Shown here: positions 1 to 64,000 of the stretch, in pieces
How positions within the stretch are numbered: position 1 is the stretch's first letter
Layout of the letters: every line of letters begins with the position of its first letter
Assembly (NCBI GenBank): GCA_030248225.1
Contig: JASANE010000314.1
Span: 1-64,000, forward strand
Length of the DNA: 64,000 bases
Reading direction: 5' to 3'
Source of the DNA: Trileptium ribeirensis
Lineage: Eukaryota; Nematoda; Enoplea; Enoplida; Thoracostomopsidae
Program-made: the position numbers and the translations under genes
Notes under the pieces: model-generated
What the model was told of the DNA's origin: nothing
Seen by the model: the letters and a program-made list of their open reading frames with translations, nothing else
Databases searched by the model: none

Positions 1-859
1 ACTTCTGAACTGTAGCAAATTGGTATTATTTGTAACGTACTTCGTTCAGTTACGTATGCTAGTTGACGGGACAATATTGAATTGTTGATTATGGGGTCGA
101 CCAGGCACTTTTATTTACCTAAACGGACTGCAGTTAAAATAGAAATGATATAAACAAAACTGTTAGAATGAAAAGCAGCTTGGGCTTATTGCTTATATAC
201 AAGGCTTAGTGCTTAGTTTAATATCACTATTACTGGCTGGGGTTTAATTGAGATATGTATATAAGTTATTTGGGGGATTTTTTTTCGGTAACTATGTGCT
301 ATGACTTCAAAATTAATACCGCTCGATTCCTCTCGTCGAGACGGTTCCATTGGATCTTGTCGCGATCGAAGATTTTTTCCAATTTTTTATGCTCAAAGGT
401 ACTCCCTTGGTGAAGCGAAAATTTTTTAAATGGCTTCAGGGAGTCATACCGTTGAACTCAGCTTGTCGTGCTAAGTACGAATATAGAAAAACCTGAGAGA
501 ATTTCCCCATGTTACCTGTGGGGAAAGGCGTGTCCATAGGTCAACGGAGGATTTTAATTGCATTTTATAGTGTTTTTTCATACCTTTCAAACCTGTATAT
601 GGTTGCATATGTATTATTTTCTTACTGAAAACATATATTTCCGCAAGCCGTACTTCATTTTAGTAAGGATTTTGTTAGTCGAAGTATAAGCAGTAGTATT
701 GAGTTTTGTTATAAACATTTTTGTTAGACCTTCATTTTGATGTCACCTTAAAATATCTGGGGGTAGACGTGGGGGAAGGCAAAATTAACCTGGTGGACAT
801 GGCTTGGGGAACACCCAAAATTCTAGAAGGCGGGGCTCGAAAGTCTTGCTTTTCTCTGT

Positions 860-1700
860 AAAGATGCTACTCAGAGCGTAGCGGAGATTGTGTGTTGCAA
901 GAGTGAAAGCTTTTAAATTTTGTCTTGCCATAACTCGGCAACGACATGACCGATTTTCTTGATCTTGGGTTCATTCGAACCGAAGCTTTTGATTTGAGGT
1001 CTAGTTCTGGGGTCAGAGACCAAAATGAGGGTTTTTAGTACACTTCACGGAAGCAAGGATATTTTTATCTTAAGTTGAGAATTTTCTCCTGGGTGGTTTT
1101 ATTTGATAGTAATATGATAAGTGCCGATGCCTCTTTTTTGTTTTTCGATTAAGGTTCCGGTTGTGGAGTTATGGGTTGGAAATATGGCATCGTCGTGGTT
1201 CCTCGACCCAAAATACGAAAATTTATTCTGACGTCCTGGGCGACTGAAACGTTTCACCTGGAGGTTTTCAGGCGTGGGAAAAATCATTTTCGGTGTTGGT
1301 TTTGCTCTGCGACCCCTTTTCTCAACTGTACGGAGGTCTGGCGGCCCCATGATTCGGGGTCTGAGGTCAAAATTAGGGTTTTTACCACATTGTAGTATAT
1401 ACCTTTCATGGAAGCAAGGTTATTGTATCTTTCGAATTTTTTACTATGATTGGTTATATTTCATGGTAAAATGATAAGTTCCGATGCCTCTTTTTTGTTT
1501 TTCGATTAAGGCTCCGGTTCTGTAGTTATGGGGTTTCATGTATGTATATATATGGCACCCTCGTGGTTCATCGCCCAAAATTCGAAAATTTGTTCTAACG
1601 TCCGGGGCGGCAGAAAAGTTACGCTTGGGTGTTTTTGGGTAGGGGAAACTCATTGTATCTTGATAGAGTTATTAGTTTAGGATACTAGCTTGTGTCTGCA
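860..1700 (+). repeat. Repeat family K, two tandem units
   Basis: Contains about two units marked by GATTAAGGYTCCGGTT near 1147 and 1504 (spacing 357). The same units recur at 25790-27240, and both copies share a leader beginning AGATTGTGTGTTGCA (about 890 and 25625). Open frames across it are by-products of the repeat. Confidence 0.8.
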
Positions 1701-4189
1701 AAACTCTGTATTAGGAATAATGGTCAAAAACCGTGTTAAATTTTGTCCCCCACCCCCCTTCCCCCCGAAAAATTACATTTATTGGGAAATTGCTTTTTAA
1801 AGTAGTGTTGTGAAATTGTAGTAAACTGATTATCACATTGCACCAAATTCCGTTGACGCTAGAGCCATGTGTGGCGTTTGGAATATCGGATAAGCAACTT
1901 TTTGTTACGAAACTGGCGACTCGTTGTTCGGTTTATATGTGATACCGTCGTCTCTGGCACGTACGTAACTTATTTTATGAATATATACAATGATCGCACT
2001 GGTTTTTTAATGTTTTATGTCGGTGGGGGCAACAGATCTAATCCACACGAAAAACTGAAATTTTTAAAAATTTTCAAATGTACGTAACTATTTCAAACTT
2101 TATTAATGAGTAATCGCCATCAGGATTGATGGGTCGGGAATGTGGACGGGAAACTTCGTTTATAACGGCAAACGGACATTAGTTTTCAATTTGATCTTTT
2201 CGCGACAACGAATAGACTTCAGAGCGACATATGGGGTGCGTTGTGAATCTAACTTAGCTACTGCTTGGGATAAAGAGAGAAGACCCGCGCTGCCTGAATT
2301 TCAGTGGTCGAGAACTAGCGATAAACGGGCTCGCCTCGCTCGTGGGAGCGGTTTTGCAATAGTTATAGCTTAAGCCTTGGGCTATCGGATGCAGTTTTAC
2401 AGTCTATGAAACATTACGTGCGCCGTAATTTACTTTGGTTTATTTTGCGAGATACAAATTTTGATACATTCGTTTAAAATGGCAGAGCGATACAAAGAAT
2501 GATTACTTTTAACCCTGGATGAAGTTTCACCCAAGCGTTTTTTGTAATTATGTTATTTTCTGTGATTAGTGGTGCGTTGAATGAGGTTAATGAATAACTT
2601 AGTTATAATATAAAAATATTGTGTTGAAAACGCTTTACGAACTAAAGCTGTGTATCATGGAAACTATAATTAACCAGCGATATTAATGAAATTTTTGGGA
2701 TAAAGGCCATTGACTGAAAACTTTTTTTATGCATCCGTACTGAAAAATATTCTGTCTAATAGCCGTAAACGTGCTTTGATTTACTATGTAATATTAATTG
2801 TTTTACCGATATATATACGTAACATTAAACCGTATTGCACTGATTTGTAATAACCTGGCCCGTGCAATATGTAGGTAACTGGTATTATAACTTTTTTGTT
2901 GAACTCGATCTACTCGTACACGATTTTGTTATATGGTCACTGTATCTCGTTGGCTGGTGGTGGCTGAATCATTTCGTAACGCCACGTCGCTTTATATCCT
3001 GTGATATGACCAACACTCTCGATTGTCGACATGTCGTCGCCGACTGCTCAGACTTTTATGTTTATTTCGATTGATAGTGGTAAATAATTTTTTGATTCGT
3101 ACAACAATATAATTTTACATAAATTTGTACCAGAAACAAGACATGAGCGTAAAACGTTACTGAGAGTTTTATCATATAATAGAACTACATGACATTCAGC
3201 TAGAGCTCTCGTAAAACTTGCCGAAGGTCGTAGTCATTTATTATTTCTATTACCTTTCTAACTATACCTGTACGTTAGCGTCAGAACTTTTAATTAATGT
3301 AATTAGCCGAAACGGTATTTGAACAAATATATATTTCTTAAAAGTAAACTGAGTTTCTACTAAGAATATAAACCAAAATTGTGTGCTGTCTGTTAGTGAC
3401 GGGCAGAGATTTGGATTACCATGTACGGATATTCGGGTAAAATTAAGGGATATATCGGGTAATCAGGATATGGAAAATAATATCCTAAAACTTCAAAATT
3501 TATTTAAACTTCAAAAACTATATATACTAGACTTTACCATTCACTACTACAACTCTGTTTTATGATGTATTATGGTGTTGATAAACGAACTTTTGATAAA
3601 ATGCTTTTGCACCAATGTTGCGGTATAGGGATATACTGAGTCGACGACTACGCCATTTTAGTGAACAAAAAATCTTTTACTAAAAGAGGCTCAACCGAGG
3701 CAGAAGGCCTGGCGCGCTATTTCAATCTATACTTAACGCTAATTTATTTTCAATAAAGCTCAAGTTTAGGATATTTCGGATATCTTGGGAATTTAGATGG
3801 GGTTATCAGAGAGCCGCCAGAGCCAACTGGAAGAAATAGATGCGGGATTGCCCATAAGCCTACAGTATAGTCCAAACAGCCGGGGCTAATTGCGTACATA
3901 AATTCTGACAAAAAATGTAAGTTTGTGGCATCTGGAGTTTGGCATTGCATTAAGAAATCTGCAGGACAAAGTGCCACTCTAAAAAGATTGTTTTAAAAAT
4001 ATGAATATTCCCTGAGTTTTCATGGTATATCGTAAAAAAACTTTTGTTCAGGCTTTGGCATAGTCCTGAAAGCAGAATATAATCAACCAACTGAAGATAA
4101 GGAAATGGGGTTTGTGTGAGCTAAATGGGCTGAGCCGCTAGAAAACGACTGAAAAGGTTTGAATTATTCTTTCTGGATTCTAGGTAATC

Positions 4190-4480
4190 CAACCAACCTA
4201 TCTAACGCACGGGAAAACCTAAACATACACCATTCTTGATGCTCTGTTTGCAACATATATCTCGGCAAATGAAACTACATTCTGGAAATTCTTGGACATA
4301 CTACATTCTGGAAATAGAGATCGTCAGCGATAAAGTAGCCCAGGATGTGGTCCAACAAAAAAGTGACGTTAAGCAAAGTTGTAGTTCTCTATGAGTTGAC
4401 TCCAAGCACTGGTTTCTGGAAGCCTGTCGCGAGATATAGGCTAACTATTCCTAATTTTCAGGCTATAAAACAGCATCATA
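4190..4480. repeat. Diverged fragment of repeat family D
   Basis: Resembles parts of the 29240-30530 element: one tandem unit (ATTCTTGATGCTCTGTTTGC and ATTCTGGAAAT motifs) followed by the body motif AGGATGTGGTCC. No ends are visible. Confidence 0.6.
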
Positions 4481-4840
4481 CCATTAGAAATAGTACATAT
4501 ATACTGTTTAATGTCTTATAAACATTTAGCATACAGAAAGCCATAAATTTGGGAGACAAATTAATCTCGGCTTTAGTTGTGCATGATAGTTTCGTGTGAA
4601 TGAGGAGACCAATGTGGGGAAATATCTCACGAACATGGGTTATCTGTGGTTAGCAAGCTCAACTAAGATTTGTCGCCCAATATTAAACTTATGCCATTAA
4701 TGAGAAGTATAATTATGCATATTTTCAATTGTGTGAAATAAGTATACGCTACGATTCGACACAAAACTTCGTATTTGCAGTGAGTGACCGGGAAGGAATG
4801 AAATTAATAATTTCAGTGTAAAAGCCACTAATATATATAT

Positions 4841-6074
4841 CAGGGAGTATATAACCGGAATTCCCGTTCCGGCGAAAATCGTGTTCCGGTTGCGGTTCCG
4901 GCAAAGGGCAAAAACCATATATACCGGAACCGGAATTCCGGTTTAAAATATTTTGTAAGAAATTTTCCATATTTTTGCTTCACCTGTGGTCCAAAAATTA
5001 TGTAATATGTACGTAATGACCAAGTTCCAATACAACTAAGCAAACGAAAAGATTAACTCAGCGATTTGCCATGTGAAACGTATATAAGTAGGGCACATAA
5101 ATTTAGTAGAAATTTTTGCTAACAAAACAAAGCCAGATCGATGTTTGCAGCAGCTATTTCACAATTTCAGAAGTTTGCGGGGTATGTTCGAATTAAACTG
5201 GTCCAACTCGGTAACACAGTATGGATTACGTAGAAGTGCTTAGCTCTAAGCTTGGCTAACATAAATTGCGTCAAACACAAGCCAGTGCGCTTGTAAACTT
5301 TGTAAATCAGTCTACATTGAAGTAAACTAGCGTTATCTGTCACGCAGCCAGAAACTGCGTCCTTGGCAAAGAGCTGTATTCATTGAAACTGTGCGAGCAG
5401 TATAACAGTTGATCTCATTTATAGCATTGTGGTTAAAAGTTATCATCATTATCATTTAAACGCTAGCCAAAATAGCGTCTCTGACTACTGATCAGAAAAT
5501 TATAGTAATATTTCCTATTATTTTATCTTAGAACCATATAAACCAATAATGTCAAGTTTCCTATAGAATAACATGAAACAAACGTATGTGTAGTAAAGGG
5601 AGGCGACTGGAAACATTTTCTAAAGTGTTTCTTCTACAGAGCGAAAGTGTTTCCTCTACAAAGCGAAAGTGTTTCCTCTACAAAGCGAAAGTGTTTCCTC
5701 TACAGAGCGAAAGTGTTTCCTCTACAGAGGGAAAGTGTTTATTCTACGCTCCATGCGTTATAAGCACATTCATTTTGACTCAATATACGCAAGGGTGTAT
5801 AGTGGAAGGAATTTTTTGCTGTGGGGGTCCAAAACTGACATATTGATCGATAAATAAACATTTAGCTTCCTCAAACTCTTTAAAGTTCCAAACAGGCAAT
5901 AATGCCATCACAATACATTAAGTTTAATGTAAAAGGTATTTTGAACACATTTTAAATCCACCGTACCTGCATTTCTTTCTTCATCTGTTTTACTATATCT
6001 AGGTTTCGAAGACCTGGTTCCGGATCCGGTTTAAATGGACGGTTCCGGTAAATTTAGGTTCGGGTTATTCCCTG
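4841..6074. mobile_element. hAT-like DNA transposon, non-autonomous (family G copy 1)
   Basis: The ends are CAGGGAGTATATAACCGGAA and, reversed, CAGGGAATAACCCGAACCTA. Eight-base flanks ATATATAT (4833-4840) and AGATATAT (6075-6082) differ at one position, as expected of an 8 bp hAT target duplication. Both subterminal regions are rich in short CCGG motifs. No transposase frame is visible. A second copy lies inverted at 10450-11995. Confidence 0.7.
5619..5748. repeat. 22 bp tandem repeat, about 5.5 copies
   Basis: Copies of GCGAAAGTGTTTCCTCTACA plus two bases begin at 5641, 5663, 5685 and 5707, with degenerate copies on either side. The array lies inside the hAT-like element. Confidence 0.9.
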
Positions 6075-6094
6075 AGATATATATATACTAAGGA

Positions 6095-6821
6095 TGTACC
6101 GGGGTTTAGCCCCGGGCCCGGGGCAACAAATTTAGCCCCGTGCCCGGGGCAGCAAATTTAGTCCCAGGTCGGGGCTACTGTTGCACAAAAAATATTTTTG
6201 GCACCAAATTAGTAGAACAGATAAACAATCTGGAGCTTTAGCTGAAAATATAATGCTTGCTACTAAAGAGGACAGTGAAAATTCCACAGCGCCTTCCTGA
6301 AACTGTGAACTCAGCTCGCAACGTACAGTTTATTAAATTAATAAACTGAAATGTTGAAACGATTTGTGTTGAGTTTTTGATATTTCAACAAGATTATTAC
6401 GTATACGGACAAACTTCGGATATGGTTTTTAACAATAGTAATTAAATGATGATTTGGTTTTTGATATATTCGCATATATGCAGACGATCCATACATGCTA
6501 GTGGGGTAGAACCCCTCCCCCTCGAGGAGGTAACCCCCGGTAGTCGGCGAAATGTTTCTAGGAGGAGGTCCGTACGGTAGCGAGGACCTTTTTTTGTTCG
6601 CCGGCGTCAAATTTTCGCTTATGAGTTCACCTCACTCTGCGGGGTGGGGGGGGTCAAGGTTCCCAGGGATTTTACCCCATTCTACCCCCTGTCGGGATGT
6701 ATATATATGTGGTACATATGCTGTATATGCGCTGGAAAATCGAACACATAGTACTTTTCGGCCAGGGGCGGGGCAAGCGTAGCCCCTGCTCCGGCCCCGG
6801 TAGAATTCTTTCCCCGGTACA
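6095..6821. mobile_element. TIR element with GC-rich ends (family J)
   Basis: Perfect 10 bp inverted ends TGTACCGGGG and CCCCGGTACA. Just inside each end are repeated GCCCCG/CGGGGC motifs, similar to transposase-binding arrays of hAT MITEs. An inner inverted pair GGGGTAGAA/TTCTACCCC at about 6503 and 6680 suggests a nested insertion. No transposase and no clear target duplication were seen. Confidence 0.55.
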
Positions 6822-7161
6822 ACATTAATATATATATGTAGTATATATATAAATATATTAGTGGAAATATTTGTACTTTGTGTTTCTTCTATAGTAACAT
6901 TACTTAATGCAACGAAGTATGTTTTTACATAATAAAACCCTTCGTGCTGTTTCATTGGTAGTTCAACTCAAACTAAAATACACTAACATAGAAAAATATT
7001 TTCGTGGAAATTTTGGTTTTTGTATTACTTCACTGGTACGTTTACTTAAATATAATACGGTATGTTTTTACATAATATAATAAAAACAGTTATGCTATAG
7101 CAACCATATCGTTGCTTTCTGCTGGATTCAGTTGGAAATAGATGTATGTGTATATATATTT

Positions 7162-7606
7162 GAGCGGAGCGAAGCGAAGCATTTTTGTTTTCTGTGTGGG
7201 AGTAAAAAGGCCGATGTCCGTTCGTTCGTTCGTTCGGTCCGACGGATCTCAAGAACCACTGAACCGATTTAAAAAAAACTTTTTTTGTTTGAAAGCCTAT
7301 CATGTCTGAGTGTGCACCTGATATTTGGGATTAAAAATTTTTGAGTGGTTAATTAGTAATGAGCTAATTACTTAAGCATATGCAGCTAAAATAAAGAATT
7401 TTGCAATATTTGTGTTATCTATTGAAATAGAACCGTTTCAATCAAACCATTATAGGGTTTTTGGGTCGAGGAATTCAAATATAATATTTTTACCAATGAT
7501 AAAGCCCTATACCCTATGCAATGTAGTTACAAGAACATAAAAGTGAGTACATTCGTAATGCCACAGCTCAAGCTCCGCTCACAAATGTAGTTCCACTACC
7601 GGCTAG
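7162..7606 (+). mobile_element. Helitron2/HINE-like element, family A copy 1
   Basis: Starts GAGCGGAGC after a host T; the complement GCTCCGCTC lies at 7572-7580. A hairpin (GTAGT, loop TCC, ACTAC, 7587-7599) follows, and the element ends CTAG before a T. It is 445 bp, with a (TTCG)n-like stretch near 7218. Near-identical copies lie at 8245-8697 (same strand) and 38413-38858 (minus), and all three end at the same bases. Confidence 0.75.
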
Positions 7607-8027
7607 TCACCTTTATATAGTAACGAAAAGATACACATATATTTCTAGGATTACACTAATGCAATAGGAGCCCTAATATCTTGTTTTATATATACTTTAA
7701 CTAAAGTCATCAATTATAGCAGCGCTAATTCAAAATGATTGGTTTTAGCTGTGAATGGAACCTGTTATATTTTGGATTGGCGCAACCGAGACGGTTTAGA
7801 ATTCAGTAAAAGCCCCCTTCGAACCTAAGTGTTGTTTTCTTATAATGGATTCTTATGTTATATGGCATGCTAATGTGCGATTTTCTCTTCTAGGTGTAAA
7901 GTTAACATTGAAATAAACAAAAAATTTGTTTTCATGTTTTTTATGCAGGCTGCATTGATGCCCATTTGAGATTATATAAGCCGTATATATACTTTATAGC
8001 GATTGTGCAGTTAATAGAATTTTGTAG

Positions 8028-8177
8028 TGCCAGAATACCGCGAGAAGCTATTGTACGAAAAGTCTCTTTACGATGCTTTGAAAGAGAAATACGGAGTTAT
8101 TGACGAGACCGATGAGTTACCGGAAGCAGAGCCTTGTGATGTCAACAACTTTGGTGTCATACTACCTGGTCAAAGAA
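8028..8177 (+). CDS. TBCEL: TBCEL exon 1 of those found: N-terminal segment
   Basis: Encodes residues 1-50 plus one base of codon 51, beginning PEYREKLLYEKSLYDALKEK after a split first codon. The SLYDALKEKYG part aligns with the SFMQVLCEKYS region close to the N-terminus of human TBCEL, so little protein is missing upstream. The donor is A|gtatgt (phase 1). The acceptor is uncertain. The tag ending at 8027 leaves TG, so the initiator could be an ATG split across the junction (A from the previous exon). An ag at 8016-8017 would instead add four codons (N, F, V, V). An in-frame TAG at 8015-8017 rules out extension further upstream, and there is no in-frame ATG inside the exon. Two near-identical 450 bp mobile elements flank it, 421 bp upstream and 67 bp downstream. 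Confidence 0.85.
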
Positions 8178-8244
8178 GTATGTTTGTATCGATGTATGTA
8201 GAAGAACCATCTTCAATACGAAAATAAAGTAGCTATGAGTCTCT

Positions 8245-8697
8245 GAGCGGAGCTCGGCGAAGCCGAGCGAAGCGTTTTTATTTTCTGTCTGGGAGTAAAA
8301 AGGTCGATGTCCGTCCGTTCGTTCGTTCGGTCCGACGGATCTCAAGAACCACTGAACGGATTTTAAAAAACTTTTTTTGTTTGAAAGCCTATCATGTCAG
8401 AGTGTGCACCTGATATTTGGGATTAAAAAATTTTGAGTGGTTAATTAGTAATTAGCTAATTAGTTAATTTTATGCAGCTAAAATAGAGAATTTTGCAATA
8501 TTTGTGTTATTTATTGAAATAGAATCGTTTCGATCAAACCATTATAGGTTTTTGGGTCGAAGAATTCAAATATAATATTTTTACCAATGATAAAGCCCTA
8601 TGCCCTATGCAATGTAGTTACAAGAACATAAAATTGAGTACATTCGTAATGCCACAGCCCAAGCTCCGCTCACAAATGTAGTTCCACTACCGACTAG
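8245..8697 (+). mobile_element. Helitron2/HINE-like element, family A copy 2
   Basis: Same ends, hairpin and body as the copy at 7162. It begins 67 bp after the donor of TBCEL exon 1. The length is 453 bp, differing mainly by a longer GAGCGGAGCTCGGCGAAGCC start. Confidence 0.78.
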
Positions 8698-10449
8698 TCT
8701 CACGGGTACGCTGTTTTGTATACGGGTTGGTTAAAAGACATTGTCTCATGTGATGGCTAGGATGCATATTATGGAAGAACGCGTTGCACGAATGGGTAAA
8801 TCGTCTATCCCAGTTTGGTTCACAAAACCATAAATATGTACATTTAATATAAGCGGCTTGGTACCTGTGACTTAACACAAAATAAATCATACTGGCTTTC
8901 TAAAAATGTGATAGGTGGTCTTTGGCTATTATGGGCACCGTGGCGTTCTCCTGTGTAGTTGTAAAAATAGTTGATGAATATCGTCTTTTCGAGCAAATTA
9001 TAGCAAAGCACAACCACGTATCCCATCGAAATGCGTTAAAATTTACCACTTTAACTATTCCTCTATGTTACCACTAATTATTGTCTATTATGCTGTTATG
9101 CATTATTATTGTGTCTTATAAAATTATTTTCACCGAACGATTATTAGCAAACCACGCTAAACACATCGCCAACTCCAAGCTATTTATTGAATCCTACACA
9201 AACTCATTCGCCTGCGTTCATGTTTATGTTTAGTAGTTTTTCCTAGGAATAGATAAGCTATGGACACCCTATTTACCCGTTGCTGGACCTGGAGTGCGTC
9301 CCAGGTCCGTTTAAAGGTGCGAAGCCAAATCGAACATGTTAATGCTAATTTTCTTTGCTTGAAAATTTTCAAATATAAATGTGTTTATAAATATTCTTGC
9401 ATATAAAATTTGCGGGGTCTGTTGGTGCAGGCATATTTATTTAATTAAATTTATTGTCATCTTGCAGAATCATAGTTCATTTAGCGTTAGTGATGGTTGG
9501 CGGAGTGACTTAAACGTATGATTTAAACGGCTACTCCTCTGGATTATCAACTGGTTCTTTCAAATAATTACTGCTCATTCAGGGCCAGAAGAGTGGGGTG
9601 GCCTTTTAAGGTTTGCACGTATTCCAATTATATTTCATCCACAAAGGCTTTGGGCATCTTCGGAAACAGTTTAAAATGAAATTCTAAGCCGTCGCTGGAT
9701 CGTCAATGCGCTGCATATTTGTTTATAGAGTTATTAATAAAACTGTTATCGTCGAATTTTTATGGTCGACCTTGCCTTTTTCATTGTTGATCGAAAAATT
9801 TCGGGGTCGGAGTTTATTCAGTGAAAAGGTCGTCTCTGCTTTCCTATAGTGTGGAAATCCTACTTTCTGTTGCTGTGCAATAATAAATATATATATATTC
9901 CTCACCGCTTCCTAAACTTTGAGAATCAAATTTGTAACAACATGGTAATTGTTAAAACTGCTAACTGGCTATCTAAATAATGGAACCGTTGCTGGTGGTG
10001 TAATTTTCGTCTCTACGTTCCACAAACCTAACATAGGTGACTGCTCTAGCGAGCGGCTCAGGCATCCCAATAATTATTTGGCTGTGTGATTTCACAGAGA
10101 TTTTTCTAACTAAATGTAACACGTATAGCTCGAAATGAGCTGCTTCGGCTAGTCCTTGAAGGATCCTATGACAATGGTATTGTAAGTAGGTAGCATCAGA
10201 TAAAAGAAGCTACATTTTATTTTTTCCACTAGTGCATTCTTTTTATATTTAGCCTGATAATAAGTTATGTATTGACATGCCGTTAACGTGTGACTATTAT
10301 AAGGTTATAGTATTTCCTGTTTAATGCCGTACACCGTGTCCAGCTCGACCACGGTTTCTAGAAATGTTACAAGATCTTTTGGTTTCGGATCAGTGCAATT
10401 CTCGTTTATCTCGGTGTTTCATTTATGTGCTGTAGTTGTATCCTGTTGC
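8698..10449. other. Intron sequence, nothing recognised
   Basis: AT-rich, with stops in all frames. I saw no exon, RNA gene or clear repeat boundary here. Confidence 0.4.
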
Positions 10450-11995
10450 TAAAATAAATCAATCTTAGATAAATTTTACATTAAACTTAATGTATTGCGA
10501 TGACATTATTGCCTCTGGAACTTTGAAGATGGTGAGGAAGCTTATAATATTTATTTATCGGTCAAGATGTCGGCATTTTAGATCCGCAGACCAAAAAATG
10601 CTTTCCACTACATAATAGCCTTCCGTAAATTGTGCATATGCATGGCACGTAGATTAGACAATAATTTAGCTCTGTCTTCAATCGCCTCCCTTTACTCGAC
10701 ATCCCTTTGTTACATTTTATTTTGTAGGAAGGTTGACATTATTGGGTTATATGGTTTTAAAGAAATAAAAGAACGTATATTATAATTTCCTGATCAGTGG
10801 TCAGAGGCTTGTTCAGGCTAGAGTTGAGCAGCCAGTGCCCGTCAGCTAGATGAAGATGATTTTTTGATCAGGCTTCTATAAATGAGATAAAATGTAAAAC
10901 TGCTCCCATAGCTTCAATAAATTACAGTTCATTACCATGAACGCAGTTTCTGGCTGCGTTGCTGATGCGTTACTTTACTCCAATGTGGACTGATGTACAA
11001 ATTTCACGATCGCATGCTTGACGCAATTTATTTTAGCCAAGCTTACAGCTAATTACTTCTAAATAATTGAATTCTGAGTGAGTGAGTGAAACGAGCGAAG
11101 CGAAGAATTCTTACTAGCCAGGAGTGTGAAATTTGGCAGCATCTGTTTGTGGCTTTTTTTCGTGTGACATGCATAACTCTGATAGGCTGACCAGGTCGTC
11201 GATACCTCATTCGAAAGCTTGAAATCTCTTTTTGGGGCCGTTTAGTTTCCAAAAACCGATTCCAACACCTTCCCTTCAAAAGGGGGTCCGAAAGGGCCCA
11301 AGTAGAGTTACTAGGGATCCACCAAAATACGTTATAAGTCATATCTCGACAACCACCGGTGTGGTCTGGCCGAATTTGGGCTCATTTAGTTCAGAAAGTT
11401 TAGCTCTATTTAGCCGAGGTCACCTACGCTCCAGGCTTGGATCAAATTGGGTTTTAAAAAGCACCATTAGGACCCCCGAAAACATTAAATTGGTTATATC
11501 TTTTTAGCCGCTGGAGCGATTGGGCTAAGATTGGACTCATTTTGTTCTGAAAGCAAAGCTTTATATTGCTATATTCGCTGCGTTGCTATTGACTGTACCT
11601 GTCGACCGCAATTTATATTAGCCAATCTTTCAGCTAAGTACTTCTAATAATTCATACTCTGTTATACATATCAAGTTGGACCTGTTCAATTCTAACTTAC
11701 ACCGCAGATTTCGAAGTGGGAAAAACAGCTGCTACAATTATCGACCTGGCTTTGTTTTATTAAAAAAGTTCTGCATGGTCAAGACGAAAAATTTCTAATG
11801 CAAATATGTGTGTAACGTTTCACTGGGCAGTTTGCTGAGTTAATCTTTTTTGGTTTGTTTGTATAGGAACTTGATCATTGTGTATATATGTTGGACCGCA
11901 GATGTGGCAAAATTTAAACAATTATTTTTAACCGGCTACTTATGGTTTTTGCTTTTTGCAAGAACACGATTTTTTCCGAAACCGGAATTCCGGTT
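10450..11995 (-). mobile_element. Family G hAT-like element, inverted and interrupted copy 2
   Basis: The minus strand matches 4841-5960 along its length: the AATAATGYCATC region near 10500, GGAGGCGA near 10685, and an AAAGATTAACTCAGC block near 11850. It is interrupted at 11069-11608 by family C sequence, and about 45 bp of the G sequence is repeated on each side of that insert (11021-11067 and 11609-11660). The CAGGGA ends are lost. Confidence 0.7.
11069..11608 (+). mobile_element. Family C element, 5' part, inside family G copy 2
   Basis: Begins GAATTCTGAGTGAGTGAGTG, then shares GCGAAGCGAAGAATTCT with 40931 and 48044 and a body with the 48036 copy. The 3' inverted repeat was not found, so it is probably truncated or diverged. 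Confidence 0.6.
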
Positions 11996-12930
11996 ACATC
12001 ATGAAAGCTAACTGCAATAAAATTGAAAAATATTATCTCCTGCAACATATTTAATTTATAAATAAATATAAATTCGTTCGGACCCTTGGCTTAAAAAGTT
12101 GACCTTGACGTAAGCCACTTGAAGCAAAAGGCACATTTTTATAATGTTGTGGATTTGGTACACAAAACTTTGTTTTTTCTCTAATATTATGCATTAAATG
12201 CCTAACGGTAGTTGAAAATAACAAATGAGGATAGGTCTCCCTAAGCTCATTTTGTAGAGTGTGAGAATCTAGTGTATCTTCATATCACGCGTTATTGCGG
12301 CAGTTCCCTATGCTAAAAGATTGTATAAAAATAAGCCAACGAGACCCGAAATACACGAAAACTATAAATAACCAATAATCTTCATAACCAATAAAGAAAC
12401 GGATCTTATTGGGGTTAATTTGAAGAACGATAGAAGCTCTATGCAGCTGCATGCGACCCGTTGTTGCGGAATTTAGCTATCTTGTAGGATTATGTAAAAA
12501 TTGGTTTATAAGGTACAAAATACGCGAGAACAGCCATATCTTCATAACTAGTGATATCATTATTGGTCTTCTTGAGGTCATTTTGTAGAGAGAAGCTTTA
12601 TGCAACTGCATGTGATATGTTATTGTAGTATAATACACTCAGAATTCAACAACTTTGCCTCGACAAGTGCCTAGTATTAAGACGATATATTCTGGTAAAA
12701 ACATACGATTAAATACTGGTTAATCAGTTCCAAGTCTTACGTAACTCGTAGATCAGATATTTTATCATTTTATATTTATCCTGGTTTCTTCAAATAGAAG
12801 GAGGGTGACCCCAGCTATTTCGACCTCTCCGCCCAGGTCCGCCAATATCATCTCCCAGGTAAATTTTGGTTTCTATCTTTTCCCCAGGTACTTAGTTGCC
12901 CCACCAAAGTTACTAAATATTTGTTTAAAG
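11996..12930. other. Intron sequence, nothing recognised
   Basis: AT-rich sequence with no exon or repeat ends seen. Some internally similar phrases (GAAGCTTTATGCAACTGCATG-type) near 12430 and 12600 suggest an old tandem duplication. Confidence 0.35.
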
Positions 12931-12939
12931 TGCTAAAAA

Positions 12940-13397
12940 GGTTCTTTTCCATAATCCCCCCCCCCCCCCAGCGCGCGTTTGCCCCAAAAATGGTCAGATT
13001 CTGGAAATAGATTTTTATCCACCATTCGACGCGGCTTGACGAGCTAAGTCGAATGTTGATATTTTTAACGGGATCCGGTTACCATGTTATGGCCAAAACT
13101 ATCGGAGGCTGAGATGCTCAGCAATTGAACAGTTTTTGGGCCTAACTTAGGATCCAATTAAAAATAACACCATTACACGCAGCTCGTCAAGCCGCGTCGA
13201 CTGGTGGGTAAAAATTCAATTTTTAAGATTTTTTAGGTTCCCAAGGGACCCGAAAAGATCTAAAAAATATAAAACTTTAAAATCAATTTTTTGGTCGAAA
13301 TGATCAGGGGAGGTTTCGAGGATCACAAAAATATCAAAATTTCTAGAATCTGACCATTTTTGGGCAAATGCGGGCAGGGGGATAATGGAAAAGAACC
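12940..13397. repeat. Fold-back (large inverted repeat) element
   Basis: Left arm 12940-13045 and right arm 13181-13397 are reverse complements, with the right arm carrying about 120 bp of extra sequence. The inner 19 bp (13027-13045 against 13181-13199) are perfect, and the outer GGTTCTTTTCCAT block matches GGAAAAGAACC with one mismatch over 21 bp. A C-tract lies at about 12956-12969. There is no coding content. Confidence 0.85.
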
Positions 13398-13545
13398 CTA
13401 AAAATATTCTGATTTTTCCTTTTTTTCTAAAAATCCCCGAATCCTCAATCACAAAAATTTCTCTCAATTTAAGTAAGCACAATTATAATCACTTGCAAAT
13501 TAGACATTTTTAGACGGTTACTGTACTTAATGGCATGCCAACTGA

Positions 13546-14300
13546 CGATTACAGTATTTTATGGTCTCTCAGCTCAGCTGGGAGGGCGGGGAGGCACATC
13601 AACTGGTGGAATCGCCGACGAAGTATTTTTGGTTCTGTAGAACAGAACAGAGTAACAGAAATAGATGTCATTGGGTCCAACCCACGTGGACGACCGCAAA
13701 AGACCTGGCAAGAGACATTACGTCAAGACATGACTTCATGCGGTTTGCAACGAACAGATGCCAACAACAGAACACTATGGAGGAACGCCATTCGAAGATC
13801 TCAGTCCATCCCAGCGGTGCCTGGACAACGGACTCAAAACCGGAGATGATTATGATGGTGATAGAAGTGGTCTTACCGAACTGGAGACACCCTCGTGTAT
13901 AATTTTGCTAGTTTACAGAAGCCAGTTATTTTAAAGCATTTTAGCTGATTGAATCAAAAGTACAGTCGGCAATAACACCAAGCAGATACAATGCTAAATT
14001 TGTTTCGAGGAAAAAGTTACTTCTTGAACAAATATACCACCGATAATGATCAACCCTGGTAGAATGACTTAGGTAAAATTCAAAGAGCATACTGTGAAAT
14101 TACAATCTCCAGATTGACGGTGAAGCGAAATTAGACGATTTATGTTCGATGGTAATAAATTTATGCTCTTCATCGCAACCGGTGAATGCCCCAGAAATAT
14201 ATTAGAAGATTTATGAATTAACTTGAGCCAAAATTAAAAATAATAATATAATACAGCAAATAAAGAAATAAACATAAATGCACTATCAATATAGGGAAAA
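13546..14300 (+). mobile_element. Family H repeat copy 1 (related to hAT-like G)
   Basis: Matches the reverse complement of 19190-19707, sharing ACAGTATTTTATG, AACTGGTGGAATC, GCTTTGATTCA-type and TGACGGTGAAGCG blocks. It is interrupted at about 13640-13850 by a retroelement fragment absent from the other copy. Confidence 0.7.
13640..13850 (+). pseudogene. Fragment of a non-LTR retrotransposon reverse transcriptase C-terminus
   Basis: The open frame contains NPRGRPQKTWQETLRQDM, a downstream CGLQRTDANNRTLWRNAI, and then stops. The pattern GRPxKTW..DM..xGL..xDAxxRxxWRxxI is the conserved tail of many RTE-like reverse transcriptases after the catalytic domain. Only about 65 residues remain, without the palm domain. 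It differs from the tail of the element at 59.1 kb, so it derives from another family. Confidence 0.6.
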
Positions 14301-15100
14301 AAAGCATCGCTAAAACTCTAACCAAATCTAGCTGAACGCGACGAATACGACGCGAGCGAACCAATAATTCGTTCTTACTTGAACATTTAGAAAAATATAC
14401 GTTGACAAGAAAAAATACTCGATATCATAATACAACCTCTATAATAAGTAAAATCTAGCTATACAGAACCGATAACGAAAAACAATAAACTCCACAACCG
14501 AAACCAAAATACAGTCATCAAAAACAATAGTAGTATCTATTCAAAACCTCTCCAATCGCAATCTACCACCGCACAACACGCAACACTCCCCCCACACAAA
14601 AATAATAACATAATAAATAATTGCTTGCTCGATAAATGGAACAAATAAGCTGTCAAGGGAAATAATTACCTATGTTGTAATATCGAGCTTTGGGTTTGCA
14701 GAGAACAGTTTTCAGTACATCAGTCACTACAAGGAGACTATTAGGTCGTTTAGACAGCGCAAATTGAAAGGAACCTCTTAGTCGGCTATTATATTATATA
14801 GCTGCGAGGGGGTGCACCGCCCCCCCACAAAAGAGGACTTTCAAACCCCCCCCGCGGGCGGGACTCCCTACCAGGCGCAAGTGGCTTACATATAACTTTA
14901 AGCCCTACTTTTGCTCAGCAGTGTAGTTTAGGCTAAGACCCTACAGAGTGGTTCATTTCCGGCTTGTAGCCTTATTCGGAACCTGAAAGCACTTCTTTGG
15001 CGCGGTACTCAACGTATTAGAACAGCATCTGTTTCCTTCTTGTTTGTCCGCAGAGTCACAGTCGAAACTAAAGTGCTGGTGAGGACTCAACCTCCGCAAC
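14301..15100. other. Intron sequence, no gene seen
   Basis: AT-rich with a GC-rich, C-tract-bearing patch at about 14810-14880. No exon or RNA gene is recognised. Confidence 0.35.
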
Positions 15101-15144
15101 GACAATTGCTCACTCTAATCGCGAAGAAGCCGTCCCACAAACGC

Positions 15145-15290
15145 ACGCCTCCCCCCCGCCTTTCCGCCCTGCCCCCCCGCTCCCGCGGCCCCCCCCCCTT
15201 CCCCCGCACCCCTCCCCCCCCGCGCTACAGACAAAAGCCCAAACCCAACCATCCAACCAACAAACATCCTCCCCTTTCCCCCCCGGAATT
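15145..15290. repeat. C-rich low-complexity tract (G-rich on minus strand)
   Basis: About 145 bp dominated by runs of five to eleven C with few other bases, in otherwise AT-rich intron. The minus strand has many GGG runs at short spacing, so it could form G-quadruplexes. Open frames here only reflect composition. Confidence 0.85.
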
Positions 15291-15730
15291 ATTCTACAAT
15301 GGTTGCCTTCGAAAATGCCCAAGTCATTTGTCATTGCCACCATTAGATCTCTGGGTCACTGCCATGACCAGGTCACTGTGACACAAAGCTGTGACTCTGT
15401 TCCATCTCTGGTGTACTGTTGTTGTTATTTTGCAGGGTTGGGCCAAAATGGGTTTATGAAAAGGGCCCATTGATCCCAGCCACATCCTGTATCAAACTGC
15501 ACATGGTGTGCTGCTATTGTCACTATTTTTGGGCATTTATGGCTCGTAATAATCTTATTCTAGTTCATTCTTGTCACGCCAGAAAAGTAACAAATAACCG
15601 TTGTTGTAGCATTTTCGGAAAGATGTGTGTTATAATATAACCGAAAAGGTGTAATTGCTTTCAAAGATAAATGGCGTTGTAGAAAATATATTTCTGCTAC
15701 TAGACCGACTTTTAATTGTATTATTTTTAG

Positions 15731-15867
15731 AGTGTGGCAAGCTTCAAATTCTGGTGCTCGACGGTATGAAAATTACGGACTGTGGTCCGTTGGGCAGCGT
15801 TAAATCGTCGTTAAACTGTGTGACTGAGGTTGATTTGTCGGGAAATCAATTTTCTGACTGGAATGAG
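15731..15867 (+). CDS. TBCEL: TBCEL exon 2: first leucine-rich repeats
   Basis: Completes codon 51 and encodes residues 52-96, CGKLQILVLDGMKITDCG through VTEVDLSGNQFSDWNE. The pattern LxxLVLDGxxI then VxEVDLSGNxFSDWNE is typical of the first two LRRs of TBCE and TBCEL (human: SELDLSDNKLEDWHEV). The acceptor is ttatttttag and the donor is GAG|gtaaga in phase 0. The open frame continues upstream into the intron, but the coding similarity begins at the acceptor. LRR units form the concave binding face of the protein. Confidence 0.92.
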
Positions 15868-16582
15868 GTAAGACGTTTATGGCATGTCTTGAAGTAGTAT
15901 TCTAGGTGAATTTATATCCTGTCTGTAAAGCTATTTTATGGCGTATAAATATGTACTTCTTGAGTTAATTTTTCATGATTTTTTCGTTGATTTTAAGCAT
16001 TGGTGGGAGTGTTGCTTAGTAACTTGTAACATTTATTACCTCTTTTAATTTCCTAGCATCTGTTATTCGACCTCTACTAAACAGTGTATAAGGCTCAGAA
16101 AGGTAACACTAACATATTTATAAGTATTTATGTACTCCGTAGTTCAGAAATTAGCTGTGCCGCTATTTAAGCTGCGGCCCAAAATGTACTGCGTTCATTC
16201 GCTCTTAAAAACTAATTTTACTCATGAAATTTTTAATTAACGCTACCTAATATAAATAAAAAAATCAGCGCCAAACCCCTGTTTTTCCGTTTTATAACAG
16301 AAAACTAAATGTTAGCATTAGTTTCCTCGTTATAACCTATGTTAAGTATTCATAATGTAACAGAAATATCTGAAGCACTTTAGGGGTCTGCTTAACCTAG
16401 TCTAGGGTCATTTTAGCAGTTGAATGAATTACTAAAAATCTTTATCATTTTTAAAAAATCTATTCATGTTTAAAACAGTGAAACAACAGGAATTTCATTT
16501 AGAGCCTAGTCCAGGTGTGATTGTAGTGATTGAATGCATTATTAAAAATGTTTAGCTCATAAAAAAATCTAATAGTACCTAA
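15868..16582. other. Intron sequence, nothing firm
   Basis: Contains two related phrases near 16395 and 16505 (CCTAGTC..G..TTGAATG..TTA..AAAAT) that look like an old tandem duplication. No exon is seen. Confidence 0.35.
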
Positions 16583-16944
16583 CCTGTCCACAGCCCTCCG
16601 AAACGTGGGGAGAGGGAAACTTCGCGGGGCCCATGTTCATTCTCGGGGGAAAATTAAAAGTGGGGGATAAATTTTGCTTGAAATTACAAAATATTTCCAT
16701 ATCTTTATGGATTTTTACTACAACAGTGAACGTATTTTCAAGCTAAAACGATATTTTAGCATTATAAATAGTGGTAATTAATGTTTAAAAACAATTTGCG
16801 AACAAAAAACAAATTTTCGGACATAAAAATTTTTAGGAATTAGTTGAACATGGGGGGGTTTCGGCCGACTGGGGGGACGGACATTCGGAAAATCTCACAA
16901 ACATGGGGGATTTGGAAAGTGGGGGTCCCCCCACTGTGGACAGG
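16583..16944. mobile_element. MITE with 11 bp terminal inverted repeats
   Basis: Perfect ends CCTGTCCACAG and CTGTGGACAGG, 362 bp apart overall, with G-tracts just inside both ends. No coding content. No target duplication is evident. Confidence 0.65.
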
Positions 16945-18072
16945 CCAGGGTGCAAGACCAGGCACAAACAGGGGTTGACATAATCTAGTCCATTGATTTT
17001 AACGACTAGATGCCCGATGAAAAAGATATATACTTAGCGCGAAATTCGCTACGTTTATCCTAATAATCGAAAGTTCACTACGGGACTTCCACTTATAAGC
17101 TAGTCCACGACAATTTTAGCGACTGTATTATTGCTGAAAGCATTTTTCCAAAATACCCAAAGTATAAATCAACTTTAAGCATTTTTCCACTTATTTTGTC
17201 GTAATCGTTATTTTCTGCACTACCGTACTTATAAAGCAATAATAGCATTTTTGTAATATAGCAATATAACAAGGAGGACCAGTTTGAAAAAAGTACACTT
17301 TTCCAATTCAGTGTTTCTTTTTCCTTTCACGTTAAGGGCAATTTTCCCTCTAATTGTGTGTGTGTCTGATAGTTAATACTCTAATATAATCGTGAGACAA
17401 CATAAATCAAATTCTAGTATTTAACATTCCTGGCAATTATGTAACGCTAGTAATTAGCTTGTGAGAGGAAACTGGTTACCAAATTCGGTGATCCAACACC
17501 GAGGTTCCTGAATCACTTCATGACAATAATACACTTGTAGTACTTTAAGAGAAACAGTGGATATAGTTGTCAGTACATATTCTTCTCCTCGCATGTGTTG
17601 AAAAGATGGGCCAACCTGCTAAGTGGGGACGCGTGCGAGTGCCGACAAATTGCCAAATCTTGTGACAACTTCCGAATGAATGTTTTCAGTTCATTCCATA
17701 CATGTTTCACGCATATTTGATCACTAGTTTTTTGCAACTAACTGGCGGAGGCTAACCTCATTGGCTAAGAACTTTTTAAATCAGCTCGCTTTTTGGCTTT
17801 TATGATGGAGGCTGAATATTTGTGATTACTTCCACTATTATTTTCCGCCTAACTATGTATGACTTGTTCAAATTTAAACCAGTATTAATAAACGAACGTT
17901 CAATATTTTCAAATCACAATTTTCAAAAAAATTATAATTGACAAATTTTTTACGTTGTAGGATCTCAGTACTTGCTGAATTAGCTGTTTTCCACTTAGTA
18001 CAATTACACATCGTATCCAGGTATTCCAAAAGTCTAATGACCCAATCTAGCCCTCAACGTTCAACCAAGACT

Positions 18073-18369
18073 GCATTAGGGAAGAGTATACTTTCCTGCA
18101 CTCTAATGTTAGCCCGTGTTTAATGAGACGGGCGTTCACGGCCTGTCCGCCAGTTTTACGTGGGGTAGCTCGGAACCCCTCCCCAGTTTTGTGCGGCGGA
18201 GGGAGTAAGTCGGACCCGCCACTAGTTCGAACGGGGGGTCGGTTGAAACGTGAGTGGGTTTGTGCATGATGACTCCCTAAACAGTGGGGAGGGTCAGGCC
18301 GAAAATGCCTGTGTCATCAAAGACGGGCTAGCATTAGAGTGCAGGGAAGTGTCAACTTATCCCTAATGC
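18073..18369. mobile_element. MITE with about 50 bp terminal inverted repeats
   Basis: Left arm from GCATTAGGGA at 18073 and right arm ending TCCCTAATGC at 18369 match over about 50 bp, including CCTGCACTCTAATG and AGCCCGT. ACT flanks both ends and could be a 3 bp target duplication. No coding content. Confidence 0.75.
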
Positions 18370-19189
18370 ACTCTTGGTACAACTAATTGAATTTCACAAT
18401 TTTTACCAAATTTTTGAATTTGTAGTCCTATAGCGCACCTCACTGTGCTTTAAACCAATGAAACCCACTTGTTTAGCAGGTTAAGTAAGACCATCGCTCA
18501 CTTCCAACAATTAGGAGGCTCACTAAATTAATTCTTCTATTCTACCTTGGTGATAAAACCATGTTCCGATTCTGGCTATTTTCAGTTCCGGTTCTCACCG
18601 ATATATATATATATGTACTACATTATAGGTGTTGAAGGCTGTCGGTTCAAGGGGGTAAATAGTTCCGGCGAAGAGGGATGTGCGCGGTTGGGAACTAGGA
18701 CAAGGTGTCAATTTTTTAGAAACCCAATTGTCTCCAATTTTTGATTATTTTGTTTAGTTTTTGTTACAATTTTCCTCAATTTTTGCAAATTCGTGCCAAT
18801 TGTCACCAAAGTTTTGCCAATTATACATTTTTTCGCACGCCTTCGGCGCCGAAGGGTGGGAGAGGGCAGGAGTCCAACCTTGAGGGGCAGCCCCACCACT
18901 GTCATTGACACATAGTTTTTTTATGCTTTCTTGCGCTTCGTTCTGCTAGGTTAGTGTTATGTCTCTCCAGATGCTGCAAACTTTATAAAGTATATTACCG
19001 GTACGAACAGGTTTATAACCGGGATACTCCGGATTTGAAAACGATCATTGGTTAAACTGATAATACTAAGCAATTGTCGACTGGTTTCGACGTTTCACGA
19101 TGCGAACTACTAGAATTTTTAATTGCACTTGAATCACAATACAAGCTTGTATGTTTTACACTCAACGGTGAAATGTAATGTTTATAATA

Positions 19190-19707
19190 ATCTATTAAAA
19201 TTTTGCTTAAAAATATAATTATTATATTATTATTATTTTATGAATTTTTCTGTGTCAACGGGCATGTACATTTCTAAATGGAAGATTTTCCATGGCTGAG
19301 GCATAGACTTGAAAGAGCATAACTTTCTTGTCATAGAAAGTGAATCGTGTAATGTCGCTTCACCGTCAATCTTGGGATTGTACTTTCACCTCTTTGTAGT
19401 TTACCTAAGTCGATTATTCTCGGTGGTATATTTTTATACGGGTAATTTCTTTCTCGAAACAAATCTGTTTTATCTGTTGGGCGTTATTACCGACTGTGCT
19501 TTTGATTCAGTCAGCCAAAATAGTTGAAAAAACTGGCTTCTGTAAACTACCAAAATTATACATGGGGTCTTTCGGGCTTAGAACTGTGGGAACCGAAAAT
19601 ACCAATGAGTGATTCCACCAGTTTATCTGCCTTCCCCTCTAGGGGATCATAAAATACTGTACTGGGGGACCGTTCCGGTTGCTGCTTCCTGTTCCGGTTA
19701 TTCCCTG
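19190..19707 (-). mobile_element. Family H copy 2 with hAT-like end
   Basis: Inverted match to 13546-14300 without the retroelement insert. The plus-strand right end reads CCGGTTATTCCCTG, the same terminus as the hAT-like element at 4841-6074, preceded by repeated TTCCGGTT. The other terminus was not found. Confidence 0.6.
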
Positions 19708-20529
19708 CTAGATATTAAATTCGCAGTTATAGTTTTGAATTTTCCCTCCTTGTTTCTTCAGTTTTTGAAGTTTCATTAAAGTCTAATTTTACGACTTGTT
19801 GGGAATTCACCGAATGAGGCAAATAGTATATATGGATATATTTATGGTTTCGTGTTCCCATTTTAAAATCTATTTTATGTAATATTATATCACGAGTAAT
19901 GTCCGCAATATTTTTGGTGATTATAGAAGTTTTGAGTCGCATGTTCTGAACGTTTTTTATTTTTTTCGATATGTTTCGAATATCTTCAATTTTTTTATGT
20001 TGCGATTTTGGTTTTTTGATGTCACTGAAAACTGGGTGATAAACACAGAAATGCCTATTAGTTAGATCTTTTCACCCCGATGATATCAAAATAGTTGGCG
20101 ATATGGGCCCAGTAGTTAGTTCTGTATCGCTGCCACAAAATTGGCCAAAAATCCATGTGTTTCAGACGTGATGTACAAGGAATGTACAGTGGTGTATGGT
20201 GTTGGTTCAAAATTTTTTTTACATTTCGAGTCATAACTCGATAACGCGGTCAGATATCAAAATAGGTCTTTCGTCTTGCTTTATTCATTATTTTGACTTG
20301 GTTTAGTGGCTCTATTTATAAAATTGGTGCAGTAGTACTGCTATAACAGATGCACCTTTGTGCCCAAAAGTCACATTTTTGCCAGGTTGTGTTACCATAG
20401 CTCGGTTTTGGGGTCAAAGTTAAAAAACGAAACATTAAGATGACCCTAAGGAGCGTTACTTGCTCGATATTTTTTGCCTAAATTCATATGTCTACTTTAC
20501 CTCCCAAATTGTCAAAACTCACTGTCGGC

Positions 20530-21890
20530 GCCTATTTTAAGCCTTTAAGCTAATTTAAGCTGGACAAATTGGTGCTTGGGTGATAGATGCTGGGCCGGGG
20601 AAGGTCAAATGTATCATTTGGACAGCCTAAATGTGATTTTGGTTCTTTTAGCCCCCAAAATGCCCTAGTTTACCCACAAGATACCATAGTGTAGCACAAA
20701 ATGGCCAAATTTTGCTGTCCACTCCTGTCTGAAGCCCTTAAATTAATTTTGGCTAGGCAAATTGGTTTTTGGGTGACAGAAACCAGGTCGGGGAATATCA
20801 AGTTTATTGTTTGGACATATAACTGTGCTTTTGGCTGTTTTAGCCCCAAAATGCCAAATTTTGCTGTCACTTCCTGCATGAAGCCCTTAAATTAATTTTG
20901 GCTAGGCAAATTGGTGTTTTGGTACAGGTACTATGTCCGGGAATGTTAAGTTTATTTTTTGGTCAGTCTGACTATGATTTTGGCTCTTTTACCCCCAAAA
21001 TGGTCAAATTTCACTGTCCATTCCTGTTTGAAGCCCTTAAATTAAATTTAGCTGGGCAAATTGGCGTTTGGGTGACAGATGCTAGGTCGGGGAAGGTCCC
21101 GTTTATTTTAGCACTACCGAACTATGATTTTGGCTCTTCTAGCATCCCAAAATGGCCAGATTTCACTGTCAGCTCCTGTTTGAAGCCCTTAAATTAATTT
21201 TGGCCAGGCAAATTGTTGTTTGGATGACAGGTACTAGGTCGGGGAAGGTCAAGTTTTTTCGACAACACAACTATGATTTTGGATATTCTAGCTAGATTTA
21301 GCCCAAAATGGCCACATTTCGCTATCAGCTTCTGTTAGAAGTCTTTAGATGAATTTTTTGGACAGCCTAAACATGATTTTGGCTCTTCTTGTCTAGATTT
21401 ACCTCTTCTAACCTTGCAAAATGGCCACATTTCGCTATCAGCTCCTGTTTGAAGCCTTTAAATTAAAGTTGTCAGGGAAAATTGGCGTTTGGGTGACAGA
21501 TGCTAGGTCGGGGAAGGTCCAGTTTATTTTTGCACTACCAAACTATGATTTTGGCTCTTCTAGCCTCCCAAAATGGCCAGATTTCACCGTCAGCTCCTGT
21601 TTGAAGCCCTTAAATTAATTTTGGCCAGGCAAATTGTTGTTTGGGCGACAGATACTAGGTCGGAGAAGGTCCAGCCTATTTTTTGGATAGACTAACTATG
21701 GTTTTTCTTTTACAGACCCACCAACCCTTCCATCTTTCAAACACCTTAATTTACCCCCTAAATAGCCAAATTTCGCTGTCAGCTATGTTTGAAGACCTTA
21801 AATTAATTTTGGATAGACAGATTGATGTTTGGGTGACACATACTAGGTCGGGGAAGGTCAAATATATTTTGAATTGTAGTTTTTAAATTA
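20530..21890 (+). repeat. Satellite-like tandem array, about 150 bp unit, nine copies
   Basis: The marker GAAGCCCTTAAATTAATTTT recurs near 20731, 20880, 21030, 21182, 21338, 21451, 21603 and 21791, with an older copy near 20541. Most spacings are 149-156 bp, with one of 113 and one of 188. Each unit includes GCCAAATTTCGCTGTCA and GCTAGGTCGGGGAAGGT. Several units are open in the same frame, which I attribute to the repeat. Confidence 0.92.
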
Positions 21891-22614
21891 ATTTTGGCAA
21901 TTACTGATTGCGCGCACTTGAAACTAAGATTTTTGGCACCTTTAATTCTCCTGCTATCTTAATTTACCCCAAACTAAACAAATTTTCGTCGGTGATCTGA
22001 GCAAACACGTATCTAACAATTTTTGTGAAAAGTATCTACGTGCAACTTACGTTATGTCGGGAGACCAAGTTTGATCTGAGCAAAGGCCGTTTCTGCTGAT
22101 TCATTGCATTTATATAGCATAATAAAATATGCAAATGACATATATTACTTCACGTTAGAGCAAACGTTGTATGTACATACGACCTATGCGTTAAGCAACG
22201 AAGTTGATCAGAGCAGAGGACACACATGAGTATTTGTAGATAATGTCCTTTGCAATCATTCTATGACAACTCTCAATGACAAAGGTTATATCTACAAAAT
22301 TTAAAATGTATGTAACAGCTTTAGCGGCTGCCACGCGTTTACTTGCGGCTCACCTAGTCAATAAGGCAATCTGCTACTTTGGTAGGTTTTCAGCAATAAC
22401 AAAGGCCCGCTGCACCTAAGTTTCAAAATTTGATGTTATAATTCTTGAATTTTGGCACTTGTAACCAACAAGAGTATTAACAACTTTCATTAGTTTTCCG
22501 GGAAAAATGGCATATATTAGTAGGAAAAATGCTCTTTACGGACGTGGAAAATGAAACATGTGACAAAAATATTAATGGAAAAATATAACGGTGTACTCTC
22601 TACAAGGACATTGC

Positions 22615-23720
22615 GGTGGAAAATGTGCTTTTAAAGATGAAAAAGTTTTGCATTCAAGATAGAAAAAAATTTTGAAACTAGTGCATAGATTTCCTCTGAT
22701 CATGTTCCCCTATTTTTCGCTTTATCACAAAACCAGTAAATGATGTGTATAGTAATGTTTGCAGGATCCTGAAACAGACCTTGTAACAGGGGTCGACTGG
22801 TTGAGGTGTACATATCTACATACAAATTGCCACAGTCGGTGAAATGCCTTTGTACTAGTCTAGGGTAATTTCAAAATATTTCATTTGTTTTTATGGCGTG
22901 GACACAGACGGATTTTCTGCGGAAATAGTAGTGTAGATTCAGGTATATTCCCACTGAATGAAGCAAATTTTACGTGGCGAATCAGAAGACATTGCAGTAA
23001 TATTACGTAATGTCTCATAAAGTATATAATATTAAAGTAGGGATGGTGACATTATACATGATATTATTCTGATGTAGTATTTGATATTATTTATTTAGCT
23101 TTTGAAAGTTTAGAGGCGGTTTTTGAGTAGCAAAAAAATTTTTGTTGATATTTGACATATTTTTCAGGCTTTAGAGTGTTTTATCTCTTTTGTTTCAAGA
23201 ATATTTTTTAACCGCGTGAATAGTAGTTGTTAAATTCGTTATGGCTTAAAGTTGTTTTGGCTTGTTAACTTTTCGTAGAAGAGTTTTTTAAATCGTTTCG
23301 TAGAAGAATCTTTTAAATAGGAGCCCGAAAATAAGAAAATAGGATTAAGCTCAGTTTTGAGTGTTTGCATTAATTTCGGTCAGGCAAATTGAAAATTACA
23401 TACTCCTGTTCCATATGTCAAAGTCCATAACCCTCTACGTTTTTAATTGCCGTAAAACGATATATTGATTCTTGAAGTAACGACATCACATCACAGTTTG
23501 TTGTCACTGAGAATGGTTGTTCTTGGACAGCATATTATACAACTTTTAAGAAAGTGTAATATCACTCAAGCGATCGATCCCTGTTGCTATACACATCAAT
23601 TACTGATTTTGTGTTAAAGTGAAAGATAGGGGAACATGATCAGTGGTAATCTATCCGCTGGTTTCAAAAGTTTTTTATCTTGAATGCAAAACGTAATGCC
23701 TAAAAGCGCATTTTTCCACC
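22615..23720. mobile_element. DNA transposon-like element with about 140 bp terminal inverted repeats
   Basis: Arms 22615-22754 and 23583-23720 match at roughly 80% by eye, sharing TTTTGCATTCAAGATA, TGATCATGTTCCCCTAT and TGATGTGTATAG. The middle 830 bp has no transposase frame. Long arms with no coding content suggest a non-autonomous Mutator-like or fold-back element. No target duplication was confirmed. Confidence 0.75.
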
Positions 23721-24164
23721 CCGATATGCTTGTACAGCATAATACAACAATCCTAACATACCAGAGAACGCCGTACTTAAGTTGAACACAATATAGCAGT
23801 TTTCTACGGCAACGGCTGACAATTTTTCCAGTCCATTAAGCAAATAAATGCATATATCAAAGCAAATCAACTGCCGTAACCGATTACCTCGGTATTTCAT
23901 TATTAGTGTAAGTGCATTTTTGTCAACAATCCTACTTCACATTGTCATTGTCTAAAGTTATATTTTCCCAATAACTTTTTTCAGGGGTTTGTTTTTCATG
24001 ATCGTAAAGGGGATTTTCCTTATCAGTTGAAATTTCAAGCTTTGGCTTGGGCTATTGCGCGAGAGGATTGAACGTTGAAAAATTGAGATATGAATGCCGC
24101 AAGAAAAAATCATAAAAATCCAAATTTTACAACATGAAAAGCAAGAATTCTTCGTTAACACTCA

Positions 24165-24320
24165 GGCCATGTTCACATTGCAGCAAATCTCACACGACCA
24201 AACTTTGTAGCTACCATATATGTGTATGTTTGTGCATTTTACATTATATCACCCGCTTCGGAGCAGACAAAATTGTGCATGCTGAGTCGGATCGTTTGCA
24301 ATGTGAACATTATACTGGTT
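24165..24320. repeat. Inverted repeat, MITE-like
   Basis: CATGTTCACATTGCAGCAAATC at the left end is matched in reverse by GATCGTTTGCAATGTGAACAT at the right. A related phrase recurs near 24780 (GGACGCAATGTGAACA). Small non-coding element, function unknown. Confidence 0.5.
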
Positions 24321-24881
24321 TTTGCGCCGGGTCAAATTTTATATGGGGATTAACCGGGAGAGTGTAACCATGGGGCGCGGCTGCCTGAACCCCGGGTCGT
24401 GATATATGGGGCGGCCCACAGTTCAGCGGATTTTGGCTTATACTAATTTCGTCATATTTGTGGTGATTTTAGTTTTAATTGTGAGTTATTTCGGCACCAG
24501 CTATAAATTCAAGACATCAATACTTTCAACATTATTTCAAGGAAAATTTAATTGTAGCCCTACTTTTAGGGTTCAAAAGCTGTAGCAATTTTCATCTCAG
24601 TTTCCTGGTTAATAGTTAATGCTGCACGGGGGCTATAAAGCATGGGAGGGTGGTCCCTGTTTGTCAACGGGGGTATGAACCGAGGACACTATTTTTGCCG
24701 CTACCATAGCTATTGGAATAAACTCCACTCGCTTGGCTAGCTTTGTTTCGAAAATAAAAGTGCAACTTGAAGGGGATTGGATCGGACGCAATGTGAACAC
24801 GACCCGAGAACTGAAATATGCTTGCATAATACCAAAGAGCAGCACAGTTGAAGCGTTATTCTGTGCTTTATGCCTTTTTAG

Positions 24882-24985
24882 GTTCTGTATTTATTTGACT
24901 GTCTTCCTGAATTAGAACATCTGAATTTGAGTCGGAATCCACTTAGTCATGACTTATTTGCTGACGCAACCGAGCAACAGGCAAA
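24882..24985 (+). CDS. TBCEL: TBCEL exon 3: leucine-rich repeat
   Basis: Encodes residues 97-130 and two bases of codon 131: VLYLFDCLPELEHLNLSRNP followed by LSHDLFADATEQQA. LPELEHLNLSRNPL is a clear LRR and aligns with VPQLEFLNLSSNPL of human TBCEL. The acceptor is gcctttttag and the donor is AA|gtaagt, an excellent match to consensus, in phase 2. The exon is too short to show as a long open frame and was found by following frame and LRR pattern from exon 2. It is isolated between introns of 9.0 and 5.9 kb. Confidence 0.92.
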
Positions 24986-25392
24986 GTAAGTGATTTGTAG
25001 ATATGTTACAGGTATTGTATTTTTTACTATATATTAATGCATGGCAAGTTATGTGTGAAATAAAATACTTGTTTGGGAGTTAACTAATAAGAATCTATTC
25101 GAAGCATTGTTGTTCCGTTCATAGCAACCTTGCATACGAAGTAGGTTGCAATATCTCAGTTTTCGAGCGAAATGTTTTATTTTTGCTTTTTGTTGTACGA
25201 AACAATAAACATTTCTAATAATCATTATCGTGTGCAAGCACACATGAATCGTTGCTTATCTATTTGTAAGTTAGTGTTCATCACTCACCACATATGCATT
25301 AACTCACATTGTTAGGTTTACCATTCTGAATGATTAATAAATTTTCGTTTATTTATTAATGTCATGGCGAGGTTATTATCTTTCAAAACCAT

Positions 25393-28165
25393 TGCGAGCG
25401 AGCGAAGCGAGCGGAATTTCCATTTAGTACGGTAAGCGGATAATCGTGAAAATTTCTTTTTGCCTGTTTCTGTTATTCATAACTCATCTTAGGATGTATG
25501 GTTTTCGATAACTTTCTTATTCGACAGCAAAAATGATGAGGATGTCCCATTTAATTGAAAACGAACAGCTCTGACCCCATCTTCGGAGTAAAAATGGCAA
25601 AAACAGGTTTTCTAGACGTAATGTAATGAAGATTGTGTGTTGCAGGGATGAAAGCTTTTCCGTCTGTGTGTGTGTGATCGGCCATAAGTCGGGATCGATT
25701 TAATAGATTTAACTGATTTTCATGATCTTGGGCTCATTCGATAGTCGATTTACCGTGTATATCTCCGAGCGTTTTTTGATTTGGGGTCTGGTTCCGGGGC
25801 CGGGGTCAAAATGAGGGGTTTTTACCCCATTTTAGTACCCTGCAAGGAAGCAAGCTGATTATATCTCAACCTTCGAATTTTTTCTCTGGTTAGATTTATT
25901 TCATAGTAAAATGATAAATGCCGATGCCTTTTTGTGTTTCGATTAAGGCTCCGGTTCTGGGAACCCAAAATTCGAAAATTTGTTATGACGTCCTGGGCGG
26001 CTTAAAACCTTTACTAGGGGGTTTTCGTGCATGTGAAACTCATTACCGAAGTTGGTTTTGCTGTACGACTCATGGTTCAATGGGTACGGGGGTATGGCTT
26101 TATATGGTTCGGGGTCAGAGGTCAAAATGAGTGTTTTTACCCCATTTTAGTACCCTTCACGGAAGCAATGTTATTTTTATCTTAAGTTTCGATTTTTTCT
26201 CTTGTTGGTTATATTTCATGGTAAAATGACAAAATCCGATGCCTCTTTTTTTGCTTTTCGATTAAGGATCCGGTTCTGGATTTATGGGGTTTGAGGTACG
26301 GCACCGTCGTGGTTCCTTGACCCAAAATTCGAAAATTTGTTCTAACTTCGTAACGGCTAAAAAGTTTTACTTGGGGTTTTCGGGCATGGAAACTCATTAC
26401 CGGAGTTGGTTTTGCTGTACGACCGATGGTTCAAAGGGTACGGGGCTATGACCACATACGGTTCGGATGGTTCGGGGGCAGAGGTCAAAATGAGTGTTTT
26501 TACCCCATTTTAGTACCCTTCTCTGAAGCAATGTTATTTTTATCTTAACTCTCGATTTTTTCTGTTGCTGGTTATATTTCATGGCAAAATGATAAATTCC
26601 GATGCATTTTTTGGTTTTCGATTAAGGCTCCGGTTCTGCAGTTATGGGGTTTGAAGCATGGCACCCTCGTGGTTTTGTGACCCAAAATTCGAAAATTTGT
26701 TATAGCGTCCTGGGCGGCTTAAAAGCTGTACTAGGGGGTTTTCGTGCATGGGAAACTCATTATCGGAGTTGGATTTGTTCTGCGATTCATGGGTACGGGG
26801 GTATGGTCAAAGGTCAACATGAGGGTTTTACTCCATTTTAGTACCCTTCACTGAAGCAAGGTTATTTTTCTCTTAACTTTCGAATTTTTTCTCATGATAA
26901 ATGCCGATGCCTCTTTTTCGATTAAGGCTCCGGTTGTAGAGTTATGGGATTTGAGGTATAGCACTTTCGTGGGTCCTCGACCTAAAATCCAAAAATTTGT
27001 ATTGACGTTCTGGTCGGCTGAAAAGTTTTACTACGGGGTTTCGGGCATGGGAAACTCATTGCCGGTGTTGATTTCGCTCTGCGACCGATGGTTCTATGTG
27101 TACGGGGGTGTAGCGCCCCCATTGTTCGTCGACCTCAAATTCCTAATTTTATTGTGACGGGGAGGCTGATAACTTTCACTTTGGGTGGTTTTCGGGCATG
27201 GGAAACTTATTGCCGGTGTTAGTTTTGCTCTAACTTGTACGGATGATATCCACATATAGCATATAGACTTATGCTATCGAGAGTTGATTGTCTGTGCATG
27301 CAAACGGCGTAGGTGTACATATGCTTCAGTACGTTCTGCAATCTCGATAAAGTTACTATTAATAATGAATATTTCCTAAATTTGGCCATACGGATACCTC
27401 GCGACAGAGGCTTCGCATGGACAAATGAAAACAACTCATCGAGATCCAAAACACTTTTACCACGAGTTTTTTATGGGACCACTTTTTGGGGCGCTGTAGG
27501 CTCGAATATGGCTCGTCGACCCTTTGCCAGAAATACTGGTTTTTCAATTTTGCGTGTTTTACCTTACAGCGTGCGTCTATTTGGCATCAGGTAAGCTGGA
27601 TACGTTAGTTTTGCTATTTAGAGTCCAACTTTACTTATCGTTTCATTGGGGTTTCAAGGGTTTTACGGTCGACGAACTCGATTTCCAAATTGTAGCGAGT
27701 TTTCGTTTGCCTAGTTACTTATTGCTTGTATGACATTAAGTGTGGTTTATACACAGTTTTTTTGTACGCTGGACACCATGGTTCGGCTATCTAACGCATA
27801 TTTCAGAAGTTTTCAATGGCTTTAGAGTCAATGAACCCGGTTATCGAAAATAGTCAATCTTCAGTAGTTTGTTTACGTATTACATACGGGACATCAAGAA
27901 TGGTTGGTCTGGTTCATATTATGCTGTAAGGGATGCTGAATGCGGTAGTTCGGTTATGTAGAGGCCAGTACGAACTTTTCGTGTGTTTTCAGTTTTTGTT
28001 TTTTTACGTTCGACAAGGTTTTAGGGTTTTCATTGGGTTCAGTATTGCAGAGGTATTAGTGTATTACATAAATCAAACACAAAGCCTGTTACTAGGTGAT
28101 TTCATAAGATTACCACTTAATCAAATCACGCTCGCTCGATTTCACCCTCGTTTGCGAGTTATTAG
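25393..28165 (+). mobile_element. Helitron2/HINE-like element, family D copy 1, with internal tandem array
   Basis: CGAGCGAGCG at 25395-25404 near the 5' end is complemented by CGCTCGCTCG at 28129-28138. A hairpin CTCG-TTTG-CGAG (28147-28158) follows, then a 3' end at ..TTATTAG or ..CTTAG|T. The 5' part (GCGGAATTTCCA..) and the segment at 27400-27560 match other D copies in the same orientation, so they belong to one element of about 2.8 kb. The 25620-27240 array is nested or is its core. Confidence 0.55.
25790..27240 (+). repeat. Tandem array of 300-360 bp units (family K)
   Basis: GATTAAGG(C/A)TCCGGTT marks units at 25941, 26260, 26620 and 26920 (spacings 319, 360, 300). Each unit also has CCCAAAATTCGAAAATTTGT and GGGAAACTCATT. 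The same unit occurs at 860-1700. Confidence 0.92.
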
Positions 28166-28171
28166 CTTAGT

Positions 28172-29239
28172 AATCAAAGGTACAAAACCGCAGCGGTGTG
28201 GGTTGTCGGAAAGCGCAACACAGTATAATGGATAAAATGTTGTTCCGACTCCCCCAATGTTTTGGTTCCCGAAGCAATATCTTATTTTTAAAATGACCCC
28301 CCCAACGGTGGAATACGGGTTGGAACAAGTTTTATTCGTGGTTTCATTACCCCTCCAAAAGCCAGGGGGTAATGTCGAAATGGATCACGTCATGCACGAC
28401 GCGTTTATGTGGTGGGCTCAAGAAGTGGCATATTCTTCTGATGAAACCATCGTAAATTAATGAGGCAACTTAATTGAGAAAATTCCTAAACTAAGCAGTT
28501 TGTGTTATGTGCAGATAGCATAAGATAACGGACTAAATAAAAAGTAATAACACAAGTCCATCGTAAAATTTAACAGGGCCGTAAATTTGATGCGCTTAAT
28601 TTTGTAATTTTCTTTGTTATGTTATAAATTTTTGGTTTAGACAAAGCTTCTCTCGCTCTTCAAAAGAGTCAAACTTCATCTGATAAAATGTTTTGAATAA
28701 CAATATTGGTTGCTTCAACACCTGACAGAAATCCGCTGGGGACACAAAAAAAGACAAAATGGTCGGTTGGCGTCAACTTTTTGAGACAATAATGAAAGAA
28801 ATTTGGGTAATAAACGTTCAGAAAGCTAAATGTAAAGTTGTATTCGTCAAATGAACATTCGAAGATTGACCAACGTAGTGGTGGTGTATTGATGACGTTA
28901 AAAAGATTTTTCCACAGCTGCTGGCTATTTCAGGAAACTCAGCTGGCTTTATTGTCTGTTTCAATTATTGTTGAGCGGAGTATTACTAATGTTGATGTTC
29001 CTTATTACTCAACCTCGAGGATCCGCTTTAGTGGTGGCTCATCCGTCAAACCGGCCACTGACCGATTCGCTACCTCCCTACATTTTTAATTTTAGTGCCG
29101 AGAAATTTTCCTCTACCACAATTTTAAGGTGCAATTTTAGAGAATTTTACCATTTGCTGCCAATCCAGCAAATCGGAAAATTATACAAAACAACAAATGT
29201 AGACAAATATACCCATATTACATATCATAACTTATTATA
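28172..29239. other. Intron sequence, nothing recognised
   Basis: Open frames of 67-91 codons occur but show no family similarity and have no paired splice sites that fit TBCEL phase. No RNA gene is seen. Confidence 0.35.
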
Positions 29240-30530
29240 CTAGTATCGAGAATGCGACGTTGAAACGGAGCGAGCGCGTGGTTTCGCTTTTAAGTTATCA
29301 TTTTGTGTAATCGTCTTAAACGCTTTGTTGTTGCATATACCACCCTAAAGCGTCTGGAACCTTGAACCCCAAAAACCCAAAACCTAATCAACCCTAAACC
29401 CATCGAAAACTACTGACAATTCAAGTGTTTATGCTGGTCTGTAGATAGCCAAACCAGCATCCAGCGTACCAAAAACTTATATATACAGCTTTCTTGGTGC
29501 CCTTTACGCAATACACAAAGTACTGAAGACAGATTATGTTCTGAAAATCAGTCTTATTCACCATAAAACCATTAAAAACCTTCGAACCAAATATTCGCGG
29601 TTGTCGCCACATAACCAAACTATTGTTTCCAGAATACTGACAAATCTGTATATAGACCGTTTTGATTCCATGTACCAATCTACTCATTACCGATAATGTT
29701 CTGGAAATCGAGATCATTGACCCTACACTTAATGGAAACTTCTGAGAGGGCATGGGATACTCGCGTTGGGGTCTAGATAACCAAATCATCGTTTTAAGCC
29801 TATCGAAAACCTATATATATATAATTCTTGACGTTCTGTAAGCAATATGTAACTAAGCAGCTGAAGACATGCTTGCTTTATTGATCCTAATCCCATTGAA
29901 AGTTCATGGAAAAGCATGTAAATATGCACACAGGATTCCAGATAACCAAATCATTGTATTTAGCCTTGCGAAAAATGTATAGTTATACGATTATTCATGC
30001 CATGCACACAACACATAACCAAACAAATGAAAATGCACTACATTTTGGAAATTGGATTCGTCGACAGAAAAACACAGGAAATCTCATCAAAACGTATAAT
30101 ATTGTCAAGTTGGACTCTAGATACAATACTATCGTATCCAGCGTGCTTTATAATCTAATAGGTACTCATTGTAAGGTAAAAACAAGCGATAACATGTCAA
30201 AATTTGAAAACCGTTTCTCGCAAAGGGTCGACGAACCATGGTCGGGCCAACAATGGCTCAGGATGTGGTCCCACAAAAAGTCGTGGAGCAAAGTTGTAGG
30301 CCTGGATTTGCTGATTCTGTTTATATTTTATGGCCTGTCTCGCGAGATATGGGTTGTGAAACAATGCTACCCGCATGTTCAGACTTGGCAAAGAACCTTT
30401 AAAACTTGCACTTTTGCCATTTTGACACATGAAAATGAGGCCGGAGTTGTTCGCGTTTAACTTAAAGGCTCATCGTCATCACTTTTGATATCGAACAAAA
30501 AATTTATTAAAATTAGTATCTCCGAAAATG
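29240..30530 (-). mobile_element. Helitron2/HINE-like element, family D copy 2, 5' truncated
   Basis: On the minus strand the 3' end is CTAG (29240-29243) followed by host T. CGCTCCGTTTCAA (plus 29260-29272 read in reverse) is the exact complement of TTGAAACGGAGCG at the 5' end of the 41.5-42.0 kb copy. The interior has about four tandem units of 160-172 bp (29440-30120). The body at 30190-30530 matches the other D copies (GGGTCGACGAACCATGGTCG). A long open frame at 29906-30460 lies across it and is not a gene. Confidence 0.65.
29440..30120. repeat. Tandem units of about 165-170 bp
   Basis: Markers TTCTGAAAATC, TTCTGGAAATC and TTTTGGAAATT at about 29537, 29699 and 30041, with an intermediate unit near 29871. 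Units carry AGATAACCAAATCATTGT. Central part of family D copy 2. Confidence 0.75.
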
Positions 30531-30554
30531 AGTTATGTACATACAACACTGTAT

Positions 30555-30850
30555 ATTAATATATATGTATAATATTCCTCCATCCACATTGTCCTCCCCC
30601 ACCCCTAACTCGGGGTCAGACCTTAGCCCGAGGGGCCTATATTACCATAAGCCCGCAGGAACCTCAATAAACTGTTTTAACATACCGTTCCTTGTCCTAG
30701 TTTATATGTATGTAAAATATTTCTCCATCTACTATTGTCCTTCTCCCCAACCCCAAGTCGGGGTCAGATCTGACCCCCTAGAGGCCCATATTGCCATAAG
30801 CCCGTCGGAACCGCAATAAAATGTTTTTAACATACCGTTATTTGTTCTAG
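30555..30850. repeat. Tandem duplication of about 150 bp
   Basis: Two consecutive copies share CGGGGTCAGA, GGCC.ATATTRCCATAAGCCCG, AACATACCGTT and an end at TTCTAG or TCCTAG. The second copy ends about 30 bp before exon 4 of TBCEL. Confidence 0.85.
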
Positions 30851-30883
30851 TAATGTTCTATTAATAAGCTATTAACTTTTCAG

Positions 30884-30988
30884 ATCGTTACGGGCTCGAC
30901 CTCACTTGCCAAATATGAGAGAGTTAGTCCTTAATTCAACCGGTCTAAAATGGAGTGTTCTAATATGGCTGCTTGACATTATGCCAAG
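30884..30988 (+). CDS. TBCEL: TBCEL exon 4: leucine-rich repeat
   Basis: Completes codon 131, encodes residues 132-165, and leaves two bases of codon 166. The peptide SLRARPHLPNMRELVLNSTG then LKWSVLIWLLDIMP matches the family repeat (human [26 protein letters not shown]), including the invariant LVLN and the W four residues later. The acceptor is ttaacttttcag and the donor AG|gttaag. Both phases match the neighbours, which is strong evidence although the exon has no long open frame around it. A 150 bp tandem duplication ends only about 30 bp before its acceptor. Confidence 0.92.
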
Positions 30989-32634
30989 GTTAAGAATTTT
31001 TGTTTATACGTACATCATCGATTTATAGAGCTAAATCGAAATGTTTGGACAGATGTTTTAATGTCGTCAGCAACAATCTAATCTACGACGCGGAAACTGT
31101 ACGCACAGATAAATATTTATAACATATTATCCAAAATTTACAAAACAGATATGTTCTATTAATACGTAAAACGATTTCCCTCTCCTGACGTTGATTTATC
31201 AGAGTAGGGTATAGTACTTCAGCGAAACATACAATTCATCGTTCAATGTTATTATTATAATTTGTTGTTTTGAAGTTAGCCTTTTCCTACGTTGTACCTG
31301 AATTCACGGTATCTAACCATTATGTTCTGTGTCTTCATGCATTAAAACGTCTAGAATAATTGAGCCCAGAAATGAACGTCGTAATGATCTTTCAGCTGTG
31401 TTGTTGTCTCATAGTTGTTTTTTACATAAATCTGACAGTAAAAAATCAACTTATTGTTCTTGCTTGCATAGGCTTGTTTAAACCGAATAATATAATGTAT
31501 ATTTGAAATAAATTATACCGAAATAACTTTGGTTCAATTAAGTTCATTACAAAATTATAGGAAAATTCTGACCCAAAATTTATCTCCTTGAAGCAGAGTT
31601 ACTTCAAATAGTGCACAATATTATGCAATAAATTCTTTTTGTCTGTTTTTTTCACACGTTACCTACCAGATTGTCCCTTTGCTTCACACATTGCCTACAT
31701 TGATGCCTACCAGATTGGTGAATTTTACTCGACGCCTAATAGGATGTAGTAGCGCACCTAGCCGTGCTCTGGTGATTTCTCACCTAAATTACCACGAAAC
31801 AGACAGGATTTGCGGACATTTTATTTTGACCATTTATGGTCCCCAACATTGTAGGTTATATGCTCCAGCATAAAAATGAAATGGAAAATGGATACATCAT
31901 GCGGACTACTCTCATCCAGCAACCATTTCCATGTTATGAGCCAAAGTTTAAAAAATACACCACAACAGGTGAAATTTTCAAAATTTTGACAAAGTAAGCT
32001 TGTAGTTTGTTGGTGGTAATCATTGGGCTTATATGGTATTTAATCCGTCAAACATTTTGTTTTAGTGGAGAATTAGAATAAATCCATCTGTTTTAGAGTG
32101 GTTGTATACGATGGAAGTATCATAGGCTTTAACTGTGGCTCATAAAGCTCAATTTGGAATATTGCAATAGTCGTTGACCGTAGCTTGCCACACGCGCTCT
32201 GTTTTGCCTCACTGGGCCAGTAAGACCTTATGTCAATTTATAGACGGCGGAGCATTTAATTTTGATCGGGCATGGGTAGAAGTTTGATTGTTGTGATCGC
32301 TTATAGGCGTTATCGGTTATTATATAAATTTATTCTAATATATCTAATGGTGCATTATAGGGAAACGTGACTCAAAATCCGAACTTTTAATGACTCGCGG
32401 CCTTTGATGAAAAAAGTTTTTATTTTGAAGTATTAGAAACGTGTAAATGGTCCCATCAATCATATATTGCTTTGTAATGGTACTACAGGTATTACTCGTA
32501 TTTTTGTTGTCGCAAGAAATGCCGTGTTTGCGTTCATTTATTATATTCATCGTTGAGTAAACATATGGAGTTTTGTGTTAACAGTTGGAGCATTTAGAAA
32601 AATAAATATTTCACCGCCGCTGTTTTTTTTTCAG
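30989..32634. other. Intron 4, nothing recognised
   Basis: AT-rich intron with a strong T-run acceptor at its end. An open frame at about 31679-31873 has no recognisable similarity. Confidence 0.4.
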
Positions 32635-32828
32635 ATTAGAGGAATTACACGTTAGCCTCAATAGCAATTTAGCTTCCGAGTTGCCTGACGACGAATTTCC
32701 GCAGACCGTACCGGGCGCTACTTACGATTCTGTTCACGTTCTGCATTTAAACTGCTGTGACATCGATTCGTGGTCATGTGTGTATAGGATATGTCGTTTA
32801 TTCCCAACATTGGAAAATTTTATTTCGA
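32635..32828 (+). CDS. TBCEL: TBCEL exon 5: leucine-rich repeats
   Basis: Completes codon 166 (Arg) and encodes residues 167-230 plus one base of codon 231. It starts LEELHVSLNSN, matching LEELFLCLND of human TBCEL (TBCE has LEELYLESNN, a poorer match), which favours TBCEL over TBCE. It continues with YDSVHVLHLNCCDIDSWSCV and RLFPTLENFIS, two further LRRs with the conserved W after D/DxS. The acceptor has a run of nine T before cag; the donor is A|gtaagt in phase 1. Confidence 0.95.
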
Positions 32829-34837
32829 GTAAGTTGAAATGCAGTATATCTTTTGTGTCAAAATCGCAGTGTATATTTTGAACAAATAAACAAATACAGA
32901 TAAAACGCATTGCGATAAAACACAGAGTCTTATGTCGCGACGCTATCTCCTGGCGGAAAAGTTCTTGTCGATGAGGAAATTATATCATGATTGGATTGTT
33001 GTTGCTTTATCGCTCAAGTTACTACTGAATTACCAGACATATAATGTCGAAAGACATAGGTGTCGGAGATCCGTCGGTATAAGGGGCGAATCAGCGTTTG
33101 GGTAAATTTTTGAAATTTTTAGGAACTTAAAATTTTTCCCAGTTTTGCTAAAATTTTTTCCATGCCATTGTTAATTTTTGCTAAATATTTCCCGACCGCA
33201 TTAGGCGCACGGCGGTGAGGGGTAGCTTTAACATTATCACTTAGATGATTACCCCATATCTACGCCTATAACTAAATGCAAATTGAGCGCCGTAAAGAAC
33301 TTCGGTTTGTTGTTGTGGACGCTCCAGATGCAACAAATAAAACATTATTGTTTCTGGCAGGAAAACAGTAGCGGTTTAATTCAAGACTTCGTTTCGAAAT
33401 TTCGTTTATTTTGTGCCATATAACAAATGACTGCTGACATTTATTGGATTACTATTACTTTTTTAAATTAGAATAACGCTTCAGAGATAAGTTATATTTT
33501 AAGATATTGATGAAAGAAAATATTTAGTATATGAATTGCGTTCAAAAAAGGCCACAATCAACTTGTGAATCATTTTATATTGCTTGTAAGGTGAGAAATG
33601 CAGTCTTTAATAAATAACACAATTTTTAATACTTGAACATAATGGATTCTTTTAGCCGATAATCCAGTTCCTGAGTTTGGTAGCCCTACAGATATAGCTG
33701 ACTGTTTTGGCTGCCTCCAGGTGCTCAATATCAAAGGTTGGCTTATCCGTGATTGGACCGAATTTCGAAAACTGCGCCATTTTCCGTTGCTAACAGACCT
33801 CCGTGTTAAGGATTTGCCTGTTGTCGAGGTAATGTTTTGATGTGACGTCTTGCCATTATCATACTACCGCGTTATATCGGCTTTGTGTAGAATAATAGCT
33901 TAAATACATGGTCTTAATTAGATTAATATTTGGTGTGTGACGTCTGTTTTTAACGGTTAAACATAATGTATTTTATTATTCGCGGTAACGTTGCTAAGTT
34001 TAGTAAGATGGTTACTGCATAACTGGGATGTTTTAATATATTGAGTGAGAATCTGGCTAATTTTACAACAGGTGTTATTACTTGAATATTCCAAGCGCAA
34101 AATTGTTCTTGGGCATGCTGACTGTTTGGGATATTATTTCATGCACAGAAGTTTAAAAAGTTCATCATAAGGTTTTTTGGTTCCCATATCTATCGGTACC
34201 TGGTCATTTATATTTAGAAAGAGTTGCTCAACTTTTTACATTGTGACGCTGACGACACTATAAACTTTTTTGCAAATATATTTTTCGAATGTTTGTTTTT
34301 GTTGGGTTTCTGTGTTTAAGTTCGCCCAAGTTGGATATTGTTAAAAATGCTGTTCAGTCTTCATTGTGTGAGTACGAGTAGCAAAATCGCACATGACATG
34401 GGAACATGTCTTCATAATGGGTGGTTTTGAATCATGACCTAGTTTATCTGAAATGATTAGTAGTGTATCTGTATTAGCGCAATAGTGGGCGACATCAAAC
34501 TGTAATAGGAAAATGAATGAGCTTCGCAAAAAGTTTTGTCGTAAACAGTGTTGTGCTATTTTATGTCTATTTCTGATGTCTTGACGTCAATGTTCGTTTA
34601 TAACAAGGATGAGACAACAATTATTGGATAAGAGCAGAAAATTTATTGCAAAAAAATTTTCACAACAGAATGTTTCCAGACAAAGAAAAGAATAGCTCAG
34701 CTGTTATCAGAAAACTTTTGGCTGATATTTTGTACTATTTTTGCTGAAAAATGTTAAAAATCTTTAAACAAGTTAGAGATTATTTGTATTAGTTTAGTAA
34801 TGTTGGTATGAATATGTCTCTCAGTCTTTTTTTATAG
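32829..34837. other. Introns 5 and 6 around exon 6
   Basis: Introns 32829-33655 (827 bp) and 33829-34837 (1009 bp) are AT-rich and contain no repeat or gene I can support. They are the smallest introns but two, in the region where exons cluster. Confidence 0.5.
33656..33828 (+). CDS. TBCEL: TBCEL exon 6: leucine-rich repeats
   Basis: Completes codon 231 (Thr) and encodes residues 232-288: DNPVPEFGSPTDIADCFGCL, then QVLNIKGWLIRDWTEFRKLR, then HFPLLTDLRVKDLPVVE. It covers the LRRs aligned with human [20 protein letters not shown] and FPKLEEVRLLGIPLL. The acceptor is ttcttttag and the donor GAG|gtaatg, phase 0. The exon has no in-frame stop across its 173 bp. Confidence 0.95.
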
Positions 34838-34992
34838 TCATTGGCTAACGATATGGAGAAACGTGTATTCCCAGTTGCGCTTTTGCCCGACGTTACTAGT
34901 CTCAATGGATCAACAATTACAAGCGAGCAACGTGACGAAGCCGAGCGATATTTTATTCGCTATTTTTTGGATTTTGAAGAAAAGCCAGAACG
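34838..34992 (+). CDS. TBCEL: TBCEL exon 7: LRR cap and linker
   Basis: Encodes residues 289-339 and two bases of codon 340: SLANDMEKRVFPVALLPDVT, SLNGSTITSEQRDEAERYFI, RYFLDFEEKPE. The stretch LLPDVTSLNGSTIT..ERYFIRYFLD is nearly collinear with RLPSVSKLNGSVVT..ERFFIRYYVD of human TBCEL and is the best single diagnostic for the family. It is the C-terminal cap of the LRR domain. The acceptor follows a T-rich tract (tttttttatag); the donor is CG|gtatat in phase 2. Confidence 0.96.
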
Positions 34993-35074
34993 GTATATTA
35001 TTTGTTGTTATAACTTGTAGTGTTGATGTCGATTGTTTGGATTTTATAGGTTACATCTGCTGTACGCTATAATA

Positions 35075-35200
35075 CTAGTATCTAGTCTTATCACCGATGT
35101 GGTGAATTCTGAGTGTTGAATATGTAATTTGAGAGATGTGCTTAGCTATATTGGGCATAGTTACAAGATAAGTCACAGAGTATCAGCCACGTTGCTGGAA
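35075..35200 (-). mobile_element. Family C element, 3' terminal fragment
   Basis: Minus-strand copy of the 3' end of the 48036-48589 element. The inverted repeat is GAATTCTGAGTG on plus at 35104-35115, and the hairpin TCACC-GATGT-GGTGA is at 35091-35105. CTAG tetramers lie at 35075 and 35082. Similarity fades after about 35180. It lies in TBCEL intron 7. Confidence 0.65.
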
Positions 35201-35715
35201 TAGTTGAGAAGATAATATATCGATTATTGTGCTCGCAATTTTGAAGTACATAGAGAACGAATTGCTATACAGAATGTCACCAAACACACCTATATTGCTC
35301 AAGTAGTTGTGGAGATATTACCATTTTAGTGTATTTTGTGTCCCATGTGCCCATTGATGGAAAAAACACTTTTTAACCCAACGCTGCAGCAAAATAATAT
35401 GAATAACAGCACACTATTTGAAACTATATACAGCTCAGTGAATCCAAGATTTATTCTGATAAGTTGGTGTCTATTGTACCCTGAATGTTTTTAATTTATT
35501 AATACAATTACCTAAACACTAGAAATACTAGTTTGAAAATATTTGTGTCATAGTTACTGGTCCTGAAAAGAACATGAAAAAATAGCATTCCGCTATATGA
35601 AATGTGTCCTTTAAATGAACACCGTTATCCCCCACAGATTCCCGAAAGACTGTGAGTTGGGCAGCATTATAGTAGTGCCCCATCAAGTATGCAAGCCTTC
35701 TATTGTATTTCTTAG

Positions 35716-35910
35716 GTTTTATGAACTGGAAGCCATACACGGCCGCCTTAACAGGCTAGCAGAAATCGATCTCACGCCCTGCAAAGAAGCTACAGTAGTG
35801 GTCAAATACAACAACAAGACCGAGGAAAAAATGATTACGATTTCGCTGGAGCAAGACGTGGCTTCGTTTAAGCAGAGCCTACAGTCGGTTGTTGGGCTTG
35901 CTCCGGAGAG
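35716..35910 (+). CDS. TBCEL: TBCEL exon 8: linker and first half of ubiquitin-like domain
   Basis: Completes codon 340 (Arg) and encodes residues 341-404 plus two bases of codon 405. FYELEAIHGRLNRLAEIDLT aligns with [20 protein letters not shown] in human TBCEL. It is followed by TVVVKYNNKTEEKMITISLE and QDVASFKQSLQSVVGLAPE, the first beta-hairpin and helix of the ubiquitin-like fold. The acceptor is tgtatttcttag and the donor AG|gtaact, phase 2. The next exon is 20.6 kb away, so the ubiquitin-like domain is cut by the second-largest intron of the gene. Confidence 0.96.
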
Positions 35911-36039
35911 GTAACTTTGATTTTTTACTGAGACCATTATTTGAGAAATATGTGTGATAACAGTTTCGGCGCATAAACTTGAGGCAGTGGCCCCGCGCCC
36001 TGTTTAGAATTGGAATGGAAATCGGTGGATGTATTGTTT

Positions 36040-36779
36040 ATACCCTGCAAAGCATATTTATTTTTCACTGGTTATATATTTTATAATCTTGTTTCTTTGA
36101 ACAGATGGAGTTCGTTGTGAAATCGGAAGTATACACTATCCCAGTCAGCATAATATCACAATACTTTTCATGCTCAGCATCGTAATTCGGTTCCAACTTT
36201 TATGGTTACCACGGAGTAACCGGAACCGGAACTTCATTTTTTGCTGGAATCAGGTCTTCTCAATGAGGTAAAACAAAAAGAAAAGTAATAAATATTTTAT
36301 TTGTTGTGGATAAATGATCATCAAATGGAATTAAATTTTGCCGATTAACCACTTTAATTTCGCTATAAAAGTCATTTGGGAGTGTCGTTGATCCTGTGAG
36401 GTGCTGCATGGGGTTATATTTTCTAAATTTTGTGGACAAAATTGAGAAATTGTGGGATTTTTTTAATTAGTACCATGTTGATGGCTAAGTAACGTTATAG
36501 ATTTTCCCATACGAGTGTAGGTAGCTGGTTACGATTAACGCGGTTGTATTTACGTCAGAGGCAGTTGATTCGGCAAGTACTAGGGCCCTACTGTAAGAAC
36601 TTTTTTCTTAAAGCTATAATTTGCTTGACAATTGTGGTGTTATAATTTAGACTGTTACCGCATACGCTGTTATGTTTTTAGGTTACAAATAGTATACGAT
36701 TAGAGGACAAATTCTGCTGGAAGTAATTGAAAATTTCTCAACTGTCACCAATAAACCGAATAATGAATTAATTTCATAG
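36040..36779. other. Intron 8 start, fragments of GGTTCCGG-type ends
   Basis: A short stretch near 36208-36240 (GAGTAACCGGAACCGGAAC) resembles the ends of the hAT-like family; no complete element is seen. Confidence 0.4.
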
Positions 36780-36939
36780 GATCTCAATGCGGGGTAAGGC
36801 TTCCTCAGTAGTTAACAAAATTCTCGATCAAAAGCCCTGTAACACGACGTGTATCGTGGAATTAAATGAAAGAGACACATTTGGCAGCTGTCGCAATATG
36901 TGGCAGTGTGGCGACACTCACTATGCCTCCACTTATCAA
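36780..36939 (+). other. Candidate cassette (poison) exon in the 20.6 kb intron
   Basis: This segment follows an acceptor-like atttcatag and ends at CAA|gtaagc, a good donor. Read in the phase left by exon 8 it is fully open for 160 bases, including MRGKASSVVNKILDQKP and RNMWQCGDTHYASTYQ, and it is less AT-rich than its surroundings. Its length is not a multiple of three: inclusion would shift exon 9 into a frame that reaches a TAG within about 17 codons and destroys the ubiquitin-like domain. I recognise no homologue. It may equally be a chance open frame or part of an old mobile element. Confidence 0.25.
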
Positions 36940-36984
36940 GTAAGCCCCACCTTTTTCTCACTTGTGAAAAGAAGCCACTACTAA

Positions 36985-38412
36985 GTAGCGAAAATTGCAG
37001 CTACTGTTTCTTTTAATGTACTGCGGGTGTATTATTATATTTTCATTCCTTTAATAAGTGCTGAGGAGGCTTAATTGCAAACATCAAAATAGGCAGTGAA
37101 CAAACATTACCCACGCTCTCCCAGTTCCTGTCATCGAGCGAATTACTATTTTTAGGCAGTCCTTATTAGCAAGTTCCAGATTTTTTAAGTTGTTTCTCAC
37201 AGTGAAATGAGAATCAACTACTGCTAAAGACACATTTCGTGGAATAGCCTGTCGTAAGTTACTAAGCAAGACCCGTTGTGCTGTAAACTAAATAACGGCA
37301 TAGTAAACGAATCCTGGGCTACGGAGTATAGAACTATAAGGATACTAATGTTTGATTGATTATGGTTACTTCTTTGTTCCTAATAGGTTGTTGAGTAGAG
37401 GTCGAAAATGTGTGTCGAGAAAATAAAAGAGCTAAACAAAGGTACCTCAGCGAAACACAAACAATGTATTTAGTTTTTGTGTTATACAGATACTATCATG
37501 AATAGTGTTTCAATTACGGTTTAGCTTGTTAACTGCTTTTGATTGGTAATGCAAAACTTTTGTTACAAAATACATTATGCAGATATGCCAAAGACGTGAA
37601 GCCGGAATTTCGATTTCTTAAAAAATTAGCCAGAACCGCAATTCCGGTTACTCTCGGATGCAAGCGCATTGTAACAAATGAGTAAAAACATTTTTTATTT
37701 TTACTTCTTTTATATGTCCGGTGGGTCGCAGGTTGAATTTAAGATTGTTTTTGACCGATTCATGCTTAAATATGGATACTTGTTTATTACTTCATATTGC
37801 ATGTCTTATATTCGTGATTTATTTGATGAAAAATACCACTATTACTATCACAATGGTTGTGTGCATATCACTAACTGATATTTACCGTTATAGCACATAC
37901 TTCACCTTTTCATGTTGTGTGACTGGCACTCAGTGCAGGGTCCTCGGTGATCAGGCAAATCAGGAAAAAATGTGAATTTTCTATGGAGGTAAAGGAAATT
38001 TGGGAATTTTGATGTAATCAGGGGATATTTTTTTATGAAATTTATTCTGTTTGTTTCAGACTCGTTTCCCTTGGTAATCGAAACGTTTTTATCACTCACG
38101 CATAAAATCACCGCTTATTCCTGTCTATAATATCCCCGTTTGCATTAATGCGACAGAGTTGTGTCCTAGCAAAATAGTTTTGCACTGGAACTGAAGTTTT
38201 CTTTTAGACTGTTGATAAATAAATTGCATCAGCATCGCAATTTGTATTTAGTTTTGTGGTAGTTGTTTTTATCGTCTTCTCGTGTTTCTCCCCAGGGAAT
38301 TTTTTGAGCAATCAGGGAAAAATCTATATTTCATCAGGGAAATTTTTTCTTGATAATCGCCGGGAACCATGTGTACTACCTGTGCGATCAGAGTTGCTGT
38401 TACCTGACTAAA
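36985..38412. other. Intron 8, unassigned
   Basis: A hAT-end-like phrase lies near 37605-37660 (CCGGAATTTCG and GCAATTCCGGTTAC). CAGGGAAAAAT-type phrases recur near 38310-38340. No gene is supported. Confidence 0.35.
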
Positions 38413-38858
38413 CTAGTCGGTAGTGGAACTACATTTGTGAGCGGAGCTTGGGCTGTGGTATTACGAATGTACTCAATTTATGTTCTTGTAACTACATTGC
38501 ATAGGACATACAGCTTTATCATTGGTAAAAATATTATATTTGAATTCTTCGACCCAAAAAACCCTATAATGGTTTGATCTAAACGACTCTATTTCAATAA
38601 ATAACACAAATATTGCAAAGTTCTCTATTTTAGCTGCATAAAATTAACTAATTAGCTAATTGCTAATTAACCACTCAAAATTTTTTTAATCCCAAATATC
38701 AGGTGCACACTCTGACATGATAGGCTTTCAAACTAAAAAAAGTTTTTAAAATCCGTTCAGTGGTTCTTGAGATCCGTCGGACCGAACGAACGGACGGACA
38801 TCGACCTTTTTACTCCCAGACAGAAAATAAAAACGCTTCGCTCGGCTTCGCTCCGCTC
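38413..38858 (-). mobile_element. Helitron2/HINE-like element, family A copy 3
   Basis: Minus-strand copy of the 450 bp element. GCTCCGCTC at 38850-38858 marks the 5' end on the minus strand and CTAG at 38413-38416 the 3' end. The flanking bases again give host T on both sides. Confidence 0.78.
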
Positions 38859-39268
38859 AACAATACCGTGATATCTCTATTTGTTTACAAGACTCAAGAA
38901 GGAACACTGAAGACGTTTGTGTCTGATGAGAAGATGAGAATATCTTGTTGTACTGGCTGGTTTACAAATGGTTTTGTGGATACAGCTCATAGTTGGTTTT
39001 TACTTGCTTTGTTCTGGCCTCTCCACTGATCCAAAATTTTTTGGTTTTGAGATGAGGCTTCCGGCTAAATAGGAATACCTGGTGGAATTTTGCTGGGTTA
39101 AAACCGTTCTCTCTCAGGTCGGTTAGGGTCTAGTAACATTATTCTCGTTTCGTTATCATGTCGCGTTTTTCATGCGTTTACAACATGGATATTGTGTTTT
39201 TGTTGAATATTATATGCATATTGAAAAGGCGTATTTTTGCAGGTCGCCTTTTATTTTATTTTATATTT

Positions 39269-40247
39269 GAATTCGAGTGGAATGAGCGAGCTACGCGAGA
39301 TCATTCCAGTCGCGAGCGAGTGGAACGAGAATTTTCAATTTTGGCTTTGGAGGGGGTTGAGGAGGTCCTGTCTGTGTGTCGCACCTGGATCTCGATAACG
39401 GTTGGGCGGATTTTGATGCACGATAGCTCATTCGAACAGCAATGGTCGATTTAGGTGTAGTGACGGAGCCCGATTTTTGAATTTTTTGCCGCGAGAAAAG
39501 TTATGGGGCAAAATGACGTCATTTTGGCCCATTTTCGGGCACCCCCTCCAGTTTTTGTGACTTTTCTCAACAAGTACACGAGGTATCCGCAAACTTAAAG
39601 ACCTATTCCATGTAGCTTTACCAGGGCTTTCCAATGATATATAACAAGTTTTTCAGCTACTTCCCAGTCTGGAGTCTATAAGCTTATAGTTGGCGCCAAA
39701 TTTCATATTTCGTGAAAAGCGTGGGAAATACACCTAAATGTGTGTTTTTTGTTGCTTTTAGTGTCTTATATGGGGGTTTTCTGGGCAGATAAACTCATTG
39801 CAAGTGTTAAAAATATTGTTGGGCAAATATTTTTTACACTTCTGGCTCATACTTGGCATAAAAAATTACGTTTTCGCAATTTTTGGTGAAAAGTCGTGGG
39901 AAAAGTACTTAAATGTGTGTTTATTGTTGGTTTTAGTGTCTTATATGGGGTTTTCTGGGCAGATAAACTCATATCAAGGGTTAAAAATATTGTTGGACAA
40001 ATATTTTTTACACTTCTGGTTCATACTTGGCATAAAAAATGACGTTTTCGCAATTTTTGGTGAGAAGTCGTGGGGAAAGCACTTGAACGTGTGTTTATTG
40101 TTGGTTTTAGTATCGTATATGGGGTTTTCTGGGCCGACAAGCTCATTGCGAGTGTCAAAAATATTGTGTGGCAAATATTTTTCACACTTCTGCTTCGGGG
40201 GATTGTTCTCACCACTCGAATTCTGGCTCGCAAGCGAGCTTCACTAG
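39269..40247 (+). mobile_element. Helitron2/HINE-like element, family B, complete
   Basis: Begins GAATTCGAGTGG after a host T. The exact 12 bp complement CCACTCGAATTC lies at 40212-40223. It is followed by a perfect hairpin GCTCGC-AA-GCGAGC (40226-40239) and an end at CTAG (40244-40247) before a host T. The centre holds three tandem units of about 175 bp (starts 39740, 39915, 40089). Total 979 bp with no transposition protein. Confidence 0.78.
39740..40200 (+). repeat. Three tandem units of 174-175 bp inside family B
   Basis: Each unit has GTGTGTTT, TTTTAGTGTCTTATATGGGG, AAACTCAT, AAATATTGT, a run of T, CACTTCTGG and TTTTCGCAATTTTTGGTG. An open frame of 149 codons spans them and reflects the periodic sequence, not a gene. 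Confidence 0.92.
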
Positions 40248-40930
40248 TTTGTCGTGAATAGTCCAAATGTAAATAGTAGTATTTTAGTTTCGCTATAATA
40301 CGTTTTTGTCAGGACTATCATTTTTGGTGTCACGTCAAAATACCTGGGGAAGCTAAAATTTACCTTGGGGATCGGCTAAATCCTGTGGGCCATTTGGGAT
40401 AAATAGATTATGATAATCATGTTTCTTCGGTAATATTCATTTAAGCGCTTGCACTATCTTGTCACAAGGAATCAGTATGACTGAAATTATCTCATACTTA
40501 TTTGTTTTACAGCTTAAAAATAAACGGACAGCTGGCTGTTGCGGTCATGTAATTCCGTGCTTAGAATAATAATTTGCAATTTAATATTTAGCGAATTTAG
40601 CTAGTACTGTAACTAATTTTTTTGTTTTGTTATAATTTTTTTACATGAATCTCTCAGCAGTGTGTTTCGTGCTACAACTCTTCTTTTGTCCTGGCTTTAA
40701 ATTTAGATATTTGCAGTTATGCCATGTCTTCTAAATATAATGTTCACATGCTTAGGAACATACAGCGTTTTGAATCGAAGGTTCATATATTTTATGTACG
40801 TATTCCAGATTTGTTTATGCAATGTATTCTGCATTCTGAACAGACGGAATTGTACAATAAATTCTCCGAAGGCAGACAAAACTATAGTACGATTAAGCCA
40901 ATAAATTTTTGGATTAATTAAAATCTGACT

Positions 40931-41530
40931 ATAGTGAGTGAAACGGGCGAAGCGAAGAATTCTTATCCTTACAATGACCTTTCACAATGCCTGGTTATGT
41001 GTTTTCGGGGAGACATGCACAACTGGACTTTGGTTAGGTGTATTGATTCGCGCGACAGCTCGTTTGTAAGGGTGAAGTCTCGGACAACTTCCGATTACAT
41101 TAGCTTCCACTGAAAACGCAGGGCAAACGTCGGATCCGGGGGTGGGGAATCGCGGTATTTGTTGTGAGTCAATTTTGGCTCAATTTGCCACGTAATTAAG
41201 CCTCTAAAAGACTGTATATAAAAGTTTATAACACTGCTCTTGTGGAAAAGCGATTTGGGTCAAACGAGAGTTTTAAATGAACCCATAATGCACAAACTGC
41301 ATGAAAACACAGTTCGACCTATATTGGTGTGATGCGTACATAGTGAAAAGAATCGTGCTGTCTGACTACGAAAACCATACACACGCCATTTCCAAAGGTA
41401 AATCAAGCAGTTTCTAACCAAAATGTTTTGTTTGCTGAGCCCCTTAAATGTCTTGGAAATATAATATCACAGTGGTAAATTAAGACAATGTAACGGTGAT
41501 TTTCAGCGTGGTTCAAAACTATGAGACGTT
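40931..41530 (+). mobile_element. Family C element, 5' part
   Basis: Starts AGTGAGTGAAACGGGCGAAG and shares GAATTCTTA and the AGACATGCACAA body with the 11069 and 48036 copies. The 3' end is not identified; the right limit is approximate. Confidence 0.5.
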
Positions 41531-41539
41531 TCTTTATCC

Positions 41540-41998
41540 ATCTGTTTTACTGAAATGTACAGTACTCACCCGAGTATTAATTCTAAGTGTTGTTCCCTGG
41601 AAAACACTATTTCTGTCAAAGAGTCGACGAACCATATTCGGCCCACAGCATCCTAGGGAGTAGTCCCACAAAAGTGGTCGTGGTATTGTAGATCTCGATG
41701 TGTTGATTCTATATTGTGGTTTCCAGGGAGATATGAGCTGCGAAACAATGGTAAGCAATTTGGCAAAGAACCCTTAAACACCTGATTTTTGCCATTTTAA
41801 ACCGGAAGATGGGATCGAGCTGTTCACGTTCAAGTAAAGGCCACATCTTCATCAGTTTTACTATCGAACAAAAAAGTTGTCGAAATCCAAAAATTAGTTT
41901 TGAATCAATGGCAGCGACAGACAATAAAGATATTTTCACGATTTTTCACGCTTGCGTCTTCAGTGGAAATTCCGCTCGCTTCGCACGCTCCGTTTCAA
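41540..41998 (-). mobile_element. Family D element copy 3, 5' part
   Basis: The minus strand begins TTGAAACGGAGCG (plus 41986-41998), then GCGAAGCGAGCGGAATTTCC as at 25393, followed by the shared body down to the GTCGACTC..CAGAAAT block near 41620. The 3' inverted repeat was not found. Confidence 0.65.
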
Positions 41999-41999
41999 T

Positions 42000-44900
42000 A
42001 ACCGCGACACACGCATTCATGATATTGTATTAGCAATGCTTTCATCGCATTAAGCAACCGCGAAAACTTGTAGGTCCATTAAACAACTGAAGGGTCATTT
42101 AAATAATTACACAATAATATAAAACTTCATAGCCTTAAAGCTTTTTTATCCACCCTATATATATTTGACATTTTGAGGCTTCTTGATCTTGAACACCTTA
42201 GATTGTAACTATATGCCAGCTGCAGCCTAAAACACCGAACCTAGCACATTTAACATGTTAATAACACCACAAGCCCATTGTGTCTTTTGCACTCTGCAAG
42301 AAACTCAATAGTCAAAATTTGGGTCGCAGCTCGACAAGGGTGTTAGGTCGAAAATTGCACAACAGCAAAGCTGTAGCTCTCAATGAGAACACTCTGTCGT
42401 CTCATAAAACGACATAAACATAATATGTTGGGTTATCAATGCCAGAGTGACACAGAGGTTAATAGGTTTCAGTTTTTTCGTTTTGGGTCAAGAATGAATC
42501 ATAGCTTTATGTTATGTAATACTGTAGCGATGCAAATAATTCATGGCTATAAGTAAGCTAATATTATTATTAAGATTATTATTATTATTGTTATAAAGTT
42601 ATTTTGATGATTTTCTTGAGATCATTCTTGAAATTCTGGAGGCAAGTTCTTAAACATTGACATTTCGGCAATAAGGGCGTTCATTGTTTTAAAAACAAAT
42701 ATGTTGTGACGTTATGAAAATGATTTAATATAAAAAGCTTTGCACAGAAGATCTGGGCAAGTCAGTTTTATTCTTGAAGTTTTAATGCTGCTAGTTCGTG
42801 CATAATAAACGTCGGGTGAATTTTGTATTGCCGTCCTCATCAGGAAGGCAAAGCTCTTCTGTACACGGAAGGGTTAGCTTGTGCTCTTCTGCAATCGGAA
42901 GGGTAGCTCAAACATTATAGTTATCGGCCTCGGTCGGCTAGTGACATCCGTAAACGGATTGTCATTTCTCGACTGGTACATCGTTTTAAGAACCCACACC
43001 GACCCATCACACTACAATACGATCATTAGGAGTTTATATAACAAAAAATGGAAAATATATTCCACGATGGCTTATGGTTGTCACAGGCGAAAGTTTGCCA
43101 ACGGTTAAACGCTATTAGAGAAAACTGTTTTATTTCACTATATACGTATGTATGCTAGCAAACTATTCAAAGTGACAAACGTATACGTTCGGTCCACTGG
43201 TGTTTGAGATCTGTTTCTTCGCCTGTCTTATCAGTTACGTTGTTTTGAAACTGAATGGTAAATATGGTGTTCACAAGGCATATTATGTAGCGTATCAATG
43301 CGAAGGTAATATGAGAGTAGAAACCGTGAGATGATTAAGTTGAAAGATCTTGTTGTAGCGTTCCCAAGCCGAGAGGAAATTATATATGGTGCTCTCTGAG
43401 TGCATATGTATGTGCGGAAAAGTTGTGGACACTGAAGCAAATTAGTCGACTGACAGATAACAATATTTCTTGTTCTCCGAAGCCCCAAGTCTTCTAACAT
43501 TCGAGTAACTATGTCGGTCATCGACAGTTCTTTGCTGTGCTAAAAGTATAATGTACACACGTATTCCAGAGATTATACCTAATCTTATCGCCAAATCTTG
43601 TTTTTAAAAAACTAATTGGGTTATCTTGTTTTGTCTATTTGTTTGGTGAAATTGCTACGGTAAATATTTTTTATTACATTTACGTAATATATAATTTATA
43701 TTTTTGCACTATTGTATAAATAGTGTATATATAAACTTCGTATTTAGGGAACATTTTTTAAAAAGTCAATGTTCACAAGGACACTCAGTCTCGTCTGTAT
43801 TTTTTCTTGTAGTTAGCATGCATATTTCTTATAAAGACCTTACTGCGGCTTATGTTATGATTTCTTCGTAACAAAAGCGGTACAGACGTAAAGCTTCAGT
43901 GTAAAGTGGGAAACAGGTTCAGACACCGTTAGATTATGGTTTTACTAGCTGTTACCGCCAGTAAAGATTTGAATAAAAAATTGTTGTCACTTCAACGCTA
44001 GGTGTAAAGAACAATGAAATGAAAATATACGAAACGGCCCTTTGTAGTTTCTAAATCCAAACAATGAGAGCTGTGCGGGTAGGCTTTCGAATCATGGCAG
44101 AGTTTGGTCGTCTGGCGTGATGTCTGCACTGGGACTTCCCCGGTTGAAATTTGTGGAAATATTGAAGTTATACAAGCTCGATATATTCATGGTATTCGCC
44201 GTCGAATTTATTCCCGCAAATACGTATGCGAAAATCGCACATTTTACGGCTAAGATTTGTATAGATTAAAGTTGCGAAAATGGTTTGAGGAATATTGTTG
44301 TAATACGCATATCTGTAGTCAACATTGAAACTGTATAGTTTTGGAGATACGTGCTAGATATTATCCATTGCGAGATGCTGGTAGCCATTGCAAGTAATCC
44401 CGTTCGATCTATTTACTACTGCGTAATAATTTTAACACGGTTGCTTTTTTGTTGAATGAACGATATGCGTGCTACAATGCTAATGTATATCAGAAGGATA
44501 TCTACCGTTCAGTCGGCAACTTGCAGCTATTGGTTGAGATATATTCCATGGTGTTACGCAAAATACTGCAAGGCGACAAAGTACATTTTTGTCAGACGAA
44601 TTAGTTACGGACAATTTACATTAGGCTCCGGATTGCTGCATGTATTCATCTATATGAGTTGATGAAAGTAATAATAACGAGAAACAACTTATTTAATTCG
44701 GGTATGATATATTGCACGCAAGATTTGTAACGTTGGAGGTTTGTCTCATGATTGCGAAAATATCAAACAATTTCAAGATACTACAGCCAATGGCCTCGAA
44801 AAACATTATAATCCGAACGCTGTAAGGTCGATTGTGATGGCATATTTGTACTGTATACTTTATGCGAAGTATTCCCGAGCTTATATTATTAGCTAATAAT

Positions 44901-45930
44901 TTGCAACGACAAAAATTATTTTACTACATTACACAACTGGAACACCCGTTGTTACACATTTTATTTTATAGTCATAATCTCAGTATTGTTCTCAATCGCC
45001 TCTACATTTAGCAGTTTTCTGTTTCTGTTTGTTGCTAAAACAAAAGGTGTCGTTTTTAAAGTTTTTAATGTTGATCTTGTTGGAAAAATTCATCTTAAAT
45101 TTTTAGATTATCAGGCCCTTGGGAAATTACACACGGGTCTTCTAGTAGTTCCATAAATAGTTGGAAGCATTGACCGCGGTATTTGTTGCTATTGCCGTAT
45201 TACGTAAACGAATATACATATATATTGGTATATTTAATGTACAAGAATGCTGGATAAATCCTTTCACGCTTTGCTAGTGGTAGTGGATTAGTAGCTAAAA
45301 ACCTGAAGAAGCTGGGTTCGTGCGGTATATGATTTTGCTACGGGGTGGCATGGAAAGCTGTTTAGTTTATAAATATATACTAAAACACATGGCATTTTTA
45401 ATTTTGATACTGTAATGTGGTGAAGCGACCAAGGAGAAGCAATGCCATTTCGTTTTGTTTCATAAATTCTTATAGTAGTATGTATATATTTCGTAAATTA
45501 AGCAGTAATTATATAGTCTGTAGCTAAAATTGTGATCACTACTGGAAACGTATCTGGTAATCTCGTAAAGTGGGAGCACGAGGGTTGGCTCAATGGAGCG
45601 GCGTATATTACTGGTGATCCAATTTGATCACCATGACAAGGAAACGGACGTTCTCCATAGCTATGGTATTAGGCGCCTATGTCGTGGAATTCTCAGCTTC
45701 CGTTAAATCGGAGTTTGATATTAAGTTAAATTTGAGTTAATTTGAGAGAAAAACAGAAAGAACAAAACATAATCTGATACCTTACTACCTAGCTATGTAT
45801 TAAGTGATAATATATTAATCACTACAAAAATTACAGAAAACTAATAGAAATACTGTTGGAGCACCGGCGTAGCTTGGAAGTAGCCAAAATTAGTAAACGG
45901 CACAACTATATCTTAACTATGACTAAATGG
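42000..45930. other. Intron 8, unassigned 3.9 kb
   Basis: AT-rich. I find no exon, RNA gene or clear element ends. A phrase near 42330-42420 (GCAAAGCTGTAGCTCTCAATGAGA) weakly recalls family D. Confidence 0.35.
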
Positions 45931-45939
45931 TCCGCACAT

Positions 45940-46560
45940 TTAGCGGAATTTAAAAAACACTGGTGTCGTTTAGCGAGCAATGTCCTGAAACTTGGTGGTT
46001 CTTTTAGCACCCGCTATCGAAATTATAGGTGATGTTCTTCAGATCGCTCGTCCTTTAGATAGCGGGGCATTGTCAACGAAATGACTGAATCCTTCCCTTT
46101 ACTTAGTAATACTAAGAGCTGTTCAAAAGAGTTGACTGTTCGTTTCTTTTATTGAGCGTTATCTAAAAACTGTATTAGGGTATCTGTAACGAAAAACTTT
46201 GATATTTATTTAGACGGCGCTGTGGTAAACACTATGCTACAGGAGTCTGATCAATTCCATAATATCATTAAGCGAGAAGCTTTCGCTTAATGTGGCTGGT
46301 GGGTGACGAAAGTGGGTCTATTTTTTCGTCGTATAGCAGGGGCGGCGAATACCACACTGGCAAGAAATTTGTTATTATAAAGCATAGGTGCAGAATAGTT
46401 TAATGATAAATCTGCGAAGCCGCCGATATAGGTTAACAATTTGCGCGTTTCGAGGGCCTGAAAAAATTATCCGAGCGCTCGGGAACAGGCGTAGTAGCTT
46501 TGAACAAGCCTTAGATTTTCGCGGGTACCCTCGGGTCGAAAATATTTACGCACGCACACT
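45940..46560 (+). repeat. Dispersed repeat family I, copy 1
   Basis: Shares an ordered set of similar segments with 52290-52850: a TAGCG..CTATCGAAAT block, a GTTCAAAAG..TTTATTGAGC..TATCTAAAA block, and a TTGCGNGTTTCGNGGGCCTGAAA block. Divergent; ends not defined. Confidence 0.5.
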
Positions 46561-46706
46561 TTTGCGTCAACATACAACTACAACTAACAATGCCATAATT
46601 TCACTACTTTGTTGCTAAAATTTAGTTTTATTGCCCATTGCAACGCCTTACAAAGGTAACGACACACCAACCATACTTTTGAAACCATGAAACTTACATG
46701 TTTCAG

Positions 46707-46800
46707 AGATGGAACCGGGTCACTTGGGTCACCACTTTCGAAAGGGTCACTAAGTAAAGTGGGTCAGGGTCACAAGCATTGACCCGGTTTAACTATCAAC
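46707..46800 (-). repeat. End fragment of repeat family F
   Basis: AACCGGGTCAC start and repeated GGGTCA motifs match the end seen at 63720 and, reversed, at 47930. Only about 90 bp. Confidence 0.6.
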
Positions 46801-47611
46801 CCAAAATATAGCCAAAAGTCCGTAACCCAACCCGGCGCATTACTAACTTTGGAAGTCCATACCTAACACAATCAGTCTTTCGATTGTTGTTAACTTCCTC
46901 GTAGCTTCAATGTGCTGGCAAAATGTGTGTTGAAGGCATCCATCTCAGTTTATTGTGTTTTTATTTATATATCTTCTAACGGCCGGCTAGTGGCAGTACC
47001 TATCGACAATTACCGTAGGGCAATTACTTTTTGTATGGAAGCCCTATTAAATGCAAGGTCATTGGAAACCGTTAGAAATCTCCAGTAACTCCCTACACGA
47101 CCAAGATGTCTTTCACAAAAATTCCCAAAGACTCAAGTTAGGAACGTCCCAATTGTCGAAAAGTACCACCAATCCTACTTCCGGTGTACCAAACATAGCT
47201 GATTTTGAGCCCCATTAGAGAACTGGAATTTGGGGAGGCTCCTCAGCCTTGTATTTTTTAGTTAACATTATGTTATGTCTGTGCTATGTGTGGATCTGAG
47301 AATCAGTGAGCTCAATATGTTTCATTGTTTTAAATTGATGGATAATGTAAATCTGATGTGCGAACAATGTATATAATCAGATTCCAGATCATCACCATTA
47401 GATTCCGACCTTTTCCCATTATTTATCTTAACGTACGTTAAGATTAAGCCTAATCCTTGGAGTGATTTTAACTTCATTCAGAAAATGCCAGCCCTGGCTT
47501 GAACCAAGATATTACCTTGGCATAAAGTAGATTCGTTGCGCGGGAATTCCAGCTATACATTAATCTTTGCTTCAAATCTAATATTGTATTCGAAAGGCTC
47601 AAGACAGGTTT

Positions 47612-47945
47612 CATCAACTGGTGGAAGGATGCTCCGACGGGGTGGATCGCTGGGATAGGGGTGGTGGGCTATGTGTGGGTCAATCCTCGTCAACAATGCG
47701 CAAGCATTGGCAGAGTACCCACGAAACAAATGAAAATGACAGTTTTTACAGGCTAAAACATGGTATTAGAAGAGCGCTAAAAAGAGCATTTGCGATGCAA
47801 TCTAGACAACCAAATATACAGTTGGCGTGGCAAAAACTGACAATTGGAAGCAACCGGGTCAGCGGGTCACTGACCCAACCGGATAACCGGGTCAGCCAGC
47901 CACCAGGGTCACCGGGTCACGTGTAGGTGACCCGGTTGCATGTCT
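47612..47945 (+). mobile_element. Dispersed repeat family F, copy 1
   Basis: The full-length match to the reverse complement of 63715-63995 is roughly 75% by eye. It starts AACTGGTGG, contains AAAAAGAGCATTTGCGATGC, and ends in a cluster of GGGTCA/TGACCC motifs and GTAGGTGACCCGGTT. The clustered short motif at one end resembles hAT MITE subterminal repeats. An open frame of 101 codons has no family similarity. Confidence 0.7.
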
Positions 47946-48035
47946 GACCTGTTTATGGTCTTATGCCAATGTAATAATGTATAGCGGAAATATGCTGTAT
48001 TTTTAAGTTATGTTTGTAGTATATATTAATGCCTG

Positions 48036-48589
48036 ATTTCTGAGTGTAGTGAGTGAAGCGTGCGAAGCGAAGAATTCTCACTAGCCGTGACAGTGGTGAA
48101 ATTTGACAATGGTTTTTCAGGGTGACACGCATAAGCAAATAACCATCTATACCACTATATATAATGCTTAGCTATGCTGTTCTCTACGGATGTGGAATTT
48201 TTGTCAAAATGGATTCGAAGACGGGTCCATGAGATCCAAAATATACGAAAATGGTAATATCTCGACAACCCTTCAAGTTATATGGTTGTTTTTGGTCATA
48301 TTTGGTAGAGCAGATGATCTATGTAGCTGTAAACGGTTTACTGCTAAAGTGATTGTTTACTTTGCAGGGTTGGGACAAAACGGTTTTTTCCGCTCCCATG
48401 GCACGTTAAATACACCAAAATGGTAATATTTCCGCAAATAATCAAGTTTTGTCAATTTTTTTGGTCTTAATCTGTAGAGCAATTCATGTTCACTTTGTAA
48501 TTAGATGCTCAATATAGCTGTGTGCTTCTTTCTAAATGCCATGTTCAACACTCAGAATTCGCTACCTTGGCGATAAGATAAGCTATTAG
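48036..48589 (+). mobile_element. Helitron2/HINE-like element, family C, apparently complete
   Basis: TTCTGAGTG (48038-48046) at the 5' end is complemented by CACTCAGAA (48549-48557). A hairpin TCGCTACCTTGGCGA (48559-48573) follows, and the 3' end is TTAG before a T. GCGAAGCGAAGAATTCT follows the 5' end, as in other C copies. About 554 bp, no coding content. Confidence 0.62.
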
Positions 48590-48599
48590 TTTAGATGAA

Positions 48600-48920
48600 C
48601 TAGTAATGTCCGCGGTGTGTTACGGACCGGCTTTAAAATTTGTCGGTCCGGACCGAGTCCAGTCCGTTGAAATTTTTCTGAACACAGCTGTAAGCTCACA
48701 AATTTTAATCAAAATTAAATTTCGTACTCAAACTTGATGTGTTAAGATAACATTTTTTCTAAACATGATTTAAGTTTGAAATTAGTGAAGTCTACGTCTA
48801 AAAATAAGCCTCAGCAAATTTGGTGAAGTGTTAGACGAAAAATTATGTTTCTTATTTGGAAATAGATTTTAAACTTAGTCTATAGGGACCACTCCAGACC
48901 GCATCGAAGAATTTTCTCTG
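48600..48920. repeat. GGACCGG-motif repeat fragment
   Basis: ACGGACCGG, GGTCCGGACCGAGTCC and a later GACCACTCCAGACCG cluster resemble another hAT-type MITE end. Boundaries are unclear. Confidence 0.35.
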
Positions 48921-49389
48921 GATGTATCATTAAGAGCAACATAACGCATTTTCGTAATTCTGCTGAAACTGTATATGGAATACAGTTTGGTTACAACTAG
49001 TGGTTGCATCCTGTTCTGAGCTATGTTTTAACTTGTATATATTTCAGCGTTTTTGAACAGATGACTATCCTACCCAGAGTATTCATGGTTGCTTGGTTCC
49101 AGGTACCGGTAGTAGAATGGTTTCTATTTTAGTCACGATGTTTTATATCAAATTTTCCAGCGCTAAGTTAGTATGTAGAATATAATGTATACCTATGTAT
49201 TTAAATACTACTGATTTTTTGAATCTAAGGCAGCTGGTAATGGCGATCGTGTTTTTGAAATGTAAGACATACAGTAAAAATGTTTTTAATTTGATTGAAT
49301 TATAGTAATATGTTATTTTGAAAGGCATTGGAGAGTCCCCAAAATTTTATTGGGACGCTGGTGTTGATGTTTCGTTTCGCGGCGTAGGC

Positions 49390-49915
49390 AGCGAGAGTTG
49401 CCAAAGCCCAACCCGTGAAGGGATACCGTCTCCGACAAGGAATCTCTGTCTACGTTACTAGTAGCCTCATGCCCATTTTACAGGTGTGTACCCGTGAGCA
49501 ACGTGGCTTGTCTTTGTCCTTTAGAAGAATGCGCAACTCAGTGGTACGATTACACGACCTTATGATAGTGAGATCTGATTAAATGGTCATTATGTCACAC
49601 TACCACTATGTTGCATTTTTACAAAGTTCGGCTTTATCATAATATTCGAGAGCAGCGAGAGTTGCCAAAGCCTAACCCGTGAAGGGATACCGTCTCCGAC
49701 AAGGAATCTCTGTTTACGTTACTAGTAGCCTCATGCCCATTTTACAGGGGTGTACCGTGAGCAACGTGGCTTGTCTTTTTCCTTAGAAGAATGAGCAACT
49801 CAGTGGTACGATTACACGAGCTCATGATAGTGAGATCTGATTAAATGGTCATTATGTCACACTACCACTATGTTGTATTTTTACAATGTTCGGCTTTATC
49901 AATATTCTCTGTTCG
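49390..49915. repeat. Two-copy tandem duplication, 264 bp period
   Basis: The block starting AGCGAGAGTTGCCAAAGCC at 49390 recurs at 49654 and runs for about 255 bp with only scattered differences (for example ACCTTATGATAG against AGCTCATGATAG). The high similarity implies a recent duplication. Confidence 0.95.
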
Positions 49916-50584
49916 GTTTGTTTTATCGGCTCGGTTGTGGTATAGTCTTAGGTTTGACGAGTATTTGTACGCTGAAGTTGTTTTGCACAAAAAGTGCTTT
50001 TGAAGATTCACAGGAGTGCTTCGGAGTGTATACAACACTTCTCGAGATACGTAATAATCTGGTTAGCTAGCACGGTATATATGTATTCGTGAAATATTGT
50101 TTACATTGCTAATGGACAAAAAGTTCCATTATAATTATCGCAAATTGTATTCTGCGTGTCACTAACGAGTGTCGAAAACCCTATTTACCATCTACGAAGA
50201 ATCTGGGCCTCGGAACTAATATAGGCTTTCTCTGGAGTTTCGAGACTAGTGGATTTTTGATGACTTTGGATTTTCGCATTAAAATACATTCGACATCTGT
50301 TGGTTTTTTCATTTGAAGACGTTTTCTGTAATGCGCAAGTTCTGTTGTGTTTACGTTTTGGGGTTGTATATAATGTGGTTTGGAAGGAATCCGGCATTTG
50401 GAATTTGTTGTGTATTTGTAATACAACGACGTTGTTTAATTATTTAGACTGTAGTGTCGGTTGGTAAGCATTTGGACATATTTACTTTTGTAATTTCTAG
50501 GGCGTGTGATATGGCGGAACACTGAAAGCTTTTTTGATGTTGGTCGTACCGCGCTTACACGTGACACAAGAAAGATTTGGTTTG

Positions 50585-51435
50585 ACTGGATGTAGTTGAT
50601 AATTGCCATTAAAATTAGGCGTGACGCTGTCACCCAAAAAATTTGGTTGCACTGGATGTTGTTGGTAATTGCCATTAAAATTGAACATGATGCTTTCATT
50701 CAAAAAATTCAGTTGAACTGGATGTTGTTGGTAATTGTCATTAAAACTGGCTGTGACTCTGTCACCCAAAACGACTCTGTTGGGGACTGGATGTTATTAG
50801 TTGCCTTTAAATCTAGATGTGACATTGTCTAGATGTTGTTTTTAATTGCCATTAAAACTAGTGGTGACTCTGTCAAAAAGATTCGATTACACTTGATGTT
50901 GTTGGCAATTGCCATTAAAATTGAACATGACGCTTTCATTCAAAAAATTCAGTTGAACTCGATGTTGTTGGTAGTTGTTATTAAAACTAGTTGTGATTCT
51001 GTCACCCAAAGAGACTCTGTTGTATATATTGGATGTGTGCAATTGAGATTGAAATTTGTCTTGGCTCTGTCACACAATAAGGCCCGTGTGTTCTGGATGC
51101 TGTTGCTAATTGGATTTAAAACTAGACATCATGACACTGTCATACAAAAACAATCGGTTGAACTGGATGTTGGTAATTGTGTCATGACTGTCACCTAAAA
51201 CTATTGTTGGACTGGATGTTGGCAATTGCCTTTAACACTAGTTGTGACGTTGTATGGACAGAGTGTTGTTTTTGGTTGTCATTAAAAGTAGTCGTTAGTC
51301 TCACGCAGAAAATATTTGAATGGACTGGTATGATGTTGGCAATTGTCATTAAAATTAGTCATGACGCTTATACCCAAATCACTCGGTTGAACTGGATGTT
51401 ATTGATAATTGTCATTAAAATTAGTCCTGACGCTG
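50585..51435. repeat. Tandem array of about 66 bp, 14 copies
   Basis: The marker (T)GGATGTTGTTGGTAATTG recurs at 50588, 50654, 50720, 50789, 50831, 50894, 50960, 51031, 51094, 51164, 51214, 51261, 51328 and 51393. Spacings are mostly 63-71 bp with shorter ones of 42-50. Units carry CATTAAAATT and TGACGCTGTCACCCAAAA. Parts are open on both strands with 22-residue periodicity; no known protein is recognised. Confidence 0.93.
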
Positions 51436-51719
51436 AACAGTATCGGCGAATATCAGAGGCGGATCAAAGTTTTTCACAGTGTTGAAATTGACGTATCGTA
51501 TCCCCGAAATTAGCATCCACTGTCATGTTTTGTTAACTAGATGCTTTTCATAGCATATGGCGAATTAATACATGAGATTTATATATGTTCCATATTTATT
51601 TTACTACATGTTGAGAATGTCAGGATCTGGTTGTGTTTAACATTTTGAATTAGGATCCGAACAGTTCTTGTTGCCGGTTACTCAATGATATATATATACG
51701 ACGTACATATACCGCATAT

Positions 51720-52260
51720 ATTAATATGTGCCCATAGGGACGCGTGTTACACTATAAGGGTTGGTTGGGTTACACTATACGGGTACAACCCACTCAGCCG
51801 TGTACCCGTTCCATTCACGTGGTTTAGGAAAAATTTTAGCAGTTATGAGCAAAATTACTAAATTAGAGGTAAGATTGGGCAAAATTATAAGGAAAAACTA
51901 GGGGAATGGTTAAATTTTTGGTTACTCGCCCTAGCCTACAGACGCTCCCCAGCGGAACCATTTAACCCTAACCACCTTAAACCGAGGGACCTTTGGCGTC
52001 TTATAACAACAGACATAATTAACCTACATGTATCATAGGTGTGCGTGGTGATTTAGCGCCACTGCTGGTGAACCGCCTCAAGCCATATTTATCTCCCAGC
52101 ACCATGTACGGCCCCAAAAGTTAGGAAAACTGAGACTCACACAGAGCTGTGCGCGGGTACGGGCACCCGCGGACCGGGCCGGGTATGCGCTTAAATCTTG
52201 AGCCCGCGGGTAGTGGGCACCCGTAACCTACGCAATCCTATATATGCATCATTAAGTGTT
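51720..52260. repeat. GC-rich repeat remnant with GGGTACCCG-type motifs
   Basis: Clusters of CGGGTACAACCC, GTGTACCCG and GGGTACGGGCACCCGCGG lie at each side of a plain middle, similar in style to the ends at 6095-6821 and 47.9 kb. Exact ends were not resolved. Confidence 0.4.
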
Positions 52261-52289
52261 GTTGTGGAAATGACAAGGTGATTCCGAAT

Positions 52290-52850
52290 AGTTAGCGCCA
52301 ACAAAAAGACGTAGTGGTTCCGTCTATTGAGCAATGTATTAGTAACTTGGTAGCTGTTGTTATCGCACGCTATAGAAATTCCTGGCGTAGTGCCGCCAAT
52401 AGGTGCCTTTATTGGGCAGTGGGTGCTGTCACAGACAATTGGCTAAATTGTCGCTTTACTGAGTGTCCTTTAAAAAGTGAGTGGCTTGTTTTATTACTGG
52501 GCACTATCTAAAAGGCTGCGTTAATGAGTATGCGTCTAAAAACTGAGAAATTTGTCAAATCGTTGCTACGGCAAAGATTATGGGACGGGGATTTAACCAA
52601 ATTACATTAGCCCTAAGCGAAATACCTTTAATTTATGGTGGGGCCGTATCGATGTAGGTGACGACATTGTGTCAATTTCGTCTATGCTGGGCGCCGAACG
52701 CCAGTGCCAAAGAATTTAACTATTGCTACTTAAATTCAGAAATGTAGTTTAAAGTCAATAATGATGAACTTATTAAGACCCCAGATATTTCAACAAGTTG
52801 CGGGCTTCGCGGGCTTGAAACAGTTCTCTGAGCTCGCAAGTATCCGTGAA
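52290..52850 (+). repeat. Dispersed repeat family I, copy 2
   Basis: Counterpart of 45940-46560, sharing ordered blocks including TTGCGGGCTTCGCGGGCTTG. An open frame at 52314-52511 has no recognised similarity. Confidence 0.5.
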
Positions 52851-52886
52851 AATTGGAGACTTATGCGCCCCACTGGGGAGGAATTA

Positions 52887-52918
52887 TCATTTTCTTCATA
52901 TATATATGAAGAAAATGA
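52887..52918. repeat. Perfect 32 bp palindrome
   Basis: Two 16 bp halves (TCATTTTCTTCATATA and its complement) abut with no loop. It is followed by two more TTTTCTTCATATACATATGT-type units to about 53010. Confidence 0.95.
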
Positions 52919-53082
52919 ATATTTTCTTCATATACATATGTAAAGAAAATGAATATTTTCTTCATATACATATGTAATATGAAAATGAAGATTTATTTTC
53001 ATATACATACGAGGTCTTATGTATATTAAGAGTCTTATGTATACATATATGTCTTATGTATATATATTACTTATTATATTGT

Positions 53083-53116
53083 AAGTGCTTACAACATACC
53101 TATGTTGTAAGCACTT
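53083..53116. repeat. Perfect hairpin, 16 bp stem and 2-base loop
   Basis: AAGTGCTTACAACATA, loop CC, then the exact complement. It lies 165 bp after the 32 bp palindrome in a TATGTA-rich stretch. It could be the end of a small element or an RNA hairpin; nothing distinguishes these. Confidence 0.95.
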
Positions 53117-53299
53117 CGAAATCTCCATGATGTTCCTCGAGCACTTGTTTGACGTTTTCTTATGCTAGTCATCGCTCCGATAACTGCATATCAATCAAAT
53201 GTTGCCAATCGTTATTAGCTAAAATAACCACTTAAAGTTTTACGAATCAGTTGTTTGTGTTTTGAAGATTCAGTATTACTTAGCTGTCGCGATTATCTG

Positions 53300-55420
53300 T
53301 AATTGAATTGAAATCTAGACTTGGTAATGATAATTTAGTTACATTATTTTCGACGTCATTCGGTCTGATTACGTTGTCCGTTAACCCTTTGTTTTCTTTG
53401 TGGTTCATCAACGGTCTATTCATATGCAGGTTTCAATTGATGGAGGAAGACAGCATTGTTACCTTGTATATAACATATTTTTACAAATTTTGATACAAGT
53501 AATACAGTTATCAAGATAGTTATTGTTTACATACGCTAAGCAGTGAAGGATATGCGCTTCAAAAGATATTTGAGCTTTCGCCTTCCACGTTGGATTCAAC
53601 CAGTTATAAGCCTACTAGATTGGATGTTAAAATAGTTTTAGGGGCGAGGTTGGCACTTCCAGACTAGCTTAATTTGCCACGGTGCATAGGAAAAATATGT
53701 GTTAAACCACGAACTTATCCTCGTTGTTTGTGATCATTTTCAGAAGTGTGAGAGCGGAAATATCAACAAAACAATAAAACGGCAATTGTCTTGTACGCGT
53801 TTAGTTTTCCGTAAAACCTTTGAAATGACGGATGATTATGACCTTAAAAACTTATGGCGTGACAACATAAATTTTTCAGCCTGTTTGGTTACTAATTCAG
53901 AATAACGTCAATGAATCGGTGGATGCATTATTCCAAATCAAGTTTTCTACATCTTCTTACAATTTTGCCGTAGGAAACATGTCTCCGACATTAAACACTG
54001 CTTATATATGGTGGGAGTATAATGGAAATTTTATATCATTAAATCTTTGGTCGGCAAAGATGAGACAGTGAGATTTTCACGTGAGCGATGAGCGACACCT
54101 CGGTTTCTCCTGCTTTAGTAGTCCATACATTGGCTAAAATTTGCGGACAATTATGAGCTGAAGTAAGTAGTCTTAACTCCATGATTCCACCTGGAAAGAG
54201 CGCTAACACAATTCAGAGGACACAAATTGGCTGGCTCAGTCATACATAATAGATAATCATACATTTCCCTAAATGTGATGCATTATGTCTTTAATTGCCT
54301 CATAGAAGTCGTATGCATATTACATATAATAGTAGTAATACAAGTGTGCTAATATAGTGACTTAGATTAGGTTCCTATAGTTTAAGGTTATGTATTTCCC
54401 GGCGACAGCGTTTTCAGAGCAATGCGACTTTCAAGGGCGAACCACCAAAAAATCAAAATCGCTGTTAAATTTTAGCTAATTCGGTTCATGTACAGCCAGT
54501 CTAGACGCTGTAGTATCATTTTAGCCGGACACATCCCTTTGATCGATGCCTAAATTTTATAAAATTTTAAAACTTAGACGTATCCCTTGCAATAAAATTT
54601 CTTGAATTTTACACTTCGTATAACGTGAAAATGTCAAATATTGGCTGTTATGTTTTTGAAACTTGGAGCTTGCGCTAACAATAGAGATGTGCTATCAACA
54701 CGTTCCGGTAGATAGTGCCAAAAGTCGACTGTTCTCACATCGAAAATGCGTTAAATCTGTGTTAAAATTAGTTTTAATTTTTAAACTGTATCCTCGAGTA
54801 ATGATATTAATTATACAATATTAGAGTACTGATACTGGTAATACTAGGTATATAAATTATATATACGTGTTTGGTTGTTTTTGAGTAGTCGTCTGGTAAG
54901 CATAAGGCTTCCCCGTGCTCAGTCAACTTTTGAAAGCTATTTTGTTTTGATAGCTTTAACAGAATATATAGATCACGCAATAGTTTTGCTTTAAGATGTC
55001 TTTTATTTGAAATTCTTTAATCTGAAATGGTGTATATATTGCTTCTTCTGTCGTTGATACTAGTTCTGAAAACGTTGCCATTCTTAGAATTTAAGTTTTA
55101 ATCCGAATTTAAGCAGTGTTAGGAAGATAATACATTGACGTTTGAGGGTCGGTATGAGGTTTGAAAACCGGTGCGTACGTACAATGATTTGTTGGCATGG
55201 TCCCTGTGTTTAAGGGTTTTGTAAAGAGGGCGGTAGTCGCTGATTTGAATCCTGATAGAATTGTATAGTGTGTTATAGAATTATTGGTGCTATTCCTGTC
55301 GCTGGACTTTTGAACGTAATTCGCGTAATAATGTACAATTGTAACTAGCAACCTTGTGCATGGGCTATTCAACCGGTTCGTTGGATTTGTATGGATCTAG
55401 TTTTATTTCAAGTTATATGC
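53300..55420. other. Intron 8, unassigned
   Basis: AT-rich sequence without recognisable exons, RNA genes or repeats. Confidence 0.35.
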
Positions 55421-55424
55421 AGTA

Positions 55425-56035
55425 TTTTGGAGCAGTCTCATTTTGCCGTAATTATGCATCATTTACGATAAGATGCGTGCTCATGGTCCTAGTTATGTCA
55501 AATTGGCTAGCTACTACGTCACGCATACAGTCCAGCTCGACTATTTAAATTTTGAATAGCCTAGCTAGGCTATACATTTGTCATCGAGTGTCCAGCCGCC
55601 TGTGCTTTTGTCACGAGGCGTTCACCTGAGCCCTATCACTTAAGCCAGAGACTATTCATTACGTTTTACTATACGTATCTAAATAATGCCCCAAAAGCGG
55701 CATACAGCTTAAAACGGTAATAGTATATATTAAAAAATATATAACTTAGACTTAGTGTGAAAATACTATATATAGAACAAAATGCTATTGCACTGAGCAC
55801 AATACTAAATAAAATTTATCAATTGACAGTTCAGTCGGATGCTCCGTTTGTCATGCAGAGCCTAGCTAAGTTCTCTATATGTCATAATGATTAAGACCAG
55901 GTATGCTATAAAAATATACAATAGTTGTCCAGCTAAGCTATAGTTGAGTTGGACGAGTGACATAATTTGGCCCTGGCGCACGCATCTTATCGTAAATGAT
56001 GCACTATTGTTCGGACTGCCTGCCGTTTTAGTTCG
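55425..56035. repeat. Fold-back element with 25 bp perfect inner match
   Basis: Bases 55456-55480 and 55978-56002 are perfect reverse complements (GCATCATTTACGATAAGATG plus five more). Weaker matching extends on both sides (GCAGTC outside, ATTATGTCA inside). The loop holds further short inverted CTAGCTAGGCTA-type sequence. Confidence 0.85.
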
Positions 56036-56492
56036 TTTTCTTGATCGTGTTTCAAAGTCAGGCACGACAATCCGTTTTGCAACTATAATTGGTGCAATTT
56101 GTCTATCGAAAGCATAAGCTTATACACCAGTATTGCATACAAAGAAGATGAATCAGTACAAAATAGCGTAAGATTTTGAAATATACTTTTAGAAAAGTAT
56201 CGGTAATGACTTAAATCATATTTGCTTGTTCAGTTAATGCAGGAACTTATTGTGCAAACTTGTTGACGCAGAGTATTAGTACATTGAACATTTCTCAGCA
56301 TTTTGTGACTGGCATAATTTTGGAATGAACACTGTGATATGGGTATATGCAATGCACGACCATCAGTTCAGTAATATAGGGGGACTAAGTTTATTATAAC
56401 TTTGCATTGAATAGCGTCAACAAATATTAAAGTACTAATCGGTGTTTAATATAGTTACTAAACGATGTCGTAATACTTTACTGTTATTCCAG

Positions 56493-56622
56493 GATTGTTC
56501 TTGTTTACATGGACATGGAACTCGTTCAAATGGGCTCCGGTAGCGGCATTGAAGAGCTCCGATTTCCGCGGCAAAAACTTTGGATGCTCAACATTGCCGA
56601 TGGTGATCAGTTTATTGTTGAG
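56493..56622 (+). CDS. TBCEL: TBCEL exon 9: second half of ubiquitin-like domain
   Basis: Completes codon 405 (Arg) and encodes residues 406-448: IVLVYMDMELVQMGSGSGIE, ELRFPRQKLWMLNIADGDQF, IVE. It contains the closing strands of the ubiquitin-like domain; LWMLNIADGDQFIVE aligns with LHSFGIRDGDKIYVE at the human C-terminus. The acceptor is ctgttattccag and the donor GAG|gtacat, phase 0. In human TBCEL the protein ends about three residues later; here another exon follows. Confidence 0.95.
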
Positions 56623-57660
56623 GTACATACACATTCACGCAAAATGCTTACGTGCACTTAGATAAACCAATAGCTTGTTGTAGAAACTGTAAAACAAAAT
56701 ATAAGTCTGTTATCGCTCATTTTCGCTAAACAGCAAATGTGGAATACAATGTATATTTTTGTAATTATATTACGTAGAGCTGCAAAATTTATCAAAAAAT
56801 TTTATTTACGTTTTGCTAAAAGTTCGAATTTCGGTTTCGTTTGCCGACATGTTTGATTAAAACGGTAGAATGGAGCTAGAGCCTCCCAAACTTCTATTTT
56901 AACATAATAGATTGCAATGTAATAGAGATTCAGATTATATTTATTGTGATTTATATATTTGTACTACACTGTAATTTCTTATTATTATCATTGAGTATTA
57001 GAGTATGTCAGTTTAACAACTGGCGTGCTAACAAAAATGTAACATAAGTTACTTAATCGGAGGAGCCCATTGCGTACCTAATACGGCATAACCTGTAGTT
57101 GTTTGTTGCTTTGAGAGTTTGCTATTACTGTGTCTTATACTGTGTAAACACAAACTTAAGAAGAAAAGCAACCAAAATAAGCATAACGGTTCAAAAAATA
57201 TTACAAACCATATTTTTGCGTCTATTTTCCGTTTGTTGCCCAAACTTAGGTCTAAGTATTTCAGAAATAATAAGTTTCCTTCACAAGTCTCAAGTCAATG
57301 GCAGGAAGCTACAATCATCTAGTATTGTCCTTATAATAATGAGCACCGATTAAATGACTAGCTATAAATATTAATATATATATGTACAAAATTAATTGCT
57401 CTGCATTGACGCACAGAGATAAATTTTTCGCGAGCGAACGGCGAATAGCTTCATAATGTATATTTTAGCAGACTTATCAACTTTATTACTTTTGAGGAAC
57501 AGTTTGAGCGATATTTGCTTTTATTTCTCAACGCAACTGAAGTATTCACTATTATTCACAAATTAATTGCGTACTTTGCTTAACCGTTCAAAACAATGCC
57601 TCTAATTCGTTATCAATGCAGTACAACAAATGTTTTTTTTTCTTTTGTGCATATTTTCAG
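56623..57660. other. Intron 9, nothing recognised
   Basis: 1038 bp of AT-rich sequence with a long T-rich acceptor tract. Open frames at 57049-57353 on both strands show no similarity. Confidence 0.45.
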
Positions 57661-57843
57661 GAACGACAGCCAATGAAGCCACGAACTCGCAAAGGCTCGT
57701 CGGGCACGTATAATAGCTGCAGTTCGTCAAAAGGTACGGCCGGAGGCAATGGAAGCTCTGCTGGAACGCCAAATTCTCCACTTAGTTCACCTATTAAGGC
57801 CGCCGCGGTAAAAAACCGGAAACATTCTGGCAGTACACATTAA
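57661..57843 (+). CDS. TBCEL: TBCEL exon 10: basic Ser/Gly-rich C-terminal tail and stop
   Basis: Encodes residues 449-508 and a TAA, with a second TAA immediately after. The tail begins ERQPMKPRTRKGSSGTYNSC, is rich in Ser, Gly, Lys and Pro, and ends KNRKHSGSTH. It is low complexity, with no domain or membrane segment, and looks disordered. Exon 9 ends in phase 0 and the acceptor has a long pyrimidine tract ending atattttcag, so the join is well supported. Human TBCEL has no such extension; it may be lineage-specific, and basic SP motifs (TPNSPLSSP) could be phosphorylation sites, which is inference. Confidence 0.88.
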   Translation, partial: ERQPMKPRTRKGSSGTYNSCSSSKGTAGGNGSSAGTPNSPLSSPIKAAAVKNRKHSGSTH

Positions 57844-58500
57844 TAAAACAGACGATCATCACTAAAATAAGCAGGTCAGTGCGGGGCGTGTCGGAGTCGC
57901 GATCCCCGCCATTGCCTTAGCTTAGCTTAAGTTATAGTTCATGTTAAGTATATCGAGGACGACACAACCTCCATATCGCTTACACCCTAGCTCGACGTTA
58001 GCTTATGTTGTATTAATACATCGTAAACATCTTACATTGTACAATTTGTATCTTCGAGCAAACGTTCCTGTTTTAAAGGTTTTCATGTTCGTAATTATTG
58101 TTATTTCATTAGCTCCATCTCGTTAAACGAGTCCGCTGTCGTAAAATGTATACCGACGTAATTAATTTTTCTCTGATGTCTTGTAGGGATGCCCACCAAT
58201 GTGCTATTTTGTACAATGTGTACACGCAAGGCTTATGTAAGTTATCGCAGATGCCTAAATCATTTCGCACTTGTATACCTAAATCACTGTAATCGAACTT
58301 TTGTAAACATGTTTTATTTAATTAAATAAGTTACTGTAGCCTTACAGACACTGTTTCCCAACTGGTATTTACAGGTGCATTCATATAGCAAGGTAGGACG
58401 GCCGCTACCCTGACATTCGTGGGGAATCATCTCATACTGTCCGGAAACTTTTCGTATTCGGAACAAATAAAATAAATTTTAGCATGTATATAACAGATTC
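57844..58500 (+). other. TBCEL 3' UTR
   Basis: The AT-rich stretch after the tandem stop codons has no coding potential and ends near two overlapping AATAAA hexamers at 58466-58471 and 58471-58476. The extent is inferred from those signals only. Confidence 0.65.
58466..58476 (+). promoter_or_regulatory. Polyadenylation signals (two overlapping AATAAA)
   Basis: Two canonical hexamers overlap by one base about 620 bp after the TBCEL stop. They are the first plausible poly(A) signals in sense orientation after the gene. Cleavage would be expected 10-30 bp downstream. Confidence 0.6.
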
Positions 58501-59100
58501 TACTCTTTCGAGGAGTATACATAGACGTCTATCTTTTGGCTTTGGCTATATTTACTAATACCATGCTATTAAAGTACACATGTATCTATTAATTTAGTGG
58601 GTACATTACTCTTGGTAAATATCTCGTCTTTTAATGCTGTAGTATCAGTTATGACTCTCAAACATAAATCCTAATTTTGATGGTCCTCCTGTGTAAAGTG
58701 ACACTATGATATTGTTTACTCAGAGCATAGCTAAGTGTGGCGTAGCATAAACGTACGTTTTTGCAGTGTCTAACCAACACAAATTATGTAGTATTATATA
58801 GCGCCGAATAAAAGCACATTTATGTACCGGCGAATCATTATGGTACATTTTTGTAGCACTGGATGAAAGCACATTTATATTGCATATGAAAGGATATTTA
58901 ACTATCGTCAGCGGACGACTTTTACTATTCCTAAGGACTTCTTTAATCACATCCCCGAACATTGAAAATTGAACAATACAACTTGATCTTTAATGTAGTT
59001 AGAAAACTGATTGTTTCCATGCGACGCACAAAAAATAGGCTTTTTATCAGCCGATGTGAACGGACCCTTAATGAATTTAAACCTATTCTTATTATTCACC
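58501..59100. other. Intergenic sequence
   Basis: Between the TBCEL poly(A) signals and the retrotransposon. It contains two similar phrases ending AAAGCACATTTAT near 58815 and 58867. No gene is seen. Confidence 0.4.
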
Positions 59101-59134
59101 TTGTATTCACCTGGTCCCACGGTTTTGGGGGGTC

Positions 59135-59878
59135 TCAATGCTGATCACTCGTCGCCATTCTTCTCTGTTCGATGTACTTTGTTCGATATGCGACATCGGT
59201 ATTGTTGTGGCGTAGTGGCACGTATCGAAAATGTTGGTGACAATCTTTGACCGTTTGACGTCGCCAGGTCTCGTGTGATCTTCCGCGCGGTCCGGCCCAC
59301 TCGTCCGGGGGCGTTGTTTTGGCCAGTGACTTCGGGATCCTGTTGTCGGGCATCCTCAGAATGTGGCCGTGCAACCGCAAACGCTCCGGCTTCAGCAGGG
59401 TCGACAGCTCATTTTCGTGACCAATTCTTCGACGAAGATCTTCATTCCTGATGTGATCGAAATGTTTCACGCATAGAATGCGGCATCGACAGAAGTTCTC
59501 GGACGTGTTGATCTGCTGCCGGGTAGCTGACTTCGCTGTCCACGGTCCGCAGGCGTAGAACAGAATCGGTCGAATGGCAGCATTATATATATCTGAACTT
59601 TCGTGTGAACGGACACATCTGCCGAGTTCCACACATTCCGTAGGCCCGCAAAGGCTGACCTGGCACGGTTTATTCTCGCTGTCGCAAGCCCCTGATCTCG
59701 TAAAAATGCTGCCCGGGTAACAGAATTGCTCGACGTGTTCTATCACAGAACCGTTCAGTACGATGTCTTGATGTCTCTCGATGCAGTAGGTCATTACCTT
59801 GGTCTTCTGCGAGCCGATGACCAGACCAATGAAGCTTTGCAGCTGCTTCGACTCGATTGAGCACCTCTTGTAGTTCAC
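59135..59878 (-). pseudogene. C-terminal region of the RTE-like reverse transcriptase
   Basis: 247 codons are open and overlap the YADD segment in another frame. They include KVMTYCIERHQDIVLNG, VEQFCYPGSIFTRSG (the usual thumb motif FxYLGS is FCYPGS here), CRCRILCVKHFDHIRNEDL and a GPRGRSHETWRRQTVKD tail. The pattern is typical of the region after the palm in RTE/BovB-like proteins. It is the longest intact piece of the element and ends at a stop at 59135. Confidence 0.85.
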
Positions 59879-59879
59879 T

Positions 59880-61068
59880 GCCTGACGATGCAGCTATGGC
59901 TCTATCGTCGGCATAAGCGGCATCCGTGAACTTTATGCCATTTGCGTCGGAAATCACACCGTCGTAGTTAACCAGGGCGGTCTCTATCACCTATGCAATT
60001 GCGTAGTTGAAGAGGATAGGGGACAAGATTCACCTTTGTATCACTCCTGATCTAACCTCAAAGCGTTCAGATAACGTGTCATTTATTCGCACACGGCAGT
60101 AGAATGGTTGAAACAGCGCATTGATTAGGGACACGATCTTGACCTTCACTCCGTCCGTCTCCAAGTTCTTGTAGAGTCATTCTCGGTAACTGCGTCGAAC
60201 ACAGCTTTGAACGACTGGTCTCGGATATTAATGAACTGGTCTCCGATATTAATGAAGATTCTTGAGCAAGATCGTCATGCTCAGTATCTGGTCGATTGTG
60301 CTGCGACCAGGTCGAAAGCCGCACTATTGCTCACGTTCAAATCGTTCCCAGTGTCCCTTGAATATATTGCAGATTACTGCTTCCAGCACCTTGAAAGCGA
60401 TATTCCACAGCGATATACCTCGATAGTTGCAGCAGATGGACTTGTCATCCTTCTTGTGGAATGGAATGACAATGGCAGTACGCCAGTTCTATGGCTTGAA
60501 CTACGACGCAGATTGGGGCGTGCAGCGTATCAAAGAGGTCCCTTGAAATCTTATAGCATTTCGGCGGGATACCGTACTCTCCGGCTGGTTTCCCGCTGCG
60601 AAGATCTTTTAGTGCTTTGAAGACTTCGTCACGCGTTGGAGCCGAGTGATCGATCGCGCATTCGTAAAAACCTTTGAAGGGAAAGTGGTCATCCTTTAGC
60701 GGTTCTGCTGGCGGGCCTTTGTTCAAGAGTTCATCGAAATGTTCTTTCCAACGATTGACGTGCGCGGATTCGGAGATAAGGCACTTACCCGTGCTGTCGC
60801 ATATCATGCCACGCACGGTATTCTGCGACTGTGCGCCTAGCTGGTAGAGCCTGCGGTGGTCATATACCCTAACTGTTTGGTTCATCTCGTTCGCTAGTGC
60901 CTTGAGCTTCTCCATTTTAGACTCTCTGATGCTGTGGTGCAAGCTGGACCTGCGAAAGCCTCGATATTCCTTTGATACATGACTAAGCAGCTCGGCTTTC
61001 TCTATTGTATGCGCATCTAGACATCGATCCCGTTTCTTCGGCCTCTGCTTCGGAGTAACTTTCCGCAT
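59880..61068 (-). pseudogene. Reverse transcriptase domain of the RTE-like element (broken)
   Basis: An open stretch of 207 codons from 61068 to 60445 carries the linker and fingers region (RWKEHFDELLNK, ALKDLRSGKPAGEYGIPP). After a frame change come FHKKDDKS, NYRGISL and CGFRPGRSTIDQI (about 60281-60319), then RSGVIQR, LSPILFNYAI and the catalytic YADD (59904-59915). Stops interrupt these segments, and a 21 bp tandem duplication (60214-60234 and 60235-60255) lies between the FRPGR and RSGV motifs. The enzyme would copy element RNA into the target site; this copy cannot make it. Confidence 0.88.
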
Positions 61069-61189
61069 GGCTGCAATAGTGCAGTCACAATTGTGGAACT
61101 TGAGAGTCCACTAATCCTGCCAGGGCGGCGAAGCAGTTGGACATTGAGGTGCAGAACTTTTCTGCGATGCTATTGTGCCGTATACAGCT

Positions 61190-61970
61190 GGCGTCGGTTG
61201 GACGAGCTTTGTGCTTGAAATGGTTGGCGTCTAGCTGTAAGTGTATCTGCAGCCGTATCATGCCATGGTCACTTGGAAGCAGGTTCCCCCAGTCGGTCCT
61301 GCAGTGTCTTACAGCAGACTTCCATCTTTTTCGGATAAGGACATGATCAAGTTGAAAATAGCGCTCGCTGGGAGATCGTCAGGTGTGCTGTTGCTTTACA
61401 GGATGTATGAATTGGTGTTGGCGAAAAAAAGGTCGTGGAATTCCGCGATGGTGATCAGTCTGGTTCCGTTGTGGGTTCGAGAACCGTGAGCGAAATAGCC
61501 TAGGACATTGCTTTCGGGTTGTCCCAGTTGTGCATTGAAATCACCTCACACTAGGAGAATGTCTTGCGGGGATGGCGGTTATTAGATAATTGAGCCCTTA
61601 ATCCGAAATCGTCTTTGTCTCCGCATCTGTGGGAGCATAGGCCACAACAATAGATAGGTTGCATGGCTTTGAGCGAATTCTCATATGCTAGTCGTGAACT
61701 GAACGGATTCCAGCGCATCACGGCATCTAATCTGTCCTTCCTGATGGCAAAACCAACTCTCTGTTGGCCGCCTTTTTTACGTCCCGAGAACAGAAGGTCG
61801 TATTCAGCGTCGGGGAAGCTGATGTTAGTCATGCCGGTTCCGGGAATTCGCAGTTCCGAGAGCGCGTCTATCTCGACATTACGTTCAGTAAGTGATCGGC
61901 AATGAAGTTCACTGTAGCATGGCTTCAACAAAGTTCGAACGTTCCACACGGCAATGCGGCTCGTCTCCTT
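61190..61970 (-). pseudogene. Endonuclease domain of the RTE-like element (broken)
   Basis: The minus strand has RIAVWNVRTL near 61949, ALSELRIPGTG, and SGRKKGGQQRVGFAI, the start of an exonuclease-endonuclease-phosphatase fold as in RTE elements. A frameshift near 61555 leads to GDFNAQLG (61519-61545), preceded directly by a TGA. Another frame change precedes DHVLIRKRW and the catalytic SDH (61265-61273). Motif order is intact, but at least two frame breaks and stops prevent translation as one protein. In live elements this domain nicks target DNA to prime reverse transcription. Confidence 0.85.
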
Positions 61971-62480
61971 GCATAATTTGATGCGGTTAGTTGCCGTTTA
62001 CCCATTTTTCACACCACACACGGCAGGGCAGCGACGCGCGTCGTCTACCCAGAACGGGTAGCAGAGTCTAGATTTGATTTGTGATCTTTCATTGAGGTTT
62101 CCGTAAGTTTTACGTGGATTTCCGAACCCATAATCACCTGTTGTAGGCGGTGGCCCTAACCCTTGGGACCCATTCCCATTGACTACAAGGCAGCAGTTGA
62201 ATTTTTATCATGGTTTGTCACCCACTATCTACCTCTAACGCGGGAGAGCTCTGACCTTTTGTCGTGGTTTGTCTAGCTCGTGTGCAGTTATAGACACAGC
62301 GTTTCGCTTTCGCTAACCACCTGTCGTCGAGGTATTTCCTAGGGAGTAGAGCTGAGCATCTCATAACCCACCAAGATGACCGTGACACCTGTTCTAGCCG
62401 GTGTTCGCGTACTTCCCCGTGCTGAGTTTTATCATTGAGAGGACTACCACTACGCCCAAACTTTGAGCCGTGCACTCCGG

Positions 62481-63714
62481 GAAGGCGCTGGACAAAGTTC
62501 CAACTTGAGTTTTTATTATTATATTATTCTTATTATACAAACCTGTATACCCGCAAATGCGTATGAACTGTTTTCGATGTCTCGATATTTATCAGTTGAT
62601 TGCTTAAACCGGGCTAATGAACTGCAATTTATAATCCGTGGTTAAATGTTTAGTCACTGCTTGCAGCACTGCAGACAATAGATTATCGGCAGCTTGTTGC
62701 GTTGAAGTTATTTGGCAAGCAGTATTTATAATTGTCCAAAACGTCGACAAGTGAAAATCAATTCTGTATTCCGTTTTAGGGTCATATTTTGTGCTGGTGA
62801 AATTACCCCAGCCATATTGCGAAAATCCAAAATAGATCATGTAGCACGTTAATGAAACTACTGTGAGTGTATTCTAAAAGCCTGCCATATTTCGAAAGAG
62901 CGAATATCGAACAAAAGGATTTTATGTGTGAACAATCATGAACCGTTTTCGAGCAAACTTTCAAGTTTCTAGAGCGAATAACACAAATTTCTGACGACTA
63001 CATTACTTGTCCCATTCTTATCGAACAAAAGTATATTTTGCGTGAATAATCTTTGAATCGTTTTCGAACAAACTAAAAAGGGCGCTCTTGTTTCGGACAA
63101 CATTTCTAGTTTTTAGAGCAAATAACACACATTTCTGACCACTAAGTTTAATGTCCTATTAGAATGATTATGATATTGGAAAATAATTAATTCTTTTGCT
63201 TCATTAATCAGGCACACTTTCGTTGTAAAATAATAGCGTTATATGTTATATTTGTTTGTTTATAATCCCACTTTAGGCTGTAGGATTAGAAAATGAGTGT
63301 GTATTCAGTCATTTAACTTTGTACTGTATAATTATTCCAATTTATGTTTTTTTCTCAAGGCGCGTTCACACATTCAAATTTTTTGCTCAAGAGTTGAGCT
63401 GAAATTTTGAAATATTGTGATTTGCTATATTTATTCTTACAAACTACCAGCCAAATTTGAGCAAAAAGTTTGAAGATGAAAAGACCTGTTCACTGGCACA
63501 TAGATTAATGCGGAAGCTATTAGCGTAATAAAAGTTATTGTATATATATTTTACAACAGCAATAGCTTACAGCCGTGCGTTTCTTCAATATGACTCTTTT
63601 TAATAATGCAACACATCCAGAGGCGTAAAACTAGATTTTTTGGAGGGGGTCCTGGGTCGTGATTTGTTAGACTACGTTGCATAAATGTTTACAGGGGGTA
63701 GCCATTCAGAGATT
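62481..63714. other. Intergenic sequence with a tandem duplication
   Basis: Two successive units begin ATCGAACAAAAG at about 62907 and 63019, each with CGTTTTCGA and a later TAGAGC(G/A)AATAACACA, period roughly 112-145 bp. An inverted phrase pair near 63395-63475 (CAAATTTTTTGCTCAA / TTTGAGCAAAAAGTTTG) suggests another small fold-back element. No gene is seen. Confidence 0.6.
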
Positions 63715-63995
63715 GAACCGGGTCACCTACACGGGGTGGGTCGGTGACCCGGTTGGGTCTATGAGCTGGTTGCTTCCAATTGTCGTTGTTTGCGATGCCA
63801 AATGCATATTTGGTTTTCTAGATTGCATCGCAAATGCTCTTTTTAGCGCTATTCTAATACTATGTTTTAAACTGCAAATGGCATTTTTATTTGTTTCGTG
63901 GGCTGTCTGCCAAATGTACATTGTTGATCGAGCTGTACGACGAGGACGTGACTTACACACAGCCCACCCGACCCCAGCCATCCACCACTGGTTGA
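63715..63995 (-). mobile_element. Dispersed repeat family F, copy 2
   Basis: Inverted copy of 47612-47945, with the same GGGTCA-rich end at 63715-63760 and AACCAGTGG start at the other end. It may continue past the window edge. Confidence 0.7.
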
Positions 63996-64000
63996 TAAAA

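Follow-up and report, generated by a model that had tools for sequence, protein, structure and literature searches.

Here, we show that four repeat families, A to D, in a 64,000-nucleotide stretch of contig JASANE010000314.1 from the nematode Trileptium ribeirensis (this whole stretch is referred to as the window) are very probably transposons with Helitron2-type ends. Family C shares its ends with a RepHel element of the same genome, the likely agent of its movement by rolling-circle transposition. Thus, a guess made from sequence alone is now tied to a predicted helper with matching ends, and empty sites help to define the termini of family C. The window contains the following copies.

7162-7606, plus strand: family A copy A1, predicted end layout confirmed
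8245-8697, plus strand: family A copy A2, predicted end layout confirmed
38858-38413, minus strand: family A copy A3, predicted end layout confirmed
39269-40247, plus strand: family B, predicted end layout confirmed
39708-40192, plus strand: tandem repeat in the centre of B, 2.8 copies of a 174-bp unit
48035-48589, plus strand: family C copy C1, both ends, predicted layout confirmed
35075-35388, minus strand: C2, a family C 3' fragment, with CTAG followed by T at 35075
11069-11605, plus strand: copy C3 of family C, with an exact 5' end but no 3' part
40924-40963 (about 40924), plus strand: C4, a degenerate family C 5' end
25394-28165 (3' end at 28165 or 28170), plus strand: family D copy D1, both ends
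29240-30535, minus strand: family D copy D2, 3' CTAG end at 29240, without 5' end
41997 to about 41540, minus strand: copy D3 of family D, with its 5' end at 41997
987-1655, plus strand: stretch of D-like internal repeat with no clear ends

The 5' end of C3, C4 and the D-like stretch had been missed in the original prediction, which had assigned one terminal layout to all four families. In A, B and C this layout was borne out: the elements open with a repeat of 9-12 bp, whose complement lies 24-29 bp short of the 3' end, and have a 3' hairpin and a final CTAG or TTAG followed by T. The start of C1 is corrected from 48036 to 48035. In family D it holds for D1, at both ends, but not for the other copies, D2 being a minus-strand 3' piece in which a 3' hairpin was sought and not found, and D3 lacking a 3' end (a 3' repeat was looked for and not found). 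The 5' terminus of A1 is GAGCGGAGC and its 3' terminus GCTCCGCTC, with hairpin GTAGT/ACTAC and then CTAG and T; a 3' hairpin between repeat and end is present in all three family A copies of the window. B starts with GAATTCGAGTGG, the complement of which lies 24 bp before CTAG and T, and has the hairpin GCTCGC/GCGAGC. C1 and C2 keep their 3' hairpin by a compensatory double change from G-C to A-T, and their similarity ends just past TTAG/CTAG and T. The hairpin of D1 measures only 4 bp, and its 3' end is ambiguous, as C follows the TTAG at 28165, whereas a second TTAG, ending at 28170, precedes T; the 3' ends of D1 and C2 were picked partly by the rule of a following T. Family A carries a GTTC/GTCC microsatellite and D1 a central 363-bp tandem repeat (25963-26777); a central tandem repeat or microsatellite was seen in A, B and D1, but not in C.

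The end repeats were compared with chance by matching the first 14 nt of each element to the complement of its last 70 nt, with 20,000 random window segments of equal length as controls. The longest match was 9 nt in A1 (reached by 67 random segments), 10 in A2 (22), 9 in A3 (52), 12 in B (2), 10 in C1 (31), and 10 in D1 (19). Unbiased window scans for the whole architecture gave an only moderately significant signal: 7 matches with 10-mers against a shuffle mean of 1.98 (maximum 6, 60 shuffles), 6 against 0.56 (maximum 3, 100 shuffles) at a GC content of at least 6 of 9, 7 against 2.04 (maximum 6) at GC of at least 5, and 12 against 5.44 (maximum 12) at GC of at least 4. Five of the seven matches at GC of at least 5 are combinations of family A ends; two are others. 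Folded as single-stranded DNA, one of eight 5'-end 50-mers (B, z -3.49) and one of eight 3'-end 50-mers (C2, z -2.71) surpassed shuffles by over 2 sd; because most of the 50-mers fold like shuffles, it is position and conservation, not energy, that support the hairpins. For a 5' hairpin that involves the 5' repeat, as in Helitron2, B is thus the single clear case in terms of folding.

The families had been described as unrelated, which stands only in part. GCGAAGCG occurs eight times in the window, always at a 5' end of A, C or D, and B and D1 have an internal block in common (0/200 shuffles, also without the first 60 nt). This is the sole clear pair among nine comparisons between families; the similarity of A2 and B was reached in 2/200 shuffles over the whole length and in 19/200 without the first 60 nt, that of B and C1 in 8/200 and 3/200, and the remainder were near chance. 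The 5' end of D3 matches the 3' end of D2 over 12 bp as computed and 13 by eye (TTGAAACGGAGCG).

Beyond the window, 30 family C loci, C3 included, were fetched from the 687 Mb host assembly. The predicted T upstream of the element was found in 29 of these, directly before GAATTC, and in all five family A loci that were re-read; TT precedes GAATTC in 26/30 C loci, and T occupies position -5 in 28/30. At the 3' end, repeat and terminus were recognised in 21/30 loci (CTAG in 15, TTAG in 1, other termini in 5), followed by T in 18/21. Eight loci besides C3 had no 3' end within the stretch examined. L012, L030, and L031 have flanks in common and therefore may be non-independent insertions. The family A re-reading covered five of eight loci, window A1 included, with L003, L004, and L007 (opposite strand) left out, and CTAG followed by T was present in 4/5. 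A scan of viral_contigs and genome_contigs, outside the host genome, for family A motifs gave no matches.

Insertion had been predicted to occur between two T residues. Of 21 joined flanks searched for empty sites, three (L017, L032, and L035) had matches spanning the junction; that of L017 was too AT-rich to read, whereas the empty site was found in 3/3 paralogs of L032 and in 2/4 of L035, the other two being hard to read. These two loci indicate a target between A and T, with TT being part of the element, and a target duplication, looked for at both, was not found. Possibly, the element has a T and one further T was doubled. With respect to canonical Helitron1, family C has the CTRR-3' end (CTAG in 15/21) and the target between A and T (two sites), but TT-GAATTC (26/30) in place of 5'-TC; the family A 5' end likewise reads GAGCGGAGC, not 5'-TC.

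The original prediction had called for a Rep/helicase element with the same ends, and a 6.9-kb element of this kind was found for family C in two copies.

C12367:52306-45398, 6,909 bp: helper 1, with Rep, PIF1 helicase and OTU domains
C3592:34305-27356, 6,950 bp: helper 2, with Rep, PIF1 helicase and OTU domains

Both have a GAATTCGGAGA-type 5' repeat, its 3' complement, a hairpin, and CTAG followed by T; as in A, B, C, and D1, the asymmetric inverted repeat (ATIR) is terminal at the 5' end and lies inside at the 3' end. The first 60 nt of both helpers resemble those of C1, C3, and the full copy L023 (0/200 shuffles each), as do the last 50 nt of helper 1 those of C1 and L023 and of helper 2 those of L023 (0/200), and the similarity to C3 and L023 continues through helper nt 60-460 (0/200). 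With C1, the last 50 nt of helper 2 (37/200) and nt 60-460 of both helpers (77/200, 124/200) are at chance level. Similarity of the helpers' first 60 nt to B is marginal (6/200, 2/200) and weaker elsewhere, that to D3 is marginal (7/200, 12/200), and that to the ends of A and D1 is at chance level. A D-type 3' end at C3592:27295-27134 was rejected as the terminus of the helper, the repeat, hairpin and CTAG with T of which come earlier, at 27356.

An active helper elsewhere in the genome had also been proposed. Two helper copies are 99.0% identical across their final 1,104 bp, which supports recent activity only, as judged from sequence identity, and not activity today; the C12367 copy may be broken, because its domains are spread over three reading frames. 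The PF14214 profile gave 42 matches in the host genome, some being pieces of one gene, and among 15 PF14214 loci the Rep motif was GSPH in 7, the helper of family C having this form, and GLPH in 6. At C13717, C13966, and the C2566/C6774 pair, no matching pair of A-D ends was found in the stretches fetched. L062 and L063 each contain one D5-like 11-mer with one mismatch, and a complete A element near helper C7812 was taken as a neighbour. Within the window, Pfam detected no transposase or RepHel in ten ORFs, and a six-frame search for Rep motif 2 and the PIF1 Walker A motif had no match; a LINE-like ORF matched one hypothetical protein in a protein search.

A clear target-site duplication, named beforehand as evidence against this class of element, is seen at the truncated C3. 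At the six full-length window elements none longer than 3 bp was found, the longest exact flanking duplication being 1 bp at A1, 3 at A2, 2 at A3, 3 at B, 1 at C1, and 0 or 1 at D1. The C3 locus and its paralog are arranged as follows.

11022-11068, plus strand: 47-bp duplication around C3, left copy
11607-11652, plus strand: right copy, 89% identical to the left copy
5444-4985, minus strand: paralogous site without C3, duplicated segment single and uninterrupted

We tentatively propose that C3 arose by a one-ended Helitron2 insertion with mirrored polarity: after precise joining of the 5' end, the strand would have ended short of the 3' terminator and the other side would have been closed by host repair, leaving the 47-bp target duplication, so that transfer in this lineage would start at the 5' end. 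The duplication is bounded on the left by the C3 5' end and on the right by the point where C3 stops, as 21 of 29 other C copies matched C3 up to position 536-537 of 538; this coincidence makes the proposal somewhat more probable. The truncation point rests on these closer copies because the last 150 bp of C3 and of C1 compare at chance level (190/300). Besides the paralog, which has the segment once, the junction is in one piece in 39 further genome copies among the best 40 of 2,580 candidates, although copies with a duplicated or interrupted segment may rank lower in that list. It is a real possibility, too, that a local duplication or conversion took place after the insertion and ended at the element by chance, considering that C3 is a single case: a long flank repeat reaches the 5' junction in 1/30 C loci, or 1/9 of those without a recognised 3' end, and L030 has a 15-bp AT-rich flank repeat only. 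In section 8 of PMC3627910, the transfer start of Helitron2 was placed at the 3' end on the basis of 5'-truncated copies, and excerpts of the Helraiser read-through model (PMC4778049) present the 3' hairpin as terminator. The Chlamydomonas CRe truncations covered in PMC3627910 are missing the 5' end but retain the 3' end, opposite to C3, and bear duplications of variable length, some of them long (44, 50 bp and more). If C3 is indeed an insertion in which just the 5' end worked, further copies of this kind, should they exist, would show which end begins Helitron2 transfer. It is tempting to speculate that the lineage, combining ATIRs, 5'-TT/CTAG-3' termini, a target between A and T and a Rep-PIF1-OTU protein without endonuclease, might bridge canonical Helitrons and Helentrons.

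For complete copies, we envisage that the Rep protein would nick the DNA at TT-GAATTC, the 5' end, and that the helicase would peel off one strand up to a stop at CTAG marked by the 3' repeat and hairpin, and the peeled strand would enter a site between A and T; the same or sister putative helpers would move A, B, and D. That the families are instead HINEs in the strict sense, derived from an endonuclease-bearing Helentron and inserting between two T residues, appears unlikely, chiefly on evidence from family C. Their subterminal repeats and 3' palindrome, as well as the central tandem repeats of B and D1 and the microsatellite of A, fit the HINE plan as excerpted from PMC4067079 and PMC7492417 and resemble Helentron/HINE and DINE-1 elements (PMC4067079), and a helper with GSPH Rep motif and OTU domain is what the same part of PMC4067079 reports for Helentrons. 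However, Pfam found no endonuclease domain in the C3592 ORF and four C12367 ORFs of the family C helper, and the two C empty sites read A and T rather than two T residues, both unlike Helentron/HINE in that account. Lacking the endonuclease domain, the helper is therefore Helitron2-like rather than that of a strict HINE; of the predicted class, Helitron2/Helentron stands on the ends, the many same-ended genome copies and the RepHel element (compare the Helitron2 sections of PMC3627910), and the narrower HINE label does not. MITEs mobilised by a cut-and-paste transposase are highly improbable: the copies are short with inverted repeats, and some such protein-less families were initially named MITEs (PMC4067079, in part), but the 3' repeat lies 24-29 bp inside the end, leaving no symmetric terminal repeats, six full elements and two empty-site loci have no target duplication of fixed length, and the RepHel element has the family C terminal sequence.

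Among known systems, the elements described here share ATIRs, the 3' hairpin, and, for family C, a putative RepHel helper with the Helitron2 CRe, in which, according to the CRe portion of PMC3627910, ATIRs of 8-15 bp are terminal at the 5' end and 20-30 bp inside at the 3' end, and both have full-length copies without duplication and a long duplication at a truncated copy. They differ in the target, CRe inserting after TTTT and family C between A and T with T at -5. FoHeli1/2 of Fusarium, as outlined in parts of PMC5148889, likewise have ATIRs, hairpins, no endonuclease, and a TNAT-type target, but their ends read TCAG...ATTTT, compared with TT-GAATTC...CTAG here. Proto-Helentron-Pi of Phytophthora, as portrayed in the pertinent section of PMC4067079, resembles family C in its 5' TT, 3' CTAG, target between A and T and GSPH-type RepHel without endonuclease; it was described with Helitron-like structure, whereas the elements of T. 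ribeirensis have ATIRs as well.

The window elements discussed here carry all or part of a terminal plan in which an asymmetric inverted repeat is followed, near the 3' end, by a short hairpin:

7162-7606, plus strand, A1 (family A)
8245-8697, plus strand, A2
38858-38413, minus strand, A3
39269-40247, plus strand, B, with central tandem repeats (unit 174 bp)
48035-48589, plus strand, C1, full copy of family C
35075-35388, minus strand, C2, 3' fragment
11069-11605, plus strand, C3, 5' end only
25394-28165 (or 28170, the alternative 3' end), plus strand, D1 (family D), with central tandem repeats (unit 363 bp)
29240-30535, minus strand, D2
41997 to ~41540, minus strand, D3

The originally predicted layout of repeat, hairpin and 3' end was borne out for A1, A2, A3, B, and C1. 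Family D conformed only in part, as D2 lies on the minus strand and lacks a 5' end, and D3 lacks the 3' repeat. The 5' repeat measures 9-10 bp in A, 12 bp in B, and 12 bp in C when the C3 5' end is compared with the C1 and C2 3' ends (10 bp inside C1 alone); its complement stops 26, 24, and 29 bp ahead of the 3' end, respectively, and 2 to 67 of 20,000 random segments held equally good matches. The A copies are 90-96% identical to one another and stop at a common CTAG. C1 and C2 are in register at the 3' end, with similarity fading right past TTAG/CTAG|T. Between their hairpin stems there is a G-C to A-T double change as well as a T-G to C-G change, both of which leave the pairing intact. Folding energies taken alone back the hairpins poorly (one of eight 5' ends and one of eight 3' ends lay more than 2 sd from shuffles), and unbiased scans of the window for the whole architecture were only moderately significant. 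Immediately past the CTAG/TTAG end stands TTTAG or CTTAG, at 28166-28170 (D1), 38412-38408 on the minus strand (A3), 48590-48594 (C1), and 1672-1676 (a D-like stretch, 987-1655); this may reflect a preferred target or an additional stop.

The families had been called unrelated, a view we abandon: A, C, and D are linked by GCGAAGCG near their 5' ends, and B and D1 by an internal block (0/200 shuffles), the sole clear pair among nine between-family pairs. GCGAAGCG occurs eight times in the window, counting both strands, and in every case its start lies within 30 nt of the 5' end of an element of family A, C, or D (100 shuffles: mean 0.61, maximum 3). B and C3 both start with GAATTC.

In the 687-Mb assembly (20,229 contigs), the 5' ends of A and C3 found at least 41 (the best 41 of 1,768 candidates) and at least 40 matches (the best 40 of 1,754), respectively. 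Among 30 C loci, the window's own included, GAATTC was preceded by T in 29 and by TT in 26, and T stood at -5 in 28; since the query began at GAATTC, independent evidence comes from the conservation of TT and of T at -5, not from the element start. A 3' end was recognizable in 21 of the 30 (at most 10 mismatches across 29 bases), reading CTAG in 15, TTAG in one, and otherwise in five, with T as the next base in 18. Flanks were common to three loci (L012, L030, and L031). A comparison of 21 joined flanks with the retrieved loci and with the window gave two readable empty sites, both for elements with imperfect termini. At L032, all three paralogs have GGTTA/TCT and the filled site carries two extra T; at L035, two of four (TTAA/TG or TCAA/TG) are two T short of the filled site, the other two being unclear. 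Thus, either TT forms the start of the element and the target is A|T, or the element begins with T and one T is doubled.

PF14214 had 42 matches in this genome and none in 14 control genomes. The Rep motif at 15 loci was GSPH in seven, GLPH in six, and neither in two; GSPH is given as the Helentron sign in PMC4067079. Two RepHel-type candidate helpers were delimited:

C12367:52306-45398, helper 1, 6,909 bp; 5' end TT|GAATTCGGAGA; 3' end TCTCCGAATTC, hairpin CTTGGC/GCCAAG, TTTCTAG|T
C3592:34305-27356, helper 2, 6,950 bp; same terminal plan

The helper copies on C12367 and C130 are 99.0% identical across 1,104 bp, up to a common 3' boundary, and C7812 is 98.1% identical to them for about 500 bp and divergent afterwards. 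Pfam placed DUF6570, Helitron_like_N, PIF1, and OTU in the helper 2 ORF and, spread over three reading frames, in helper 1, and detected no endonuclease domain in either. Some 60 bp past the 3' end of helper 2, at C3592:27295-27134 (L054), stands a 3' end of family D (74% across 165 bp). A second RepHel lineage, on C2566 and C6774 (L062, L063, L068-L071; 99.3% identical in the 3' part), has different ends, with a 5'-side palindrome CACCACCGTCC...GGACGGTGGTG and a 3' boundary ...GCTTGTT.

Over their first 60 nt, both helpers matched C1, C3, and the full copy L023 (0/200 shuffles each). The last 50 nt matched C1 and L023 for helper 1 and L023 for helper 2 (0/200); helper 2 versus C1 was at chance level (37/200). 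Nucleotides 60-460 of the helpers matched C3 and L023 (0/200) but not C1 (77 and 124 of 200). Matches to the helpers were marginal for the B 5' end (6 and 2 of 200) and D3 (7 and 12 of 200) and at chance level for the A and D1 ends; nucleotides 60-460 of A2 gave a single low value against helper 1 (1/200).

The sequence shows the ends, the hairpins, the absence of duplication at full-length window copies, and a helper with C-like ends. By analogy with named families, Rep would nick, the helicase would displace the strand, and the 3' hairpin would mark the termination point, as described for Helraiser in PMC4778049; insertion probably occurs at A|T. We file A-D as Helitron2-type, C through its link to the helper and A, B, and D through structure only, and do not adopt the predicted HINE label in its strict sense.

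Elsewhere in the window, a 117-bp inverted repeat pair (47745-47861/63762-63878, 87% complementary) is spaced 15.9 kb apart, and a 262-bp unit is duplicated in tandem at 49388-49901 (two copies, 95% matching). Broken ORFs at 59135-62523 (minus) are presumably LINE-like, judging by their look; the three scanned had no Pfam match.

C3 begins at GAATTC, where similarity to an empty paralog (5444-4985) stops. Its 538 bp can be aligned to position 536-537 in 21 of 29 other C copies, and those with a recognized 3' end run to 290-1,241 bp, so that C3 stops short of the 3' end. Directly after it stands a 47-bp copy of its left flank (89% identity), a segment that is single in the empty paralog. A 141-bp query over the empty junction returned, as the best 40 of 2,580 candidates ranked best first and including the window's own, 132- to 142-bp matches that all cross the junction in one piece; the uninterrupted form is therefore common, which does not imply absence of duplication in other copies. 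Eight further C loci also have no recognized 3' end, and none of these carries such a flank repeat; the C3 duplication is thus one case. Variable duplications, a few of at least 44 bp, are described for 5'-truncated Helitron2 copies in PMC3627910, whereas C3 keeps its 5' end. The central tandem repeats of B and D1 and a GTTC/GTCC microsatellite in A resemble those of HINEs, as described in PMC4067079 and PMC7492417.
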